Below, piece by piece: positions 1 through 64,000 of a stretch of 64,000 bases of DNA (the stretch's first letter is position 1; each line of letters begins with the position of its first letter). Both the position numbers and the translations under genes were made by a program. The notes under the pieces were generated by a model. That model did not search any database and was not told the DNA's origin. It saw only the letters and a list, made by a program, of their open reading frames with translations. The DNA comes from Micromonospora ureilytica (lineage in GTDB: Bacteria; Actinomycetota; Actinomycetes; Mycobacteriales; Micromonosporaceae), in NCBI RefSeq assembly GCF_015751765.1, contig NZ_JADOTX010000001.1, positions 3,658,001 to 3,722,000 of the forward strand, written 5' to 3'.

Positions 1-7
1 CGTCCGC

Positions 8-391
8 GTGGACCGGCATCAACTGATCGCTCTGCTGGCGGGCGGGGGCAGCGCATATGCGATGTGTCGAGATGCGCTCCACGACGGCGCAGACTTCACC
101 ATCGCGAACGGTGCCATGCCCGCAACCCACTTCGCCCGGATCTATGACCGCCGCAAGCGGCACTGCCAAGAGCGTGGTATCGCCACGCTCGGCTTCCGTC
201 AAGGCGTCGAACGTCTGCAAAATGCGAGGAATCACGCTGTACGCCTGGGCTGGGTCAAGGTCGCGAATCCGGACTACCACTTCCAACTCTTCCTGACCGA
301 AGACCTGTCTGCGGTGATTGCCTGCATCGGAGTTGACCAAGCGCATCAGGTTCGCCGAGACGACGGCCCGGAACTGACCTCTTCGGTGTGA
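8..391 (+). CDS. Hypothetical protein, possibly continuing upstream
   Basis: This is a 127-codon reading frame opening with GTG seven bases from the window edge, so the true start may lie outside. The product has no signal peptide, membrane segment or family motif that I recognise. It is mixed basic and acidic, with a central Arg-rich stretch around residues 45-75. Its last codons and TGA stop fall inside the 17-bp sequence shared with tRNA-Val, so its C-terminus may have been created or altered by recombination there. It could equally be an old fragment. The function is unknown. Confidence 0.45.
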   Translation: MDRHQLIALLAGGGSAYAMCRDALHDGADFTIANGAMPATHFARIYDRRKRHCQERGIATLGFRQGVERLQNARNHAVRLGWVKVANPDYHFQLFLTEDLSAVIACIGVDQAHQVRRDDGPELTSSV

Positions 392-392
392 A
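376..392. other. Candidate left attachment core (17 bp of tRNA-Val)
   Basis: The sequence GACCTCTTCGGTGTGAA is identical, in the same orientation, to 20404-20420 inside the tRNA-Val(CAC) gene, covering part of the anticodon arm and loop. A chance 17-bp identity at this distance is very unlikely, and tRNA anticodon loops are known tyrosine-recombinase targets. The flank to the left does not continue into a tRNA 3' half, so the original chromosomal junction is either degraded or replaced by another insertion. Confidence 0.6.
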
Positions 393-665
393 ACAGGACG
401 CCGTAGTGACTCTGACCTAGGGAAACGTAAAGCCGCAGGTAGGGGTGGGTGCAGTTGAGCGCCGTTCGATGCCGTTGGACGCAGTTCAAGGCCGTTCAGG
501 GCATCCCGCTGTTCCCAACCTGCTCCCCTAGGTCGGGCTCGCACCGCGCCGTCGGCCGATCGTGAGCTGCCGGTCCAATGCTTTCGTTGGCGACAGCGCT
601 GGCTCCCACAGCCGCATCGGACGATCGGAACACGCGCACCACAGCCGCGCCTCGTCAGCGGCAGA
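390..665. repeat. Long direct repeat, copy 1 (left-end type)
   Basis: This imperfect 276-bp direct repeat matches 11840-12121, starting at GAAACAGGACGCC and ending at GTCAGCGGCAGA. Identity is high by eye but was not computed. It contains several GCCGTT steps (about 450-500) and the motif TTCCCAACCTGCTCCCC near 512-528. It lies directly inside the candidate left attachment core. Its position and short internal repeats suggest recombinase arm sites, which is inference. No gene is visible here. Confidence 0.75.
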
Positions 666-686
666 TGTGCACGTTGGGTTGACGCC

Positions 687-986
687 GTGACATTGCGGAT
701 GAGCGGGATGTTTGCCCAGTCCGGACGGGATGCGAGGCTGAACGCGTGGCTTCCGGATCGACGTACACGTGGACAACCCCGGCTACCCGGCGGCTTGGTA
801 CGCACCTTGAACGCGTCGGTGTATCCAGAGACCGGCGGAGTGTCACGGTACCGGGCTCACCCTGCGCAGGTCGATGACATCCTCGCCCAGGTGAAGATTG
901 TCGCCGGGTTTCTCGACTCGTCGACCCCGGAGGCCCGCCAGTCCCTCAGCCGGCGCGACGCCCGTCCGCCGGTAACGGCCGTATGA
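687..986 (+). CDS. Doubtful hypothetical protein upstream of the AEC transporter
   Basis: This 99-codon frame has its TGA overlapping the ATG of the next gene (ATGA), which is typical of translational coupling and is the main argument for it. The second half (about residues 55-95) reads like real protein, but the first half is Arg-rich and low in coding character. It may be a degenerate gene whose 5' part is frameshifted. No family is recognised. Confidence 0.3.
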   Translation: MTLRMSGMFAQSGRDARLNAWLPDRRTRGQPRLPGGLVRTLNASVYPETGGVSRYRAHPAQVDDILAQVKIVAGFLDSSTPEARQSLSRRDARPPVTAV

Positions 987-1906
987 GTTTGGTGTCGGCG
1001 TTCGCACCGATCTGGATCCTTACCGCGGTCGGCTACGCGGCCTGTCGTTGGGGCCTGCTGGGCGAGGAGGTGGCGTCGGTGCTCGGCCGGTTCGTGTTTC
1101 AACTCGCGATGCCGTCCGCCCTGTTCCTAGCCCTGTCCCGAATGCCGCTTTCCGGGTTCGCCGGCCGCTCGCTGCTCGCCTTTGGCGTGAGCACGGCCGC
1201 GGTCGTCGGGCTCGGGTGGGTCGGCGCGAGCTGGCTGTTCGGTCGCGAGCCCGGCGAACGGCCGATCTGGGGCATGGCCGCCGGGTACGTAAACTCGGCG
1301 AACCTCGGCATCCCGATCGCAACGCAGATTCTCGGCAACGTGTCGTTCCTGGCGGAGGTGGTGCTGCTGCAGGTGCTGGTGGTGACGCCCGTGATCCTGG
1401 TCGCCCTGGACCGGCACAGCGACCCGGCCGGGCGGGTACGGGTCCGCCGTATCGCCTCCCTGCCAGTACGCAACCCTGTGATCCTGGCGTCCCTGCTCGG
1501 TGTCGCGTGCTCGGCAACCGGCCTGCATCTGCCGTCGATGGCCGACGCGTCGCTCACCCTGCTGTCGGGCTCCGCCGTTCCGGCCGCCCTGGTCGCGCTC
1601 GGCGCGTCGATGCACGGCCCGGCGCCGTCCCGGGCCGAACCGGCCGCGCTGGCCGGGCTGGCCGTGATCACCGCGCTGAAGCTCGTCACACAGCCGGTCA
1701 TCGCGTACGCGGCCGGGCTGGCCTTGCACCTATCCGCGCCGCAGTTGCTCGCCGTGGTGGTGTGCGCAGGCCTGCCGACAGCGCAGAACACGTTCATCTT
1801 CGGCCAGGAGTACGGCGTCGGCGAGGCGGTTGCCAACCGGGCGGTGGTGGTGACCACGACGCTGTCGCTGGCCACCCTGGCCGCGGCGGTGGCGCTGCTC
1901 GGGTAG
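983..1906 (+). CDS. AEC-family (auxin efflux carrier-like) transporter
   Basis: This 307-residue integral membrane protein belongs to the AEC/BART superfamily of secondary carriers, which export or exchange small organic anions. About ten hydrophobic segments are arranged as two five-helix halves separated by a short polar loop near residues 145-165. Typical features include the NSANLGIP sequence near residue 107, the matching small-residue-rich stretch in the second half, and the GLPTAQNTFIFGQ segment near residue 265, a hallmark of the second half. Length is normal for the family. The ATG overlaps the stop of the preceding short frame. The substrate cannot be assigned. It lies in the first candidate integrated element. 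Confidence 0.85.
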   Translation: MSLVSAFAPIWILTAVGYAACRWGLLGEEVASVLGRFVFQLAMPSALFLALSRMPLSGFAGRSLLAFGVSTAAVVGLGWVGASWLFGREPGERPIWGMAAGYVNSANLGIPIATQILGNVSFLAEVVLLQVLVVTPVILVALDRHSDPAGRVRVRRIASLPVRNPVILASLLGVACSATGLHLPSMADASLTLLSGSAVPAALVALGASMHGPAPSRAEPAALAGLAVITALKLVTQPVIAYAAGLALHLSAPQLLAVVVCAGLPTAQNTFIFGQEYGVGEAVANRAVVVTTTLSLATLAAAVALLG

Positions 1907-2409
1907 GTCCGTCAGCTGACTCGACCAGCAATCCTGGTGAGTCACGCCGACCATGGCGCTGGCCGGCCAGGTCTGCAGCCACGATCATCGCCTGATGATG
2001 CGGCGGGCGAACTCGATGCCGTAGTGGCCGTGAGAGTGTACGGACGGCTGGTGCACCACGTCGGCGGCAGATCAGTGCGTCGGGTGAGCGGTCGCAGCCA
2101 CCCCTTCTTCGGTTCAGCGAACAAATGCCCTACGACTGTTGCCAACCCGCCGACGCCGGCGAGCGAAATGGTGTTCGTCAGCGTCGACGACATGGCCTAC
2201 CGTCGTCGGATGGCCTTCCCTAGGCACCCGCCATTGCCGTCCGACGTCGACCCGTTCGACACCGAGAAATGCGGACGGCACTACCTCCTCGACGGCAACG
2301 CACACACTTCCCCGGGCGCACCGATACGGACTCGTCCGAAGGCACCGCTCCGGATTCCGATGGCGGCATTGTCCCCGACGCCAAGGCAGAGGAGTTCGCC
2401 CGCTGGTAG
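1907..2409. other. No intact gene; degenerate coding remnants
   Basis: The stretch after the transporter has frames that read protein-like for short runs and then shift. One run is around 2150-2330 (a segment with DVDPFDTEKCGRHYLL). Another is around 2330-2409, an Asp/Ser-rich tail ending FARW-stop. I see no start with a ribosome-binding site and no intact product. It looks like decayed gene debris next to the transposase remnant. Confidence 0.5.
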
Positions 2410-2634
2410 ACGACCGGTCGAACGCAGGCCGCGCACCTGGACGTCCAGGTCGAGGCGTTCCGCAACCGGCCTCTCGATGCCGCCCACTACCCGTTCGTGC
2501 GAATGGACGCGTTGACGATAAAGGTCCGCGAGCACGGCCGGAGGGTCAGCGTTCAAGCGCTCGTCGCGGTCGGGGTCAATGAACCGCAACCTGCCGCCCT
2601 CGTCTGGGGTGACCTTCTCCCCAACCGGCTTTAG
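2410..2634 (+). pseudogene. IS256 (Mutator)-family transposase fragment
   Basis: The frame encodes about 65 residues including LDVQVEAFRNRPLD, HYPFVRMDALTIKVRE and VSVQALVAVGVN. These match the conserved DDE-region start of IS256/Mutator transposases, in which the Asp of the V-D-A-L motif is catalytic. It is closed by a stop (2407-2409) just upstream and ends at TAG 2632-2634 after a non-homologous tail, so only a small central piece remains. No terminal inverted repeats were found. It is a relic and cannot be active. Confidence 0.75.
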
Positions 2635-2714
2635 CCTGGCGATGAGGCGATCACCTTGCATAAGCGCCCCGGTGGGCCGTCCGGATTCCGACGGCCCACC
2701 GGGGGTACGACGGG

Positions 2715-3962
2715 TCAGAGGCGGCCGGCCGGTTCCGGGCGCGCGTCCGGCTTGATCAGCGCCGGGAGCTTGCGCTCGAATCGGTTGAAGAGATTCATCG
2801 ACGGCAGGATGGGCCGGATGCCCGTGGCCTGCTGGGCGATCTGGGCGCCCCAGACCGAGGCCCGCAGGCGCTGGTTCGGGGTGCCGTGGTGGCTGGGGTC
2901 GTCGAAGAAGCAGTCGCCGACCTCGTAGAACGTCTGTTGCGCCTGGTGGATTTGGACGCCGTTGAAGTTGAGCCCGCGCGGGTGGGTGACGAAGTAGGTG
3001 CCGAAGCCGTCGGCCATCAGTTCGGTGCGGCGGGTCGCCTCGGCGCCGGTCAGCGGGCTGTCGAACAGGCCCTGTTCGAATTGAACGTGGTGGGCCATCT
3101 CGTGGGCGAGGATCGCGCGCGCGCCGGCTGTTCCCAGTCCGAGTGCGCCGATAGCGGTGAGCATGCCCTCGCCGAAGACGACCTTGTCCGGGACGTCACG
3201 CAGCAGCGGGTCGGCCTCACCCTCGGCGGTGAAGGCGAAGGCGTTCAGGGTGAAGATCGGGTTGCGTCCTCCGTCGAGCGCGGGGACGGAGCCGATGATG
3301 GCCATGATCTCGGCGGCGGCTGCTGCCGCCTGATCCTCGTCCAGTCCCCAGATGAAGGCGACCATCCGAGCTACTCGCGTGGGATCCTGCAGCATGTCGT
3401 TCTGCATGGCCATGAGCTTGACGTCGAACAGGTTGACGTCCCAGAACTGCTGTGCGTCCTTGAAGGTCCGCTTCAACGTGCTCTTGTGGCTGGCGGGTAG
3501 GCCGTAGTCCGCCTCGTTGTTGGGCTGGCCGTAGATGAGCGCGTCGTAGGCCGCGTAGTCCAGGACGCCAAAGATGAGCAGGACCAGCAGGGTGTCCAGG
3601 TCGACGCCTTCGAGCAGGCCCAGTGTGTACGTGGTGAACTGGGTGTCCTGGCACTGGTAGAGCGACGGGTCGATCGCATCCGCGACCAACTCCTGCGCGA
3701 GGGACGGATTCAGGCCCATCCTCTCCCGCTTGTCGGCAAGCATGGCCTGCCAGTTGTCCGGTAGCAGCGCGGCGATGGCGGCGATGCGTGCCTGGGTCTC
3801 CGGGTCCGCGGCGGCGCGGGCGGTCGCGAAGTCGAACCGCGGCGGGGCGACGATGCCCCCGCCTGCGCTGACGCTCGCGGGGGGCGCCGCGTGGACGGGC
3901 CCCGGGGTCAGTCCCAGGCCGAGGACGATTGCCGCCAGCAGTGCGGGTATCCGTCGCCTCAT
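2715..3962 (-). CDS. Secreted zinc metallopeptidase-like protein (HExxH)
   Basis: The product is about 415 residues. I chose the start at 3962 because AGGAG lies just upstream and the N-terminus then forms a clean signal peptide (MRRR, a hydrophobic core, cleavage after VHA near residue 26). The frame is open 31 codons further but without signal-like sequence. HEMAHH near residue 287 is a zincin HExxH motif, with ELMADGFG about 25-30 residues later as a likely glutamate ligand region. The protein is probably exported and acts outside the cell. A hydrophobic stretch around residue 160 could be a core helix. The family is not resolved and the substrate is unknown. It sits alone in the first island. 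Confidence 0.75.
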   Translation of the reverse strand: MRRRIPALLAAIVLGLGLTPGPVHAAPPASVSAGGGIVAPPRFDFATARAAADPETQARIAAIAALLPDNWQAMLADKRERMGLNPSLAQELVADAIDPSLYQCQDTQFTTYTLGLLEGVDLDTLLVLLIFGVLDYAAYDALIYGQPNNEADYGLPASHKSTLKRTFKDAQQFWDVNLFDVKLMAMQNDMLQDPTRVARMVAFIWGLDEDQAAAAAAEIMAIIGSVPALDGGRNPIFTLNAFAFTAEGEADPLLRDVPDKVVFGEGMLTAIGALGLGTAGARAILAHEMAHHVQFEQGLFDSPLTGAEATRRTELMADGFGTYFVTHPRGLNFNGVQIHQAQQTFYEVGDCFFDDPSHHGTPNQRLRASVWGAQIAQQATGIRPILPSMNLFNRFERKLPALIKPDARPEPAGRL

Positions 3963-4344
3963 GCACGCTCCTCGTTGTCCTGCGAGCCTCAGGTGGTAGG
4001 CCTCGATCAACCATTTCGTAGCGGCATTGAAACACATGGGTGGATAGTTGCGCACCCTCCGAAATCAGCTCGTCCCGCAGTCGAAGAGTGCGGGCACTCA
4101 CACCTCCGGCCGCAGATAGAGCTGGGCGGCTTACTCAGGCAGTACGGCTGCATCTCTCGATCTCGCAGCGGGGATGGATCCCACTGACCGCCAGTAAAGC
4201 CGGAGACTGGAGACACAGATAAGCGGCTGCGCCGTCCGGTAGACCGTTCAGGTCGTGGGCGCCGTCTTGGTTCGACAGTTTCTTCCGTCGGCATCACATC
4301 GCCTTGCCGAGGTGAACGAAGCAGGCGAGGCACGCCTTGCACGC
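3963..4344. other. Intergenic stretch, no gene seen
   Basis: This is the upstream region of the metallopeptidase, followed by sequence out to the RHS remnant. Frames in all directions are short and biased toward Arg/Ser, as expected of non-coding high-GC DNA. No convincing promoter or RNA gene was identified. Confidence 0.4.
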
Positions 4345-4806
4345 CGCAGATGCGGTGACCCCCTCATCGTCGGTTGCCGTGGCACCCACGCCCACGGATG
4401 TGGAGGTGGGTCGGCCGTACGTGTCGTAGGCGTCGATTCGGGAGTCGTAGCGGTTGCCGTTGACGAAACGCGGTGCGGCTGTGATCTTGCCCTTGCCGTT
4501 GGGCAGAGTGTCGTACACCCAGTTGCTACGCAGAGCGCCGGTGACGGAGCCGTCGCGCATGCTGATCTTGCGGCCGAGCTCGTCGTAGGTGTAGGCCGTG
4601 GTAGCGGTGCCCGTGCCGGTGCCGACTTGAATTTTGGTGGTTCCGATGTTGCCGGCGGCGTCGTAGGTGGTTTCGGTAGTGCCCTTGTCGGGGTCGATGG
4701 CCATGATCGGGCGGCCGCGCAGGTCGTAGGTGGAGGACCAGACGTTGGCGCCGGTCGCATCTGTGAGGGTCTTGGCCTGTCCGAGCAGGGTGTAGGACCG
4801 CGACAG
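4345..4806 (-). pseudogene. RHS/YD-repeat protein fragment
   Basis: About 150 codons carry clear YD-repeat signatures: YDLRGRPIMAIDPDKG, TTYDAAGN, YTYDELGRK and YDTYGRPTS. These repeats build the shell of RHS-type polymorphic toxins and wall proteins, which are normally over 1000 residues, so this is a small internal piece. There is no start, export signal or toxin tip. Its upstream end abuts the LtrA fragment in another frame at about 4792-4810, giving a chimeric junction. The last 30 codons no longer look like repeats. Confidence 0.7.
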
Positions 4807-5149
4807 CTGCCGCAGCAACCCCGAGGGGCGGCAGGCCGACCATGATCGGCGCCATGGCCGCGAGGACGAAGATCCCGATCGGCCGCGGCCAGGACACCCG
4901 CGCGAAGGCCACGTACTCGAATACCGAGCGCCCGGCGAGGTAGAGCGCAGGCCCACCGAGGATGGCCCCGACCCAGGCGGGTTTCGCGTCTCCGGATGGA
5001 TCTAGGAGGACGAGTTCGGAGCCGGCTGAGCTGGCGAGGATGCCGGACACCATGAGCAGGTGCGCGAACTCGGCCAACCGACCGAGCCGGGCAGGATCGG
5101 CGGATGCCGCGATGGCCTCGCCCAGGATTTGGCCGGCTCGATCGTGCTC
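4807..5149 (-). pseudogene. LtrA-family membrane protein C-terminal fragment
   Basis: The frame reads ARLGRLAEFAHLLMVSGI, then AILGGPALYLAGRSVFEY, FARVSWPRPIGIF and a final hydrophobic run. This matches the C-terminal third of low-temperature-requirement protein A (LtrA), a polytopic membrane protein of unclear role usually near 380 residues. The preceding part is degraded or out of frame and the 3' end is replaced by RHS sequence. The assignment rests on remembered family sequence and is fairly secure for the fragment. Confidence 0.6.
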
Positions 5150-5460
5150 GGCCACCAGCCACCCGCCACCGACACCCAGCACTGGCTCGACACGGCAGTG
5201 TCGCTGCTGATGTATCGCGTCATCTACGAGGTGAGCGACCCGGTCGTCGACCTCGGCCCCCCCACCCGGCGACGACGACGATCGCAAAGCTTGGCACCGA
5301 AGCCTCACCTCGGACCTCCGCAAGACGCGGTACTGACCTAGCGGCCTGGCGGTGCTGCAACCGTTGGACACGGTCGAGGCCGCTCGTGGCCGCAGTCCTC
5401 CGCGCGATGGCGCATTTCCCGGCGCCCGTCGCCCGGATGCTGCGCCGGTAACACGTGAAG

Positions 5461-5493
5461 CGGCCCCGCCTTCCTCCGGGGAACGCGGGGCCG
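5461..5493. terminator. Hairpin terminator-like structure
   Basis: CGGCCCCGC and GCGGGGCCG form a 9-bp GC-rich stem with a 15-base loop, followed on the plus strand by TGTTGCCTTTT. An outer CACGTGA/TCACGTG pair extends the structure. It lies 75 bp beyond the stop of the minus-strand secreted protein gene. Confidence 0.6.
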
Positions 5494-5568
5494 TGTTGCC
5501 TTTTCTCACGTGATGCACTCCGCCGGCTAAGTGCGGCCGGGCGCTACCCGTGGTAGGAGGTTGAGTGG

Positions 5569-5967
5569 CTAGGGGCAGTGGGACGCATGTGATGCAGAGA
5601 TCTCGATCCGGATGACGTTGGGCCATGACGAGCTGAAGGGCCGGTCCTGCCAGGGGCAGAACGGGAGTATTCCCCCGTCGGCGAACTTCACGACTCCGGA
5701 CCAACTGCCTGTGGAAAGCCCGTAGCCCTTTGAGTTCAGGTTGTAACCTCCGCTACACAGTCGGCTCCAGTCGAGAATCTCCGTGCGGGCCGAGTTCCAG
5801 TAGTAGTAGTGCAGGGCCCGGCTCTCCGACTGACACGACTGGGCCTCGAATGAGGCTGCGGGAGCTGCCGACGCGGCCGGCGCCGACGCGACGGTGAGCC
5901 CAAAGGCGGCGGTAATCGCCACCGCGATGGCGGCCAAACGCGTCGATAGAGATTTACTGAGTTGCAT
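5569..5967 (-). CDS. Small secreted protein of unknown function
   Basis: The product is a 132-residue exported protein. The start at 5967 follows GGGGGATC with good spacing and yields a classical signal peptide (MQLSKS, Ala/Val-rich core, ASAPAASA near residue 34). The mature part is about 95 residues, rich in Ser, Tyr, Trp and Gly, with four cysteines, suggesting a small disulfide-bonded beta-rich extracellular protein. No enzyme motif is recognised. The upstream 780 bp contain no gene, so it is probably a single-gene unit ending near the hairpin at 5461-5493. Confidence 0.65.
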   Translation of the reverse strand: MQLSKSLSTRLAAIAVAITAAFGLTVASAPAASAAPAASFEAQSCQSESRALHYYYWNSARTEILDWSRLCSGGYNLNSKGYGLSTGSWSGVVKFADGGILPFCPWQDRPFSSSWPNVIRIEISASHASHCP

Positions 5968-6751
5968 TAAAAGATCCCCCGATTTCTGTATGGAACGCAA
6001 GTGTGCCACCTGTCGTAGGTTGCCGGAAGATTAGCTCATGCCCGGCGCTGTCCTTTGGGGTCAATCTTGGTGAGCTTTCGTTCGGGCTGGGTGCGGCGAC
6101 AGGGGGTGAACGACCGCCGAAATGTGACATGACAGCTCCAACTGGTGGACTCGGATTGCCGGCCGTAGGCGGACCCGATGAGTCAGAAATGCCGGCTGCT
6201 CACCTGGCCAGGCCCGACGGTGATCTCACGACCATGCCATGCGAAGAACCCGTCACCATGAAACCTGGACGTCCATGGACGCCCAATATCGAGGCTTGAT
6301 CCTCAACCGAGGCCTCGCCTGGGACTGGTCGCGCAACTGTTGGTCGGCCCTCGTCTCGACCGATCCATGCCGAGCCGGTGCGATGCGGCCCGCTTGTCCA
6401 GGAATCTCGGCCTACTGTCGTAGTCGCGACTCATGCGCCGACACTGGGATCCATTTGAACTCACGGACAGCGACGCCACACGTCCTCATCGCCGGCCCGC
6501 CATCATTTCCGCGAGCCATACCAGTCTTCGAGCCCGCAGCCCCGTGCGGCCTTCGACGCTGACAGGTCCTGCGCAAACCAGGCTCCCGTCTGCTGCCGTA
6601 CCGCGTCCCGCGAACTCGCCTCCGCCGGGACAGGACACTGCCATCGGGTACCTCAAGCCGTCGGTCTGCTCCGACCGCGAACGTCACGCCAGGGTCAACC
6701 GTCGCCGAGGAAGCTTGTCCTGCCACGGATCGGTAGACGAGACTTGCATTC
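5968..6751. other. Long intergenic stretch, no gene supported
   Basis: This is about 780 bp between two divergent genes. Open frames here are Arg/Pro/Ser-rich shadows without ribosome-binding sites. Base composition is less GC-rich near 6050-6350 than in the genes. It presumably contains promoters for both flanking genes, but I could not define one confidently. Confidence 0.4.
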
Positions 6752-9700
6752 GTGTCCGACGATGTGACTGTGCCGCACGACCTTGCTGCGGTGCGCACTT
6801 TGCAGGATCTCTTGGACGAGTTGAACCGGCTACGTATCAACGCCGCTCGCCACCGTGGCAAGGTACGTCTTTCGCTGCAGGATCTCGAGGTGGCCAGCGG
6901 CATACCGAAGAGCAGTCTGGCGAACTATCTGACCGGACGTACGCTGATGCCGGCCGACGTGCTGGATCGCCTGGTGGTCGCTCTGGGGGTTGACGCAGCG
7001 CAGGTACGCCAGTGGGCTGAGGCGTGGGAGCGGATCATGGATGCCCAGCTGCAAGCGGGCACCCAGGCCGTGCGGAATCGTCATGGAGACACGACCACCG
7101 GCACCCGGCGCGACCCCTCGACGGGAGCGGGGAATGCCGGTGGCGGCACGGGTGGGCGGGATGGGGGTGGAACCGCTGCGGCGCTACGTGAGATCACCGC
7201 ATTGCAGAGCGTGGCGGCAACGGCAGTCGGTCTCGGTCAGGATCAGCACGCGGAGTTTGTCGCCGGCCTTGAGGGCCTGGCCAAGGACCTGGCGGAGTTC
7301 GGTCTCATGGTCGGCGATGTACGCGCACTCACCGCTCGTCTCCAAAGTGACCTTCATCGGCAGGCTGCCGATCGCCGCGATGACCGCGACCACCACCTCC
7401 GGCACGCCGCCCAGTTGCGGCTGATCCGGGATGGGCTCCAGGTCATCGAGCAGCGGACCCGCCCTCAGCAGGACACTGATCGCGTCTTTGACAGGGATCA
7501 CCCCCCGTACCGTGGTCTGTGGCCGTTCCAGGAGGACCAGGCGGGCGTGTTCTATGGGCGGGAGCGCCTGACCGCCGAGCTGACCGGGCGAGTGGAGCAA
7601 CGGCTCTCCGGTGTCGGGATGCTTGTGGTGACAGGCGCCTCTGGGGCAGGAAAGTCGTCCCTGGTACGTGCCGGACTGTTGCCTGCGATGGACCGGGGTC
7701 AGCTGGCCGTGGCGGGCTCGACGGACTGGCCTCGTCTGATCATCACGCCCGGCACGGCAGCGATCGACGAGCTGGTGATCCAGCTGGCCACGCTTGCCGG
7801 GGTGGACGCCGCGTCGCTTCGCCTTACGATCAGCCAGCGGCCGACGGAGGCGCGGCTATTGGCCCGACAGGCGGTGCTGGCGCACGCGGCCCGGTTACCC
7901 ATCGAGCGCCGGGAGGCATGCCGGGCGGGTGGCCGACTCGTGCTCGTCGTGGACCAGTTCGAAGAGCTGTTCACGCTCGCCGACGACCCCGGCGACGCGC
8001 AGCAGCGCCGACAGGCATACATCGATGCCCTGGTGGCCATCGCCACGGCGGATTCCGCGACGGGCCATCCACCCGGTCTGGTACTGCTAACCATCCGTGG
8101 TGATTTCCTCGACCGGTGCGCCGTGTATCCCGAGCTGGTTCCGGTGTTACAGGACGGCCAGTTCGTGGTCGGGCCGATGAGCGTGCCGGAGTTACGGCGT
8201 GCGATCACCGGTCCGGCCGTGGCCTGCGGAGTTCAGGTGGAGGACGGTCTACCCGAGGAGATCCTGGCGGAGTTGCGGACCCTGCCCGAAGCCGCTCAGA
8301 TCGCCACCGGAGCGTTGCCATTGCTGTCCCAGACCATGCTGCTGACATGGCAACGGTGTGAGTCCAACCGGCTCACTCGCCGCGGATACGGTGCCACCGG
8401 AGGAGTGAGCGAGGTCATCGCGACAAGCGCGGAGGACGTATACAACCGTCTGACCGGACCGGAGCGGGAAATCACTCGGCAGCTGTTCGAGCGGATGACC
8501 ACTGTCGGCGCCGACGGTGCACCGGCCCGGCGACAGCTCCTCCGTGCGGAACTGTTTGCCGTCGTTGCCGACGCAAAGCACCGTGGACGGGTGGAGTCCG
8601 TACTCGACGCCTTCACGGCGAAGCGGCTCGTCGTCGCCAACATCGAGTCGATTGAAATCGCCCACGACGTGGTGTTGCTCGCCTGGCCTCGGTTGCGCAA
8701 GTGGCTCGAGGGCGATCGCAACGATCGGCTCATCCACGCGCAACTCCGACAGGATGCGGCCACCTGGCAGGCACGCGACCACGATGCCTCATTCCTCTAT
8801 CGCGGAGCCCAACTCGCCATGGTGCGCCGTGCCACCGCGGATTGGAGCGCGGTTGCCGGCCCGCGCCTTGCCTTGACCCTCGCGGAGCAGAGCTTCCTCG
8901 CCGCCAGCGACCGCCATGCGAGACGGATCAGCAGGATTCGGCAGTCCATCACGGCGGGCCTGGTCACTCTTGCCCTGGCTGCCTGTATCGGAGCTGTCGC
9001 CTCGGTCACTTACGCGGTGAACGCCGACCGTCAACGCGCTGTGGCACTGTCCCGCCAACTCGCGGCGCAGAGTCAAAGCATCCACCAGCATGACCCGGTG
9101 ACGGCCCGGCGACTCGCGTTGTCGGCGTGGGCCGTCGCTCCGACCGACGAGGCTCGCAGCAGCATGAATTCACTCATCACCGAGCAGAGCTCCACCCTCA
9201 TCGGTCACGTCTCGCCGGTCTACTCCGTGGTGTTCAGCCCTGATGGAAGGAAGATCGCCGCGGGCGGTCGCGACGGCACGATTCGACTGTGGGACGTCGC
9301 CACCCATCGTCCCGTCGGCGCACCCATGACCGGTCACAGCGAGCGGATCTACGCCATGGCGTTCAGTCCAGATGGAAAATTTCTGGCCAGCGCCGCCGGC
9401 TTCGGGGGCGACACCAAGTTGTGGAACCTTGCCACCGGCGATGTCGCTGATATTCCTCGCGGCGCTCCGGAAGGAGGAAGGATCACCACGATGTCGTTCA
9501 GCCCGGACAGCAGGCTTCTAGCGACCACCAGCAGTTCCAGGGGCCAGCTTTGGGACGTGTCCACCGGCCGCTTCCGTTGGGTGTCAAAGGAAGAGTCGGC
9601 GTACATCGCGGTGACGTTCGGCCCTGACGGAAGATTGTTAGCCGTTCCGCGTAGCAGTGGAAAAGTCCTTGTTTCGGCGCCGGATCGCACGAAAGAGCCT

Positions 9701-11128
9701 CGTGATGAGATTGTTACCCACTCCGCCGAGGAATACCAATCAGCGTGGTTCAGCCCAAACGGTGACCGCCTAGCCGTTGTAGCTGGCGACGGCCACGTGC
9801 AGTTGTGGGACATACCGAAAAAAGAACGTATCGGCAAGCCGTTTAACCGTCATGTGAACCAGTACCCGCCGATGGCGCTCAGTCCGGACGGCAAATTCCT
9901 GATAACCGCCGCCACCGACAGCACGGCCCAGGTGTGGGACACCGCCACCCAGACGCCCCTGGATGGTTCCTTGTCGGGCCATACGGACACCATCAGGGCG
10001 GCAGCGTTCAGCCCAGACGGTGCGCTTTTGGCAACAGCAAGCGACGACGAGACAGTGCGATTGTGGAACCCAGCCACTCTCGATCCAGCCGCAGGCCCGC
10101 TGGCCAACACCTCGTACTTGGCCAACTCCCTGGGCTTCAGCGCGGGCGGGAAACTTCTGAGCGCTGATCTGGGCGAGGAGGCAGTGCGACTCCGGCGTCC
10201 ATTGAGCGGCGACAGCAATGGTGGACGGCAGACCGGCGACACTACAAGCCACTATGAAACCGGGCTCCGCCCGGAAAGAGTCCTGACGAATGACATCCAT
10301 CAAATAGCAATCAGCCCCGATGGTCTCCTACTGGCCATCCTGACGAGCGACAAAGTCCAGGTGTTCGACACCGCTACCGGCATCCGGATGGGCAAGCCCA
10401 CCCAGCTACCGCCGGGATTCGCTTCCGGCCCCATCGCGTTCAGTCCTGACCGGAAGCTTCTGGCCGTCGCGAGGGGCAGCGGCTTACATCTCATTTCCCT
10501 GACCGGCACTGACCCAAGCAACATACCCTTACCCAATCACGTACATACCATTTTGTCGGTGACATTTAGTCCTGACGGGAGACTGCTCGCGTCCGCGGGA
10601 CCGGACGGGACGGTCCGACTTTGGGATCCGATCACACGTCAGGCCGTTGGCGCTCCGCTCACCGGACATACGAACGAAGCGACCACTGTGGCGTTCAGCC
10701 CTGACGGGAGACTGCTCGCGTCCGCGGGATCGGACGGGACGGTCCGACTATGGGACCCGATCACACGTCAGGCCGTTGGCGCTCCGCTCACCGGACATAC
10801 CGGTGCCGTGACCGCCATGACGTTCAGCCCGGACGGCAGGCTCCTGGCCACTGCCGGTGACGACAGGACCTTACGGCTGTGGACCACAGCCACCTGGCAA
10901 CCGGTGAGCACGCCGTTGACCGGCCACACCGCGGCAGTCGTGGCAGTTGCCTTCAGCCCCGACAGCTCAACCGTCGCCACCGCGAGCATGGACACGACGA
11001 TACGGCTCTGGCACCCCGCCCACTACGTCGAGCCCGTCGAATACATCTGCAGCATCGTAGGACCCCCAACCAGCACGGAGTGGAGAGGATTCGCCCCGGG
11101 TGAACCTCTCCCGAGAGTGTGCGCATAG
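6752..11128 (+). CDS. HTH-STAND NTPase with C-terminal WD40 propeller(s)
   Basis: This 1458-residue protein starts at GTG. Residues about 10-90 form an Xre-like helix-turn-helix domain (LSLQDLEVASGIPKSSLANYL). A linker and a helical region follow, then an nSTAND1-type NTPase: PYRGLWPF and FYGRE lead-in, Walker A GASGAGKSS near 294-302, Walker B LVLVVDQFEELF near 395-406. A single hydrophobic segment lies near 733-756. From about 817 to 1425 there are some twelve to fourteen WD40 blades (FSPDGR...LWD). STAND proteins are ATP-switched signal scaffolds, and WD40 repeats usually sense a ligand or partner. Two adjacent blades (10571 and 10700) are almost identical in DNA, so the array is actively changing. 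No TIR, CHAT or nuclease effector is visible. The role, whether regulation or immunity-like sensing, is inference. Confidence 0.85.
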   Translation: MSDDVTVPHDLAAVRTLQDLLDELNRLRINAARHRGKVRLSLQDLEVASGIPKSSLANYLTGRTLMPADVLDRLVVALGVDAAQVRQWAEAWERIMDAQLQAGTQAVRNRHGDTTTGTRRDPSTGAGNAGGGTGGRDGGGTAAALREITALQSVAATAVGLGQDQHAEFVAGLEGLAKDLAEFGLMVGDVRALTARLQSDLHRQAADRRDDRDHHLRHAAQLRLIRDGLQVIEQRTRPQQDTDRVFDRDHPPYRGLWPFQEDQAGVFYGRERLTAELTGRVEQRLSGVGMLVVTGASGAGKSSLVRAGLLPAMDRGQLAVAGSTDWPRLIITPGTAAIDELVIQLATLAGVDAASLRLTISQRPTEARLLARQAVLAHAARLPIERREACRAGGRLVLVVDQFEELFTLADDPGDAQQRRQAYIDALVAIATADSATGHPPGLVLLTIRGDFLDRCAVYPELVPVLQDGQFVVGPMSVPELRRAITGPAVACGVQVEDGLPEEILAELRTLPEAAQIATGALPLLSQTMLLTWQRCESNRLTRRGYGATGGVSEVIATSAEDVYNRLTGPEREITRQLFERMTTVGADGAPARRQLLRAELFAVVADAKHRGRVESVLDAFTAKRLVVANIESIEIAHDVVLLAWPRLRKWLEGDRNDRLIHAQLRQDAATWQARDHDASFLYRGAQLAMVRRATADWSAVAGPRLALTLAEQSFLAASDRHARRISRIRQSITAGLVTLALAACIGAVASVTYAVNADRQRAVALSRQLAAQSQSIHQHDPVTARRLALSAWAVAPTDEARSSMNSLITEQSSTLIGHVSPVYSVVFSPDGRKIAAGGRDGTIRLWDVATHRPVGAPMTGHSERIYAMAFSPDGKFLASAAGFGGDTKLWNLATGDVADIPRGAPEGGRITTMSFSPDSRLLATTSSSRGQLWDVSTGRFRWVSKEESAYIAVTFGPDGRLLAVPRSSGKVLVSAPDRTKEPRDEIVTHSAEEYQSAWFSPNGDRLAVVAGDGHVQLWDIPKKERIGKPFNRHVNQYPPMALSPDGKFLITAATDSTAQVWDTATQTPLDGSLSGHTDTIRAAAFSPDGALLATASDDETVRLWNPATLDPAAGPLANTSYLANSLGFSAGGKLLSADLGEEAVRLRRPLSGDSNGGRQTGDTTSHYETGLRPERVLTNDIHQIAISPDGLLLAILTSDKVQVFDTATGIRMGKPTQLPPGFASGPIAFSPDRKLLAVARGSGLHLISLTGTDPSNIPLPNHVHTILSVTFSPDGRLLASAGPDGTVRLWDPITRQAVGAPLTGHTNEATTVAFSPDGRLLASAGSDGTVRLWDPITRQAVGAPLTGHTGAVTAMTFSPDGRLLATAGDDRTLRLWTTATWQPVSTPLTGHTAAVVAVAFSPDSSTVATASMDTTIRLWHPAHYVEPVEYICSIVGPPTSTEWRGFAPGEPLPRVCA
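10571..10800 (+). repeat. Near-identical tandem WD40 blade repeat
   Basis: Two WD40 units starting at 10571 and 10700 (129-bp period, 43 codons) are nearly identical for about 100 bases, with only a few substitutions. This indicates recent unit duplication within the STAND gene. The other blades are far more diverged. Confidence 0.8.
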
Positions 11129-11708
11129 CACTCGAAATTCTTGAGGTCCGGCGCTTCAGGCGCGGTCAGAGAGACCTATGGCGGCTCGCAGGTCGACGCG
11201 AACGCGCTGCCCTGGCATCCGTCCTCGTAGGACATGAAGAGCACGGTGCCGCCCCGACGCTCGTTGCCGCAGCTGCAGCCCATCGCCTCTCCCTCACCTC
11301 GGCGGCCATCGCCGCCACAAGGGTCTTGCGATCCCGGCCGACCAGGGCAGCGATCTGCTCCGCGTTTTCCGCGGATGCGAGGCGCTGCCGTTCGCCGGCG
11401 AAGCCGTCGAGCGGCAGCGGCCCGGCGAACCGCCGCGTCCAGTGCGGCCGGTGACAGCGGGTCGCGCCGCCGACGCTGCACCGGCTCAGACGCCTTCCAG
11501 CCGGTCTGGCAGCACGCCTACAGACATGGCCTTAGGCAACCGAGACGCCGGCCAGCGCCAGTCATCCCGGTAGCGGCAAGCCCTGACCACTTCGACCTCT
11601 ACTGGGAGGTCACGCCACACCGCTCGACCGAATCACCACAGGCCAAAGCCCTCGCCTCTGTCCGGCGTCGGTGAGCACTTCGGGCGCGGTGACCACTTCG
11701 CCAACCTG
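11129..11708. other. Gene-poor stretch after the STAND gene
   Basis: No intact gene is supported. On the minus strand a protein-like run (ASAENAEQIAALVGRDRK, about 11300-11400) has no start in frame, and a short Cys-containing frame is listed separately. This looks like the decayed right end of the first element. Confidence 0.4.
11176..11283 (-). CDS. Possible 35-residue Cys-containing peptide
   Basis: ATG at 11283 is preceded by GGGAGAGGCG, a plausible ribosome-binding site. The peptide begins MGCSCGNERRGG and contains four cysteines, ending CEPP. It follows a protein-like run in another frame, so it may be a genuine small gene coupled to a decayed one, or simply the tail of a frameshifted gene. 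No family is recognised. Confidence 0.3.
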   Translation of the reverse strand: MGCSCGNERRGGTVLFMSYEDGCQGSAFASTCEPP

Positions 11709-11839
11709 CACCCAATCTGCTCCCAGTTGCAAGGTCGGACCAACCGACGGCTCCTTACCGCCTTGACCTGCGCACACTCCCCTACCAGGCGACATAGAGC
11801 TTCGCCGACTGCTGCGCAGAACCACGGAGCACTCCGCGG
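11709..11839. other. Degenerate internal end-junction of tandem elements
   Basis: CACCCAATCTGCTCCCA at 11709-11725 resembles the motif at 20287-20306. Both are followed by roughly 100 bp containing TTGACCTGC and then a core position. In the right end that core is the tRNA-Val 17-mer; here it is only a weakly similar CTCCGCGGGAA at about 11831-11842, immediately before direct-repeat copy 2. The order (right-end motif, about 100 bp, left-end repeat) is what a fused boundary between two tandem elements would give. Confidence 0.45.
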
Positions 11840-12121
11840 GAAACAGGACGCCGCACCGGCTCTGACCTGCGATAACGTGGAGCCGCAGGCAGGGGTCAGT
11901 GCAGTTGAGCGCCGTTCGATGCCGTTGGACGCAGTTCACGGCCGTTCAGGGCACCCCGCTGCTCCCAACCTGCTCCCCCAACCCGGCTCGCACCGGCTCG
12001 CCGACCGCTGACCGCTCGTAAACTGCCGGCCAGTGCTTTGGCTGGCACCAGCGCTGCCCCCTTAGCCGCATCGGTTGATCGGGAAGTACGCTCACGATCG
12101 CCGCGCATTGTCAGCGGCAGA
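11840..12121. repeat. Long direct repeat, copy 2 (left-end type)
   Basis: This 282-bp sequence is homologous to 390-665 over its whole length, with a few small insertions or deletions. It shares the GCCGTT steps and the CTCCCAACCTGCTCCCC motif (11962-11978). It contains no gene. Its homology to the sequence just inside the left attachment core suggests it is the left end of a second, related element. Confidence 0.75.
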
Positions 12122-12234
12122 AGAGTGTGTCGACGGCTCCACACTCTCGCGGCCGCTTGTGATCAGTGTGCAACGACGACGGTGCGTACGACGCCATCAG
12201 CAGTCTCGGATGCTCGGTCGAAAGCCTCACCAGA

Positions 12235-12609
12235 TCACACTCGGTAGTACTGCACGACGCAGAACTCGTTGTCCTCCGGGTCGGTCATGACGAGGACTGC
12301 GCCCTCTTGGTAGTCATGCCGTTCACCTGTCCACCGCCCGCCCAACATCCCGATCCGATCGACCGCTTCGTCAACGTCGGTAACGGCGATGTCGAGATGT
12401 AGTCGCGTCTTGCCGGCCTTGGGCTCCGGGACCGGCTGGAATGTCAGCACCGGGCCGCCCCCAGCGACAGTGACGCGCCGCCAGCCGGGAAGAGACTCCG
12501 TCACGCGTCCTCCAAGCACCACGGACCAGAAGTCGGCCAGTCGCTGCGGATCCCGGCAGTCGACCGTGACTCCGGCAAGTCGGCCCAGTGTCTCCACGAC
12601 ACCGACCAT
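12235..12609 (-). CDS. VOC-family (glyoxalase-like) protein
   Basis: The product is a 124-residue protein of the vicinal-oxygen-chelate fold, with the usual two beta-alpha-beta-beta-beta halves: LAGVTVDCRDPQRLADFW at the start, LHLDIAVTDVDEAVDR in the middle, and VMTDPEDNEFCVVQ at the end. This resembles the Glyoxalase_6-like group common in actinomycetes, whose members act as isomerases, dioxygenases or drug-binding proteins. I start at ATG 12609; ATG 12648 is possible. The reaction cannot be named. It lies downstream of the GNAT gene on the same strand, and a small shared unit is likely. Confidence 0.75.
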   Translation of the reverse strand: MVGVVETLGRLAGVTVDCRDPQRLADFWSVVLGGRVTESLPGWRRVTVAGGGPVLTFQPVPEPKAGKTRLHLDIAVTDVDEAVDRIGMLGGRWTGERHDYQEGAVLVMTDPEDNEFCVVQYYRV

Positions 12610-12733
12610 AGCGACGATGTGCAGCCCGCTCCACTGGGGCGCACTCATCTCGGCTATGAGCGGACGTCGCCGCTGGCCGAGTTGCTGGCGACACAGGCGG
12701 ACGAGCCGGTACCCCCGGCGATTCCGGTGCAAC

Positions 12734-13270
12734 TCAACTGGACGGCGTGACCGGGGACCGCATGCCGAGCCACTGGTCGGCGTCCCAGGCATGGAACCTC
12801 TCTACCTCGGTAAACCCCAGCTTCGCCGCGAGGCGCATCGAGCCGACGTTGGCGGTCTGGGTGGCGAGCACCACCGGCCCACCGGGAAGGACATGGTCGA
12901 GCCAGCCGAGTGCCGCCGCGCACGCCTCGACGGCATACCCGAGTCCCCACGCCCGCGGCAGAAACAGGTAACCGAGATCGACCTTCCCCATAGCAGACGG
13001 GCGGTGCCTGGCCGGTCTCCTGAGCAGGATCTGGCCGATCATCATTCCGTCGAGATCGACGACGAAACTTCCCGGCCACTGCTCGGGCACCTCGGGCAGT
13101 TCGCGCTCAAGCACGTCGCGCGGGCGCGGACCGCCGAGATAGGTATGCACCTCTGGAGAGGCAAGCAGCTCGATGAACGCCGCACGGTCCCGGGCCTCGG
13201 TCTCACGAAGCACGAGCCTCTCAGTCCTGATCGGCTCAGGCGGCCAAGCCACAGATCCGAGATCTTGCAT
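12734..13270 (-). CDS. GNAT-family N-acetyltransferase (RimJ/RimL type)
   Basis: This 178-residue protein opens with IRTERLVLRETEARDR, typical of RimJ/RimL-like acetyltransferases. It has the central beta-strand pair around VDLGYLFLPRAWGLGYA, where the loop after LFLP corresponds to the acetyl-CoA pyrophosphate site. It ends with NVGSMRLAAKLGFTEVERF, the usual C-terminal motif. Members acetylate protein N-termini, antibiotics or small amines; the substrate is unknown here. It is upstream of and on the same strand as the VOC gene (gap about 125 bp). In an island with a phosphotransferase-like gene, a detoxification role is conceivable but unproven. Confidence 0.85.
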   Translation of the reverse strand: MQDLGSVAWPPEPIRTERLVLRETEARDRAAFIELLASPEVHTYLGGPRPRDVLERELPEVPEQWPGSFVVDLDGMMIGQILLRRPARHRPSAMGKVDLGYLFLPRAWGLGYAVEACAAALGWLDHVLPGGPVVLATQTANVGSMRLAAKLGFTEVERFHAWDADQWLGMRSPVTPSS

Positions 13271-13395
13271 CCGGGCACGCTAGCAGAACGTCCAACGCCC
13301 CAACTCGATCTAAGTTCCGGGGCCACAACGTTAGGACCAGATCGACGTCTGCGGCCACGCCCAGCTGCCCTACCCGTGCCCCCGGAGACCGCACC

Positions 13396-13604
13396 ATGAA
13401 CTCCCACATCAACGATGACCCTGCCATCCCCGATCCCGAAGAACGCGCCGCACGTAATACCGCTCTCTTCAGAGACAACATCGGAACCGGCTTCTGGGTG
13501 ACGACGGCCGTCCCGCACCCTGGCCCGACGACATCGACGAGTGGCAACAGCCCGCCACCACCAACCCGTGGCACTCCTGCCCGGAGACCAGGTCAATTCC
13601 ATGA
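13396..13604 (+). pseudogene. Frameshifted small gene
   Basis: ATG at 13396 opens a good frame (IPDPEERAARNTALFRDN, then GTGFW). After about codon 37 (near 13500) the sensible sequence continues in another frame (GRPAPWPDDIDEWQQPATT...) to TGA 13602-13604. A single-base change near 13495-13505 would restore one product of about 69 residues. The family is not named with certainty. Confidence 0.5.
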
Positions 13605-13624
13605 GCCGAACCCAGGCCAATTAG

Positions 13625-13864
13625 ATGAGCGCCCACACCGCCCTGCCCCGGCTGTGTGCTGAGGGCGCCACCGTGATCTGGACCAGGGCGCGGCGGGACT
13701 CGGACCTGACACCAGCAGTACGGGAGTGGCTTCGGGATGCCGGCTTCGTGGAGCAGGCATTCCACGCTCCGGACGACGTTCGATTCTCTGTCGGCGTGCA
13801 CCGGTTCGAAACTCCGCCCCAGCCTTTGGATCCTGCGGGAAGCCTCTTCACGTTCCTGCACTGA
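13625..13864 (+). pseudogene. C-terminal remnant of a class I SAM-dependent methyltransferase
   Basis: The 79 codons begin at ATG, but the sequence (LCAEGATVIWTRARRD, LTPAVREWLRDAGFVEQAFHAP, VGVHRF) matches the last third of an actinobacterial class I methyltransferase that I remember as about 250 residues. The SAM-binding N-terminal part is missing. It is preceded by a seven-codon frame and the frameshifted gene. It is most likely a truncated relic; a shortened expressed product cannot be excluded. Confidence 0.5.
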
Positions 13865-14204
13865 CAGCAGCTGGCCTGCCAGCCAACGTGCCCGGTTGAG
13901 TTGAAGCGGAACTTGGAGCCGCTACGCCGCCACCAGCGGGAATGGTCCTCGGCACCTGCTCACGGGGCGTCTCAGGCTGCCATCGTTGGTCGCTGGCTGA
14001 CGACGTTTGACAGCGTCTTGTGCCCCCGGTGTGCCCCACGCTGCCAGGATCGGCCAGACGTACCTCAGCCTCGCCCGGCACTGCTTAGCGGTGTCGCCGA
14101 AGTACGGGTGTTCCGGCCGGGCACCCCGCCTTAGCTACGTCGGTGGCTACTCAGCCTGCTGGGAGTCGTCTGATGCATGAGCAGCCGGGCCAACGCCAGC
14201 GTCG
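13865..14204. other. Intergenic, nothing recognised
   Basis: About 340 bp separate the methyltransferase remnant from the prenyltransferase. No start with a ribosome-binding site, no RNA gene and no strong hairpin were seen. Confidence 0.4.
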
Positions 14205-15008
14205 ATGAGGTGGTTTCATTTGATCATGATGCAGCCCTTACGCCGTGCCGCCTACCGGCTCTACGCGCACCGCCTCCGCACGCAGCTCGGCGGTAAGTCG
14301 CTGCCACGGCACGTAGCCATGGTCATGGACGGGAATCGCCGGTGGGCCAGGCAGGCGGGCTTCAATGAGCCCGGAGTCGGCCACCGGTACGGCGCAGAGC
14401 ACATTCACGAGGTACTGGCCTGGTGTGCCGATATGGGCATTCATCACGTCACTCTGTTCGTCGCCTCTGTCGACAACATGCGTAAGCGGGCATCCGAAGA
14501 GGTCGAGAACCTGATGCGGATGATCGAGGAGGTCGTCGCGGAGCCGCTTCTCCGTCCGTCCAACCCCTGGCAGCTCCATTTGGCCGGCCGCGCCGACGTC
14601 CTACCCGACTCGACACGACACGCACTGAAACTCGCGGAAGACGCCACACGTGAACGCGGTGCCGACTTCCACCTCACGGTCGCCATCGGCTACGACGGCC
14701 GCGAGGAGATCGTCAGCGCAGTCCGTTCTCTCCTCGAACAGGAAGCACAGGCGGGCGCCACACTGGAAGACGTCGCGCAGCGGCTAACCGCCGACGATCT
14801 CGCGGCGCACCTGTACACCGGCGGTCAGCCCGACCCTGATCTCGTCATCCGTACCAGCGGAGAACGCCGCATGTCCGGGTTCCTGCTCTGGCAGGCCGCC
14901 TACTCCGAGCTGTACTTCTGCGACGTGTACTGGCCAGGCTTCCGAAAAATTGACTTCCTCCGCGCCCTGCGCTCCTACTCGGCCCGCAGCCGACGATTCG
15001 GAGCGTGA
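14205..15008 (+). CDS. uppS: cis-Prenyltransferase (UPP synthase family)
   Basis: This 267-residue protein belongs to the undecaprenyl-diphosphate synthase family, which chains isopentenyl diphosphate in cis. The signature HVAMVMDGNRRWA (about residues 38-50) holds the catalytic Asp and substrate-binding Arg. YGAEHIHEVLAWC, NMRKRASEEVENL, HLTVAIGYDGREEIV, DPDLVIRTSGERRMSGFLLWQ and AYSELYFCD are the other conserved blocks in normal order. The start is ATG 14205; ATG 14226 or 14229 are alternatives. Housekeeping UppS is normally elsewhere in the genome, so an island copy could be an accessory enzyme making a shorter or secondary-metabolic prenyl chain. No terpene cyclase is adjacent. Confidence 0.85.
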   Translation: MRWFHLIMMQPLRRAAYRLYAHRLRTQLGGKSLPRHVAMVMDGNRRWARQAGFNEPGVGHRYGAEHIHEVLAWCADMGIHHVTLFVASVDNMRKRASEEVENLMRMIEEVVAEPLLRPSNPWQLHLAGRADVLPDSTRHALKLAEDATRERGADFHLTVAIGYDGREEIVSAVRSLLEQEAQAGATLEDVAQRLTADDLAAHLYTGGQPDPDLVIRTSGERRMSGFLLWQAAYSELYFCDVYWPGFRKIDFLRALRSYSARSRRFGA

Positions 15009-15334
15009 CCAGCTCCACATAGCCAGCGATGACCGGCTCGACGCTGTCCACAATCGCGGCGGCGCAGGCTGCGCAGCTTCGTCGGTCATGTGCCCCGTAG
15101 TGATCGACTCATCCGCCCACGGCAGTCACCCCACCACAGCGTCGAGCGAGATCCGGGCCATGATCGCCGTTAGGTCAGCGAGGGGCCGCGTCACCGCCGG
15201 GACCGCACCAATGGGACGGCCGCAACTTCCAGCGGAAATCATCGCTGAAGAGTTGATCTAGGCGAGAAGCTGCGGCAGGCCGCACCTACCATGACCTCAC
15301 ATACGGCTGGAGCTGACCGAAGTGATCACGCGCC
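15009..15334. other. Intergenic between convergent genes, nothing recognised
   Basis: About 325 bp between the prenyltransferase and the convergent membrane gene carry no supported frame or RNA. Confidence 0.35.
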
Positions 15335-16015
15335 TCAGGTAAGCCCCACCTGGTGGCTCAGGATGGCGAGGAGCAGACCGGCGAGGACTCCGATGACGAG
15401 CATCCAACGCTCACGGCGGATGCTCTGCCGCCTCTCGGCATCAGCTCGCTCGGTGGTCTCCTGGTCTCGTTTCAACATTACGTCGGTGCTGCTGAGCGTC
15501 GTTTCGGTCAGCCGCACAGGACGATCCAGGGTGATTCTGAGGCCCGGGGGCACCCCTTCGGAACGCGCTGCGTCGTTGGTCTCTCGCAGGCTCTTCAGGA
15601 TGCTGCCGAGCTCCGCTCGCTGGCGCTTCAGCTCCGTCGTCTCCCGGTGGAAGTGGTCCCGTTCCGACAGGTGGGGATCGAGGTTCTCCCGCTCGACCAG
15701 GGCGTCAACGGCGGCCCGGAAGGCTCTGCGTCGCGTCGAACGGGCCCAAAACAACACGCCGAAGGACGCAAGCCAACCCACGCCCCACAGCAGCGTAGGC
15801 AGGTCGCCGTCCTCGACGGGGAGATACGGATAGTGGTCCGGGAGGATCGTCGTAGCCGTGCTAATCACCCAGCCGTGGAAGGCCACGGACGCGATACTGA
15901 CCGGCACTGTCGCCAGCACGGCCAGGCGGATCAGCGGTCGGCCGGGCTTGCCGCCTGTCCTCACGAACGGAGTGCTCCCGTCCGAGATAGGCGTAGGGCA
16001 AGGCCCAGTAGACAA
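15335..16015 (-). CDS. Membrane protein with coiled-coil region
   Basis: The frame holds 226 codons. Two hydrophobic segments lie near residues 28-55 and 70-90, then a charged, probably coiled-coil stretch from about 95 to 200 (ERDHFHRETTELKRQRAELG...). A final hydrophobic segment (MLVIGVLAGLLLAILSH) lies at the C-terminus. This resembles a membrane-anchored scaffold; no domain is recognised. The first 20 residues are poorly protein-like, so GTG at about 15963 may be the start. Its 5' end overlaps the next frame by up to 155 bases, and the two could be one frameshifted gene. Confidence 0.6.
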   Translation of the reverse strand: MSTGPCPTPISDGSTPFVRTGGKPGRPLIRLAVLATVPVSIASVAFHGWVISTATTILPDHYPYLPVEDGDLPTLLWGVGWLASFGVLFWARSTRRRAFRAAVDALVERENLDPHLSERDHFHRETTELKRQRAELGSILKSLRETNDAARSEGVPPGLRITLDRPVRLTETTLSSTDVMLKRDQETTERADAERRQSIRRERWMLVIGVLAGLLLAILSHQVGLT

Positions 16016-16223
16016 CCACCGCCAGCACGCCGGTCATAACCGACGCGGCACGTCCGGAGAGAGTCAGAGGTGCTAGCAACAGCAGAATCAGTGAGCAGAA
16101 TTCGGCTAGGAACGCCACAGCGAGAGGGTCGGTCCAGGAGTCCACGATGACCCGTCCCCGCTCGTCGCGTCGGGTCCTCGATGGGGAGCGGTGATCGTCC
16201 TTTGACCACGTAACAGACAGCAT
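15861..16223 (-). CDS. Small membrane protein, possibly 5' part of a split gene
   Basis: The frame from ATG 16223 gives about 120 residues. A charged N-terminus (SKDDHRSPSRTRRDERG) is followed by two strong hydrophobic segments (LAEFCSLILLLLAPLTL and TGVLAVVVYWALPYAYLG). After residue 78 or so the sequence becomes Arg/Pro-rich and looks out of frame, exactly where the downstream membrane frame becomes sensible. A single frameshift near 15960 would fuse both into a protein with about five membrane segments. Neither version has a recognised family. Confidence 0.45.
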   Translation of the reverse strand: MLSVTWSKDDHRSPSRTRRDERGRVIVDSWTDPLAVAFLAEFCSLILLLLAPLTLSGRAASVMTGVLAVVVYWALPYAYLGREHSVREDRRQARPTADPPGRAGDSAGQYRVRGLPRLGD

Positions 16224-16401
16224 GTAACACCCGGTCGACCCTCGAGAGAGGCCGCTCTGGCCGAGTTCGGGGGACATGTGCGGGTTGTCCGAGCCGTCCC
16301 CGCCGAGGTTGGGCACGCGCAGACCGCTCGGGACAGTCGGCCCGTCCGTCACAGGAGCGACACCGCACGCACGTGCGCCCCCCGGGTGCAACGTCAGACC
16401 G

Positions 16402-16533
16402 ATGAACTTCTACGGCCCGGCACCAGGTTCCCACTCCGGTGGGGAGTACGTGTACTTAGGAAGAGCTGGGTACGCGCGCCCATCCATCGGTTGCCAGCGA
16501 TGTAGAGGATGGTTCGTATGCGAAGGACACTGA
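16402..16533 (+). CDS. Possible 43-residue Cys-containing protein
   Basis: ATG 16402 opens a short frame, MNFYGPAPGSHSGG then YVYLGRAGYARPSIG, ending CQRCRGWFVCEGH. The three cysteines (CxxCxxxxxC with His) could bind zinc. Composition is protein-like but there is no clear ribosome-binding site. Its end overlaps the start of the secreted protein gene by 16 bases from ATG 16518, so coupling is possible. No family is recognised. Confidence 0.35.
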   Translation: MNFYGPAPGSHSGGEYVYLGRAGYARPSIGCQRCRGWFVCEGH

Positions 16534-17090
16534 TGGTGGTGACGGCCGTGATCCTGGGGCTGGTGTCGGCGAGCGGGCCGGCGGCGGCGCAGCAGCGGCC
16601 ACGGGGGGTCCCTGACCGGGTCATGTTGCAGCCGGACGATCTCGGCGGGGCCGTGCCGGGGCCGGTGGAGGACGGGCTGGTGTGGTCGCTGCTACCCCAG
16701 CCGTGCGCGGACACGCCGGTGCCGCAGCCGGTCGTGAGCCGCACGCAGGCGGCCGATCTCGGTACCCGATTTCGGATCTACGAGAACGTCGCCCGGTACC
16801 GCGGCGATGGGGCACACGCGTACATCACCGAACTGAAGGCGCAGCTCGCCCGGTGCGGAGCGGGCGGCGACGAGGAGGGCTTCGACCCGGTCGCCGAGGA
16901 CCACCTCGGGCCGGACACGGTGCTGTTCCTCGGCACCTACGACGAGGGCGACCGCTACGTCGGCTACGTCGCCGCCGCGGTCGGCCATTACGTGGTGGTG
17001 GTCATGATGTCGGACTCGTACCTGGGGGCGGCCGACCTGACCACGTTGAACGGGCTGGCCAGTGCCGCGATGAGCCGAGCGGCGGCGTGA
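16518..17090 (+). CDS. Secreted protein of unknown function
   Basis: The product is 190 residues. ATG 16518 is preferred over ATG 16509 because AGAGG then lies at a proper distance. MRRTLMVVTAVILGL with AAA near residue 24 is a signal peptide. The mature domain of about 165 residues has two cysteines and alternating beta strands (TVLFLGTYDEGDRYVGYVAAAVGHYVVVVMM), reminiscent of extracellular sensor-like domains of actinobacterial lipoproteins and kinases. That resemblance is loose. A perfect terminator follows 4 bases after the stop, so this is the last gene of its transcript. Confidence 0.7.
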   Translation: MRRTLMVVTAVILGLVSASGPAAAQQRPRGVPDRVMLQPDDLGGAVPGPVEDGLVWSLLPQPCADTPVPQPVVSRTQAADLGTRFRIYENVARYRGDGAHAYITELKAQLARCGAGGDEEGFDPVAEDHLGPDTVLFLGTYDEGDRYVGYVAAAVGHYVVVVMMSDSYLGAADLTTLNGLASAAMSRAAA

Positions 17091-17093
17091 CGC

Positions 17094-17129
17094 GGGAAGG
17101 CCGGCCATCTTGAGAGGGCCGGCCTTCCC
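17094..17129 (+). terminator. Rho-independent-type terminator hairpin
   Basis: GGGAAGGCCGGCC and GGCCGGCCTTCCC are perfect 13-bp arms around a 10-base loop directly after the secreted protein stop. There is no U-run, which is common in high-GC actinomycete terminators. Confidence 0.8.
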
Positions 17130-17514
17130 GGCCACGGGCAGCGTGACCGGGCAATGGGGGTCCCCGGACTCGCGAAGCTGCTGTGTGGCATCGCCCCATA
17201 GGTCGGTGAGACGAGTCGATGGGTGACCGCAGGACTGAGTCGCCGGCTTGGTTCGGCGCCACGCCGGCTCCGGCATCCTGTCATCGACTACACGCGGACG
17301 CCGCCCAACCGCCTCGATGGGGTGCCAGCGCTGACGCCTTCGGGTTCGCCGAAGAGGTCACCGTTCAGGAAGCCCTGCTCAGAGGTTCGCCAGTGGGATC
17401 TGGGTCTCAGCTCGCGGGATCCGTACCGACGCCACCGCGACGACAGCCAGAGCCGTGCACCGATGCGCCCCCCAGAACGCCTGACCCCGTGGTCGAGTTG
17501 CGGTGATTTTGCGG
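17130..17514. other. Intergenic between convergent genes, nothing recognised
   Basis: About 385 bp separate the terminator from the end of the DUF808 gene. Frames here are non-protein-like. No RNA gene or further hairpin was identified. Confidence 0.35.
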
Positions 17515-18570
17515 TCAACCGCGCGGCGCTCGGTCCGCAGGAGCGTCGCGACGCCGAGCTGCACGGTTCGGCGGCGCGGGGATGGTGCCGTCAGCACGAG
17601 TCGTGCCCGCCTCAGTCGCAGCCGCAGCCGCAGCCGCAGCCGCAGCCTTGGATGTGCGGCGGTGGAGCGTGAGAGTCATGACCAGCACGACCAGCCCTCC
17701 GACGATCAGCCCGAGGATCGCACTGGCCACCGTGTTGACGAGCCAGCCGACGAGCCCACCGAGAACACCAGTGGCGTCGTGGGCGGCGACCTCCACGTGG
17801 TGCACGGCCTCGTACAGGAAGTGCAGGTTCAGCTCGTTCGTGCCTAGCAGCAGGATGTGCCCGCCCACCCACAGCATCGCCGCGGTGCCGACTACCGTCA
17901 GCACGGTGAGAACCACCGGCATCGCCCTCACCAGACCGCGGCCGAACGTGGCGACGGCGCCGGAACGTTGCGACAGGCGCAGCCCGGCGTCGTCCATCTT
18001 TACGATCAGGGCCACCACGCCGTACACCAGGACGGTTATGACGACGGCGACGATAGCCAGGATCGCCAGGCGGGACCAGAACGCCTCATCGATCACCTCG
18101 TTAAGGCTGATGACCATGATCTCCGCCGAGAGGATCAGGTCGGTTCGTACCGCCCCAGACACCAGTGTCGTCTCGTCCTGCACCTTTTCCTCGCCCGCGC
18201 CGGAGGCACCGTGATGGGCGATCTTGGCCCACACCTTCTCCGCGCCTTCATAACAGAGGTAGGCGCCGCCGAGCATGAGGATCGGAGTGAGCAGCCAAGG
18301 CACGAACTGACTGAGCAGCAGCACCGCCGGCAGGATGATGAAGAACTTGTTGCGCAGCGACCCCACGGCAATGCGCTTGATAATCGGCAACTCGCGCTCG
18401 GCCGCCAGGCTCCGCACGTACTGCGGCGTGACGGCAGCATCGTCGACGACGACACCCGCAGCCTTGGCGCCGGCCTTCGCGGCGGCCGCCCCGATGTCAT
18501 CGATCGACGCTGCAGCGGCCCGGGCCAGCACCGCCACGTCATCCAGCAGGGCTACGAGTCCACCGGCCAA
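17515..18570 (-). CDS. DUF808 family (YedI-like) membrane protein
   Basis: This 351-residue protein matches DUF808 from its first residues: AGGLVALLDDVAVLARAAA, then DDIGAAAAKAGAKAAGVVVDD and LPIIKRIAVGSLRNKFFII. I place the start at TTG 18570 because family members begin (M)AGGL and an AAGGA lies upstream. The frame runs on upstream only by fusing with transposase debris. Several hydrophobic segments (about residues 75-110, 165-195, 215-245, 275-310) fit the family's multipass topology. The molecular role of DUF808 is unknown. The C-terminal 40 residues contain an alanine run encoded by a CAGCCG repeat and look dispensable. Confidence 0.85.
   Translation of the reverse strand: MAGGLVALLDDVAVLARAAAASIDDIGAAAAKAGAKAAGVVVDDAAVTPQYVRSLAAERELPIIKRIAVGSLRNKFFIILPAVLLLSQFVPWLLTPILMLGGAYLCYEGAEKVWAKIAHHGASGAGEEKVQDETTLVSGAVRTDLILSAEIMVISLNEVIDEAFWSRLAILAIVAVVITVLVYGVVALIVKMDDAGLRLSQRSGAVATFGRGLVRAMPVVLTVLTVVGTAAMLWVGGHILLLGTNELNLHFLYEAVHHVEVAAHDATGVLGGLVGWLVNTVASAILGLIVGGLVVLVMTLTLHRRTSKAAAAAAAAAATEAGTTRADGTIPAPPNRAARRRDAPADRAPRG
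17617..17647. repeat. Hexanucleotide tandem repeat (GCAGCC)n in DUF808 C-terminus
   Basis: About five uninterrupted hexamers encode the poly-alanine run near the C-terminus of the DUF808 protein. In-frame unit changes would lengthen or shorten the run by two alanines without a frameshift. Confidence 0.75.
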
Positions 18571-18619
18571 GGGAGGGTCCTTCCAGGGTTGCGCAAAATT
18601 CGAACTGGACCATTCTCGC

Positions 18620-18960
18620 TCAGGTCCCTGCGTGCGGCACACCACCGCCCGGTCGCTGTCTGGATCGGCTGCGGATGCCCTTGATCGGCGGGATCTTGTC
18701 GACCAGGGGCAGTAGTTGGGTGACGTCGTGACGGTTGCCGCCATCAGGGACACGGCGAGTGGGATGCCGCCCCCGTCGGTGATGGCGTGGTGTTTCGAGC
18801 CTGGCTGCGGCGGTCGACCGGGCTCGGACCTGTTTGGGCCGCCCTTGAACGCCCGAACATACGTGCCGCCGATCACCGCCCCGGGAGATGTCCAACTGCC
18901 CGGCGATGCACTGGATCGACGGAGCGATCGAGTCGATCGGCACGGGCTACGCACTGTCCG
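18620..18960 (-). pseudogene. IS5-family transposase fragment
   Basis: Two frames together read like the DDE region of an IS5-group transposase: GGTYVRAFKGGPNRSEPG and PGSKHHAITDGGGIPLAVSL in one, then GGNRHDVTQLLPLVDKIPPI in the next, with a frameshift near 18730. The N- and C-terminal parts are missing and no terminal repeats were found. It lies just upstream of the DUF808 start and extends its frame artificially. Confidence 0.75.
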
Positions 18961-18989
18961 CCGACGAACTCTGACATCACCATGCGCAG

Positions 18990-19274
18990 CTAGTGACGGA
19001 GCAGCGGGAAGGCTCCTGCCGCCGTCAGCAGCAGCAGCAGTGACACCGCGAACAGGGCGCGTCCAAGCGGAAGGGGCATGGAGATGAGAAACGGTGCCTG
19101 TGCGATCAACAGGCCCGCGCCGATCACGGCTTGAGCGGTTCCCACCTGCACGGGCTGGGACGGCTCTCCCACCTTCAGCCGCGCAAGCCGGACCCAGGCG
19201 GCGGGAATCCTTCGGGACACGGCCACACGCACCCCGATTACAAGCGAGCCCAGGCTGAGGACCACGACCCCCAC
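18990..19274 (-). CDS. Small membrane protein
   Basis: The minus-strand frame encodes about 94 residues from GTG 19274 (TTG 19280 is possible). It has a hydrophobic N-terminal helix, a polar basic middle (SRRIPAAWVRLARLKVGEPSQ), and two further hydrophobic segments (AQAVIGAGLLIAQAPFLIS and ALFAVSLLLLLTAAGAFPLL). The frame remains open further upstream, but that part is not protein-like. It is divergent from the phosphotransferase-like gene. No family is recognised. Confidence 0.6.
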   Translation of the reverse strand: MGVVVLSLGSLVIGVRVAVSRRIPAAWVRLARLKVGEPSQPVQVGTAQAVIGAGLLIAQAPFLISMPLPLGRALFAVSLLLLLTAAGAFPLLRH

Positions 19275-19359
19275 ACGCAAAGCGATCGTGACTGGGTCCT
19301 CGTCATACGGGCTGTCTGCAAATCCGCCTGAGCCGGGCAAGTAGCAGAGAAGAGAACCG

Positions 19360-20178
19360 ATGCGTAGCGATTGGACGGCGCTGCCGCAGAGTGTCACGGC
19401 AGGGATCGCCGAACGGGTCGGGGGAACCTTAGACGTTGCCCATGCTTCCAGTGGCGACCACGCTGAGATCGCCTCGACGGTGACCGGACCAGCCGGACAG
19501 GTCTTTGTCAAGGCGGGCTCCGGTGAGTTGAGCGTTCGGTCGCTGCGCTACGAACTGGCGGTAACCCGGGCCATCAACCGGCACCCGCCCGCAGTCCTGT
19601 GGCAGTTCGAATCCGATGGCTGGCTGGTGGTGGGGACCGAGCATCTTGCCGGTCCCCACCCCGACCTGTCCCCCGGCAGCACAGATCTCAATTTGCTCCT
19701 AGCCGCACTGACAGCACTTCAGGAGACGCCGGCGCCCGGCGAGACGTGGTTCACCCCGGCAGCCCGGCTCGGGTTCGCGCACCCGGAGATGGACGGCGGG
19801 ACACTTATCCATTCGGATCTCAATCCGGCGAACCTGATCGTGACACCACTCGGCCTACGCATCGTGGACTGGGCGTGGGCAACCAGGGCCGCCGCATGGG
19901 TCGAACTCGCGTTGCTCATCCCATGGCTGATCGGTAGCGGCCACAGCGCCGAGCAGGCAGAAGAGTGGATAACGCAGCTTCCCGCATGGACCGCGACCGA
20001 CCGACAGGTCTTGGACAACTTCGCGCTAAAGAACGCAACGAAGTGGGCGGCCAAGTCCCGACAGAGCACCGAACGCTGGGTACACGACCTCGCAATGTGG
20101 ACCGGCGAGTGGGCGGATCACCGGACCGACGGCCATCAGTCTGTCCGTGAGCCGCGGCGCGGGGGCACCCTCCCGTGA
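19360..20178 (+). CDS. Aminoglycoside-phosphotransferase-like kinase
   Basis: This 272-residue protein has the APH/choline-kinase fold. The key catalytic loop is LIHSDLNPANLI near residues 148-159 (HxDxxxxN with catalytic Asp), followed by LRIVDWAWATRAA near 165-177, the DFG-equivalent metal-binding Asp. The N-lobe (QVFVKAGSGE near 47) supplies the ATP-binding lysine. Length matches the APH-like group. Such proteins phosphorylate antibiotics, sugars or other hydroxyls; resistance function cannot be claimed. It is the last gene before the tRNA and the right boundary of the candidate island. Confidence 0.75.
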   Translation: MRSDWTALPQSVTAGIAERVGGTLDVAHASSGDHAEIASTVTGPAGQVFVKAGSGELSVRSLRYELAVTRAINRHPPAVLWQFESDGWLVVGTEHLAGPHPDLSPGSTDLNLLLAALTALQETPAPGETWFTPAARLGFAHPEMDGGTLIHSDLNPANLIVTPLGLRIVDWAWATRAAAWVELALLIPWLIGSGHSAEQAEEWITQLPAWTATDRQVLDNFALKNATKWAAKSRQSTERWVHDLAMWTGEWADHRTDGHQSVREPRRGGTLP

Positions 20179-20286
20179 TGTGGGCGCCGGTAGCGGTAGG
20201 ACTGCTGGCAGGCCCGCTCGGGACCGCAAATCAGGCCACTCAGCCGGGCAGGTCCAAGAGGGCCCGAACCGAGAACCAGCCGCGCT

Positions 20287-20306
20287 ACTCCCAATCTGCT
20301 CCCAAT
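20287..20306. repeat. Right-end copy of the TCCCAA-CTGCTCCC motif
   Basis: ACTCCCAATCTGCTCCCAAT lies 98 bp inside the tRNA-Val core. Related copies are at 512-528, 11709-11725 and 11962-11978, always near apparent element ends. It is a candidate recombinase arm site, by inference. Confidence 0.5.
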
Positions 20307-20324
20307 GTAAGCCGCACATACGGC

Positions 20325-20358
20325 AAAGCCCGTTACCGATGACTCGGCAACGGGCTTT
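20325..20358. terminator. Bidirectional terminator downstream of tRNA-Val
   Basis: AAAGCCCGTT and AACGGGCTTT form a 10-bp stem with a 14-base loop, ending in TTTT on the plus strand and CTTTG on the minus strand. It terminates the minus-strand tRNA-Val and could also stop plus-strand transcription from the phosphotransferase-like gene. Confidence 0.75.
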
Positions 20359-20378
20359 TGACCTGCACAAACTGAGAG

Positions 20379-20450
20379 TGGGCGATGCTGGTATCGAACC
20401 AGCGACCTCTTCGGTGTGAACGAAGCGCTCTCCCACTGAGCTAATCGCCC
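20379..20450 (-). tRNA. tRNA-Val(CAC)
   Basis: Read on the minus strand, the gene starts GGGCGATTAGCTCAGTGGGA, has a 5-bp anticodon stem CTTCG/CGAAG around TTCACAC (anticodon CAC, valine GUG codon), and a T-arm GCTGGTTCGATACCAGC. The acceptor end ATCGCCC pairs with GGGCGAT, with discriminator A. CCA is not encoded. All arms pair, so it is functional. It is the apparent integration site for the region to its left. Confidence 0.95.
20404..20420. other. Candidate right attachment core inside tRNA-Val
   Basis: This is the second copy of GACCTCTTCGGTGTGAA (first at 376-392). It spans the 3' half of the anticodon stem and the whole anticodon loop of tRNA-Val, a standard sub-site for tyrosine integrases. 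With the left copy it brackets 20 kb. Confidence 0.6.
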
Positions 20451-20500
20451 TCAGCGCCACTGACTCTACCCGATCGTGGAACCGGACCGGAAATCCGGGG

Positions 20501-21118
20501 TCAGTGCGTCGCGAGGTAGTGCATGGCCTCGGCGACCACGTCGATACCGAGGCTGTACTTGAGGGAAAGCCAGACCACCGTGGCCACGAAGACCAGGCCG
20601 ACGGACCCGAGCACGATTCGCACCAGCAGCGACTGTCTCGTCACCCAGCGTGTCCATCCGTGGACGTGGCGGCGGGTGAAGCCGAGTAGCCGGCGGGCCC
20701 AGTGGTATTCGACGGCCCAGATGCCCAAGCCGGCGATCACCAGCAGCCAGCCCGGCCCGGGGAGCGGGATGAGGGCGATGCCGATGGTCACCACGATCGC
20801 ACCGGCGATCGCGATGAAGATCTTGAGGGCGATCCGGCCGGTGGGGTTGGCGCGGATGAGGTCGAGGGTCAGCGAGATCCGCTCACGCCAGCGGGGCCGG
20901 CGCGGCGGGTCCTGCACGGCGATTCCACCACCACGACCAGCACCGGTATCGCCACCGGTGCCATCGCCGCCGGGACGACCGGCGTCGGACGCCGGCCGAC
21001 CGGCCCGTTCGGGCTGCTCCATCGGCACTCCGTACCCCCGCTTTTCGGCTGCTCGGGCCGCGACTTTCGGCGGACCGGGCGCCGCAGCCGCATCCACTGA
21101 GGATTGCTTCGTCACCAT
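20501..21118 (-). CDS. TIGR02611-type PGPGW membrane protein
   Basis: This 205-residue protein begins at ATG 21118, preceded by GGGGGGTG. The first 75 residues are a Gly/Pro/Arg-rich cytoplasmic tail. The core has a hydrophobic helix (IALKIFIAIAGAIVVTIGIAL), the diagnostic LIPLPGPGWLLVIAGLGIW segment (PGPGW motif), a basic stretch (ARRLLGFTRRHVHGW), and a final membrane helix (IVLGSVGLVFVATVVWLSL). This matches the actinobacterial TIGR02611 family of unknown function. It is the first chromosomal gene beyond the tRNA and stands alone. Confidence 0.8.
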   Translation of the reverse strand: MVTKQSSVDAAAAPGPPKVAARAAEKRGYGVPMEQPERAGRPASDAGRPGGDGTGGDTGAGRGGGIAVQDPPRRPRWRERISLTLDLIRANPTGRIALKIFIAIAGAIVVTIGIALIPLPGPGWLLVIAGLGIWAVEYHWARRLLGFTRRHVHGWTRWVTRQSLLVRIVLGSVGLVFVATVVWLSLKYSLGIDVVAEAMHYLATH

Positions 21119-21391
21119 TTCACCCCCCAGTGTCGCTCGGGCCCGTCACTGCAACGGCCGACTGGACGTTACCGGAGTAAGTCGACGACTGAGCCACCCG
21201 ATACCGGGCGGGATCACGCACTGGGCAGAACCGGAAATCCTACATGAATGCTCACATTCACGCGGCCTTTCCGTCCCCCTTCCCACCACTGGGTGAAGTC
21301 AGCGTATGGCGGAGCGTAGCCAGGAGTAGCACCTGAGTATGGGAAAAGCGGGACACGCGCGTTCCGCAGCGGTGCCGGGGGGAGAACGTCC

Positions 21392-21823
21392 ATGAGTGTC
21401 ATCCGACCGACGACCGTAGAGGTCGAGACGTCGCTAAGGCTCGTCGCACCTGACGCCACCGCCTTGCCGGTGCGTGCCAGTCTGCGTTACGACCCTGCTG
21501 ACCCGTATGCGGTCCATGTCCTGTTCCATGCCGAATCGGCAGGGGGCGAGGCGGTGAGTTGGTCGTTCGCTCGCGAACTTCTGGTCACCGGCCTGGACGA
21601 GCCGGCCGGCATTGGGGATGTCCGGGTCTGGCCCTGGGCCACACCGCGCGGCGACTTCGTCGCGCTGGCCCTCTCGTCACCGGACGGCAACGCCCTCTTC
21701 GAGGTGCCGCGCAGCGTCCTGGTGCGTTTCCTTCGACGGACCTACGTCGTCGTCCCGCGCGGCCGTGAGGCCGAGCACCTGGACGTCGACACGGCGGTGA
21801 ACCGGCTGCTCGCCGGTCGCTGA
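21392..21823 (+). CDS. ssgB: SsgA-like sporulation/cell-division regulator, SsgB type
   Basis: The 143-residue product matches SsgB along its full length, with TVEVETSLRLVAPD at the start, LRYDPADPYAVHVLFHAESAGGE in the first sheet, and RVWPWATPRGDF, LFEVPRSVLVRFLRRTY in the second half. In streptomycetes SsgB localises with SsgA and recruits FtsZ to future sporulation septa. SsgB is the most conserved member and occurs in all sporulating actinomycetes. It is a single gene with its own terminator 30 bases downstream. It is good evidence for a sporulating host. Confidence 0.9.
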   Translation: MSVIRPTTVEVETSLRLVAPDATALPVRASLRYDPADPYAVHVLFHAESAGGEAVSWSFARELLVTGLDEPAGIGDVRVWPWATPRGDFVALALSSPDGNALFEVPRSVLVRFLRRTYVVVPRGREAEHLDVDTAVNRLLAGR

Positions 21824-21853
21824 CCGCCCGAACCTGCAACACCGGCCACACCC

Positions 21854-21888
21854 GGGGCCGCGCGGATCTGCCGAGTCCGCGCGGCCCC
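21854..21888. terminator. Terminator hairpin after ssgB
   Basis: GGGGCCGCGCGGA and TCCGCGCGGCCCC form a 13-bp perfect stem between the ssgB stop and the convergent SDR gene, and probably serve both. Confidence 0.75.
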
Positions 21889-21939
21889 GACACACACCCA
21901 GGGAGTACGCGGACAGCGCTCCCCCGGGTCGACCGGTGC

Positions 21940-22722
21940 TCAGCCGTGCGTGGTGATGCCGCCGTCGACGGGAATGACCGCGCCGGTGAGATATGCGCCG
22001 GCGCGGGACGAGAGGTAGATGGCCGTGCCGGCCATGTCCTCGGGGCGCCCGATGCGGCCCAGCGGCACCTGCTGCTCGATGGCCGCCCGGCTGGTCGGGT
22101 CGTCGAGCGCGAACGCCATCATCTTGCTCTCGAACGGGCCGGGCGCGATCGCGTTGACGGTGATCTGCTCACCGGCGAGTTGGTGGGCGAGGCTGCGGGT
22201 GAGCATGTGCACGGCCGCCTTGGTGGCCGAGTACGCGTACACCTCCATGAGCGGCACCCGGATGCCGTCGATCGACCCGATGTTGATCACGCGGGCCGGG
22301 TCATCGGCGCTGGCGGCGGCGCGTAGCGCCGGCAGCAGCGCGGTGGTGAGCCGGAAGACGGCCTTGACGTTGACCGCCCAGAGCTTGTCGAACGCGGCCT
22401 CGGGGTAGTCCTCCAGTGGCGCACCCCAGGTCGCGCCGGCGTTGTTGACCAGCACGTCGAGGCGGCCGAAGCGCTCGCGTACGGCGGCGGCCAGTGTCTC
22501 GGCGCCGGCGTCGTCGCTGAGGTCGGCGGGGATTGCCTCGCAGCGGCCCTCGGCGGACAGGGTGGTGGCGACCGCCTCGCAGACATCCGCCTTGCGGGAC
22601 GAGATGATCACGTGTGCGCCGGCCCGGACGAAGCCCTGGGCGATCATCAGCCCGATCCCCCGCGAGCCGCCGGTCACCAGGACCGTCTTACCTTCGACCG
22701 AGAACAGCTGCGTCATGCCCAT
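21940..22722 (-). CDS. SDR-family oxidoreductase
   Basis: This 260-residue classical short-chain dehydrogenase/reductase has the cofactor motif TGGSRGIG at residues 17-24, NNAG at 93-96, catalytic Ser150 and Y164-S-A-T-K168. IAPGPFESKM follows, and the tail IPVDGGITTHG is typical. The arginine/serine after the second strand (SSRKAD) suggests NADP(H) preference. It resembles 3-ketoacyl-ACP-reductase-like or glucose-dehydrogenase-like SDRs, but the substrate is not predictable. It diverges from the AraC-type regulator, which could control it. Confidence 0.85.
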   Translation of the reverse strand: MGMTQLFSVEGKTVLVTGGSRGIGLMIAQGFVRAGAHVIISSRKADVCEAVATTLSAEGRCEAIPADLSDDAGAETLAAAVRERFGRLDVLVNNAGATWGAPLEDYPEAAFDKLWAVNVKAVFRLTTALLPALRAAASADDPARVINIGSIDGIRVPLMEVYAYSATKAAVHMLTRSLAHQLAGEQITVNAIAPGPFESKMMAFALDDPTSRAAIEQQVPLGRIGRPEDMAGTAIYLSSRAGAYLTGAVIPVDGGITTHG

Positions 22723-22918
22723 CCCATCGCGAGTCGGCGGGGGCCGCCGGTCGGTCGGGTGGCCGGCGGATGCCGGGTGGACCGCGGACCGACGGCGCTA
22801 CCGTCGGGTAACGTAGCCCGGCCCCCGGGATCGCGACAAGCCCGTGGCGCACCGCGGATTCCGCTTCGAACGCCGATCGGGATGCGGTGACCTGCGGTTC
22901 GGGCTACCGTCGCAGGCG

Positions 22919-23911
22919 ATGGTCTCCACCGATCCCTCCCCCGCGCCATCGATCGGAACGGCGTCTTCCGTAACCGACGAGATAGCCACGTTCGCGCTGG
23001 CCGATCTTGCCGGTGATCCGGGTTGGCGTCGGCCGGTGATCGTCGAGCGGGAGCTGTTGATTCTCACCACGCGCGGGCACGGCGACGCGGAACTCGACTT
23101 TCATCTGCTGCCGTGCCGGCCCGGCACGCTGCTGCGGGTCGGCCCCGGCCAGGTGCTGCGCTGCGCCGGCCCCCAGTTCGACGCCACAGTGGTCGCCTGG
23201 GATCCCGAGGCGCTGCGCGGCTTCGACGTCGACCTGGCCACGACCGCGACCTGGCGGCAGTTGGCCGGTGAGGACGAGGACGCGGTGATCAGTGAGGTGA
23301 GCCAGTTGGCGGTGGACTGTCGGCGGCACCCTGACGGCCCCGCAGCCCGCGCGCTGCTCCGGCATCAGCTGGCCGTGCTGCTGCTGCGGCTGGCCGTGGC
23401 GCATGCCGATCGGTCTCCGGCCCGGCCCGAGGACGAGACGTTCCACCGGTTCCGCCGCGAGGTGGAGCACGGCTATGCGCACACCCGGCGGGTGGAGGAC
23501 TACGCGGGCGAGCTCGGCTGCTCGGTGCGGACGCTGACCCGGGCCTGTCTGGCCGTCACCGGTCGCAGCGCCAAACAGGTCATCGACGAGCGGGTCGCGT
23601 TGCAGGCCGGTCGGCTGCTCGCCGCGACGGATCAACCGATCGCCCAGATCGGCAGGGGGCTCGGCTTCTCCGAACCCACGAACTTCGGCCGCTTCTTCAC
23701 CCGCGAGGTAGGGGTCAGCCCCGGCGTGTTCCGGGCCGCACGCGACCAACCGGCCGCCGGCCGGGTGGTCCGACCCCGACCGCCGGCCGAGTCGACGGGC
23801 GCCAACGGCGGCCGATTCCGAGCCGGCATCCTCGGCGAATCCGCCAACGGCGGGCACGCCACGAAACCCGGGCCGCCCGCCGGAGGGCCGGGCGGCACCG
23901 GCCGGGCATGA
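22919..23911 (+). CDS. AraC-family transcriptional regulator
   Basis: This is about 330 residues from ATG 22919 (GTG 22844 is an alternative). The N-terminal half is a cupin-like effector domain (VERELLILTTRGHGDAELDFHLLPCRPGTLLRVGPGQVLRC). The C-terminal half carries two helix-turn-helix motifs: VEDYAGELGCSVRTLTRACLAVTG and the hallmark IAQIGRGLGFSEPTNFGRFFTREVGVSPGVFR. A Pro/Gly-rich tail of about 55 residues follows. The ligand is unknown. It is divergent from the SDR gene and just upstream of the Rrf2 gene. Confidence 0.85.
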   Translation: MVSTDPSPAPSIGTASSVTDEIATFALADLAGDPGWRRPVIVERELLILTTRGHGDAELDFHLLPCRPGTLLRVGPGQVLRCAGPQFDATVVAWDPEALRGFDVDLATTATWRQLAGEDEDAVISEVSQLAVDCRRHPDGPAARALLRHQLAVLLLRLAVAHADRSPARPEDETFHRFRREVEHGYAHTRRVEDYAGELGCSVRTLTRACLAVTGRSAKQVIDERVALQAGRLLAATDQPIAQIGRGLGFSEPTNFGRFFTREVGVSPGVFRAARDQPAAGRVVRPRPPAESTGANGGRFRAGILGESANGGHATKPGPPAGGPGGTGRA

Positions 23912-23918
23912 TGGCAGG

Positions 23919-24374
23919 GTGCAGATCTCCGCGCGCGGCGACTACGCGGTACGGGCGGCGTTGAGCCTCGCCACCGCGTACCCCTCGCTGCTGTCCACCC
24001 AGGCCATCGCCGCGGAGCAGGACATGCCCCGCAAGTTCCTGGAGGCGGTCCTGGCGGATCTGCGCCGGGCCGGCATCGTCCGCGCCCAGCGCGGCGCCGA
24101 GGGCGGCTACACGCTGGCCCGCCCGCCCCGCGAGGTGACCGTCGGCGCGGTGCTGCGCGCCGTGGAGGGCCCACTGGCCGGGGTACGCGGGCTGCGCCCC
24201 GAGGAAACCCGGTACGAGGGCTCGGCGGAGAACCTGCCCGGCCTGTGGGTGGCGGTCCGCGCCGCCGTGCGGCGGGTCGTCGACGAGGTGAGCCTCGCCG
24301 AGATCGTCAGCGGTCGACTGCCCGCGCACGTCCGCAAGCTCACCGCGCTGCCCGACGCGTGGGAGCCGCGCTGA
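23919..24374 (+). CDS. Rrf2-family transcriptional regulator
   Basis: This 151-residue protein starts at GTG 23919, 7 bases after the AraC stop. MQISARGDYAVRAALSLA, LSTQAIAAEQDMPRKFLEAVLADLRRAGIVRAQRGAEGGYTLARP is the Rrf2 winged helix with its recognition helix and wing. Unlike IscR or NsrR it contains no cysteines, so it should not carry an Fe-S cluster and must sense something else. Its targets are unknown. Confidence 0.85.
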   Translation: MQISARGDYAVRAALSLATAYPSLLSTQAIAAEQDMPRKFLEAVLADLRRAGIVRAQRGAEGGYTLARPPREVTVGAVLRAVEGPLAGVRGLRPEETRYEGSAENLPGLWVAVRAAVRRVVDEVSLAEIVSGRLPAHVRKLTALPDAWEPR

Positions 24375-24529
24375 TCCAGTTCCGGCTCACAACACCTATC
24401 TGTTGGATAGAGATTCCGGTGCCCGATGGGCGACCGTCCAGGGCGGACAGCGAGAGGGTTTCAGAAGTTGTCGGTTCGGGCATGTTCGATCTCGACACGG
24501 CAGGGAACGGTGACGAGGGGAGACCTCCG

Positions 24530-24709
24530 ATGGGCCTCATGTTTCGCAAGCGCAAGAAGTACGGTCCGATCATCCTGAACTTCACCGAGAACGGCTTCTC
24601 CTCGTGGAGCATCAAGATCGGTCGCTGGTCCTGGAACTCCAAGGCGCGTGCGCACCGGGTCGACCTGCCGGGTCCACTGTCGTGGAAGCAGGACAAGTCC
24701 CGGTCGTAA
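24530..24709 (+). CDS. Small DUF4236-like protein
   Basis: The product is 59 residues starting at ATG 24530 after GAGGGGAGACC. MGLMFRKRKKYGP and the basic, Trp-rich continuation (FSSWSIKIGRWSWNSKARAHR) resemble the N-terminal DUF4236 region common in actinomycetes. The protein is strongly basic and probably cytoplasmic. A perfect terminator follows 15 bases after the stop, so it is a complete small transcript. Its function is unknown. Confidence 0.75.
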   Translation: MGLMFRKRKKYGPIILNFTENGFSSWSIKIGRWSWNSKARAHRVDLPGPLSWKQDKSRS

Positions 24710-24723
24710 GCATCCCGGGAGTC

Positions 24724-24758
24724 GAGCGGGGCGCCGGTGATTCACCGGCGCCCCGCTC
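24724..24758. terminator. Terminator hairpin between convergent genes
   Basis: GAGCGGGGCGCCGGTGA and its complement (loop TTCACC region) form a very strong stem of about 15 bp after the DUF4236-like gene and before the end of the convergent 293-residue gene. Confidence 0.8.
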
Positions 24759-24784
24759 GGCGTCTGTGGGGTGGGGCGGGGCGC

Positions 24785-25666
24785 TCAGCGCGCCAGGGTG
24801 ATGATCTCGTCGCCGGCCAGCCGCCCGGCCTCGCGTTCCCGCCGCACGTCACCGGCGTCGAGCAGGTCGGCGAGCGCCTGGTTGGCGTCGGCAGCCCGAT
24901 AGACGGTCGCGGTGAGGGTGTGCCGGCGCAGCTCGGTGACCGGGCGCGACCCGCCCGCACGCAACTCGGCCAGCAGCTCGTGGGCCAACGGTTCGAGGTC
25001 GGGGTCGCCGACCACGTCGACAGTCGTGCCGGTCGGGTCGAGCGGGTCGCGGTAGCGCACGTCGAGGTCCGCGCCGACCGTCCAGAGCGCGTCGCGGACC
25101 GCCTCCAGGCTCCGGTCGGAGCGACTGCCGAACGCGATCACACCGGCAGCCTCGCCGCCGGGCAGCACCGGCGCCACCTCGGCGACCAGGGGGAAGCCGG
25201 CGGAGACGAGCACGTCTCGGGCGCTGTCGCCGGTGTGCAGCAGCAGCTCTCCGGTCCGGCCGTTGGTCGCGGCGGTGAGCAGCTTCGGCGTCACCGCGCC
25301 GGGCAGGTCCACGAAGGAGAACAGCGGCGCCCCGGCAGCCCCGGCGGCCTTCACCGCGACCGGTAGCCGGTACGGGTCACCGGGCAGCAGGTGCACGGTG
25401 ACCTCGGCGGGCAGTTCCGCCTCGATCGGGCCGAGTCGGGCCGGCAGGTCGGCTGCGGCGGCCAGCACCAGCACCGTCACCTGCCGGCCGCGCACCTGGT
25501 CGCCGTGTGTGGCGACCAGGCGCAGCGCGGCCTCCGCGCTGGCCGCGTCGACGCCCGCGAGGGCGACGGTGGCCCGCCGGGAGCGGTGCAGGGCCGCGGG
25601 CAGCCAGGTCGTCAACTGGCGGACCAGCAGCTCGCGGAGGAAATCGGTGGTCCGGTCGGTCGGCAT
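24785..25666 (-). CDS. Hypothetical actinobacterial protein
   Basis: This is a 293-residue cytoplasmic protein, Ala/Leu/Val-rich, with alternating strand and helix character around residues 30-170 (VTVLVLAAAADLPARLG, VTVHLLPGDPYRLPVAV, GAPLFSFVDLPG, GVIAFGS), suggesting a Rossmann-like fold. The last 80 residues look helical and could include a winged helix (PVTELRRHTL, ADANQALADLLDAGDVRRE). I do not recognise the family by name. It is 24 bases downstream of the VOC gene on the same strand and may be co-transcribed. Confidence 0.7.
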   Translation of the reverse strand: MPTDRTTDFLRELLVRQLTTWLPAALHRSRRATVALAGVDAASAEAALRLVATHGDQVRGRQVTVLVLAAAADLPARLGPIEAELPAEVTVHLLPGDPYRLPVAVKAAGAAGAPLFSFVDLPGAVTPKLLTAATNGRTGELLLHTGDSARDVLVSAGFPLVAEVAPVLPGGEAAGVIAFGSRSDRSLEAVRDALWTVGADLDVRYRDPLDPTGTTVDVVGDPDLEPLAHELLAELRAGGSRPVTELRRHTLTATVYRAADANQALADLLDAGDVRREREAGRLAGDEIITLAR

Positions 25667-25690
25667 CGGTCCGTTCTACCGTACGGGCGG

Positions 25691-26212
25691 TCAGGCCGGG
25701 ACGGAGATCCCCACCCCGCCCCTGGTCTGCCCGCCGTAGCGCTGCCGCTCGGCGTCCAGGTCGAGCCGACCGATCTGCTTGCGGGCGGCCAGCGCGGTGT
25801 CGTCGAGCAGGTCGGCCGGGATCAGCCAGACCACCTCGAACTCCAGACCGTCCGGGTCCTTGCCGTAGAGGCTCTTGGTCGTGCCGTGGTCGGAGGTGCC
25901 GACCAGCGCGCCCGCGGCGACGAGCCGCTCGGCGGTGGCGGCCAGCTCGTCGAGCGTGTCCACCTCCCAGGCGAGGTGGTAAAGGCCGACGGTGGACCGA
26001 CCGGCGGTCGACCGGCCGGCGCCCGCGCCGATCTCGAAGAGGCCGAGGTCGTGGTCGTTGGTGGAGTCGGGGGCCTGGAGGAAGGTGGCGCCCCGGAAGC
26101 CGTCCGGGGTCATCGCCACCGGGCGGAAGCCCAGCACGTCGCTGTAGAACGCGACGCTGCGAGCGAGGTCACTGACGTAGAGGACCGCGTGGTTGAGCCG
26201 GTGGATACCCAT
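25691..26212 (-). CDS. VOC-family protein (extradiol dioxygenase-like)
   Basis: This 173-residue vicinal-oxygen-chelate protein begins MGIHRLNHAVLYVSDLARSV and continues FYSDVLGFRPV. The first metal-ligand His is in the LNHAVL strand, the second is in VGLYHLAWEVDTLDEL, and the Glu ligand is in DPDGLEFEVVW. With three ligand positions intact it could be a metal-dependent dioxygenase, glyoxalase or ring-cleaving enzyme of the catechol-2,3-dioxygenase type. It is divergent from a MarR gene, with one palindrome between them. Confidence 0.85.
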   Translation of the reverse strand: MGIHRLNHAVLYVSDLARSVAFYSDVLGFRPVAMTPDGFRGATFLQAPDSTNDHDLGLFEIGAGAGRSTAGRSTVGLYHLAWEVDTLDELAATAERLVAAGALVGTSDHGTTKSLYGKDPDGLEFEVVWLIPADLLDDTALAARKQIGRLDLDAERQRYGGQTRGGVGISVPA

Positions 26213-26234
26213 GACCCGAGGCTAGCCCAGTTTA

Positions 26235-26248
26235 GTTGAACATTCAAC
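26235..26248. promoter_or_regulatory. Palindromic operator in the VOC/MarR divergent region
   Basis: GTTGAACATTCAAC has perfect 6-bp arms with a 2-bp spacer in the 46-bp gap between the two starts. MarR proteins typically bind such short palindromes and repress both genes. It is strikingly AT-rich for this genome. Confidence 0.75.
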
Positions 26249-26258
26249 CATCGGGAGT

Positions 26259-26723
26259 ATGATGGCGGTCATGACCCGCTGGCTGGACCCCGACGAGCAA
26301 CGCACGTGGCGCGCGTATCTCGCCGCCTCTCGGGTGCTGATGGACACTCTCGACCGCGAGCTGCAACGCGACGCGGGCATGCCGCACGCGTACTACGAGA
26401 TCCTGGTCCAGCTCTCCGAGGCCCCCGATCGCCAACTGCGCATGAGTCAGCTGGCCCAGGCCGCGGGGTCGTCCCGCAGCCGGCTCTCGCACGCCGTGGC
26501 CCGACTGGAGGCCGCCGGCTGGGTACGCCGCGAGGACTGCCCCACCGACCGGCGCGGGCAGATCGCGCTGCTCACCGACGAGGGTTTCGCCACCCTCGCG
26601 GCCGCCGCGCCCGGCCACGTCGATGGGGTACGCCGACATCTGTTCGACGCGTTGAGCCCCGCCCAGGTCGACCAGCTGCGCCGAATCAGCGAGACCCTGG
26701 CCGAGCACCTGACCGGATCCTGA
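26259..26723 (+). CDS. MarR-family transcriptional regulator
   Basis: The product is about 154 residues, with the start at ATG 26259 (ATGs at 26262 and 26274 are possible). Its MarR winged helix shows LRMSQLAQAAGSSRSRLSHAVARLEAAGWVRRE as helix-turn-helix and DRRGQIALLTDEG as wing. The N- and C-terminal helices for dimerisation are present. The likely operator is the palindrome 11 bases upstream. It probably represses the divergent VOC gene and itself in response to a phenolic or similar small ligand, which is inferred from family behaviour. Confidence 0.88.
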   Translation: MMAVMTRWLDPDEQRTWRAYLAASRVLMDTLDRELQRDAGMPHAYYEILVQLSEAPDRQLRMSQLAQAAGSSRSRLSHAVARLEAAGWVRREDCPTDRRGQIALLTDEGFATLAAAAPGHVDGVRRHLFDALSPAQVDQLRRISETLAEHLTGS

Positions 26724-26780
26724 CCAATCGACACCGGCGCGGGTCTTGTACTTACCGTCGTCGGATGAGCACGATGGGGC

Positions 26781-28400
26781 GTGTCTTCCGGCTTCGGTGA
26801 ACTGACTGATCAGGCGCACCACCTCGTGTCCTCCGGCGATCTTGCCGGCGCACAGCAGTTGCTGTCCGACGCGCTCACCGACGCCGACCCCCGACCGGCC
26901 AACGCCACCCCCGAGCTGGCCGAGGCGGCCAGCCTCCAGGCGCGGGTGCTGATCGCCCTCGGTGAGCCGCACTCGGCCCGCGGGTGGGCCGCCTTCGCGT
27001 ACGCGGCCACCACCCGCCTGCACGGTCGCGCCGACCCGCGCACGGTGGCCGCCGCGGCGACCCTGGCCGCGGTGCTGCACCGGGTCGGCAGCCACTCCCG
27101 GGCGGCGCGGCTCTACCAGGAAGTCATCATCGAGCTGACCGCTCAGGACGGCCCGGAGTCGCTGCGGGTGCTCGCCGCGCACGCCGACCTGGCCACCGTC
27201 GAGTACGCGCGCGGCCAGTGCACGGTGGCCCGCGACCGCCTCCAGGACGCCTGGGAGCTGCACCGCGAGGTGTACGGCGACGGGCACCCCAGCGGCATCA
27301 AGATGCTGGCGCGGCTCGGAGCGATGCAGCGCGACTGCGGGCAGTTCACCGAGGGACACGACAACCTGGCGCTGGCCCGCGAGCTGTGCCGACAGCACCT
27401 GCCCGCCGACGACCCGCTGGCCACCCAGGTGGCGGCCCTGGCCCGGGCGGCAGCGAGTCCCGATCACGCCTGCGCCGACAACCCGCCCACGGCCCGGGAC
27501 ACGCCCGTCGTGCCGGCCGCCCGCGTCCCACCGCACGGCGACGGGCCGGCCGAATCCGGCTACCATCCGCCGGCAACCGCGACCCACCACGCCGGGGCGG
27601 TGCCGAACCCCCGGCTGCCCTCGGACGAAGCGATCGGATCGGCGGGCGACAGATGGCCGACCGAACCGGTGGACGAGCCCCCGCCCCACCCCGCCGACCC
27701 TCCGGTGCCGCCGTCGGTGGTCGGGCTGGCCGGCGGCACGGAGGAGCGGCCCGGGGTGTACCGGCTGCACCGGCCGGCCGCCCCCACCGACCCGTACGCG
27801 TCGCCGGACCCGAACCCGCCCTCCGACCCGTACGCGCGGCCGGACTCGTACGGGGCGGTCGAGCCGTACACGCCGTCGCGGCTGCTGCCGGTGCCCGTGC
27901 ACCGCGCGCCGCCGGAGCAGCGCAACCGGCTGGTGCCGGTGCTGGTGGCCGGCGTGGTCGTGGTGCTCCTCGGCGCGGCAGCGGTGATCGCCGGGGTGGC
28001 CGGGGTCGACGGCGACGACGACCCGTCCCCGCCGCCGGCCAGCGCCTCCCCCACCGCCGGCGCGCCGGCCAGCACCGCGCCCGCCCCGGGTGGCTCGGCG
28101 CCCACGTCGGCCGCCGCCGCGGCGCCGCCCGGGACCCCACCCAGCGCGGTGACCCTGCGCGACACCCGGGACAGCATCGCGCTGAACTGGACCTACCCGG
28201 CCGGCAGCGAGGGCCCGGTGGTCATCGCGGGCGGCCGCACCGGCCAGACCCACAACATCTTCGCGACGCTGCCCGCCGGCACCACCAGCTTCGTCATCTA
28301 CGCGCTCAACCGCACCAACGACTTCTGCTTCACCGTCGCTGTCGCCTGGTCCACCGACAGCGTGGCCCGGTCCAAGCAGGTCTGCACCCGCCGCCGCTGA
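26781..28400 (+). CDS. TPR-containing single-pass membrane protein
   Basis: This 539-residue protein starts at GTG 26781. Residues 1-220 are tandem tetratricopeptide-like helices with LYQEVI, HGRADPRTVAA and HREVYGDGHPSG segments, similar to kinesin-light-chain-type TPRs in actinomycetes. A Pro-rich linker (220-390) follows, then a membrane helix (VLVAGVVVVLLGAAAVIAGVAGV, near 395-417) and a Ser/Pro/Ala linker. The C-terminal domain of about 90 residues (VTLRDTRDSIALNWTYPAG...) resembles fibronectin-type III. The TPR part is presumably cytoplasmic and the FN3-like part outside. The function is unknown; it may couple envelope contact to a cytoplasmic partner. Confidence 0.8.
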   Translation: MSSGFGELTDQAHHLVSSGDLAGAQQLLSDALTDADPRPANATPELAEAASLQARVLIALGEPHSARGWAAFAYAATTRLHGRADPRTVAAAATLAAVLHRVGSHSRAARLYQEVIIELTAQDGPESLRVLAAHADLATVEYARGQCTVARDRLQDAWELHREVYGDGHPSGIKMLARLGAMQRDCGQFTEGHDNLALARELCRQHLPADDPLATQVAALARAAASPDHACADNPPTARDTPVVPAARVPPHGDGPAESGYHPPATATHHAGAVPNPRLPSDEAIGSAGDRWPTEPVDEPPPHPADPPVPPSVVGLAGGTEERPGVYRLHRPAAPTDPYASPDPNPPSDPYARPDSYGAVEPYTPSRLLPVPVHRAPPEQRNRLVPVLVAGVVVVLLGAAAVIAGVAGVDGDDDPSPPPASASPTAGAPASTAPAPGGSAPTSAAAAAPPGTPPSAVTLRDTRDSIALNWTYPAGSEGPVVIAGGRTGQTHNIFATLPAGTTSFVIYALNRTNDFCFTVAVAWSTDSVARSKQVCTRRR

Positions 28401-28671
28401 GCCGCCCGCCACTGCCCCCGCCGGCCACCGGCCCGCCCCGCCCGCCACCGCCCCGCAAACCTCACTCAGCGTGGGCGTACACCGCCGACGAACCCGCCGT
28501 GACCCACCGTGACATCCGACGCAGCCAACGACGCTGTCGCCCAGGCTTTGCTCTGCTTACCTATACGCACCACCTCGGATGATCAGCTGAAACGTCGCGG
28601 CCGACGCTTCGAGACGCGCCGGCGAGCATCACGTTACGTAGCTGTCGCATCTGCGGGTGCAGAGCAAAGGG

Positions 28672-30183
28672 TCAATGGTGGGCGGCTGGGGGCAGGTCGC
28701 CGTCACGGGCCGTCAACGTTTGGCCATCGTCGGCCGGCAACGCCGGCAGCAGCAGGCACACCCGAAGCCCCTGCTGCTCCGGCGCCTCGGTCAGGGTGAT
28801 GCTGCCGCCCGCGCGTCGGACCAGCTCTCGGACGATGGCCAACCCCAGGCCGGCGCCCCCGTCGTCGCGGGCCCGCCCGTCATCCAGCCGGGTGAACCGG
28901 CCGAAGATCCGCTCCCGGTCCGCCACCGGGACGCCCGGGCCGTCGTCGGTCACCGTCACCAGGTGGTACGCCCCCACGCCAGGCCCGGCCGTCGTCCCAG
29001 TCGCCACCGCCACCCCCGCCGTCGACGTCGTCGCCTCGGCCGCGAGCACGACATCGCCCCGCGCGTGCCGTACCGCGTTGTCGACCAGGTTGGCCAGTAC
29101 GCGACGCAGCTCCTCGACGGTCCCGATCGTCCAGAGCGGGCCGGCCGGCAGCGTCACCCGCACCGGCGGCGACGGGTAGCGGGCGGCGACCTCGGTGAGC
29201 AACGCGCCCAGCTCCACCGGGCCGGTCCCCCGGGCCGGCGGGGTCTCGTCCAGACGGGCCAGCAGCAGGAGATCGTCGACCAGGCGGCTCAGCCGGTCGG
29301 TGTCGGCGAGCAGGTTGGCGGTGACCGCCGTCCAGTCGGTCCGGTCGGCGAGGCGCTGGGCCACCTCCAGTTCCGTCCGGATGTTGGTCAGCGGGCTGCG
29401 CAGCTCGTGTGCGGCGTCGGAGACGAAGGCCCGCTGCCGCACGCGGGCGGACTCCAGCCGCTCCAGCATGCCGTTGAGGGTGACCGCCAGGCGGTGGATC
29501 TCGTCGGCCGACGCCGGCACCGGCAGCCGGCCGGCGCCGGCCCTCCCGGTGATCTCCTCGGCACCTCGACGCAACGCCTCGACCGGCCGCAAGGTCGCGC
29601 CCACCACCCGCCACGCCACCCCGGCCAGCACGGCCACCAGCAGCGGGAACGCCACCAGCAGGATGGTCCGGACCACATGGGTGCTGTGCCGCACGTCAGC
29701 CATCGAGCGGGCGACCAGCACGGTGAGTGGGTCGTCCGCGGTGCCGGCGGGTACGGCGACCACCCGGACCGGGCCGACGAGCCCGACCCGCTCGGCCGGC
29801 ACCTCCAACCGCTGTCGACCGTCGCGGTCCAGCCGCTCCGGGCGGACCATCGGCACCAGGCGGTCGGCGTCGATCGAGGCGGCCCGAATCCGCCCCTGCG
29901 CGTCGACGACCTGCACGCGGACCTGCCCGCCGGCCACCGGCAGCGGGTCGGGCAGCGCATCCTCGGCGGCGAGCAGGGCGACCGCGTCGGCGGTGCGGAA
30001 CGCCTCGGTGTCGACAGTGCGCTGGAGCACGAAGCCGAGCGCGCCGAGCAGCACCACCCCGCCCACGGCCAGTCCGATGGTGAGGCCGACAACGCCGATC
30101 GCCATGAGCCGCCCGCGCAGCCCGAGGACCGGCATCCGGCCGAGCCTGGCCCGACGCGTAGGTGCCGGGCCTGCGGCGGTCAC
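28672..30183 (-). CDS. Two-component sensor histidine kinase
   Basis: This 503-residue protein has a membrane helix near residues 25-55, an extracytoplasmic sensor domain of about 110 residues, and a second helix near 170-195. A HAMP segment follows, then HisKA with the phospho-acceptor AAHELRSPL (His near 259). HATPase boxes are NLVDNAVRHA (N box), TDDGPGVP (G1), FGRF (F) and GGAGLGLAIV (G2). A flexible insert before the G1 box is Thr/Ala/Gly-rich. Its ATG overlaps the response-regulator stop by 4 bases, so the two are translationally coupled. The signal is unknown. Confidence 0.92.
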   Translation of the reverse strand: MTAAGPAPTRRARLGRMPVLGLRGRLMAIGVVGLTIGLAVGGVVLLGALGFVLQRTVDTEAFRTADAVALLAAEDALPDPLPVAGGQVRVQVVDAQGRIRAASIDADRLVPMVRPERLDRDGRQRLEVPAERVGLVGPVRVVAVPAGTADDPLTVLVARSMADVRHSTHVVRTILLVAFPLLVAVLAGVAWRVVGATLRPVEALRRGAEEITGRAGAGRLPVPASADEIHRLAVTLNGMLERLESARVRQRAFVSDAAHELRSPLTNIRTELEVAQRLADRTDWTAVTANLLADTDRLSRLVDDLLLLARLDETPPARGTGPVELGALLTEVAARYPSPPVRVTLPAGPLWTIGTVEELRRVLANLVDNAVRHARGDVVLAAEATTSTAGVAVATGTTAGPGVGAYHLVTVTDDGPGVPVADRERIFGRFTRLDDGRARDDGGAGLGLAIVRELVRRAGGSITLTEAPEQQGLRVCLLLPALPADDGQTLTARDGDLPPAAHH

Positions 30184-30836
30184 GTCGCCAACCGGTAGCC
30201 GGCGCCCCGGACCGTCTCCAGCCGGTCCCGGCCGAGCTTGCGGCGCAGGTAGCCGACGTACACCTCGACGGCGTTCGGCGCGGTCTCCAGGCTCGCGTCC
30301 CAGACGTGGTCCAACAATTCGATCTTGGAGATTACCTGGCCCGGCCGGCGCATCAGGTAGTCCAGCAGCGCGAACTCCCGCGCGGTCAGCGCCACCTCGG
30401 TGTCCGCCCGGGTCACCCGCCGGCGGGCCGGGTCCAGCCGCAGGTCACCGACCGCCAGCACGGTCGGGCGCTCCGGCGCGCCCCGGCGCAACAGCGCCCG
30501 CAACCGGGCCAGCAGCACCACGTACGAGAAGGGTTTGGTGAGGTAGTCGTCGGCGCCGCAGTCGAGGCCGTCGGCCTGGTCGTACTCGCCGTCCTTCGCG
30601 GAGAGCATCAGCACCGGCAACCAGTGCTGCTCCGCGCGCAGCCGCCGGACCAGCTCGTACCCGGAGAGGCCGGGCAGCATCACGTCGAGAATCATCGCGT
30701 CGTACCCGCCGTGCCGGGCCGCGTCCAGGCCGGCCGGGCCGGTTGCCGCCACGTCCACCGCGAACCCCTCCGCCTGGAGACCGCGTTGCAGGGCAGCCGC
30801 CAACCGGGCCTCGTCCTCCACCACCAGCACCCGCAC
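30180..30836 (-). CDS. OmpR-family response regulator
   Basis: The 218-residue product has receiver residues E7/D8, phospho-acceptor D51 in ILDVMLPG, a conserved Ser/Thr-region LMLSAKD, and K101 in TKPF. Its C-terminal winged helix includes VALTAREFALLDYLMRRPGQVISKIELLDHVWD and VEVYVGYLRRKLG. It is the first gene of the operon with the histidine kinase and is divergent from the LolA-like gene, which is a plausible target. Confidence 0.93.
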   Translation of the reverse strand: MRVLVVEDEARLAAALQRGLQAEGFAVDVAATGPAGLDAARHGGYDAMILDVMLPGLSGYELVRRLRAEQHWLPVLMLSAKDGEYDQADGLDCGADDYLTKPFSYVVLLARLRALLRRGAPERPTVLAVGDLRLDPARRRVTRADTEVALTAREFALLDYLMRRPGQVISKIELLDHVWDASLETAPNAVEVYVGYLRRKLGRDRLETVRGAGYRLAT

Positions 30837-30931
30837 AGCTCAAGGGTGCCACCCGGGTCAATCGGCGCGGTTCGGTGTCCTCAGCACGTTCACAGCACCG
30901 AGGGGGCAGGATGGCCGCAGGAGGTGCCACC

Positions 30932-32059
30932 ATGTCCGTTCTGAGAAGCCGTCCCGTCCTTCGTTGGCTGGTCCCGGCCACCGCGGCCGTCGCCGTCATC
31001 GGCGGGGGTGCGGCGATCGGCACGTTCGCCGCCGAGGCCGAGCCGAGCCTGCCGCCCCGAACCGCCGCTCAGCTCCTGGTCGACCTGCAGACATCCCGGC
31101 TGGAGGGGTTGTCCGGGACCGTGGTGCAACGCGCCGATCTCGGTCTGCCACCCCTCGTCGGGCTGGTTCCCGGCAACGAGCTGACCACCCTGCTGACCGG
31201 CACGCACACCCTGCGGGTCTGGTACTCGGGGCCGGATCAGCAGCGGGTCGCGCTGATGGACACCCTCGGCGAGCAGGACATCATCCGCAACGGCCGGGAC
31301 CTGTGGACGTGGCAGAGCCGCAGCAACACCGCCACCCACCGGACGCTGGGCGGCGACGCCGGGGCCTGGAAGCCCGCCCCCGAACCGGCGGCGAGCCTGC
31401 CGGCCACCCCGCAGCAGGCCGCCGACCTGGCGTTGGGCGCGATCGACCCGAGCACCGAGGTCAGCGTCGGCCGGTCGGCGACCGTCGCCGGCCAGGACGC
31501 GTACGAGTTGGTGCTCCAGCCGCGCGACGGTGACTCACTGGTGCACCAGCTGCGGATCGCCATCGACGCCAAGCAGCACGTGCCGCTGCGCTTCGAGGTG
31601 CTCGCGAAGGGCAGCGACCGGCCGGCGTTCGAGGTGGCCTTCACCCAGGTCGACTACCGCCGCCCCGACGCCGACCAGTTCCGCTTCAACCCGCCGCCCG
31701 GCGTGACGGTCGACGAGGAGAAGGCCGAGCGCCCGACGGGCAAGCCCGGTCACGTCGAGCCGGCGGGCGACCCGCAGGTGCGCGCGGTGGGCGACGGTTG
31801 GACGACAGTGCTCATCGGCCGCCTCGACGGGGCCGACGTCGGCCGGAAGCCCGCCACGAAGCCGGCTACTCCCCCGGCCGGCTCCGCACCGGACATGGAC
31901 ATGTCGAAGCTGCTCGGCGGGCTGCCGGCGGTCAGTGGCGACTGGGGCAGCGGCCGGCTCCTCACCAGCAAACTGTTCAGCGTGCTGCTCACCGACGACG
32001 GCCGGGTGCTCGCCGGAGCCGTCACTCCGGAGCGGCTCTACCAGGCCGCCCGCGGCTGA
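30932..32059 (+). CDS. Exported LolA/RseB-like protein
   Basis: This 375-residue protein has its start at ATG 30932 after GGAGGTGCCACC. The N-terminus (SVLRSRPVLRWLVPATAAVAVIGGGAAIG) is a signal or anchor segment. The body matches LolA/DUF2092-like folds: AQLLVDLQTSRLEGLSGTVVQ, LWTWQSRSNTATH, and AYELVLQPRDGDSLVHQLRIAIDA, VPLRFEVLAKG. In actinomycetes such proteins often lie beside two-component or sigma-factor systems and may sense envelope lipids. It is divergent from the two-component operon with only 95 bp between them. The Pro-rich region near residue 305 is a linker. Confidence 0.8.
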   Translation: MSVLRSRPVLRWLVPATAAVAVIGGGAAIGTFAAEAEPSLPPRTAAQLLVDLQTSRLEGLSGTVVQRADLGLPPLVGLVPGNELTTLLTGTHTLRVWYSGPDQQRVALMDTLGEQDIIRNGRDLWTWQSRSNTATHRTLGGDAGAWKPAPEPAASLPATPQQAADLALGAIDPSTEVSVGRSATVAGQDAYELVLQPRDGDSLVHQLRIAIDAKQHVPLRFEVLAKGSDRPAFEVAFTQVDYRRPDADQFRFNPPPGVTVDEEKAERPTGKPGHVEPAGDPQVRAVGDGWTTVLIGRLDGADVGRKPATKPATPPAGSAPDMDMSKLLGGLPAVSGDWGSGRLLTSKLFSVLLTDDGRVLAGAVTPERLYQAARG

Positions 32060-32073
32060 TCTCCGCGGTGTGA

Positions 32074-32105
32074 GCGCCGGGTCGACCTGACGGTCGGCCC
32101 GGCGC
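32074..32105. terminator. Terminator hairpin between convergent genes
   Basis: GCGCCGGGTCGACC and GGTCGGCCCGGCGC pair with a single G-T wobble around a 4-base loop, between the LolA-like stop and the SGNH hydrolase stop. Confidence 0.7.
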
Positions 32106-32128
32106 CTCGCTGTCTGACAGGCCCGGGG

Positions 32129-32755
32129 TCAGGAGACGCCGAGGGCGCTGAGGTACGCGTCGGCGAGGACAGCGTGGCCGGGCAGGTACGGGTGGACCCG
32201 GTCGTCGGCCCAACGCGTCGCCGGACTCACGGCCAGCACCCGGTCGAACGCCGCCTGGTTGGCCACGTGCACCGCGTCGAACTCGGCGGCCAGCCCCGCC
32301 ACGACCGCCGCGTACCGGTCGGTGTCGGCGCGTTGCGGGACGCCGCGGTCGGCCTCGATGAAGAACGGGTCGCCCAGGATCAGTCGGCAGCCGGTGGCGG
32401 AAACCGCCCGCCGCAGCAGGTCACGCAGGGTGCGCTCGTACTCCTCGATGCCGACTGCCTCATCCGGCCGGTCGCCGTAGTGCCGCCAGATGTCGTTGAT
32501 GCCGATCAGCACCGCGAGCCAGTCGGGGCGCTCGGCGAGGGCGTCGTCGTCCCAGCGGGCGGCGAGGTCGCGCACCGTGTCGCCGCTCACACCCCGGTTG
32601 ACCCAGGACAGCTCCAGCTCGGGATGCCGTGCGCCGACCAGGGCGCGCACGAGGCTCACATATCCGCTGCCGTAGGGCGCGGCGACGTCGCGTCGACCAC
32701 AATCGGTGATGCTGTCCCCGATGAAGACCACCCGTTGCCCGGTCCGCAGGATCAT
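32129..32755 (-). CDS. SGNH/GDSL-family hydrolase
   Basis: This 208-residue protein has the SGNH hydrolase blocks: FIGDSITD near residue 11 (nucleophile Ser), NRGVSGDTVRDL (block II Gly), LIGINDIWRH (block III Asn), and DDRVHPYLPGHAVLA (block V Asp and His). There is no signal peptide, so it is likely cytoplasmic. Family members are esterases, lipases or acetyl-xylan and rhamnogalacturonan deacetylases. It is a single gene with a terminator downstream. Confidence 0.88.
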   Translation of the reverse strand: MILRTGQRVVFIGDSITDCGRRDVAAPYGSGYVSLVRALVGARHPELELSWVNRGVSGDTVRDLAARWDDDALAERPDWLAVLIGINDIWRHYGDRPDEAVGIEEYERTLRDLLRRAVSATGCRLILGDPFFIEADRGVPQRADTDRYAAVVAGLAAEFDAVHVANQAAFDRVLAVSPATRWADDRVHPYLPGHAVLADAYLSALGVS

Positions 32756-32798
32756 CCGCCGCCACCCTCGCGATCACCGGCGCGCCGGCCCGCCCGGC

Positions 32799-32828
32799 TT
32801 GGTGAGAACCGGCGCAACGCGCTATCTT
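32799..32828 (+). promoter_or_regulatory. Candidate promoter for the HelD-like gene
   Basis: TTGGTG, an 18-bp spacer and TATCTT resemble a housekeeping sigma-70-type promoter. The predicted start near 32835 would give a leader of about 70 bases containing the hairpin at 32853-32871. Confidence 0.5.
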
Positions 32829-32852
32829 CAACAGTTCGAAGGGCACAAAAAA

Positions 32853-32871
32853 GAACGGCTAAAAGCCGTTC
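32853..32871 (-). terminator. Hairpin in the HelD leader; intrinsic terminator on the minus strand
   Basis: GAACGGC and GCCGTTC form a 7-bp stem with a 5-base loop. On the minus strand it is followed by TTTTTT, a textbook intrinsic terminator that would stop transcripts entering the SGNH gene from the right. On the plus strand it is a leader hairpin about 33 bases before the TTG start. The surroundings are unusually AT-rich. Confidence 0.65.
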
Positions 32872-32903
32872 CTGCAAAGGATTCTAATCTTTAGGGAGAC
32901 GGC

Positions 32904-35198
32904 TTGTCAAGGCACTCCGGCGGTTCCGGTGAATTGCCGCTCGACGACGAGATCGGTCGCGAGCAGGAGTACGTCTCGATGCTCTACAACCGGCTGGACG
33001 AGCTGCGTGACCAGGCCGCCCACCGGCTCACCGCCGAGCTGCACAACACCGGCGGCACCCTCCAGGACCGCTCGCAGCGCGACAGCTCGGTAGCGATGTA
33101 CGCCGATCAGGTCGAACAGTTCTCCGCCGTGGAGAACGGGCTCTGCTTCGGCCGTCTCGACGGAGACGACGACTCCCGCCGCTACATCGGCCGGATCGGC
33201 ATCTTCGACACCACAGGTGACTACGACCCGCTGCTGATGGACTGGCGGGCCCCCGCCGCCCGCCCGTTCTACCTCGCCACCGCCGCCAACCCGCAGGGCG
33301 TACGCCGTCGCCGGCACCTGCGCACCCGGCAGCGCAAGGTGACCGGGCTCAACGACGAGGTGTTGGACATCGACACCGCCTCCCCCGGCGCCCACGAGGA
33401 GCTGACCGGTGAGGCGTCGCTGCTCGCCGCGCTCAACGCGGGGCGTACCGGCCGGATGCGCGACATCGTCGAGACGATCCAGGCCGAACAGGACGAGGTC
33501 ATCCGCGCGGAACTCCCGGGCGTCATGGTCGTCCAGGGCGGCCCCGGCACCGGCAAGACCGCTGTCGCGCTGCACCGGGCGGCGTACCTGCTCTACACAC
33601 ACCGTCGCGAACTCTCCAGCCGTGGCGTGCTGCTGGTCGGCCCGAACGCGACCTTCCTGCGCTACATCTCCCAGGTGCTGCCGACGCTTGCCGAGACCGG
33701 CGTGCTGCTGCGTACCCAGGGTGATCTATTTCCCGGGGTGAGCGCCCAACGGGCCGAGCCGGCCGAGACCGCGGCGCTCAAGGGCCGGGCGGTGCTGGCC
33801 GAGGTGTTGGCGCTGGCCGTACGGGACCGGCAGTGGGTGCCGGACGAGCCGTTGGAGATCGAGGTCGAGCGGGAGACGCTGACCCTCGACCCGGAGATCG
33901 TGCGCGCCGCCCGGGACCGGGTCCGCCGCGCCGACCGACCGCACAACCTGGCCCGCGCGCTGTTCGACGTGGAGATCGTGCACGCGCTCGCCGACCAGGT
34001 GGCCGAACGCATCGGCGCCGACCCGCTCGGCGGGGACAACCTCCTCGACGAGGCGGACCGGGCCGAGATCCGCCGGGAGTTGCGCGAGGAGTCGGAGATC
34101 CAGGCGGCCCTCGACCGCTTGTGGCCGGTGCTCACCCCGCAGCGGCTGCTCGCCGACCTGTACGCCGACCCGGACCGGATCGCCGCCGCCACGCCGATGC
34201 TCAGTGAGGACGAACGGGCGCTGCTGCGACGCGAGCGCGGTGGCTGGACGCCGGCCGACGTCCCCCTGCTGGACGAGGCCGCCGAGCTGCTCGGCGAGGA
34301 CGAACGTGCCGCCGCTGCCCGGCGGGACCGCATCCGCACGATGGAACGGGAGTACGCCGAGGGCGTGCTGGAGATCGCCAGGGGTTCCCGCTCGATCGAC
34401 GTCGAGGACGAGGCCGAGGGCGGTGAGATCCTCGGCGTGACCGACCTGATCGACGCGGATCGGCTGCTGGAACGGCAGGAGGAAGCCGACCGGCTGACCA
34501 CCGCGCAGCGAGCCGCCGCCGACCGCACCTGGGCGTTCGGCCACGTCATCGTGGACGAGGCGCAGGAGCTGTCACCGATGGCCTGGCGGCTGCTGATGCG
34601 CCGCTGCCCGAGCCGGTCGATGACGATCGTCGGGGATGTGGCACAGACCGGCGCGCTCAGCGGCACGCCCTCCTGGGCGGACGCCCTCGCCCCGTACGTC
34701 GAGCAGCGGTGGCGGCTCACCGAGCTGACCGTCAGCTACCGCACTCCCGCCGAGATCATGGCGGTCGCCGCCGACGTACTGGCCGAGATCGACCCGGCGC
34801 TGCGGCCTCCGCGCTCGGTGCGGGAGAGCGGCGTACCCCCGTGGGACCGGACGGTGCCCGACGGGCGGTTGGCGGCGGAGCTGGTCGCCGAGGCCACCCG
34901 GGAGGCGGCCGGGCTGACCGAGGGCCGGCTCGGGGTGCTCGTGCCGGCCGGCCTGGTGGGCGAGTTGGGCGCTGCGGTGACCGCCGCCCTGCCCGAGGCC
35001 GCCGTCGGCGAGCATCCGGAGCTGGAGAGCCGGGTGGTGGTGTTGACAGTCGCGCAGGCCAAGGGGTTGGAGTTCGACTCGGTGCTGGTGGTCGACCCGG
35101 ACCGGATGGTGGCCGAGTCGCCGCGCGGGCGCAGCGACCTGTACGTGGCCCTCACCCGCGCCACCCAACGCCTCGGCGTCCTCCGCCCCGCGAGCTGA
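32904..35198 (+). CDS. helD: HelD-like SF1 ATPase (RNA polymerase-associated)
   Basis: This 764-residue protein starts at TTG 32904 behind GGGAGACGGC. The N-terminal part (EIGREQEYVSMLYNRLDELR) is a predicted coiled coil like the arm of HelD proteins. It is followed by YIGRIGIFDTTGDYDPLLMDWRAPAARPFY. Motif I is GGPGTGKT near 212-219, motif II VDEAQE near 549-554, motif III GDVAQTG, and the C-terminal motifs AQAKGLEFD and YVALTRA. HelD proteins recycle stalled RNA polymerase, and some confer rifamycin tolerance. Class assignment needs alignment. It has its own promoter and a structured leader, with a large palindrome after the stop. Confidence 0.82.
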   Translation: MSRHSGGSGELPLDDEIGREQEYVSMLYNRLDELRDQAAHRLTAELHNTGGTLQDRSQRDSSVAMYADQVEQFSAVENGLCFGRLDGDDDSRRYIGRIGIFDTTGDYDPLLMDWRAPAARPFYLATAANPQGVRRRRHLRTRQRKVTGLNDEVLDIDTASPGAHEELTGEASLLAALNAGRTGRMRDIVETIQAEQDEVIRAELPGVMVVQGGPGTGKTAVALHRAAYLLYTHRRELSSRGVLLVGPNATFLRYISQVLPTLAETGVLLRTQGDLFPGVSAQRAEPAETAALKGRAVLAEVLALAVRDRQWVPDEPLEIEVERETLTLDPEIVRAARDRVRRADRPHNLARALFDVEIVHALADQVAERIGADPLGGDNLLDEADRAEIRRELREESEIQAALDRLWPVLTPQRLLADLYADPDRIAAATPMLSEDERALLRRERGGWTPADVPLLDEAAELLGEDERAAAARRDRIRTMEREYAEGVLEIARGSRSIDVEDEAEGGEILGVTDLIDADRLLERQEEADRLTTAQRAAADRTWAFGHVIVDEAQELSPMAWRLLMRRCPSRSMTIVGDVAQTGALSGTPSWADALAPYVEQRWRLTELTVSYRTPAEIMAVAADVLAEIDPALRPPRSVRESGVPPWDRTVPDGRLAAELVAEATREAAGLTEGRLGVLVPAGLVGELGAAVTAALPEAAVGEHPELESRVVVLTVAQAKGLEFDSVLVVDPDRMVAESPRGRSDLYVALTRATQRLGVLRPAS

Positions 35199-35213
35199 CC
35201 CACCCTCTGAGTC

Positions 35214-35268
35214 GATCATGAGGTTGACGTGGACTGTGATCTTCCACAGCCACGTCAACCTCATGATC
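35214..35268. repeat. Long perfect palindrome after the HelD-like gene
   Basis: GATCATGAGGTTGACGTGG and its exact reverse complement (19-bp arms) flank a 17-base loop that itself contains CTGTG/CACAG. It can act as a terminator, but the long AT-containing arms and the GATCATGAGGTT sequence resemble palindromic repeats I recall as dispersed in Micromonospora-type genomes. Confidence 0.7.
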
Positions 35269-35291
35269 ACGCCGCCTAGGGGCGGGTGGGG

Positions 35292-35720
35292 TTAGTCGTT
35301 TGGGGATCGCTCCCTGATGGACTTTGCTGGGCCGGTTGCTGAGGTGGACTGGTCGCTGGTGCCACCGCCCATCGGGGTGCTGAGGCCGCCAGTGGTGGCA
35401 TCGCCGGTCGTGGTCGGTGCGACAGTGCCCCGGTGCCGCTCCGGCTGTCGGGCCACCCGGCGTACGCTCGCCGGCCCGGCGGTGCCACCGGTGGTGGTCA
35501 CCGCGCCCTGCCCGCCCACCGGGCCACCGTCGCGCAGCACCTGTGGGTCGATCCGTTCCTTCGCGGGATCGAACGGATCCTCGCGCTGGATCTGGCTCTC
35601 CACATCCGTGCGGGGCACCGTCACCTCGTCGAGGGCGCCCTTGCCGTACACGCCGCCGGCGATCCGATCCTCGGCCTCGCGGGCGGCGTCCTGCCGCATG
35701 TCGTCCTCACGCACGTCCAT
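35292..35720 (-). CDS. Small hydrophilic protein of unknown function
   Basis: This is about 142 residues from ATG 35720 (ATG 35699 is an alternative with GAGGAC upstream). The sequence is acidic and basic with no hydrophobic segment: MRQDAAREAEDRIAGG, VTVPRTDVESQIQREDPFDPAKERIDP, then a Thr/Gly-rich C-terminal half that looks disordered. I do not recognise the family. It diverges from the GDPD gene and ends close to the palindrome. Confidence 0.55.
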   Translation of the reverse strand: MDVREDDMRQDAAREAEDRIAGGVYGKGALDEVTVPRTDVESQIQREDPFDPAKERIDPQVLRDGGPVGGQGAVTTTGGTAGPASVRRVARQPERHRGTVAPTTTGDATTGGLSTPMGGGTSDQSTSATGPAKSIRERSPND

Positions 35721-35905
35721 CACCTCGCAGAAGCTGTGGAACTGACTGCGTGCCCGACCACCGGCCGACCAAACCCGGCGGGACCGGGAGGTCGTCCACG
35801 GCGGTTCACCGGCACGCCGCCCGCTGGCCGCCTGCCCGCAGCCCGAGATGTCCATGCTGTCCGGCGACCGGTGGGAAATGCCCGCCGGCAGGAGGGGATG
35901 ACAGC

Positions 35906-37948
35906 GTGCGCACAGTACGCCGTACCGCCGTCGCGGCCCTGGTGGCCGCGACGGTGACGACCGGGCTCGCGGTGCCCGCCCAGGCGAAGCCGCGACCGGA
36001 CCGGACATTCGACGTGCAGGCCCACCGGGGCGGCCTCGGGCTGCGGGTGGAGAACACCCTCGCCTCCTTCGGCAACGCCCTCCAGCTCGGGGTGACCACT
36101 CTCGAACTGGACGTGCAGATCACCGAGGACGGCCAGGCCGTCGTCACGCACGATCGGAAGGTGACCGGCACCAAGTGCGTCGACACCACAGCGGTGACGC
36201 CCGGTGACCCGGAGTTCCCGTACGTCGGGAAGTACATCAACACGCTCAGTCTGGCCCAGGTGCGCTCGCTCGACTGCGGTTCCAAGACGTTGTCGGACAA
36301 GCCCGGCCAGCTCGCCGTCCCGGGTGCCCGGATGCCGCTGCTGCGTGAGGTCTTCGCGCTTGTCAACCGCTACCGGGCGAAGGACGTGAAGCTCAACGTC
36401 GAGACGAAGGTCGAGGCCGGCGCGCCGACCGAGACCGCCCCTCGCGAGCAGTTCGTCCGGGTCACCGCGGGCGAGATCCGCGCCGCCGGGCTGCTCAAGC
36501 AGGTCACCATCCAGAGCTTCGACTGGGGCGCGTTGATGCGCATGCGTCAGGTCGAGCCGAAGCTGCCGCTGGTCGCCCTGACCAACTACGACTTCCTGCA
36601 GACCGGCCAGCCGGGTAAGTCGCCGTGGCTGGGCGGGCTGGACATCGACGACTTCGGTGGCGACCCGATCAAGGCGATCCGCAGCTTCGGCGCCAGCGCC
36701 TTCTCGCCGGTGCACGGGATGCCGCAGAACGGCACGGTCATCGACCCCGGCTACAAGCCGTACGTCACGAAGGAGATGGTCGCCCAGGCGCACCGCTACG
36801 GGATCAAGGTGATCCCGTGGACTGTCGACGACGTGCCGACCATGGCCAAGCTGATCGACGACGGTGTGGACGGCATGATCACCGACTATCCGGACCGGTT
36901 GCGCGGCCTGCTGGCGCAGCGCGGTTACCGGCTGCCGAAGGCGTACTCCGCGCCGTTCGACATCCAGGCGCACCGGGGCGGTCGGGCCACCCGGCCGGAG
37001 AACACGTTGCCGGCGTTCGCGAACGCGCTGTCCAACCGGGCCATCTCCACCCTCGAGCTGGACACCAACGTGACGGCCGACGGCAAGCTCGTGGTGCTGC
37101 ACGACCGCACCGTCAACGGGTCGCACTGCGTCGACACCGCCCCGGTGCGCCCGGGAGACCGGAAGTTCCCGTACGTGGGCAAGTCGGTGCACGAGCTGAC
37201 CCTGGCGCAGCTCAAGACCGTCGACTGCGGCACGAAGACGCTGCCCGAGCTGCCCGCCCAGGTGCCCGCGCCTGGTGCCCGGATCCCGACCCTGGACGAG
37301 GTCTTCGCCCTGGTGAAGGCGAGTGGCCGCACCGACATCGGGATGAACATCGAGACGAAGATCAGCCCGGTGGTGAACGACACCGAGCCGTACCGCAGCT
37401 TCACCCGCAAGCTCGTCGACGCGATCCAGCGGGCCGGCTTCACCAGCCGGGCCACCATCCAGTCGTTCGACTGGCGCACCATCACGTACGCCCGGCAGCT
37501 CGACCGGCGGATCGGCACGGTCGGCCTGGTCTGGCAGTACGGTCCGGCCGAGTGCACGACCCTCGCCGACGAGTGCTCGCTGGAGGCGGTCTACGGCAAC
37601 CCGTCGGTGAAGAGCCCGTGGACCGGTGGGCTGGACTGGTGGAAGTACCAGGACCTCGGCAAGCTGACCCGGGCCGCGGGCGCCGGCACGGTGTCCGCCA
37701 ACTGGCAGGTGCACGACCCGAAGCAGGGCACTGTCGCCTCGACCGACTGGTACCTGCGGGAGAACCCGGCATACTTCCACGGACCGGACGTTCGGACCCT
37801 GCAGACGCGGTACGACCTGAAGGTGATCCCGTACACCGTCGATGACGCGGCGGTGATGCAGCGGGTCATCGACCTCGGTGTCGACGGCATCATCACCGAC
37901 GACCCGGATCTTCTGGTGAGCGTGGCAAGGCGCAACGGGCTGCGCTGA
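35906..37948 (+). CDS. Secreted tandem-domain glycerophosphodiester phosphodiesterase
   Basis: This 680-residue protein starts at GTG 35906 (AGGAGGGG upstream), with a signal peptide ending near AQAKP (residue 30). It contains two complete GDPD domains of about 320 residues. Each has a DIQAHRGG or DVQAHRGG opening (catalytic His-Arg), R.ENTL, LELD metal ligands, HD catalytic His, ETK and a VIPWTVDD or VIPYTVDD near the end, with GVDG.ITD. GDPDs hydrolyse glycerophosphodiesters to glycerol-3-phosphate and an alcohol, or trim teichoic acids. Because both copies keep the active residues, both are probably active. A strong terminator follows. Confidence 0.9.
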   Translation: MRTVRRTAVAALVAATVTTGLAVPAQAKPRPDRTFDVQAHRGGLGLRVENTLASFGNALQLGVTTLELDVQITEDGQAVVTHDRKVTGTKCVDTTAVTPGDPEFPYVGKYINTLSLAQVRSLDCGSKTLSDKPGQLAVPGARMPLLREVFALVNRYRAKDVKLNVETKVEAGAPTETAPREQFVRVTAGEIRAAGLLKQVTIQSFDWGALMRMRQVEPKLPLVALTNYDFLQTGQPGKSPWLGGLDIDDFGGDPIKAIRSFGASAFSPVHGMPQNGTVIDPGYKPYVTKEMVAQAHRYGIKVIPWTVDDVPTMAKLIDDGVDGMITDYPDRLRGLLAQRGYRLPKAYSAPFDIQAHRGGRATRPENTLPAFANALSNRAISTLELDTNVTADGKLVVLHDRTVNGSHCVDTAPVRPGDRKFPYVGKSVHELTLAQLKTVDCGTKTLPELPAQVPAPGARIPTLDEVFALVKASGRTDIGMNIETKISPVVNDTEPYRSFTRKLVDAIQRAGFTSRATIQSFDWRTITYARQLDRRIGTVGLVWQYGPAECTTLADECSLEAVYGNPSVKSPWTGGLDWWKYQDLGKLTRAAGAGTVSANWQVHDPKQGTVASTDWYLRENPAYFHGPDVRTLQTRYDLKVIPYTVDDAAVMQRVIDLGVDGIITDDPDLLVSVARRNGLR

Positions 37949-37960
37949 CCCGTCGACCAC

Positions 37961-37996
37961 CCGATCGCCGGCCGGATTTTTCCGGCCGGCGATCGG
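37961..37996 (+). terminator. Strong terminator after the GDPD gene
   Basis: CCGATCGCCGGCCGGA and TCCGGCCGGCGATCGG are perfect 16-bp arms around TTTT, 13 bases after the stop. Confidence 0.85.
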
Positions 37997-38126
37997 CGTT
38001 ACCTGCTCGGGGGCCTCGGGTAGTCGGGGGGTGTCCCCGCCGTGAAAGCGAACCGTGCCGTGGCCGACACGCGGTAGCGGGGCGAGGGAATGCAGGTACG
38101 ACTCATCGCATCCTGAGGAGGACCAG

Positions 38127-38501
38127 ATGAGCACGCAGGCTGCTTCCACCCGGCCGATGAACCGGCCCATGAACGACCCGCAGAATCCCGCGTCGATGCG
38201 GGACATGCAGACTCAGCAGATGCCGTCCATGCGGGACGGACATCGAGACCCGATGCCGTCGCCGGGTACGGAGACCAAGCAGGCGTTCCTGACGACGGAA
38301 TTCTGGGTCTACGCCGCCGCGGTCGCGCTCGTGGTGATCGCCGCGTTCTGGAAGGGCACCACGGCCAACGGGTTGAACATCAACAACCCGAACCAGGCGT
38401 GGCTGTTCCTGACCATCCTGACCGGTGGTTACCTGGTCAGCCGTGGTCTGTCGAAGGCTGGCTCCGCGCGCCGGTCCGGCAGGGAACGCAACAAGCACTG
38501 A
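38127..38501 (+). CDS. Small two-helix membrane protein
   Basis: This 124-residue protein starts at ATG 38127 behind AGGAGGACC. The first 55 residues are Met/Pro/Gln-rich and polar (RDMQTQQMPSMRDG). Two hydrophobic helices follow (FWVYAAAVALVVIAAFW and AWLFLTILTGGYLVS), then a basic tail. This layout is common for small actinobacterial membrane proteins with no assigned function. It is a single gene with its own terminator. Confidence 0.75.
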   Translation: MSTQAASTRPMNRPMNDPQNPASMRDMQTQQMPSMRDGHRDPMPSPGTETKQAFLTTEFWVYAAAVALVVIAAFWKGTTANGLNINNPNQAWLFLTILTGGYLVSRGLSKAGSARRSGRERNKH

Positions 38502-38515
38502 CGCGTCACGCGTAG

Positions 38516-38553
38516 GACAGTGGCCTCCGGGAGGACTCCCGGAGGCCACTGTC
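38516..38553. terminator. Terminator hairpin between convergent genes
   Basis: GACAGTGGCCTCCGGGA and its reverse complement form 17-bp perfect arms around GGAC, followed by GTCGTTT on the plus strand. It separates the small membrane protein from the convergent Spo0M gene. Confidence 0.85.
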
Positions 38554-38569
38554 GTCGTTTGGGGACCGG

Positions 38570-39517
38570 CTACTCTTCGCCGCCGAAGTCGCCGAAGTCG
38601 CCCTCGAACGCGTCCTCGATCATCTCGCCGGCGACCATGCCGCCCGCGACGCCGAGCGCCGCCCCGGCCACCATGCCGCCCATGCCGTGCCCGCGGCTGT
38701 GTCCGTGCCCGTGGCTCGCGCCGTACTGCGAGCGCAGGCTGCCGTAGCGGGTCGTGGTCTCGCGCAGCCAGCCGTCGACGACCTGCGCCCAGTCCACCCG
38801 GTCAACGTCGGTGTGCGACACCTGGAAGCGACCGAAGGCGTCGTGCCCGGCGCTGAGGAACCCGCCGCGCTTGTCGCACTCCAGGATGACCTCCACACCA
38901 CGCTGGCTGGTCACGAAGGTCAGCTCGACCTCCCGGATCGTGCTCGCGTACTGCGGGGAGGCAAAGAACTCGATCTCCTGGTAGAACGGCAGCGTCTGCT
39001 GCACGCCCCGGATGTGACCACGCTCCAGGTCGGCGTGCTTGAACCGGAAGCCGAGTCGCTGGAACGCTTCCAGGATCCGCTCGTGCACCGGCAGCGGGTG
39101 CACCGCCACCTGGTCCAGGTCGCTCTTGTCGACCGCGCGGGCGATCGCCAACTCGGTGCGCAGACCCATCGTCATGCCGTGCAGGCGCTGGCCGTACACG
39201 TCGGTGATCGGGGTCTCCCACGGCACCGGCAGCTCGAACGGGATCGAGAGCTGCTGCTTCGGGGCGAGCTGGAGCGGACCGCTGACCACCATGCGGTGGA
39301 ACTCCATCGTGCCCGCGTACTCGGTGTCGTGTCCCTCGACCTCGACCCGGGTGACCAGGCCGATCACCACCTGCTCGATGGCTGCCTCAGCGTCGCCGCC
39401 GACGAGGTTGACCTGCCCGTCGAGGGTCAGGCCGGGGCGGGTGTTGGGGTTGGTCAGCACGGTGTCCACGCTGGGACCGCCCACGCCGAACGCGCTCAAC
39501 ATCTTCTTGAAGACCAT
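38570..39517 (-). CDS. spo0M: Spo0M-family sporulation control protein
   Basis: This 315-residue protein starts at ATG 39517 behind AGGAG. It opens MVFKKMLSAFGVGGPSVDTVL and continues with two arrestin-like beta domains typical of Spo0M: GLTLDGQVNLVGGDAEAAIEQVVIGLVTRVE and HRMVVSGPLQLAPKQQLSIPFELPVPWETPIT. The C-terminal region has a His/Gly-rich hinge (HGHGHSRGHGMGG) and a Gly/Ala-rich, acidic tail. In Bacillus, Spo0M influences sporulation entry and cell-division proteins. In actinomycetes the role is unclear. It is a single-gene unit. Confidence 0.88.
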   Translation of the reverse strand: MVFKKMLSAFGVGGPSVDTVLTNPNTRPGLTLDGQVNLVGGDAEAAIEQVVIGLVTRVEVEGHDTEYAGTMEFHRMVVSGPLQLAPKQQLSIPFELPVPWETPITDVYGQRLHGMTMGLRTELAIARAVDKSDLDQVAVHPLPVHERILEAFQRLGFRFKHADLERGHIRGVQQTLPFYQEIEFFASPQYASTIREVELTFVTSQRGVEVILECDKRGGFLSAGHDAFGRFQVSHTDVDRVDWAQVVDGWLRETTTRYGSLRSQYGASHGHGHSRGHGMGGMVAGAALGVAGGMVAGEMIEDAFEGDFGDFGGEE

Positions 39518-39713
39518 CGATACTCCTGTGCGACGCCGACCGCTCCAGGCTGGAGTCGGACGTTGACTCGAACGGCACCCTATCCAGCACCCCTGTGAGG
39601 TGGCTGTGAAGCGCCGAGCGACCGGCGCGTGTCGCTGGCGGCGCTTGATCCACTTGGCCGGCCGATGCCGCCGCCCGTTCACCGTCAGCGGGGGGCGGAT
39701 GTGAGTCGGTGAG

Positions 39714-39742
39714 CCTTTGGAGCTGATGTCGCAAACGAATCA
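39714..39742. repeat. Dispersed palindrome-family repeat, single arm
   Basis: The 29-bp sequence beginning CCTTTGGAGCTGATGTCGC is nearly identical to the arms at 50733-50761 and 50826-50854 (reverse). Here only one arm is present, between Spo0M and the DUF397 gene. Confidence 0.7.
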
Positions 39743-39903
39743 GGCGTTCGGCCTTCGCCATGCAGCGCCTTACGCTGTGCAGCACACCGGACCGGCGACT
39801 GGTCAGATCGTCGACGGCGGCGCGGGCGTCGAGCGCGGCCAAGGCCGAGCTTCCGCGCTGCCGCCTGCCGCCTGCCGCCTGCCGAAAGGTGGCACCAGCG
39901 GAG

Positions 39904-39982
39904 GTGATCGACTCGCACTCAGGGAAGTCGGGGTGTCCTGGTCGCGGTGACACCCCGACTTTCAGCAACTCGAGTCGATCAC
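39904..39982. repeat. Two-tier perfect inverted repeat
   Basis: Outer arms GTGATCGACTCG (39904-39915) and CGAGTCGATCAC (39971-39982) enclose inner arms AAGTCGGGGTGTC (39925-39937) and GACACCCCGACTT (39949-39961). It sits 4 bases after the DUF397 stop and could terminate that operon, but its two-tier design suggests a mobile-type palindrome. Confidence 0.7.
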
Positions 39983-39985
39983 GGA

Positions 39986-40198
39986 TCAGGGCGCGAAATC
40001 GCCGCCCTTCACCCCGTTGACGAAGGCCATCCAGCCGCCCGCCGGGTAGACGAGGGTCGCCGCCGCGCGATCCTTGCTGTCGCGCACCGCCACTCGGCCG
40101 GAACCATCCAGGACCGGCCCCGCCTCGACACAGCTACCACCGTTGCTGTCGCTCTTGGTGCTGATGTGCCAGGCGACATCGGGCATGCTCTCGCTCAT
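39986..40198 (-). CDS. DUF397 protein
   Basis: This 70-residue protein matches DUF397: WHISTKSDSNGGSCVEAG, VAVRDSKDRAAATLVYPAGGWMAFVNGVKGGDF. DUF397 proteins are almost always encoded next to an Scr1-like helix-turn-helix protein in actinomycetes; the pair behaves like a regulator and partner, sometimes described as toxin-antitoxin-like. Here its ATG overlaps the stop of the regulator (ATGA), confirming coupling. Confidence 0.9.
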   Translation of the reverse strand: MSESMPDVAWHISTKSDSNGGSCVEAGPVLDGSGRVAVRDSKDRAAATLVYPAGGWMAFVNGVKGGDFAP

Positions 40199-41058
40199 GA
40201 CGGTTCCTCCGCGATGCTCGTGATCAACTTCGTTGACTCGCTCTCGCTGAGCGCAGAGTCCAGCAGACGACCATAGGCACGAACAAAGCGCTCAGCCTTC
40301 GGCGACTCCAGGTAGAGGCGCCCTCCCAAAGACTCCACGTAGGCCACCGCAGGATACGGCTCTGGCAGACGAAATATCCAGAACGTGCCGTCGAGCCCCT
40401 GATGCAGGGCCGCGCCGAACGGCATGACTCTGATTGCCACGTTGCTCATTCGCTGCGCCTGCACCAAGTGGTGTAGTTGTCGCCCCCGCACCTCCGGCCC
40501 ACCGACCATTCGACGCAGCGCAGCTTCGTCGATCACCGCAGAAATCATGAGTGGGCGGCGTCGCCTCAGGACCTCCTGACGGGTCATCCGAAGCTCGACC
40601 CAGCGCTTGATCGTGCCCTCGGTAACTCCCGGTTCTGCCGCGTTACGAATCACGGCCTCGGCGTACTCCCGGGTCTGAAGCAACCCCGGAACCAGGGTGA
40701 GGTGGAAGCAGCAGACCTGCTCCGCGCGACCTTCCAGCCAGGGATATTCGATGAAGGAGGCGTCCACGACGTCGCCGTAGTCCTCGTCCCACCGGTCGGT
40801 GCGCCACACCTCCTCGGCAAGCGCCAGGAGGCGGGCCCGCTCGGCAGCGTGGTGAAATCCGTAGAGATCCAGCAGCGAGATCACATCACCCTTGCGAATC
40901 GGCCAGTCCGCGCGTTCGTACCGACCAAGCGCGGACATGTCTCGTTGCAGATGCTCTGCGACCAACTTCAACGTCATCCCCCGCTCCTCCCGCAGGGTCC
41001 GCAATTGCTGACCCAGCCATTGCGCGCGCAGGGTCCGGATGAACGGCTTGTGCGGCAT
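40195..41058 (-). CDS. Scr1-like helix-turn-helix regulator (DUF5753)
   Basis: This 287-residue protein has its start at ATG 41058 behind GAGAGGTGG. The N-terminal Xre domain is QLRTLREERGMTLKLVAEHLQRDMSALGRYERADW. The remaining 200 residues are the DUF5753 effector domain: IEYPWLEGRAEQVCCFHLTLVPGLLQTREYAEAVI and QLHHLVQAQRMSNVAIRVMPFGAALH. Such regulators are abundant in Streptomyces and relatives and pair with DUF397 genes. Specific targets are unknown. Confidence 0.9.
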   Translation of the reverse strand: MPHKPFIRTLRAQWLGQQLRTLREERGMTLKLVAEHLQRDMSALGRYERADWPIRKGDVISLLDLYGFHHAAERARLLALAEEVWRTDRWDEDYGDVVDASFIEYPWLEGRAEQVCCFHLTLVPGLLQTREYAEAVIRNAAEPGVTEGTIKRWVELRMTRQEVLRRRRPLMISAVIDEAALRRMVGGPEVRGRQLHHLVQAQRMSNVAIRVMPFGAALHQGLDGTFWIFRLPEPYPAVAYVESLGGRLYLESPKAERFVRAYGRLLDSALSESESTKLITSIAEEPS

Positions 41059-41385
41059 GGTCCACCTCTCAATATGTTGGCGACGTCCGCGTAGGAACCA
41101 TTGCTCCAGCTCAGAGTCACTGGAAACGTGGCCTTCGGGTGAGGTGATCGCCGGCCCCCGGGGACGCCCGGTGCAAACACGGCAACCGCGGCTGTGCCAA
41201 CAGCCGAGAAGGTGACGAGAGACGGCCTCGCGAGTGGCAGGCCCATACCGGCTCTCGTCGGGTCTCAACTAGAGCGTCGGGATGTGCGAATCCCGGCTCC
41301 GAACCGACTTGGACGAATACCTACCACGAAAATGGGCGCCCTCGCGACCCTGACTCACCCATCGAGCGACGACGAGAGGTGACCG
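41059..41385. other. Divergent intergenic region, no gene supported
   Basis: About 330 bp separate the Scr1-like regulator and the DivIVA-like gene. It should hold both promoters; GAGAGGTGACCG before 41386 is a clear ribosome-binding site. No strong operator or RNA was identified. Confidence 0.4.
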
Positions 41386-41634
41386 ATGCCCAGAGGCACG
41401 CTCTACGACGGCGGCGGGCTGCATCCGCGGCACGTCCGCGACCGGCAGTTCGCCACCGTCGGCTTCGGCCGACGGGGCCTGAACCCCGCAGAGGTACGAC
41501 GCTTTCTGCACCGCGTCGCGCTCGACCTGACCGCGCTGCACCACGACCTGGCCCAGCTCAGTGAGGAGAACGCCCGGATGAAGCGGGCGCTGCGTGTCCG
41601 GCAGAGTGCCTGGTCCGAGAGGCGTCGGCCGTGA
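41386..41634 (+). CDS. Short DivIVA-domain protein
   Basis: This 82-residue protein contains the N-terminal DivIVA lipid-binding type motif (FATVGFGRRGLNPAEVRRFLHRVALDLTALHHDLAQLSEENARMKRAL), with its coiled-coil start, but none of the long coiled coil of true DivIVA. DivIVA localises to curved membranes and directs polar growth in actinomycetes; a truncated form could bind DivIVA or the membrane only. It overlaps the next gene by four bases (GTGA), so the two are coupled. Confidence 0.8.
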   Translation: MPRGTLYDGGGLHPRHVRDRQFATVGFGRRGLNPAEVRRFLHRVALDLTALHHDLAQLSEENARMKRALRVRQSAWSERRRP

Positions 41635-41966
41635 TCCCGCCGTACGAGCCGCTCGGCGGGATCTTCGTGCCGCTACCTCGGGCCGCCGTGCTGGCGTTCA
41701 CCGAGTCGACCGAACCGCCGCCCCGACACGTTATCCATCTGCCGGTGGCGGTGCCCGACCTGGCCGGGGCGTTGGATCTGGCACGTACTCTCGCCCAGTC
41801 GCTGACCTCGACGCCACAGGTCGACGTCGCCGGCATCACGGTGTCGGCCGAGGACGCGCAGCACGTACGACATTGGGTTTTCTGCGACCGGATCATGCCC
41901 GATCGCCGCCGCTGCGCGAGGAAGGCCGACCACGTCGGCACCTGTCTCCCCACCGACAGCCCCTAG
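41631..41966 (+). CDS. Hypothetical protein coupled to the DivIVA-like gene
   Basis: This 111-residue protein starts at GTG 41631, overlapping the DivIVA-like stop. It contains a possible beta-alpha segment (RHVIHLPVAVPDLAGALDLARTLAQSLTSTPQVDVAGITVS) and a Cys/His tail (CDRIMPDRRRCARKADHVGTC) that could bind metal through two or three cysteines and His. I do not recognise the family. The adjacency to a DUF397/Scr1 pair is a recurring actinobacterial context, from memory. Confidence 0.65.
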   Translation: MIPPYEPLGGIFVPLPRAAVLAFTESTEPPPRHVIHLPVAVPDLAGALDLARTLAQSLTSTPQVDVAGITVSAEDAQHVRHWVFCDRIMPDRRRCARKADHVGTCLPTDSP

Positions 41967-41990
41967 TGGGGGCCAGCCCAACGCCCTCCG

Positions 41991-42059
41991 CGATCTTGCA
42001 CATTCTGTCGCGACTTACAGGACATTCCACGCGTCACGACGACACAAAGTGCAAGATCG
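41991..42059. repeat. Imperfect inverted repeat with CGATCTTGCAC arms
   Basis: CGATCTTGCACATTCTGTCG (41991-42010) and CGACACAAAGTGCAAGATCG (42040-42059) pair with two mismatches in 20. It lies between convergent genes. The sequence resembles another palindrome I recall as dispersed in Micromonospora-type genomes. Confidence 0.7.
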
Positions 42060-42111
42060 GCGCGGGGCAGAGCGCGGGGCAGAGCGCGGGGCAGAGCGCG
42101 GGGCAGAGCTC
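42060..42111. repeat. 12-bp tandem repeat, four copies
   Basis: The unit GCGCGGGGCAGA repeats about four times without interruption, abutting the DeoR stop at 42110. It is a short minisatellite of unknown purpose. Confidence 0.85.
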
Positions 42112-42886
42112 AGTCAGGTTCCACGATGACCAGCTCGCCGACCTGTTCGGCGATCGTGGTGCGGGCCTCGGGCGGCAGCCCGACGTCGGTTATCAGCACG
42201 TCGGCGGCCTCCAGCGGGGCGATGGTGGCGATGCCTATCGTCTCCCACTTGGTGTGGTCGGCGAGCACCACGAGCCGGCGGGCCGCGCCGATGAGGCAGC
42301 GGTTGACCCCGGCCTCCAGCAGGTTGGGTGTGGTGAAGCCGGTCCGTGGGCTGAGGCCGTGCACACCGAGGAACAGCAGGTCGACGTTGAGCGCGCTGAT
42401 CGCCGCCTCGGCCACCGGCCCGGTCAACGCGTCCGACGGGGTGCGGATGCCGCCGGTCAACACGACGGTCTGGTCGGCGCGCGGGTTCTGGTAGAGCGCG
42501 TCGGCCACCGGGATCGAGTTGGTCACCACTGTCAGCCCACGTACGTCGGAGAGGAGCGTGGCCAGCGCGGCGGTGGTGGTGCCGGCGGAGAGCGCGATGG
42601 CCATCCCCGGCTCCACCATCGTCGCCGCCCGCTCGGCGATGGCTCGCTTCTCCGCCTGCTGGCGGATCGACTTCGCCGCGAAGCCGGGTTCCTCGGCCGA
42701 GCCGGGCCCGGCGAGGGTCGCGCCGCCGTGCACCTTGTCGACCAGGCCGCGCTCGGCCAATACCTCCAGGTCGCGTCGGATCGTCATGTCGGACACGCCG
42801 AACCGGCTGACCAGGTGACTCACCCGCACCCCGCCACGTTGGCGGATCAGATCGAGGATGGCGGTCTGCCGCTGCTGGGCGAGCAT
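42110..42886 (-). CDS. DeoR-family transcriptional regulator
   Basis: This 258-residue protein has its start at ATG 42886 with AAGGAGG eight bases upstream. The N-terminal winged helix is RQTAILDLIRQRGGVRVSHLVSRFGVSDMTIRRDLEVLAERGLVDKVHGGA, the DeoR signature. The C-terminal DeoRC sugar-phosphate sensor includes IALSAGTTTAALA, VLTGGIR, and DLLFLGVHGLS. Members respond to phosphorylated sugars. It is 37 bases downstream of the GH42 gene on the same strand and is probably in its operon, so it is the best local candidate to control galactoside use. Confidence 0.9.
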   Translation of the reverse strand: MLAQQRQTAILDLIRQRGGVRVSHLVSRFGVSDMTIRRDLEVLAERGLVDKVHGGATLAGPGSAEEPGFAAKSIRQQAEKRAIAERAATMVEPGMAIALSAGTTTAALATLLSDVRGLTVVTNSIPVADALYQNPRADQTVVLTGGIRTPSDALTGPVAEAAISALNVDLLFLGVHGLSPRTGFTTPNLLEAGVNRCLIGAARRLVVLADHTKWETIGIATIAPLEAADVLITDVGLPPEARTTIAEQVGELVIVEPD

Positions 42887-42923
42887 GTGGGGAACCTCCT
42901 TCGCGCCGTGACTGTCGTGCGGA

Positions 42924-44915
42924 TCAGGTCCGATCCTCACGGACGACTGCCACCTCACCGGCCGGCACCGTCAGCTCACCGGCACACCGCGCCCCGGTCA
43001 ACAACTCGACGCCGGCTGCCGGAAGTCGCACCTCCGCCTCGGTGTGGTTGATGATGAAGAGCCAGGTCCGCTCGCCGTCGCGCCGGCGTACCACCTCCAC
43101 ACCGGACGGCGCCGGCGCCGGCGGACGGACGCCGGCCTCGTCGACGAGCCGGGCGACCAGCCGGTCGGTGGCCGGCTCGTCCAGCCGGGTGCCTACGTAC
43201 CAGGCGGCGCCGTCGCCGACCCGGTGCCGGGTCAGCGCCGGCACACCCGGCAAGGGCCCATCGGTGTACGACGCCAGCACCTCGGCGCCGTCGGGGTGCA
43301 GCCACTCGGTCCACACGTCGGCGGTGCCGCCGTCGTCGAGGTGGACCTGCTCGCCCTCGCGCAGCGGGAAGAACTCCTCGGTCCGGACGCCGAGCAACTC
43401 CCGGAACGCGCCCGGGTAGCCGCCCAGCCGGATGTGGTCGTTGGCGTCGACGATGCCGCTGAAGTAGGTGACGGCCACCGTGCCGCCGGACTCGACGTAC
43501 CTGTGCAGCGCGTCGACGTCGGCGTCCCGGACCAGGTAGAGGGTCGGCACCAGCACCAGCCGGTAGCCGCTGAGGTCGGTCGACGGGTGAACGATGTCGG
43601 CGGTGACGCCGGCCCGCCAGAGCGAGCCGTACAGGGCGTTCAGCCGGTCGGCGTAGGTGACGTCGACGCTGGGGTGCGAATCCAACTCGACGCCCCACCA
43701 CGCCTCCCAGTCGAACAGGATCGCCACGTCGGCGTCCACCCGACTTCCGCGTACCTCCGCGAGGGCCTTGAGGTCCGCGCCGAGCTGGCAGATCTCGCGG
43801 AACACCTTGGTGTCCGGTCCAGCGTGCGGCACCAGCGCGGAGTGGAACTTCTCCGCACCGGCCCGGGAGGCACGCCACTGGAAGAAGAGCACCCCGTCGG
43901 CGCCGCGGGCGACGTGCGCGAGGCTGTTGCGGCGTAGTTGACCGGGCAGCTTGGCCACGTTGCGCGGCTGCCATTGGACGGCGCTCGTGGAGTGCTCCAT
44001 CAGCAGCCACGGATCGCCGCCGGCGACGCCCCGGGTGTGGTCGGCCGCGAGCGACAGACCGAGGTGCGCCTGCGGGTCGGCGACGGTCAGGTAGTGGTCG
44101 TTAGAGACCAGGTCCACGTCGGACGCCCAGGAGTGGTAGTCCATGTGCTTGACGCCCATGCCGATCATGAAGTTGGTGGTGATCGGCTGCCGGACGAGTG
44201 TTCTCAGGACCTCGCGTTCGGCGCGCAGTTGGGCGCGCAGCTCGTCGGAGGAGAAGCGCTGGAAGTCCAACTGCTGCGTGGGGTTGGCGAAGGCCGTCAC
44301 CGTGCGGGGTGGGTTGATCTCGGCCCAGTCGCCGTAGCGCTGACTCCAGAACGCGGTACCCCAGGCGTCGTTGAGCCGGTCCAGGTCGCCGTAGCGCTCG
44401 CGCAGCCAGCCGCGGAACGCCTCGGCGCTGACGTCGCAGTAGCAATGCGCGTTGTGGCAGCCCAGTTCGTTGGAGACGTGCCACATCACCACGGCCGGGT
44501 GTTCGGCGTACCGGCCGGCGACCGCCCGCACCAACTCCAGTGATCGTTCGCGGAAGATGGGCGAGCTGGGGCAGTACGCCTGCCGGCCGCCCGGCCAGAG
44601 GATCGTGCCGTCGTCGCGACGGGGCAACGTCTCCGGGTGCGCCCTGGCCAGCCATGGTGGCGGGCTGGCCGTGGCGGTGGCCAGGTCGACCTGGATCCCG
44701 CCGTCGTGCAGGAGGTCGAGCACCCGGTCCAGCCAACCGAACTCGAATCGGCCCGGGGTGGGCTCCAGCAGGGCCCAGGAGAAGATGCCGACCGAGACCA
44801 GGTTGACCCCGGCTCGGCGCATCAGCTCGACGTCCTCGGACCAGGTTTCCTCGGGCCACTGCTCGGGGTTGTAGTCGCCGCCGAAATAGATGCTGTCACC
44901 CTGCCATCGCCACAT
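42924..44915 (-). CDS. GH42 beta-galactosidase
   Basis: This is about 663 residues from ATG 44915 (family members begin near WRWQGDSIYFGGDYNPEQWP; an upstream ATG at 44966 is possible). FGGDYNPEQWPEETW is the GH42 opening. The acid/base Glu lies in VMWHVSNELGCHN near residue 150, and the nucleophile Glu in WLLMEHSTSAVQW near residue 307. A trimerisation and beta-galactosidase C-terminal domain follows. There is no signal peptide, so it acts inside on imported galactosides. It is divergent from the ABC importer and upstream of the DeoR gene. Confidence 0.93.
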   Translation of the reverse strand: MWRWQGDSIYFGGDYNPEQWPEETWSEDVELMRRAGVNLVSVGIFSWALLEPTPGRFEFGWLDRVLDLLHDGGIQVDLATATASPPPWLARAHPETLPRRDDGTILWPGGRQAYCPSSPIFRERSLELVRAVAGRYAEHPAVVMWHVSNELGCHNAHCYCDVSAEAFRGWLRERYGDLDRLNDAWGTAFWSQRYGDWAEINPPRTVTAFANPTQQLDFQRFSSDELRAQLRAEREVLRTLVRQPITTNFMIGMGVKHMDYHSWASDVDLVSNDHYLTVADPQAHLGLSLAADHTRGVAGGDPWLLMEHSTSAVQWQPRNVAKLPGQLRRNSLAHVARGADGVLFFQWRASRAGAEKFHSALVPHAGPDTKVFREICQLGADLKALAEVRGSRVDADVAILFDWEAWWGVELDSHPSVDVTYADRLNALYGSLWRAGVTADIVHPSTDLSGYRLVLVPTLYLVRDADVDALHRYVESGGTVAVTYFSGIVDANDHIRLGGYPGAFRELLGVRTEEFFPLREGEQVHLDDGGTADVWTEWLHPDGAEVLASYTDGPLPGVPALTRHRVGDGAAWYVGTRLDEPATDRLVARLVDEAGVRPPAPAPSGVEVVRRRDGERTWLFIINHTEAEVRLPAAGVELLTGARCAGELTVPAGEVAVVREDRT

Positions 44916-44990
44916 GACAGCTGAGCGTGCACCCGCTGGTCCACTGAAGTCAACAGGTTCCAACATCGACGTTCTTTGCAACGCATTCCA

Positions 44991-45019
44991 GGTAACGGCC
45001 GTGTCACGACTGGGTTACC
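44991..45019. promoter_or_regulatory. Candidate operator in the GH42/ABC divergent region
   Basis: GGTAAC and GTTACC are exact inverted arms separated by 17 bp, centred near 45005, about 30 bp upstream of the -35 box at 45037. A dimeric or tetrameric DeoR-type protein could bind. The arm separation is long, so this is tentative. Confidence 0.4.
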
Positions 45020-45036
45020 AGAGGCGAACTGCCCCC

Positions 45037-45064
45037 TTGACAGCGCCCGACCGCGGAGTAACTT
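45037..45064 (+). promoter_or_regulatory. Promoter of the ABC importer operon
   Basis: TTGACA, a 16-bp spacer and TAACTT give a near-consensus sigma-70-type promoter about 135 bp before the binding-protein start. Confidence 0.6.
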
Positions 45065-45198
45065 GAGGCCCCACTGGCCGTTCGTGTTCGTCAATGTGGG
45101 TTCTCGGTGGATCTCAGAGTGTGATCACGGCGCCGGACCTGCCTTCACCACCCCGATGGCCCTTGGGCGTAGCTCCTTCTCATTCGCAGGAGGCACAG

Positions 45199-46527
45199 AT
45201 GTCCCGTCCCCAATCCCAAGCCGAGTACCTGGCTCGGCTCGTACCGCCCTCAGTCGCCGGCATCAACCGACGGTCGTTGCTGGCCGGCGCGGCCGGCACG
45301 GGCGCGCTGCTCGGCACCGGACTCCTCGCCGGCTGCGGCGACGACTCCAGCTCCGGCGGGTCCAGCAAGGACGTGTCGCTCGGCTCGAACCAGTCCGACC
45401 CGAAGCCGAAGGACGTCCTCGTCAAGGTCACCGACGGGTTCAAGACGTCGTCCGGCGTGCAGGTCGCTATCAATACGGTCGACCACAACACGTTCCAGGA
45501 GAACATCAACAATTACCTACAGGGCAAGCCGGACGACGTGTTCACCTGGTTCGCCGGCTACCGGATGCGCTTCTTCGCGCAAAAGGGCCTCGCGAGTGAC
45601 ATCAGCGACGTGTGGGGCAAGCTCTCCGGCTACTCCGACGCCTTCAAGAAGGCATCCACCGGCGACGACGGCAAACAGTACTTCGTACCGGCGTCCTACT
45701 ACCCGTGGGCGGTCTTCTACCGCAAGTCGGTGTGGCAGCAGCACGGCTACCAGGTGCCCACGACCCTGGACCAGTTCACCGCGCTCGGCGCGCAGATGAA
45801 GAGGGACGGCCTCACCCCCATCGCCTTCGCCGACAAGGACGGTTGGCCGGCGATGGGCACCTTCGACATCCTCAACCTGCGGATAAACGGCTACCAGTTC
45901 CACATCGACCTGATGGCCGGCAAGGAGGCCTGGACCTCCGACAAGGTCAAGAAGGTCTTCGACACCTGGGCCGGCCTGCTCCCCCTGCACCAGCCGGACA
46001 GCCTCGGCCGCACCTGGCAGGAGGCCGCGCAGTCGTTGCAGCAGAAGAAGAGCGGCATGTACCTGCTCGGCCTCTTCGTCGGTCAGCAGTTCAGCAACGA
46101 GGAGCAGAGCGACCTCGACTTCTTCACCTTCCCCGAGATCGACCCGGCCATCGGCGCCAAGGCGCTGGACGCTCCGATCGACGGCTACATGATGGCCCGC
46201 AAGCCCAAGAACGAGGACAACGCGCGCAAGCTGATGGAGTACTTCGGCGGCAAGGACGCCGGAGACATCACGGTCAAGAGCGACCCCACCACCCTCGTCG
46301 CCAACGGCAGCGCCGACGTCAGCGGCTACACCGCCCTGCAGAAGAAGGCCGCCGAACTGGTCGGCTCGGCCACCGAGATCGCCCAGTTCCTCGACCGGGA
46401 CACCCGGCCGGACTTCGCCTCGACGGTGATCATTCCGGCGCTCCAGCAGTTCATCAAGAACCCCAAGGACATCGGCGGGCTGACCTCGTCCATCGAGAAC
46501 CAGAAAAAGTCGATCTTCACTGACTGA
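45199..46527 (+). CDS. Sugar ABC transporter substrate-binding lipoprotein
   Basis: This 442-residue protein has its start at ATG 45199 behind AGGAGGCACAG. The N-terminus has NRRSLLAGAAGTGALLGTGLLAGC: twin arginines and a lipobox with Cys near residue 46, suggesting Tat export and lipid anchoring. The mature protein is a family-1 extracellular solute-binding fold (SKDVSLGSNQSDPKP at the linker, then DVFTWFAGYRMR, KQYFVPASYYPWAVFYRKSVW). Family-1 binders take oligosaccharides. With GH36 and GH42 neighbours, alpha- or beta-galactosides are the likely cargo. Confidence 0.92.
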   Translation: MSRPQSQAEYLARLVPPSVAGINRRSLLAGAAGTGALLGTGLLAGCGDDSSSGGSSKDVSLGSNQSDPKPKDVLVKVTDGFKTSSGVQVAINTVDHNTFQENINNYLQGKPDDVFTWFAGYRMRFFAQKGLASDISDVWGKLSGYSDAFKKASTGDDGKQYFVPASYYPWAVFYRKSVWQQHGYQVPTTLDQFTALGAQMKRDGLTPIAFADKDGWPAMGTFDILNLRINGYQFHIDLMAGKEAWTSDKVKKVFDTWAGLLPLHQPDSLGRTWQEAAQSLQQKKSGMYLLGLFVGQQFSNEEQSDLDFFTFPEIDPAIGAKALDAPIDGYMMARKPKNEDNARKLMEYFGGKDAGDITVKSDPTTLVANGSADVSGYTALQKKAAELVGSATEIAQFLDRDTRPDFASTVIIPALQQFIKNPKDIGGLTSSIENQKKSIFTD

Positions 46528-46548
46528 CGGCGGAAGGGGGAGGACATC

Positions 46549-47505
46549 GTGTCCGACCTGCCCCTGATCCAAGCGGATCGCGCCGTGCCGCCGCCGGCCT
46601 CGACCACCTCAACGGGTGGCCGTCGCCGGCGGCTACGGCTCCTGTCCCGCACCGACCGCGTGGTCATCACGCTGATGGTGCTCGTCCCGCTGCTGCTCGT
46701 CACCGGACTCGTCTGGTTGCCGGCGGCGGCCACCGTGCTGCTCTCCGGCACCAACTGGGACGGCATCGGCCCCCTCGATGAGATCGAGTTCGTCGGCGCA
46801 CGCAACTACAGCGACGTGGTGAACATCTACCCGCCGTTCGTGCCGGCGGTCCAGCACAACCTGCTCTGGCTGGCGGCGCTGTTCGTGGTCGCCACCCCGT
46901 TCGGCATGTTCCTGGCCGTGCTGTTGGACAAGGAGCTGCGCGGCAGCCGCTTCTACCAGACCGCGCTCTACCTGCCGGTGGTGCTCTCGCTGGCGCTCAT
47001 CGGCTTCGTCTGGCAGCTGCTCTACTCCCGTGACCAGGGGCTGATCAACGCCGTCTTCGGCAGCAGCATCGACTGGTACGGCGACTCCAGCGTCAACATC
47101 TGGGCGGTGATGGTCGCCTCCGGGTGGCGGCACGTCGGGTACATCATGCTGCTCTACCTGGCCGGTCTGAAGGGCGTCGATCCATCGTTGCGCGAGGCGG
47201 CGGCGGTCGACGGCGCCTCGGAGAGCCGAGCGTTCTTCCGGGTCGTGTTCCCGGTCATGCGGCCCATCAACATCATCGTGCTGGTGGTGACCGTGATCGA
47301 GTCGCTGCGCGCGTTCGACCTGGTCTGGGTGGTCAACAAGGGCCGCAACGGGCTGGAGCTGATCTCCGCGCTGGTCACCCAGAACGTGGTGGGTGAGGCG
47401 AGCCGGATCGGCTTCGGCTCGGCACTGGCAACGATCATGCTGGTCGTCTCGCTGGTCTTCATCACCATCTACCTGGCGACCGTGATGAGGGAGAACCGGG
47501 AATGA
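46549..47505 (+). CDS. Sugar ABC transporter permease 1
   Basis: This 318-residue permease of the MalF/UgpA type has six hydrophobic segments after a polar, Pro-rich N-terminus. The EAA loop reads EAAAVDGASESRAFFRVVFPVMRP. It overlaps the next permease by 4 bases (ATGA). It partners with the substrate-binding lipoprotein. No ATPase gene is here, so a shared ATPase (MsiK type) encoded elsewhere is expected, as in streptomycetes. Confidence 0.93.
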   Translation: MSDLPLIQADRAVPPPASTTSTGGRRRRLRLLSRTDRVVITLMVLVPLLLVTGLVWLPAAATVLLSGTNWDGIGPLDEIEFVGARNYSDVVNIYPPFVPAVQHNLLWLAALFVVATPFGMFLAVLLDKELRGSRFYQTALYLPVVLSLALIGFVWQLLYSRDQGLINAVFGSSIDWYGDSSVNIWAVMVASGWRHVGYIMLLYLAGLKGVDPSLREAAAVDGASESRAFFRVVFPVMRPINIIVLVVTVIESLRAFDLVWVVNKGRNGLELISALVTQNVVGEASRIGFGSALATIMLVVSLVFITIYLATVMRENRE

Positions 47506-48383
47506 GCGTGGACACTCCGGTTCGTCGGCGCAAGCTGACCCCGTTACGGATACTGCTGCACGGCTTCCTCATCGTCGTCTCGCTGGCCTGGCTCTTCCCG
47601 ATCGCCTGGGCGGTGCTGACCTCACTGCGGTCGTACGACTACACCGCCGCGAACGGCTACGTGTCCTTCGGCGGCTGGACCCTCGACAACTACGTCACCG
47701 CCTGGCGGACGGCGGAGTTCGGGCAGCACTTCCTCAACTCGGTGTACATCACCGTGCCGGCGGTGCTGCTCACCCTCTTCCTCGCCTCCTGCGTGGCGTT
47801 CGTCATCGCCCGGTTCAGTTGGAAGCTCAACCTCGTCCTGCTGGGGATCTTCACCGCCGCCAACCTGCTGCCCCAGCAGGCGCTGCTCATCCCGCTGTTC
47901 CGGCTGTTCACCGAGGTGCCGCTGCCGGAGTTCATGAGCGACTCGGAGTTGCTCTACGACAGCTACTGGGGTCTGATCCTGATCAACGTGGCCTTCCAGT
48001 GCGGCTTCTGCGTCTTCGTGCTCAGCAACTACATGAAGGCGCTACCCCGTGACCTCTACGAGGCGGCGATGGTCGACGGGGCGAGCATCTGGCGGCAGTA
48101 CTGGCAGGTCACCATGCCGCTGTGCCGACCGGCCCTGGCCGCGCTGGCGACGCTGGAGGTTACCTGGATCTACAACGAGTTCTTCTGGGCGACCGTCCTC
48201 ATGCGCACCGGCGACAAGTTTCCGGTGACCAGCTCACTCAACAACCTGCGCGGCGAGTTCTTCACCGACAACAACCTCGTCTCGGCGGGCAGCGTGCTCG
48301 TCGCGATCCCCACCCTGGTGATCTTCTTTATGCTCCAGCGGCACTTCGTTCGGGGCCTGACCTTGGGAGCCTCGAAGGGATGA
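47502..48383 (+). CDS. Sugar ABC transporter permease 2
   Basis: This 293-residue permease is of the MalG/UgpE type with six hydrophobic segments. The EAA loop is YEAAMVDGASIWRQYWQVTMPLCRP, near residue 187. Its ATG overlaps permease 1 and its stop overlaps the alpha-galactosidase start, making a tight translational chain. Confidence 0.93.
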   Translation: MSVDTPVRRRKLTPLRILLHGFLIVVSLAWLFPIAWAVLTSLRSYDYTAANGYVSFGGWTLDNYVTAWRTAEFGQHFLNSVYITVPAVLLTLFLASCVAFVIARFSWKLNLVLLGIFTAANLLPQQALLIPLFRLFTEVPLPEFMSDSELLYDSYWGLILINVAFQCGFCVFVLSNYMKALPRDLYEAAMVDGASIWRQYWQVTMPLCRPALAALATLEVTWIYNEFFWATVLMRTGDKFPVTSSLNNLRGEFFTDNNLVSAGSVLVAIPTLVIFFMLQRHFVRGLTLGASKG

Positions 48384-50515
48384 CGATCCTGCACCTGCGC
48401 CGCGCGCGGACCAGCCTGGTGCTCGACGCGCGCGGCCCGGGGCTGCCCCGGGTCGTGCACTGGGGCGGCGACGTCGGCGACCTCGACGACGACGGCCTGC
48501 GCCAGCTCGCCGACGCGACAGTGCCGCCGGTGGTGCCGAGCAGCTTCGACGAGCCGACAGTGCTGTCAGTGCTGCCGGAGGCGAGCGCCGGCTGGAGCGG
48601 CCGACCAGGGTTGGCCGGGCACCGCGACGGGGCCAGCTGGTCCACCGCGTTCCGGCTGGACGGTCTCGATGTCGACCAGCCCGCCGACGGACCGGCGCGG
48701 GTGGCCGTGCGGGCGTCGGACCCGGCCGCCGGGCTGACAGTGACCATCGAGATCACGCTCGACCCGTACGGCCTGCTCACCGTTCGGCACCGGCTGCGCA
48801 ACGACGGCGACGGCGCGTACGAGCTGCGGGAGCTGACGCCGGTGCTGCCGGTGCCGGCGGTCGCCACCGAGCTGCTCGACCTGACCGGCCGCTGGTGTCG
48901 GGAGCGGTCCCCGCAGCGGCACCCGTGGCAGCACGGCACCTGGGTCCGTGAAGGCCGGCACGGCCGTACCGGGCATGACGCCACGTTGCTGCTGGTGGCT
49001 GGCACCGCCGGCTTCGGTTTCGGCCACGGCGAGGTCTGGGCGGTGCACACCGCGTGGAGCGGCGACCACGTCACGTTCGCCGAGCGTCGGCCCACCGGCG
49101 AGTCGACAGTCGGTGGCGGGGAGCTGCTGGCCCCCGGGGAGGTCCGGCTCGGCCCCGGCGAGTCGTACGAGACTCCCCTGCTCTACGCCGTCTGGTCCGA
49201 CGCCGGGCTGGACGGGCTCAGCGACGTACTTCACTCGCACCTCCGGGCCCGCCCCGGGCACCCGCGCTCCCCCCGCCCGGTCACCCTCAACGTCTGGGAG
49301 GCGGTCTACTTCGACCACGACCTGGACCGCCTGCGGGCGCTCGCCGACCGGGCCGCGCAGATCGGCGTGGAGCGGTTCGTGCTCGACGACGGCTGGTTCC
49401 GCGGCCGGCGCGACGACACCGCCGGGCTCGGCGACTGGTACGTCGACGAGGGCGTCTGGCCGGGCGGCCTGCAACCGCTGATCGACCACGTGACCGGCCA
49501 GGGCCTCCAGTTCGGCCTCTGGGTCGAGCCGGAGATGGTCAACCCCGACTCGGACCTGTTCCGCGCGCACCCCGACTGGGTGCTCGCCGTGCCGGGGCGG
49601 CTGCCGCCGGCCTGGCGTCACCAGCAGGTGCTCGACCTGGGCCGCCCCGAGGCGTACGACCATGTGCTGGAACGCCTCGACACGCTGCTCACCGACCACC
49701 CCGGCATCCGGTACCTCAAGTGGGACCAGAACCGGGACCTCACCGAAGCCGGTCATCATGGACGTCCCGGGGTGCACGGGCAGACCCTGGCGGTCTACCG
49801 GCTCCTCGACGAGTTGCGCGGCCGGCACCCGGGCGTGGAGATCGAGAGCTGCTCGTCCGGCGGGGCCCGGGTGGACCTGGCCATCCTGGCCCGCACCGAC
49901 CGGGTCTGGGCCAGCGACTGCAACGACGCCCTGGAGCGGCTCAGCATCCAGCGCTGGACGGGGCTGCTGCTGCCACCGGAGCTGATCGGCACCCACATCG
50001 GCCCGGAACGCTCGCACACCACCAAGCGCGTACACGACCTGGGTTTCCGGGCGGCGACAGCGCTCTTCGGCCACCACGGCATCGAGTGGGACATCGCGTC
50101 GATCAGCGCCGCCGAGCAGACCGAGCTGGCCGCCTGGGTGGCACTGCACAAACGGTTGCGCCCGCTGCTGCACGCCGGCCGGGTGGTCCGGGTCGACCAC
50201 CCGGACCCGGCCGTCTGGGCACACGGCGTGGTCGATCACGACAACACCCGAGCGGTGTACGCGGTGGCACGGCTGGCCACCTCGGTGCCACAGGTGCCCG
50301 GCGCGGTGCGGCTGCCCGGCCTCGACCCGGGCCGGCGGTACCGGGTGCGACAGGTATCGGGCGTACCGGCCCCGGCGACCATCGACCTGGCCGCGCCCAC
50401 CTGGCTGGCGGGTGGTCTCACCCTCAGCGGGGCGGCGCTGGCCCGGGTGGGTGTGCAACTGCCCGCCCTGCACCCGGAGCAGAGTCTGGTGCTGGAGGTC
50501 GACGCCGTCGACTGA
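48380..50515 (+). CDS. GH36 alpha-galactosidase
   Basis: This 711-residue intracellular alpha-galactosidase has its ATG overlapping the permease stop (ATGA). It has the N-terminal beta-sandwich, then the TIM barrel with VERFVLDDGWF, LWVEPEMVNPDSDL, the nucleophile Asp in KWDQNRD near residue 450, a CSSGGARVDL segment, and the acid/base Asp in WASDCNDALERL near 515. Together with GH42 and the importer it would release galactose from raffinose-type or galactomannan-derived oligosaccharides. Confidence 0.93.
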   Translation: MTILHLRRARTSLVLDARGPGLPRVVHWGGDVGDLDDDGLRQLADATVPPVVPSSFDEPTVLSVLPEASAGWSGRPGLAGHRDGASWSTAFRLDGLDVDQPADGPARVAVRASDPAAGLTVTIEITLDPYGLLTVRHRLRNDGDGAYELRELTPVLPVPAVATELLDLTGRWCRERSPQRHPWQHGTWVREGRHGRTGHDATLLLVAGTAGFGFGHGEVWAVHTAWSGDHVTFAERRPTGESTVGGGELLAPGEVRLGPGESYETPLLYAVWSDAGLDGLSDVLHSHLRARPGHPRSPRPVTLNVWEAVYFDHDLDRLRALADRAAQIGVERFVLDDGWFRGRRDDTAGLGDWYVDEGVWPGGLQPLIDHVTGQGLQFGLWVEPEMVNPDSDLFRAHPDWVLAVPGRLPPAWRHQQVLDLGRPEAYDHVLERLDTLLTDHPGIRYLKWDQNRDLTEAGHHGRPGVHGQTLAVYRLLDELRGRHPGVEIESCSSGGARVDLAILARTDRVWASDCNDALERLSIQRWTGLLLPPELIGTHIGPERSHTTKRVHDLGFRAATALFGHHGIEWDIASISAAEQTELAAWVALHKRLRPLLHAGRVVRVDHPDPAVWAHGVVDHDNTRAVYAVARLATSVPQVPGAVRLPGLDPGRRYRVRQVSGVPAPATIDLAAPTWLAGGLTLSGAALARVGVQLPALHPEQSLVLEVDAVD

Positions 50516-50970
50516 CAGGATTCTGGAGAACTTCGGCCGCGCCGGTCTGGCCGCTCTCGACGCGTTGACCCACGACCCGCAGATGGCCGGACACCACCGG
50601 CTGGCCGCCGCCCGCGCCCGTCGATCTCCCGTAACGACAGGGGTCTCGACTGGTCTTCGCGCGCGGCGCGACCCCGGCGGCTGCTGGCGACGGCGCGGCC
50701 CGCAGCGGTGGGCGGGCGGGTGTGCCGGGCTGCCTTTGGAGCTGATGCCGTAAACGATTCATCCACCAGGACGGGTGCTGGAGGCACGGCCGATCCGCTG
50801 AGGAAGTCGGATTCGTCGCCACATCTGATTCGTCTGTGACATCAGCTCCAAAGGCGTTCTGTGACAGATGCCGGGGCCACACGGACGTCACCAACGGCAG
50901 GGGCGGGGACGCCGCCGGCACTAGCCTGGGCAGCGACGGGTTCATCGACCACGAAGGACCGAGGGGACGC
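50516..50970. other. Intergenic with palindromic repeat, no gene
   Basis: The 455 bp contain the dispersed 29-bp inverted repeat (listed separately). Frames are not protein-like. Nothing else is recognised. Confidence 0.45.
50733..50854. repeat. Dispersed palindromic repeat, paired arms
   Basis: The left arm starting CCTTTGGAGCTGATGCCG (50733-50761) is the inverted counterpart of the right arm ending CATCAGCTCCAAAGG (50826-50854), with a 64-bp spacer. A third single arm is at 39714-39742. Sequence and orientation suggest a REP-like or MITE-like family. Confidence 0.75.
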
Positions 50971-51291
50971 ATGGCGTACGTGCTGCTGGGGATCGCCATC
51001 CTCGCCGAGGTGGTGGCGACCAGCCTGATCAAGAGCACCGCCGGGTTCAGCCGTCTCTGGCCGACGGTGGCGTGCCTCGGCGGTTACGCGCTGGCCTTCC
51101 TCCTGCTGGCCCAGGCCGTCAAGGAGATCCCGGTGGGTGTCGCGTACGCCCTCTGGTCGGGTCTGGGCACCGCGGCCATCGTGGCGATCGGGGCGGTGTT
51201 CCTGGGTGAGTCGGTGGGGCTCGCCAAGCTCACCGGCATCGCGCTGATCATCGCCGGGGTGGTCGTCGTGAACCTGGCCGGGGAGCACTGA
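50971..51291 (+). CDS. SMR-family drug/metabolite transporter
   Basis: This 106-residue protein has four hydrophobic helices, a family-typical size. MAYVLLGIAILAEVVATSLIKSTAGF holds the conserved Glu (near residue 13) essential for proton and cation exchange. WPTVACLGGYALAFLLL, GVAYALWSGLGTAAIVAIG and the last helix match EmrE/QacE-like exporters. It functions as a homodimer or pair; no partner is adjacent, so a homodimer is likely. The substrate, such as quaternary ammonium or guanidinium, is unknown. Confidence 0.88.
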   Translation: MAYVLLGIAILAEVVATSLIKSTAGFSRLWPTVACLGGYALAFLLLAQAVKEIPVGVAYALWSGLGTAAIVAIGAVFLGESVGLAKLTGIALIIAGVVVVNLAGEH

Positions 51292-51303
51292 CCAGCACCG
51301 GCT

Positions 51304-51338
51304 CCGGTGGCCGGGTCCGCGTCGGACCCGGTCACCGG
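51304..51338. terminator. Terminator hairpin between convergent genes
   Basis: CCGGTGGCCGGGTCCG and CGGACCCGGTCACCGG pair with one mismatch around a 3-base loop, between the SMR and mannanase stops. Confidence 0.65.
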
Positions 51339-51346
51339 TCCGACGG

Positions 51347-52711
51347 TCAGCTCGCCGTGCAGCTCACCACCGGCGGGCTGTTGGCTCCGGTCCAACTGCC
51401 GAGGAACCCGAAGCTGGCACTGGCCCCGGCGGCCAGCCGCCCGTTGTAGTCGGTGTTGCGTGCGGTCACAGTGATTCCGCTGCTGGTGAGAGCCACATTC
51501 CAGGACTGGGTGACGCGCTGGCCGTTGGCGAAGGTCCACCCGGCGGTCCAGCCGGTGATCGCCCTCGCGCCGGCGGTCACCCGCACCTCACCCTGGAAGC
51601 CGCCCTGCCACTGGTTGGTGACCGTGTACGTCGCCGTGCACCCACCGTTCGGCGGGGGCGTCGTGGTCGGCGGCGGGGTGGTCGGCGGCGGCGTGGTCGG
51701 CGGCGGGGTGGTCGGCGGCGGGGTGCCGCCGAAGACGCTGGCCTCGCGGGCGGTCTCCCGGATGCCGTTGACGCCGTTGAAGAGGCGCTGACCCCAGTCG
51801 GTCAGGCTCGCCGGGTTGAAGTTGGTGGCCAGGTCGAGATACTCGACGCCGCCGCCGTTGCCGCTCCACGACCAGCCCAGCCAGCCGATCCCGTTGGCCT
51901 GGCTGTACGCGAGGATGGCGTCCTCGTCCGGGTTCCCGTCGGAGTGGTTGAAGCCGAACTCACCGACCACGATCGGCAGTCCGGCGGCGCGGAACCGGCC
52001 CAGGTAATCGCTGATCTCCACGGCGGTGTCGAACACGCCGTACATGTGGATGGAGAACACGGTGTTGCGCGCCGGGTCGGCGGCGAAGACCGACGCGGCG
52101 TTGTCGCGCATGGTGAACGACCAGTCCTGCCCCCAGTTCGGCGCGTCCACCATGATCGTGTGGGTCAACCCGCCGGCACGCAGACGCTTGATCGCATCGG
52201 CGTTGTCGGTGGCCCACGAGGCGTAGTTCTGGTTGCCGTACGGCTCGTTGCCGATGTTGACGATGACGTACCTCTCCTGGCCGGAGAGGACGTCGGCGAG
52301 GCTGAGCCAGTAGTCGACGGCGCGGGCGAGGGTGATCGCGCCGCTCTGCTCGCCGTACCCGGTGGTGTCGTGCACCTCCAGCACGCAGATCAGCCGATTG
52401 GCCTTGCAGAGCGAGATGACGTTGGCGACGTCGGCACCTGTGTTGCGGGTCCACCGGTCGCCGCTGGAGAGCACCACCCGTACGGTGTTCGCGCCGAGCG
52501 CCTTGACGTCGGCGAACGAGCTGGTCTGCTGCGGGTACCAGGTGTGCGCGTGGTTGACGCCGCGCATGATGAATTCGGCGCCGTTGGCGTCGTACAACCT
52601 GCCGTCGGCGACGGAGAAACCGGCCGCGGCGTGCGCCGGCTGGCCGAACGCCAGCACGGTGACGAGCAACGCGAGCAGTGTCGCGCCGGCGGCGGAGAGT
52701 CGAGTCTTCAT
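51347..52711 (-). CDS. Secreted GH5 beta-mannanase with CBM2
   Basis: This 454-residue protein has a signal peptide (cleavage near residue 29, AHAAA). The GH5 domain (about 30-330) matches bacterial mannanases of the GH5_8 type: GVNHAHTWYP, EVHDTTGYGEQ, acid/base Glu156 in NIGNEPYGN, nucleophile Glu251 in VVGEFGFNHSDG. A PTTPPP linker (about 335-360) leads to a CBM2 (CTATYTVTNQWQGGFQGEV and the final TGANSPPVVSC). It cleaves the beta-1,4-mannan backbone outside the cell. It is divergent from an F420 enzyme gene, with a palindrome in the upstream region. Confidence 0.9.
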   Translation of the reverse strand: MKTRLSAAGATLLALLVTVLAFGQPAHAAAGFSVADGRLYDANGAEFIMRGVNHAHTWYPQQTSSFADVKALGANTVRVVLSSGDRWTRNTGADVANVISLCKANRLICVLEVHDTTGYGEQSGAITLARAVDYWLSLADVLSGQERYVIVNIGNEPYGNQNYASWATDNADAIKRLRAGGLTHTIMVDAPNWGQDWSFTMRDNAASVFAADPARNTVFSIHMYGVFDTAVEISDYLGRFRAAGLPIVVGEFGFNHSDGNPDEDAILAYSQANGIGWLGWSWSGNGGGVEYLDLATNFNPASLTDWGQRLFNGVNGIRETAREASVFGGTPPPTTPPPTTPPPTTPPPTTTPPPNGGCTATYTVTNQWQGGFQGEVRVTAGARAITGWTAGWTFANGQRVTQSWNVALTSSGITVTARNTDYNGRLAAGASASFGFLGSWTGANSPPVVSCTAS

Positions 52712-53085
52712 GGCCTTCCTCAGGGAGGACCCCCGGTGCCCGACAGGGGTGGGGACGTGACAGGGAAGGCGGCTGCAGCCCGGCAGCCGCGCCCGGCTCC
52801 CGGCGCACGCATCAGCGTAGGACGATGGAATGGTCCTCGCAACCGGTTCAGTTGGCGACCCCGATGCCCGGACAGCCGCAACGGCCCACGCGAACGCGGG
52901 CCGTCACGGGGCGGTCATCCCCACCACAGGATGTGCGCCACACCCAGCTCTTAACCGGTTAAGAGCGACGGTAGGCAGGGGACCGCGATCCGTCAAGCGC
53001 CGCAGCAGTCGAACCGGACGAGAGGGTTGACCGTCGTGCACCGGGGTATCTCGGGAACGATCCGTCAGTGAGAGGGGATACCAGG
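52712..53085. other. Divergent intergenic region with operator
   Basis: This 374-bp region holds the 20-bp palindrome and a related AACCGGTT element at 52839-52850 (CAACCGGTTCAG). No gene or RNA was seen. Confidence 0.6.
52947..52966. promoter_or_regulatory. LacI-type palindromic operator
   Basis: GCTCTTAACCGGTTAAGAGC is a perfect 20-bp palindrome with a central CG step, the classical layout of LacI/GalR-family sites. It lies about 235 bp upstream of the mannanase start and 120 bp before the F420 gene. No LacI gene is in this window. Confidence 0.7.
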
Positions 53086-54048
53086 ATGGTCAGCGTCGGC
53101 TACACCCTGATGAGCGAGCAGGCCGGGCCCAAGCAGCTGGTGGACCATGCGGTACGGGCCGAGGCGGCTGGTTTCGACCAACTGGTGGTGTCCGATCACT
53201 ACTACCCCTGGCTGGACTCCCAGGGCCATTCCCCGTACGCCTGGTCGGTGCTCGGCGCGGTCGCCCACGCCACCTCCCGCGCGCAGCTGATGTCCTTCGT
53301 GACCTGCCCGATCCGCCGCTACCACCCGGCCGTGGTCGCGCAGAAGGCCAGCACGATCGGGGCGCTCTCGGACGGCCGGTTCACCCTCGGCCTGGGCGCC
53401 GGGGAGAACCTGAACGAGCACGTGGTCGGCGGTTGGCCGCACGTCCAGCAGCGGCACGAGATGTTCGAGGAAGCGTTACAGATCATCCGGCCGTTGCTCA
53501 ACGGGGAGACGCTGACCTTCTCCGGCAACCACTTCGACGTGCCCGACGCCTACGTCTGGGACCGCCCGGAACGGCCGGTGCCGATGGCCGTCGCCGCGTC
53601 CGGTCGACAGTCCGCGACGCTGGCCGCCGAGTACGGCAACGGCCTCATCTCCACCGAACCCGACCGGCACATCATCGAGATGTACGACGACGCGGGCGGT
53701 GCCGGCCAGCCCCGCTACGGCCAGGTGGCCATCTGCTACGGCCCCGACGAGGCGGAGTGCCGCAAGATCGTGCACGACCAGTTCCGCTGGTTCGGGATGG
53801 GTTGGAAGGTCAACGCCGACCTGCCCGACCCGGACTCCTTCGCCGCCGCCACCCAGTTCGTCCGCGAGGAGGACGTCGCCGAGGGCATCTCCTGCGGTCC
53901 GAACGTGGACGCGCACGTCGAGGCGTTCCGCAAGTTCGTCGACGCCGGCTTCACCCACGTGGCGATCATCCAGGTGGGCGGGGAGAGCCAGCCGATGTTC
54001 CTGGACTGGGCGCAGGAGCAACTGCTGCCCCGCCTGCGCCAACTATGA
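53086..54048 (+). CDS. F420-dependent LLM-class oxidoreductase
   Basis: The product is about 320 residues from ATG 53086 (GTG 53068 is possible). It matches the TIGR03557-like group of F420-dependent luciferase-like enzymes: VSVGYTLMSEQAGPKQL, AAGFDQLVVSDHYYPWLDSQGHSP, TLGLGAGENLNEHVVGGWP and VAASGRQSATLAAEYGNGLIS. The conserved SDHYYPW and GAGENLNEH segments line the deazaflavin pocket. Related enzymes include F420-dependent glucose-6-phosphate dehydrogenase. The substrate is not determined. It overlaps the next hydrolase gene (ATGA). Confidence 0.88.
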   Translation: MVSVGYTLMSEQAGPKQLVDHAVRAEAAGFDQLVVSDHYYPWLDSQGHSPYAWSVLGAVAHATSRAQLMSFVTCPIRRYHPAVVAQKASTIGALSDGRFTLGLGAGENLNEHVVGGWPHVQQRHEMFEEALQIIRPLLNGETLTFSGNHFDVPDAYVWDRPERPVPMAVAASGRQSATLAAEYGNGLISTEPDRHIIEMYDDAGGAGQPRYGQVAICYGPDEAECRKIVHDQFRWFGMGWKVNADLPDPDSFAAATQFVREEDVAEGISCGPNVDAHVEAFRKFVDAGFTHVAIIQVGGESQPMFLDWAQEQLLPRLRQL

Positions 54049-54920
54049 ACCGAGGTGCGGCACCTCGGCCGCCCGGGTCGACAGGCCGCAACGCCGTCGG
54101 CCGGTTCGGGACGGCCGAGCTGCGGCTCGCCATGGCCGCGCCCCGGACGGCCGGCGGGCTGACCAGCGAGTGGCGGGTCGTCGACGGACTGCGCACCCAC
54201 ACCCGCCGCAGCGCCGACCCGGGGACCGGGGCGCCACCCGTGGTGCTCGTGCACGGCCTGGCGGTCTCGCACCGGTATCTCACCCCGCTGGCCGTCGCGC
54301 TCGCCGCCACCCATCAGGTGTACGTGCCGGACCTCCCCGGCTTCGGGCTCACCGAACACCCCCGGGGCGCGTACGACGTCCGCCGGCACGCCGACCACCT
54401 GGCCGCCTGGCTGGCCGCGTACCAGTTGCCGCCGGTCTGCCTGCTGGGGCACTCGTTCGGCGCGGAGGTGGCCGCCGCGGTCGCCGCGACCCACCCCGAC
54501 GCGGTACGCGCGCTGGTGTTGGCCGGGCCGACCAGCGACCCGGCGGCCCGGTCCCGACGGGACCAGTTCGGTCGTTGGCTGGTGGACAGCCTGCGCGAGG
54601 CGCCGCTACAGGCCCCGATCCTGGTGCGGGACGTCTGGAACGCCCGGCCCTGGCGGGTCCTCGCCACCCTGTCGCACTCGGTACGCAACGCCATCGAGGC
54701 GGACCTCGTCCGGGTCAGCGCGCCGACCGTCGTCGTGACCGGCGACCGCGACCCGGTCGTGCCGCAACGGTGGCGGGACGAGGCGACGCGGCTGGTGCCG
54801 CAGGCGGCGCTGGTCGTCGTTCCCGGTGCCGCGCACAACGTGGTCACGACAGCTCCGACGGCCGTCGCGGACGCGATCCGGCACCTGCTCGCCCCTCATC
54901 CCGCACTCACGGACAGGTGA
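54045..54920 (+). CDS. Alpha/beta-fold hydrolase
   Basis: This 291-residue protein has its ATG overlapping the F420 gene stop. VVLVHGLAVSHRYL forms the oxyanion-hole HG motif. LLGHSFGAEVAAA is the nucleophile elbow with Ser. GDRDPVVPQRW holds the Asp, and GAAHNVV the catalytic His. The N-terminal 35 residues look extra, and ATG 54132 is an alternative start. It is translationally coupled to the F420 gene and the following 39-residue frame. Confidence 0.85.
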   Translation: MNRGAAPRPPGSTGRNAVGRFGTAELRLAMAAPRTAGGLTSEWRVVDGLRTHTRRSADPGTGAPPVVLVHGLAVSHRYLTPLAVALAATHQVYVPDLPGFGLTEHPRGAYDVRRHADHLAAWLAAYQLPPVCLLGHSFGAEVAAAVAATHPDAVRALVLAGPTSDPAARSRRDQFGRWLVDSLREAPLQAPILVRDVWNARPWRVLATLSHSVRNAIEADLVRVSAPTVVVTGDRDPVVPQRWRDEATRLVPQAALVVVPGAAHNVVTTAPTAVADAIRHLLAPHPALTDR

Positions 54921-54925
54921 ATGTC

Positions 54926-55045
54926 ATGCGCTTCGGCAACACGGAGATCCGCCCGCTCGGCGGGGGCCTCGGCTGCCTCCTGATGATCCTCTTCTCGATC
55001 GTGGCCTCGGTGGTGCTGACCGTCCTGCTGAATCTGGTGCTCTGA
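54926..55045 (+). CDS. 39-residue single-pass membrane peptide
   Basis: ATG 54926 opens after GGACAGGTGA, 5 bases past the hydrolase stop. MRFGNTEIRPLGGGLG is polar, followed by a single hydrophobic helix (CLLMILFSIVASVVLTVLL). It looks like a genuine small membrane protein of the kind often left out of annotations. Confidence 0.65.
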   Translation: MRFGNTEIRPLGGGLGCLLMILFSIVASVVLTVLLNLVL

Positions 55046-55057
55046 GCCCCGCACCAG

Positions 55058-55822
55058 TCAACGGCGCAGCCCCAGGGCGTTGAGCACCTCCCGGACGGCC
55101 AGCCGGGCCGGGTCGAGCACCGAACGACGGGCCCAGCGGGCCGCGGGCGCGACGGTGGCCCGCCACAGCCAGCGCAAGCCTCGCCCGAGTGGACGCAGCA
55201 GCAGTCGGTGGAGCAGTCGCAGCACCCGGCCGGCCGTCCGCCACGCGCCGAGCACCGCGGTGACGACCAGCCGACCGACGGGCGTGAGCACCGTGCCCAA
55301 CCAGTACAGCGGCCACAGGACCAGGTACTTGGCGAGCCAGACCAGCACGCGCCCCAGGACCACGAGCGCCGGGCGCAGCCCATGACGGGTCAACCAGGCC
55401 AGCGCGGGCCAGATCACCGTGCGGACGACCCACACCAGCGGAAGCCACAGCAGGTGCCGGGCGCACCAGATCAGCGGGAGCCAGACCAGCCGGTGCAGAA
55501 GCCAGGCCAGCGGGGCCACCAGCCAGCGGCGCAGGAACCGGCCCGCCGGGCGGAGCAGGTACCGGTGCAGCAGCCGGCCGGCAGCCGCGATCAGCTCCCA
55601 GAGCAGGCGTACCGGCAGCACCACGACCAGCGCCACACCGCGCGCGACGGCCGCGACCAGCGGAGGCGCGACGGCGGCCGGCTGCGCCGTGCCCGAGGCC
55701 GGTGGGTCGGCGGCCGGGCGTGCCCTCGCCGGCGCGGCCCGATGATCGTTGGGCGGACCGGTCAGCGGCGAGCGGAGGGTGCGGCGGTCGGTCACGGTGG
55801 CACGGTAATCGGCCCGCGCCAC
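55058..55822 (-). CDS. Leu/Arg/Trp-rich protein of unknown function
   Basis: The frame holds 254 codons from GTG 55822. After a 60-residue polar, Pro/Ala-rich start the product is almost entirely amphipathic: LLHRLVWLPLIWCARHLLWL, then PLVWVVRTVIWPALAWL and LAKYLVLWPLYWLGTVL. Trp, Arg and Leu repeat every three to four residues. It may be a membrane-surface or multi-helix membrane protein. Codon third positions are GC-rich as in its neighbours. I do not recognise a family. It is the last of a minus-strand run (39 bases after the previous stop). Confidence 0.6.
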   Translation of the reverse strand: MARADYRATVTDRRTLRSPLTGPPNDHRAAPARARPAADPPASGTAQPAAVAPPLVAAVARGVALVVVLPVRLLWELIAAAGRLLHRYLLRPAGRFLRRWLVAPLAWLLHRLVWLPLIWCARHLLWLPLVWVVRTVIWPALAWLTRHGLRPALVVLGRVLVWLAKYLVLWPLYWLGTVLTPVGRLVVTAVLGAWRTAGRVLRLLHRLLLRPLGRGLRWLWRATVAPAARWARRSVLDPARLAVREVLNALGLRR

Positions 55823-55861
55823 GCCCCCGGTGGTGCCCGCAGCGGGGACCGGCGGGTGGCG

Positions 55862-56671
55862 TCAGCCGGGAGACAGATCCAGCGTGGCGAGCAGTGGATA
55901 GTGGTCGGAGGCCGTGGCCGTCGCACCGCCGCGGATCACCCGACAGTCTTGGGTCCGCTGCGCCACCGCGGTGCTGCCGAGCAGGTAGTCCAGCCGCATC
56001 CCGGCGAACTCGGCCCCGCCGAGTCGGGTGGGCACTGTGTGACCGGCGGCCTCCGGTGCGTCGGCGTTGCCCGACGGCCAGAGATCGACGAGACCGGCGG
56101 CGAGCAGCCGGGCGATCGCGCGGGTGTCCACGGCGTCGCCGGAGCGACGCAGGTGCCGCCGCCGGTAGAGGGTGGGCATGCCAGCCAGGCGCACGGTGTG
56201 GTCGACGGTCGGGTCGAGCGAGTTGAGGTCACCGGTGACCAGCGTCAGCGGCCCCTGGTCGCGGCGCATCGCGGCCACCAGCCAGTCGACCTCCATCCGC
56301 CGCCGGCCCCCGGAGTACGGGTACAGGTGGGTGCCCAGCACGGTGAACGGGCCGGCGGACGTGGCCACCACGACACGGGCGGCGGCGTGGTGGAACGGTC
56401 GGCGCACCGCCCCCGCGTCGACGACCTGGTACGGCGGCCGGACCAGCACCGCCACCGGCTGCCCGAAGCAGGACCGGGCCAGGTGGGGCGTCATCCCCAC
56501 CCGGCCCGCCACGGTGGCCATCAGCCCGTCCCGGTCGAAGCCGCGCAACTCCTGCAGGGCCAGCACGTCCGGTGCCTGCTCGTCGACGACCTCGACCACC
56601 TGGTCCAGCCGGTCGGGGCCGCCGCGATCCCGACCGCCGGTGCGGATGTTCCAGGTCATCACCCGCAGCAC
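55862..56671 (-). CDS. Endonuclease/exonuclease/phosphatase-family protein
   Basis: This 269-residue EEP-fold protein has RVMTWNIRTGG (Asn ligand), LALQELRGFD (catalytic Glu metal ligand), GTHLYPYSGGRRRMEVDWL, TLVTGDLNSLDP (GDLN motif), and ATASDHYPLLATLDL (SDHYP motif). Members include DNA-repair nucleases, sphingomyelinases and inositol-phosphate phosphatases. There is no signal peptide. Its start is 11 bases after the PAP2 stop, so it belongs to that lipid-phosphate run; a phosphodiesterase or phosphatase role on a lipid headgroup is plausible inference. Confidence 0.85.
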   Translation of the reverse strand: MLRVMTWNIRTGGRDRGGPDRLDQVVEVVDEQAPDVLALQELRGFDRDGLMATVAGRVGMTPHLARSCFGQPVAVLVRPPYQVVDAGAVRRPFHHAAARVVVATSAGPFTVLGTHLYPYSGGRRRMEVDWLVAAMRRDQGPLTLVTGDLNSLDPTVDHTVRLAGMPTLYRRRHLRRSGDAVDTRAIARLLAAGLVDLWPSGNADAPEAAGHTVPTRLGGAEFAGMRLDYLLGSTAVAQRTQDCRVIRGGATATASDHYPLLATLDLSPG

Positions 56672-56682
56672 GACGGCGACGC

Positions 56683-58173
56683 CTAGCCGGCTCGGCCGGC
56701 CCGCGCCAGCTCGTCGTCGAGGGTGTCCACGTCCTCCGACTCAACGGCCGGCTGGTTGCCTTCCTTCAGGTCCTCGTTCGGGCGGACCACCAGGTAGAGC
56801 AACCCGATCCAGAGCGCGGAGAGCAGGATCGCGCCCATGAAGTCGGTCGGGTGGTGCATCCCCCGGTACATCCGGGACGTGGCCACCCCGACCGGCATGA
56901 GCACGGCCAGCGCCACGAAGATCCAGCGCCACCACCTGTCGGTACGCGGGAAGACGATCAGGGTGATCGCCAGCCAGACGCAGATGGTGGCCGCGATGTG
57001 CCCGGACGGGAACGACGAGGTGGGCATCTGCCCGTCCAGGTTCTCCACCGGTGGGCGCGGCCGGTCGATCGCGCGGGCCGACGCGAGGAAGAGGGTCAAC
57101 TCCCCCGCCATCGCCAGCGCCACGAAGAGCACCGGGCGCCAGCGCCGCCACACCGCCAACACCAGCGGGCAGAACACCAGCGAGATCAGCAGGATGGCAT
57201 GGGTGTCACCGAACTTGCTCCACCACCAGCTGACGTCGGTCAGCACCTCGGTGTGCCGCTCGGCGAACCACTGCGGCACCGTCGTGTCGAGGGTGTCGAA
57301 GAAGGTGCCCTTGGCGTGGTAGCTGACGTAGGTGCCGAAGGCGTACAGCGCTCCGAACACGATCACCCAGCCGACCAGCAGCTCGGCCACCGCCGAGCGG
57401 GGGTGGGCCAACACGTGTTCCTCAGCCGGGGCGGGGGCGATGTCGTGCCCCGCCTCCGGCTCCAGGCCCTCGGACAGCGGCGGCACCGGCCTCCCCCGCT
57501 CCCGCCGCCAGAGTCGGAAGGCGTACGCGGTGACACCCAGCCAGGCGGCCCCGAGCAGCCAGGCGGCCAGCACGTCGGAGACGAAGTGCACGCCCAACGC
57601 GATCCGGGTCAGGCCGACCAGTACAACCAGCACACCGACCCCGACGATGGCCGGCTTGCGCCACCGGGGCGCCATCGCCGGCAGGAACACCAGCAGCAGC
57701 GCCCCGTACGCGACGAACGAGCCGAGCGCGTGCCCGCTCGGGAAACTGTTGCCTGGCGCGCTGGCGATCGGCACGTCCACGACCGGGCGGAGCCGGCCGA
57801 CAAGCGTCTTCAGGGACGGGTCGAGGATCAGGCCACCGACCCCCGTGATGATCAGGTAGACGGCGAGTCGGGGCTGCCGCCGGATCAGCAGCCCGACCAC
57901 GGCGATGGTGACCAGCCAGATGAGAATCGGTCGGCCGCCCAGGTCCGTCACCGCCTGGAGCACGGTGACCAGCGCGTGGTGCGGTGCGACGAGGCCGTTG
58001 AACCACTCGGCGAGCCCGTGGTCGACATCCTGCAGCGGGCTCCACTGCACCCGGACGAGCAACAACAGCAGCCCGAAGGCCACCCCGGCGCCGGTGACGG
58101 CCACCAGACCGGCAATGCTCCGCTCGGCGAAATGACCGATCGGACGGCGAGCCACCTCTTTGACCGCGGTCAC
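56683..58173 (-). CDS. Tandem PAP2-domain phosphatase
   Basis: This 496-residue membrane protein starts at GTG. It has two PAP2/phosphatidic-acid-phosphatase domains. The first keeps all motifs: KTLVGRLRP, SFPSGHALGSF and TRIALGVHFVSD. The second has RAIDRPRP, SFPSGHIAATI and SRMYRGMHHPTDF but lacks the usual Lys at the start of motif 1. A linker rich in Glu/Pro (near 220-245) joins them. PAP2 enzymes dephosphorylate phosphatidate or undecaprenyl pyrophosphate. It is part of the DAGK-BrkB-PAP2-EEP run. Confidence 0.88.
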   Translation of the reverse strand: MTAVKEVARRPIGHFAERSIAGLVAVTGAGVAFGLLLLLVRVQWSPLQDVDHGLAEWFNGLVAPHHALVTVLQAVTDLGGRPILIWLVTIAVVGLLIRRQPRLAVYLIITGVGGLILDPSLKTLVGRLRPVVDVPIASAPGNSFPSGHALGSFVAYGALLLVFLPAMAPRWRKPAIVGVGVLVVLVGLTRIALGVHFVSDVLAAWLLGAAWLGVTAYAFRLWRRERGRPVPPLSEGLEPEAGHDIAPAPAEEHVLAHPRSAVAELLVGWVIVFGALYAFGTYVSYHAKGTFFDTLDTTVPQWFAERHTEVLTDVSWWWSKFGDTHAILLISLVFCPLVLAVWRRWRPVLFVALAMAGELTLFLASARAIDRPRPPVENLDGQMPTSSFPSGHIAATICVWLAITLIVFPRTDRWWRWIFVALAVLMPVGVATSRMYRGMHHPTDFMGAILLSALWIGLLYLVVRPNEDLKEGNQPAVESEDVDTLDDELARAGRAG

Positions 58174-58242
58174 CCCGCACCTCCCTTGTCTGTCTGGCGA
58201 GGCGTTTTACCCGATCCGCGTCCGTCGTACACGCAGGTGCCG

Positions 58243-59244
58243 TTAGAGCGCCGACATGTCCCCGGTGTCGTACAGCTCGGCGCGGTCCGGGTCGGGCTCC
58301 CACAGGTCCGGTTGGGCGGGCTCCCGCGCACCGATGCGCAGCGCCTCCAGTTGGGCGGCGAAGGCCAGCCCGCCGAAGAGCGCCATCCCGGTCAGGTTGG
58401 CCCAGAGCAGCAGCGCCATCATGCCGGTCAGGGCGCCGTAGGTCTGCCCGAAACCGTCACTGAAGCGCACGTACGCGGCGAGCAGCAGGCTGGCCAACCA
58501 CCACAGCGCCGTGGCGATGGCGGCGCCGAACAACAGCCAGGACAGGCCGGGCTGGTTGCGGCGCGGCGCGTGCCGGAACAGCACGGCGACGGCGACGACG
58601 GTCAGCCCGAGGCTCAGCGGGAAGCGGATCACGTCCCAGATGCCGTTGGCGACCGCACCCCACTCGTAGTGTTCGCGGACCGAGTCGCCGATCGCGCCGC
58701 CGCCGACCAGGATCAGGAAGCCGGCGAGCGCGGGCAGGCCGGCGGTGACGGCCAGCACGGCGGCCCGCAGGTATTTGCGCAGTGCCGGGCGGTCCCGTTC
58801 GACGCCGTAGATGCGGTTGGCGCCCCGCTCGATCTGGGCCATCGTGGTGGTGAGCGCGAACAGGCCGGTGAGCAGACCGAGGGTGAGCGCAAGCTCCCCC
58901 GCGTCCTCGACGCGTTCGCCCTCGCCGAGCAGTTCGCCGACCATCTGCGCGCTCTGGCCGGGGGTGAGCGCCAGGACGGTGTCGGCGACCACCTGGCCGC
59001 CCTCCTCGACGCCCAGCTCGCTGATCAGGCCGGTGAGGGCGATCAGGAACGGCACCACGGCGAGGCAGAGTTGCAGCGCGAAGGCCCGGGAGTGGCTGAA
59101 CCCGTCGCCGTAGCGGAACCGGATGAACGCGTCCCGCAGCAGGTGCCAGCCGCCCTGCCGGCGCAGTGTGTGCCAGGCGTCGTCGGCGGACAGCTCCTCG
59201 TCGGCCATCAGCCGGGTCTCCGGCACGATCCGGGTGCTACTCAC
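58243..59244 (-). CDS. YihY/BrkB-family membrane protein
   Basis: This 333-residue protein begins near LRDAFIRFRYGDGFSHSRAFALQLCLAVVPFLIAL, the YihY opening. Six hydrophobic segments follow with the LPALAGFLILVGGGAIG and LSLGLTVVAVAVLFRHAP, LLFGAAIATALWWLASLLL and FSDGFGQTYGALTGMMALLLWANLTGMALFGGL stretches of the family. The role is not settled (envelope integrity, lipid handling). It overlaps the end of the lipid-kinase-like gene by 8 bases and precedes PAP2 by 69 bases. Confidence 0.9.
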   Translation of the reverse strand: MSSTRIVPETRLMADEELSADDAWHTLRRQGGWHLLRDAFIRFRYGDGFSHSRAFALQLCLAVVPFLIALTGLISELGVEEGGQVVADTVLALTPGQSAQMVGELLGEGERVEDAGELALTLGLLTGLFALTTTMAQIERGANRIYGVERDRPALRKYLRAAVLAVTAGLPALAGFLILVGGGAIGDSVREHYEWGAVANGIWDVIRFPLSLGLTVVAVAVLFRHAPRRNQPGLSWLLFGAAIATALWWLASLLLAAYVRFSDGFGQTYGALTGMMALLLWANLTGMALFGGLAFAAQLEALRIGAREPAQPDLWEPDPDRAELYDTGDMSAL

Positions 59245-60241
59245 GGCGTGCTTCCTCGATCAGCTGCTCGCCCCGCTCCCCAACACTCTGCGCGTCGACG
59301 GCCAGGTCGGGGGCGTCCTGTGGCTGGGGGACGCAGAGCCAGAGCGCCTGGGGTCGGACCTCCGCCCGCAGCTGCCGGCCCGGGGAGATCAGGTCGCCGT
59401 CCAACTCCCGGGGCTGCGCCCGGTTGCTGGTGACCACGACGCGCCGCCCCCGGAACACCTCCATCTGTGGCACCTGGCCGCTGCGGCGGATCACCGCCCA
59501 GCCGAGCGCGAGCCAGTGCCGCAGGTTGCGTGGGGTGAGCACTGCGACGTCGAGCCAGCCGTCGTCCGGCTCGGCCTCGGTCAGCAGGGTCACGCCGCCC
59601 TGCAGCCGGCCGACGTTGGCGATCAGGACCGAACGGGCCCGGCGGCGCAACGGCGGGCGGTCGTCGACGCGGATCTGCACCCGCATCGGCCGGTCCCGTA
59701 GGTGACGGGCGGCACCCACCACGTACGCAGGCCAGCCGATGCGGGCCTTGGTGGTCTCGTTTGTGGCTTCGAGCATCTGGGCGTCGAAGCCCATGCCGGC
59801 CATCACTGTGAAGTATCGATCCTCGACGGCGCCGACATCGAGCAGCCGTCGGCCGCGTTCGACGGCGACCTGCAGCCCGGCGGCCAGGTCGGTGGAGAGC
59901 CCCAGGTTGGCGGCGAGCAGGTTGCCGGTGCCCTGCGGCAGCACGGCGAGGGCCACGTCGGTGCCGACCAGCCCGCTGACGCAGGACATCACGGTGCCGT
60001 CGCCCCCGCAGGCGAAGACCAGGTCGACGCCGGCCTTGACGGCCTGCTCGGTCTGACCGCGACCCGGGTCGTCGACTGTCGTCTCGTACCACTGCGGGGC
60101 GGGCCAGCCGGCCGCGGTCAGGGCGTCGTCGACGGTACGGCGCAACTCGTCGAGATCGTCGATCTTGACCGGGTTGACCACCACGGCGGAGCGCAACCCG
60201 CCGTCACCGCCCGAGGGCCGCCTGTCCTGTCCAGCATCCAC
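59237..60241 (-). CDS. Diacylglycerol-kinase-family lipid kinase
   Basis: This is about 334 residues from GTG 60241. SAVVVNPVKIDDLDELRRTV is the strand 1 region, LVFACGGDGTVMSC the GGDGT nucleotide-binding motif, VLPQGTGNLLAANL the next conserved block, and FTVMAGMGFDAQML the start of the second domain. These enzymes phosphorylate diacylglycerol, sphingoid bases or similar lipids. Its stop overlaps the BrkB start. With PAP2 phosphatase downstream, kinase and phosphatase of the same lipid pool may be co-expressed. Confidence 0.9.
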   Translation of the reverse strand: MDAGQDRRPSGGDGGLRSAVVVNPVKIDDLDELRRTVDDALTAAGWPAPQWYETTVDDPGRGQTEQAVKAGVDLVFACGGDGTVMSCVSGLVGTDVALAVLPQGTGNLLAANLGLSTDLAAGLQVAVERGRRLLDVGAVEDRYFTVMAGMGFDAQMLEATNETTKARIGWPAYVVGAARHLRDRPMRVQIRVDDRPPLRRRARSVLIANVGRLQGGVTLLTEAEPDDGWLDVAVLTPRNLRHWLALGWAVIRRSGQVPQMEVFRGRRVVVTSNRAQPRELDGDLISPGRQLRAEVRPQALWLCVPQPQDAPDLAVDAQSVGERGEQLIEEARRE

Positions 60242-60334
60242 GGCGCCAGTGTGCAGCACCCGGACGGCTTCAGCGACCCGGCGACCGGCAGGCGTCGGAA
60301 GTGCCACAGACAGGTTTCAAGACGGCCCCACCCG

Positions 60335-60913
60335 TCAGGCCGCCGCCCGCAGCGCGAGCTCCACCCGCCGGCGCAGATCGTCGAGGTCGACACCGGACTC
60401 GGTGAGCACCAACGCCCCCAGTCCGTTCCCCTCGCGGAGCACTCCGAGCAGGATGTGCTCGGTGCCGATGTGGCGGTGGCGCAGGCGCAGGGCCTCCCGC
60501 AGGGACAACTCCAGCGCCTTCTTCGAGCGGGGCGAGAACGGGCCGCCGAGGTAGCGCTTACGCCCCCAGCGGCGGCGCGGCGCCGGGACCGCCTCCCGTA
60601 GCGCGTCCGGGCCGAAGGACTGCTCGATGCGGGCCACGATCGCGGCCAGGTCGATGCCGATCTCCCGCAGGGCCGCCGCGTCCGCGTCGCCGAGGCCGGC
60701 GCCGCCGCTGGCGGTGTGCCGGCGGACGCGTTCGCGCAGGTCGTCGGCGCGTACCCCCGCGTCGGCGAGCACGCGGCTGGCCAGCCCGGCGTCGTCGGCG
60801 AGCAGGGCGAGCAGCAGGTGCTCGGTGCCGACCGGCCGCTGGCCCTCGACCCGCGCCTCCTCCAGCGCCCGGCGCACCACGTCGCGCGCCCGGTCGGTGA
60901 ACCGTTCGAACAT
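60335..60913 (-). CDS. Clp N-domain protein without ATPase
   Basis: The product is 192 residues starting at ATG 60913, sharing its A with the TGA of the HTH gene. It contains two Clp-N repeats: MFERFTDRARDVVRRALEEARV, PVGTEHLLLALLADDAGLASRVL, and then SPRSKKALELSLREALRLRHRHIGTEHILLGVLREGNGLG. This is the ClpC/ClpA substrate- or adaptor-binding domain, but no AAA module follows. Stand-alone Clp-N proteins may act as adaptors or decoys for ClpC. Overlap with the HTH gene shows they work together. Confidence 0.9.
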   Translation of the reverse strand: MFERFTDRARDVVRRALEEARVEGQRPVGTEHLLLALLADDAGLASRVLADAGVRADDLRERVRRHTASGGAGLGDADAAALREIGIDLAAIVARIEQSFGPDALREAVPAPRRRWGRKRYLGGPFSPRSKKALELSLREALRLRHRHIGTEHILLGVLREGNGLGALVLTESGVDLDDLRRRVELALRAAA

Positions 60914-61149
60914 CACGCCTCCCAGGATGAGTTGACCGCCGGTCGCCCGGCGTGCTTCTTGTGCACTGCCTGCCGACTGACCTCGAGCGCGTCGGCGATC
61001 TCCTGCCAGGACCAGCCCTGTCGTCGGGCGTTGTCCACCTGGACCACCTCGAGCCGCTCGAGCAGCCGGCGTAGCGCTCGGACGGCGCGCAGCCCGACCC
61101 GGGGGTCGGTGCTGCCGGCTGCCGCCGCGAGTTCTGTCGCCTGACTCAT
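60913..61149 (-). CDS. Small HTH regulator of the Clp-N operon
   Basis: This is about 78 residues from ATG 61149. A helical lead-in (LRAVRALRRLLERLEVVQVDNARR) precedes a helix-turn-helix, WSWQEIADALEVSRQAVHKKHAG. The start is chosen because the -10 box ends only 6 bases before this ATG, consistent with a leaderless mRNA. The two palindromes over the promoter are likely its own binding sites, making it an autoregulator of the HTH/Clp-N unit. The layout recurs in actinomycetes, from memory. Confidence 0.85.
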   Translation of the reverse strand: MSQATELAAAAGSTDPRVGLRAVRALRRLLERLEVVQVDNARRQGWSWQEIADALEVSRQAVHKKHAGRPAVNSSWEA

Positions 61150-61152
61150 GCC

Positions 61153-61168
61153 GTCAACATACGTTGAC
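61153..61168. promoter_or_regulatory. Operator 1 of the HTH/Clp-N operon
   Basis: GTCAACATACGTTGAC has perfect 6-bp arms around 4 bases and covers the -10 element on the minus strand. It shares its arms with operator 2 at 61181-61196. Confidence 0.85.
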
Positions 61169-61185
61169 AGCGCCTCTCGTGTCAA
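61156..61185 (-). promoter_or_regulatory. Promoter of the HTH/Clp-N operon (leaderless)
   Basis: On the minus strand TTGACA (61185-61180), an 18-bp spacer and TATGTT (61161-61156) form a good sigma-70-type promoter. The ATG at 61149 lies 6 bases past the -10 box, so transcription probably begins at the start codon. Confidence 0.7.
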
Positions 61186-61196
61186 CCCTGGTTGAC
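61181..61196. promoter_or_regulatory. Operator 2 of the HTH/Clp-N operon
   Basis: GTCAACCCTGGTTGAC has the same perfect arms as operator 1, covers the -35 element, and is centred 28 bp away. Confidence 0.85.
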
Positions 61197-61301
61197 GAGG
61201 GCCGACCGCAGCCGATCGGACCCGCCGTCGCGCTCATCCGACTACCCTCGGTCAGGGACAGCTTGGTCGTGCCGGGCGCGACGCCCGGGAGGTGATATCG
61301 G

Positions 61302-62162
61302 ATGGCCGCACCCGCCGACGCAGCGGTGCTGGTCGGCCTCGGGTCGGAACTCGACCTCCCGGTCGTCGAACAGGCCGCGCAGGAGGCGGCCGGACACGGC
61401 CGGCCACTGCACCTGCTGCACACGTTCGACTGGCGGGCGGCCTTCGCCGCGGACACCGTCGCCGCACCCCGCGACCAGGCCGAGAAGCTGATCACCCGCG
61501 CCGCCCAGCTCGCCCACCAGACCGAGCCGGGGCTGACCGTACGCGGGGAGATCGTCGAGAGCGCCATGCTGCCCACCCTCATCCGCCGCTCGGAGGGCAC
61601 CTTCCTGTTGGCCGTCGGTGACAGCGGCATGGCGGGCAGCGGCCAGTGCGTCCCGGCCGAGACGACCGCCGTGCAGTTGGCCGCACGGGCCGGCTGCCCC
61701 CTGCTGGTGGTTCGGCGTGAGCCGCCGCCGCAGGGCCCGGTGCTGGTGGGTGTCGACGGCTCCCCCAGCTCACACCTCGCCCTGCAGTGGGCCGTGGAGT
61801 GCGCGGCCCGCCGGGGCGCCCGACTGCTGGTCCTGCGGGTGGTCGAGTACGACGAGGACACCGACGCGGTCGCCGAGCAGCTCAGCGAGGCACTGGCCCG
61901 GCACACCGGCCGGCACAGCGCGGTGCCGACCGAGTGCCGAGTCGTTCGCGGTGACCCCGCCGAGGTGCTGATCGACATGTCCCGCGACGCGCAGGTGGCG
62001 CTGGTCGCCGCCCGCGGTGACGAACCGGGCCGGGCCATGCTCGGCGCGGTCGCCCAGTCCCTGCTCTACCACTCCCCGGCCCCGGTGGTCGTCGTCCGCG
62101 GCCTGGCCGAGGCGCCGCTGACCGGGCCTGGTGCCCGCCCGGCGCGGGACCAACGGCCCTGA
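61302..62162 (+). CDS. Universal stress protein, two-domain
   Basis: This 286-residue protein has its ATG preceded by GGGAGGTGATATCGG. Two Usp domains are present. The first opens AAVLVGLGSELDLPVVEQAA and the second VLVGVDGSPSSHLALQWAVECAARRG. The second has the GxxGxxxxGSVxxxxxxxSxxPVVVV-like ending (MLGAVAQSLLYHSPAPVVVVRG), degenerate at the Gly positions. These proteins bind ATP or other nucleotides and are induced by stress or hypoxia. It lies directly upstream of phosphoketolase, 65 bases away, and may be co-transcribed. Confidence 0.88.
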   Translation: MAAPADAAVLVGLGSELDLPVVEQAAQEAAGHGRPLHLLHTFDWRAAFAADTVAAPRDQAEKLITRAAQLAHQTEPGLTVRGEIVESAMLPTLIRRSEGTFLLAVGDSGMAGSGQCVPAETTAVQLAARAGCPLLVVRREPPPQGPVLVGVDGSPSSHLALQWAVECAARRGARLLVLRVVEYDEDTDAVAEQLSEALARHTGRHSAVPTECRVVRGDPAEVLIDMSRDAQVALVAARGDEPGRAMLGAVAQSLLYHSPAPVVVVRGLAEAPLTGPGARPARDQRP

Positions 62163-62227
62163 CCCCGGGGCGTCCGCAGCGGCCAGGCTGAACACCGGAC
62201 GCCCCACTCCTACCCGCGAGAGGCAGC

Positions 62228-64000
62228 ATGATGGACACCGCTCTCGACGTGCACAGCGCCCTCACCGACGACGAGCTGCGCCGACTGGACGCCTACTGGC
62301 GCGCCGCGAACTACCTCACCGTCGGGCAGATCTACCTGCTGGACAATCCGCTGCTGCGCGAGCCGCTGACCCCCGACGACATCAAGCCTCGACTGCTCGG
62401 GCACTGGGGCACCAGCCCCGGCCTCAATCTGATCTACGCCCACCTCAACCGGATGATCGTGGCGCGCGACCTCAACGCCATGCTGGTCACCGGCCCCGGC
62501 CACGGAGGCCCGGCCATCGTGGCCAACACCTGGCTGGAGGGCACCTGGTCGGAGCGCTACCACGACGTGGCGCGCGACGAGGCCGGGATGTCCCAGCTCT
62601 TCCGCCAGTTCTCCTTCCCGGGCGGCATCCCCAGCCACGTGGCGGCGGACGTGCCGGGTTCGATCCACGAGGGCGGCGAGCTGGGGTACGCGTTGAGCCA
62701 CGCCTACGGCGCCGCGTTCGACCACCCGGACCTGCTGGTGGCCTGCGTGATCGGCGACGGTGAGGCGGAGACCGGGCCGCTGGCCGGCAGCTGGCTCTCC
62801 AACGTGTTCCTCAATCCGGCGCGCGACGGCGCGGTGCTGCCCATCCTGCACCTCAACGGCTACAAGATCGCCAACCCGACCGTGCTGGCCCGGATCCCCG
62901 AGAGCGACCTGCTCGACCTCCTGCGCGGGTCGGGCTACCAGCCGTACGTGGTGGCCGGCGACGATCCCGCCCAGGTGCATCGGACCCTCGCGGCGACGCT
63001 GGACCGCGTGCTGGACGAGATCGCCGAGATCCAGCGGCGGGCCCGCTCCGGGGGCGTCGTCGAACGTCCCCGCTGGCCAATGATCATTCTGCGGACGCCG
63101 AAGGGCTGGACCGGCCCGCGTGAGGTCGACGGCACCGAGGTGGAGGGCACCTACCGCGCCCATCAGGTGCCGCTGTCGGGCGTCCGCGACAACCCGGCGC
63201 ACCTGGCCGAGTTGGAGCACTGGCTGCGCAGCTACCGGCCGGAGGAGCTGTTCGACGCGACCGGCGCGCCGGTCGACGAGCTCCTGACGTTGCCGCCGCG
63301 CGGTGACCGGCGGATGAGCGCCAACCCGGTCACCAACGGCGGCGTGGTGCTGCGCGACCTGACCCTGCCGGACTTCCGCGACTACGGCGTGGAGGTTCCC
63401 GAACCGGGTACGCCGATCGCCGGCGCGACAGGGGTGCTCGGCCCGTGGATCCGTGACGTCATCAGCGCCAACCCGCAGACGTTCCGGCTGTTCGGCCCGG
63501 ACGAGGTCGCGTCCAACCGGCTGGGCGCCGCGTTCGAGGTGACCGACCGGGTCTGGGTTGCCGCCACAGTGCCCGGCGACGACCACCTCTCCCCGGACGG
63601 GCGGGTCATGGAGGTGCTCTCCGAGCACCTGTGCCAGGGCTGGCTGGAGGGCTACCTGTTGACCGGCCGGCACGGTGTGTTCACCAGCTACGAGGCGTTC
63701 ATCCACATCGTCGACTCGATGCTCAACCAGCACGCCAAGTGGCTGAAGGTGACCCGGGCCATCCCCTGGCGGCAGCCGATCGCCTCGCTGAACTACCTGC
63801 TCTCCAGCCACGTCTGGCGGCAGGACCACAACGGCTTCTCCCACCAGGACCCGGGCTTCATCGACCACGTCGTCAACAAGAAGGCCGAGGTGGTGCGGGT
63901 CTATCTGCCACCGGACGCGAACACGCTGCTCGCCACGATGGACCACTGCCTGCGCAGCCGGCACTACATCAACGTGGTGGTGGCCGGTAAGCAGGCGGCG
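62228..64000 (+). CDS. xfp: Phosphoketolase (partial, runs off the window)
   Basis: The frame opens at ATG 62228 behind GAGAGGCAGC and remains open for 591 codons to the window end; family members are near 790-800 residues. It shows [47 protein letters not shown], the thiamine-diphosphate site [14 protein letters not shown], the second-domain [13 protein letters not shown], and [15 protein letters not shown]. It cleaves xylulose-5-phosphate and/or fructose-6-phosphate to acetyl phosphate plus an aldose phosphate. It is a strong match; only the C-terminal 200 residues are missing. Confidence 0.95.

Follow-up and report, generated by a model that had tools for sequence, protein, structure and literature searches.

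The tRNA-Val(CAC) locus and its variable region

The window, by which we mean the whole 64,000-nucleotide stretch that was analysed, corresponds to C1:3658001-3722000 within the 7.1-Mb chromosome of Micromonospora ureilytica. The direct repeat GACCTCTTCGGTGTGAA is found at 376-392 and at 20404-20420, and its right copy lies inside a minus-strand tRNA-Val(CAC), as the original prediction had stated; in shuffled sequence 0.02 matches are expected for a 17-mer with up to two mismatches allowed. The DNA between the two copies (hereafter the bracket) thus has the 17-bp core at both ends, the left copy being without the remainder of the tRNA half. Its features are presented in Table 1; genes were called with a home-made scorer, so that the gene limits are approximate. 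There are 15 called genes between 376 and 20378, several of them short or broken. The cargo (APH-like, DUF808, UppS-like, GNAT, glyoxalase, nSTAND1-WD40 and Mem_trans genes) supports the description of an accessory gene set. Concerning the IS256 and IS5 debris, there is no Pfam confirmation in the open reading frames given, and by eye 18600-18954 resembles a piece of a transposase. A PADLOC scan of 10 proteins for defence genes hit one, the 1458-aa protein, in its WD40 portion.

Table 1. Features of the bracket and its two ends, by position in the window
Feature	Position	Strand	Basis or remarks
Gene X, 127 aa	8-391	+	No Pfam family; 3' end bears core-like joint
Terminal core	376-392	-	386-392 continue the arm/Val-core side; 376-385 also at the gene X end in G093
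Arm (family I), terminal copy of array, ~280 bp	390-666	-	nhmmer
Mem_trans transporter	992-1906	+	1562-2072 shares 93% identity with part of the G130 array
415-aa protein	2715-3962	-	HEMAHH motif (by eye); no Pfam family
Remnants: RHS repeat fragment (4294-4818), LtrA fragment (within 4526-5704)	4294-5704	-	
nSTAND1-WD40 protein, 1458 aa	6752-11128	+	PF20703, PF00400; cargo of the left unit
Type-2 core GTTTCCCGCGGAGTGCTC and right arm	11505-11840	-	Joint between two units
5.9-kb block, including a site	11509-17408		Counterpart in the tRNA-Leu array of another species (G131), 95-96% identical
Arm (family I), internal copy	11840-12125	-	nhmmer; 82% identical to 390-665
Glyoxalase gene	12235-12732		In 5.9-kb block
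GNAT gene	12734-13213		In 5.9-kb block
UppS-like gene	14226-15008		In 5.9-kb block
Two further genes	15335-15964, 16518-17090		In 5.9-kb block; no Pfam family
R repeat, right part of recurring site	17326-17464	-	nhmmer; here without core
DUF808 membrane-protein module (gene 17515-18570)	17472-18654	-	PF05661; 94% identical to a unit in the G130 tRNA-Leu array
APH-family phosphotransferase-like gene	19360-20178	+	PF01636
P' side repeats TTGGGAGCAGATTGGGAGTAG, downstream of tRNA-Val	20285-20305	-	Read in the sequence
tRNA-Val(CAC)	20378-20450	-	ARAGORN and Rfam
Attachment region: anticodon-to-3'-end half of tRNA-Val(CAC)	core 20404-20420	-	ARAGORN/Rfam and displaced halves elsewhere in the genome

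The bracket had been described as free of recognisable integrase, excision, replication and conjugation genes, and the searches agree with this. The genome has 15 Phage_integrase (PF00589) places, and about 349 kb separate the window from the nearest of them; an integrase HMM derived from the genome found none among the six-frame open reading frames of at least 60 aa of the bracket, and no int, xis, rep or tra genes are among the Pfam hits of the bracket genes given. The one match of the integrase HMM in this region lies left of the window (L005:18375-18599) and is a GntR regulator by Pfam. For the genes tested, the bracket has no integration or transfer genes, which is one trait of a CIME.

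Synteny places the limits of the variable DNA elsewhere than the repeat does. The named relatives are nearly all Micromonospora. Collinearity with M. noduli begins at C1:3628657, with strain H61 and M. trifolii within 30 bases of that point, and some 0.5 kb beyond it with M. chokoriensis and M. parva. Reading our own region from the tRNA side, it starts at 50344 for M. noduli, 50346 for H61, 50372 for M. trifolii, 50860 for M. parva and 50872 for M. chokoriensis; M. noduli shares an extra 294 bases 1.7 kb nearer, at 48643. Since collinearity starts about 50 kb from the tRNA, the variable region (C1:3628657-3678377) measures about 49.7 kb and includes position 376. The reading of one 20-kb island with the repeat as its limits is therefore rejected, and at least two stacked units are present (sites at 376, 11840 and 20404). 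At the same site the relatives have other content (~7 kb in M. noduli, ~9 in H61, ~8 in M. trifolii, ~41 in M. parva and ~28 in M. chokoriensis), and a wholly empty site is found in none of the five. Among the relatives compared, none was seen to be collinear across both 376 and the tRNA, the arrangement named beforehand as counter-evidence. Of the traits of tRNA-targeted islands, differing content in relatives is found here and an own integrase is not.

Left of the window, the variable region includes an array of 19 tRNAs and genes of MetH type, of GH44 and with an HSP70 domain. The G+C content rises from 66.4% in the bracket through 68.5% elsewhere in the variable region and 69.8% in the collinear sequence beyond it to 71.2% in the window's right part.

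The genome has a third exact copy of the 17-mer at C1:1449739-1449755. On one side of this copy stands sequence that shares 88% identity with window 376-556, and behind it comes a displaced tRNA-Val 3' half (95%), giving the order arm-core-tRNA half-P'. At a fourth place, C1:1483260, there is a displaced tRNA half (91%) with a left flank of another kind. The P' repeats TTGGGAGCAGATTGGGAGTAG resemble far-arm repeats, and a similar flank is found at C1:1449739 and in relatives; judging from the sequence, we propose that they are arm-type integrase sites.

As predicted, the flank at the left end of the bracket does not restore a tRNA 3' half: none is found left of 376, where gene X lies. In G093 a copy of this gene can be aligned over 413 bases (83%), with similarity reaching window position 385, and has GACCTCTTCG at its end with no arm behind; a further homologue (P0002) is 82% identical over 80% of the query and has a similar C-terminus. 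Ten of the 17 bases at 376 can thus be native to gene X, the remainder continuing the arm/Val-core side. Because these ten recur at the gene X end in the arm-less G093, the left end looks like a recombination joint, which supports the suspected rearrangement and makes 376 an internal joint with gene X.

Recurring sites and head-to-tail arrays

The family-I arm recurs three times within C1:1.43-1.45 Mb. Behind the copy at 11840 come, instead of a tRNA half, the palindromic type-2 core and a conserved right part (R). The whole site is about 0.65-0.8 kb long, and its consensus was built from 44 complete sites. Rfam over positions 1-21500 gave only the tRNA, and a coding gene was rejected in a rough test (no constant long open frame in the 44 copies). 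Three arrays, in three genomes, adjoin tRNA-Leu(GAG), though by eye the type-2 core has no likeness to a half of that tRNA.

At E 0.001, a 425-base probe (arm, type-2 core and right part) matches 90 of 160 Micromonospora genomes, some matches being weak or confined to a short stretch; because about four candidates were scored per genome, the place counts are lower bounds. In an order-wide set of 298 genomes, with two candidates scored in each, 29 genomes of the same genus match and eight others match at 50 bits or less. The fetched regions contain 107 arms, all on one strand once the regions are oriented. Neighbouring pairs are co-oriented in 57 of 57 cases (29 regions, 24 genomes) and so form head-to-tail arrays, with a median arm spacing of 4.8 kb (range 0.8-24 kb); opposite orientation is seen in 2 of 81 R-repeat hits. 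A common cargo theme was rejected: no Pfam family occurs in more than four of 149 array genes (149 given out of 198 listed). We recognised no published account of such Micromonospora arrays in the literature searched, whose coverage was partial.

Blocks of the window recur in arrays elsewhere at 93-96% identity (Table 1), and a piece in G131 matches C1:1445708-1447019 at 99% identity. The 5.9-kb block has its left edge inside R, away from the core. Of 172 endpoints of shared blocks, 35 lie near sites; 500 random draws gave 24.9 on average and 36 at most. This enrichment is modest, and the endpoint set took in endpoints outside arrays.

Partners of the arm and the IntVal integrase

Based on the sequence to their right, 63 distinct arm copies are joined to type-2 and 17 to the tRNA-Val half. 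Two are followed by the Val core only (376 in this window and a copy in G053), 18 by other sequence, and six have no clear end. A tyrosine integrase which we name IntVal (at least 70% identity, intact or broken) is found within 1.5 kb to the right of 8 of the 17 Val-half joints and of none of the 63 type-2 joints, several of the regions behind the 8 of 17 having been fetched because an integrase had been seen near an arm; 9 of the 17 Val-half joints are without it. In the regions fetched before IntVal was sought, it is present at 3 of 10 Val-half joints vs 0 of 52 type-2 joints (Fisher p 0.003), the second tally taking in G079, the same stretch as L085, once more. Most array regions examined have no integrase match.

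Pairwise identity among the IntVal proteins of five records is 86-94%, and IntVal contains the domains PF00589 and PF14659 (Phage_int_SAM_3). In G054 the gene is followed by one for a 65-aa HTH protein (HTH_17) and then by one for a RepSA protein; no tra genes were identified in this element. A similar gene order follows tRNA-Val in M. veneta and G166 (RepSA there by likeness to G054). The IntVal gene is open over its full length in G054 and G169, where it adjoins the array end. Where the far end of an IntVal element can be seen (L083, L096 and G166), the element bears another arm, GAGAG, and for this reason the action of IntVal on family-I arms is something that we infer.

The chromosome of M. 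ureilytica was likewise searched for a related integrase, as had been suggested; the closest relative of IntVal found is 40% identical (11 of 32 candidates scored in one test, the 15 PF00589 places in another). This is L012; L020, at 25-30% identity, was rejected as the nearest own integrase. With related integrases flanking arrays elsewhere, the idea of an orphan element, or of one moved in trans, fits. A different integrase family, that of G003, was considered as the array enzyme and rejected: 81 of 160 genomes match it at E 1e-40 and the window genome has no match (nine candidates scored per genome), and no array link was found.

Origin of the arrays and comparison with known systems

Comparison between genomes shows shared sites, uniform orientation, a base-sharp exchange of partners in two pairs, IntVal beside some array ends and no close IntVal found in the window genome. 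From these we consider it probable that the bracket is the tRNA-proximal part of a composite of about 50 kb, namely an orphan, integrase-less tandem array at tRNA-Val, CIME-like and with a recombined left end. Small elements without an integrase would have accreted in tandem at the anticodon-loop attachment site of tRNA-Val(CAC), each unit ending in a conserved arm whose last bases, CCTG-TTTCAC, would be the exchange point. The candidate enzyme is IntVal, which in several species lies directly behind tRNA-Val; it would swap whatever adjoins TTC on the right, be it a tRNA half, a type-2 core or something similar, and the units would presumably move as circles. At the left end, the terminal site may have recombined with the core-like sequence at the 3' end of gene X, which would leave that side without a tRNA half or an integrase. 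For the question of how integrase-less islands originate and move, this case supplies a joining site, its partners and a candidate enzyme.

A more specific version is put forward tentatively. The arm/type-2 units would be circular, integron-like cassettes inserted by IntVal at a platform of arm and tRNA half, the head-to-tail arrays of accessory genes common to several species would be their product, and the system would have evolved from an AICE-type integrase of tRNA-Val. Should such cassette capture prove real, gene arrays outside integrons would have a second, tRNA-derived route of formation.

A further alternative, to which we give a minor share of the probability, is that the sites are old attachment remnants which now serve as mere homology for RecA-dependent gene shuffling. 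This would fit full-length sites that are mostly 72-87% alike over hundreds of bases, the block edge inside R, the weak endpoint enrichment (35 of 172) and the lack of an integrase match in most of the listed array regions. The APH-type module right of the core is joined to the tRNA 5' half in the window genome and in G003, and stands behind one arm in G166 and behind another in L100. In 50-base windows, identity between the window genome and G166 is 46-62% on the left side of TTC and 74-96% on its right side. G045 and G109 have a gene and the arm in common (76-96% on the left) and are 44-58% identical right of the core, where type-2 stands against a tRNA half. Between the window genome and L100, identity falls from 86% to 44% right of the core; blastn aligns them at 82% over 1122 bases with gaps, which are probably the cause of the less clean windows of this pair. 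In two pairs the exchange is thus base-sharp at TTCAC, with a far side that has no homology, and type-2, tRNA half and bare core all join arms at one same base. Both points argue against homologous recombination; the exchange supports site-specific recombination, and its pattern is what such recombination at the anticodon-loop sequence would leave.

Less probable still is that unrelated islands with separate integrases hit tRNA-Val in succession and decayed, the arms being merely similar attP arms. The tRNA is indeed a hotspot with several arm types, and intact or broken integrases adjoin it in several species; however, the same arrays of arm and core adjoin tRNA-Leu in three genomes, and separate arrays have blocks 93-99% identical in common. 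An inversion of 2.17 Mb, of which the orphan tRNA half at C1:1483260 and the left joint (376) would be reciprocal products (the two are opposite in orientation and each is without the half missing from the other), is very improbable, as the surroundings of 1483260 match none of 23 loci from the gene X search and the sequence to its left recurs 2.3 kb beyond the IntVal gene at tRNA-Val in M. veneta, and is for that reason probably an element end.

An orphan tandem array, the reading which we prefer, has parallels in several known systems. Integrons have one tyrosine recombinase at the array end, and each unit carries its own recombination site. A recombinase beside the array end is found here at 8 of 17 Val-half joints (with partly targeted fetching) and was not found in the window genome; unlike those of integrons, the sites are long, two-armed DNA, the enzyme has a Phage_int_SAM_3 domain, the units hold one to several genes in both directions, and most array regions examined are without an enzyme. 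Cis-mobilizable elements retain the attachment sequence, lack integrase and transfer genes, and are stacked beside other elements. The bracket likewise keeps its attachment sequence, has no integrase or transfer genes found and is stacked, whereas the Micromonospora units are many, small and arranged head to tail with one genus-wide site. Such elements are named in the available part of PMC3146451, and the available part of PMC5704250 also treats cis-mobilization and tandem accretion.

According to the former, Dehalococcoides ssrA islands lie in tandem downstream of an RNA gene and are marked by direct repeats, and 15 of them are without an integration module and are suggested to be cis-mobilizable (PMC3146451, in part). 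The Micromonospora arrays resemble them in having tandem units at an RNA gene, direct repeats and, in the bracket, no integrase found. They differ from what that text describes (a serine recombinase and a 20-bp ssrA repeat) in the tyrosine integrase family, in the site of about 0.65-0.8 kb, in the second, non-tRNA core and in the arrays at another tRNA. PAISt of Streptomyces turgidiscabies, as far as it is described in the accessible part of PMC4057263, is excised in modules at one internal and two flanking direct repeats by a tyrosine recombinase; in contrast to the arrays, it is one element of 674 kb with an 8-bp palindrome at bacA. Tandem AICEs have also been reported (PMC3218068, in the portion available). 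The bracket differs from these elements in that none of their genes were found in it, and no transfer genes were identified in the IntVal elements; the order of IntVal, small HTH gene and RepSA gene in G054 is like that of pSAM2-type AICEs (same portion).

Core-only joints and the R repeat
At four further joints (see the table), the tRNA half breaks off shortly past the core, as it does at position 376 of the window. The consensus of the right part of the recurring site (R; example, window 17326-17464) contains the conserved GACCTCTTCGG, which is a piece of the tRNA core, reversed.

Enzyme copies and a repeat-containing gene
Copies of the housekeeping-type enzymes UppS, MetH and ArgRS are found in or beside the arrays; these are possibly spare targets. 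The gene of a 1458-aa nSTAND1-WD40 protein (window 6752-11128) contains a 113-bp internal direct repeat (94%) within 10559-10800.

Core-only joints and enzyme copies; G and L coordinates are numbered within each fetched region
Feature	Location	Basis
Core-only joint	G012:7472	
Core-only joint	L096:17074	
Core-only joint	L098:13641	
Core-only joint	G053a:19552	
UppS copy	window 14226-15008	Pfam
MetH copy	L005:9005-12580	Pfam
ArgRS copy	L204:12495-14252	by eye

tRNA genes and a second set of sites
Left of the window, the variable region contains an array of 19 tRNA genes (L004:13734-15609, equivalent to 3631734-3633609 of the chromosome, C1), a second tRNA-Val(CAC) among them; a comparable series of tRNA genes is present at the same locus in M. 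lupini. In three other genomes (G130, G109 and G131; regions L201, L204 and L207), tRNA-Leu(GAG) lies next to open frames which by eye resemble C-terminal pieces of serine recombinases. A second set of window-type sites is found in the M. ureilytica chromosome at C1:1431240-1483302 (regions L031, L007, L029 and L030), and it includes blocks that share 93-99% identity with arrays of other species. Inspection by eye also places a gene cluster inside this set, somewhere between 1449913 and 1483260.
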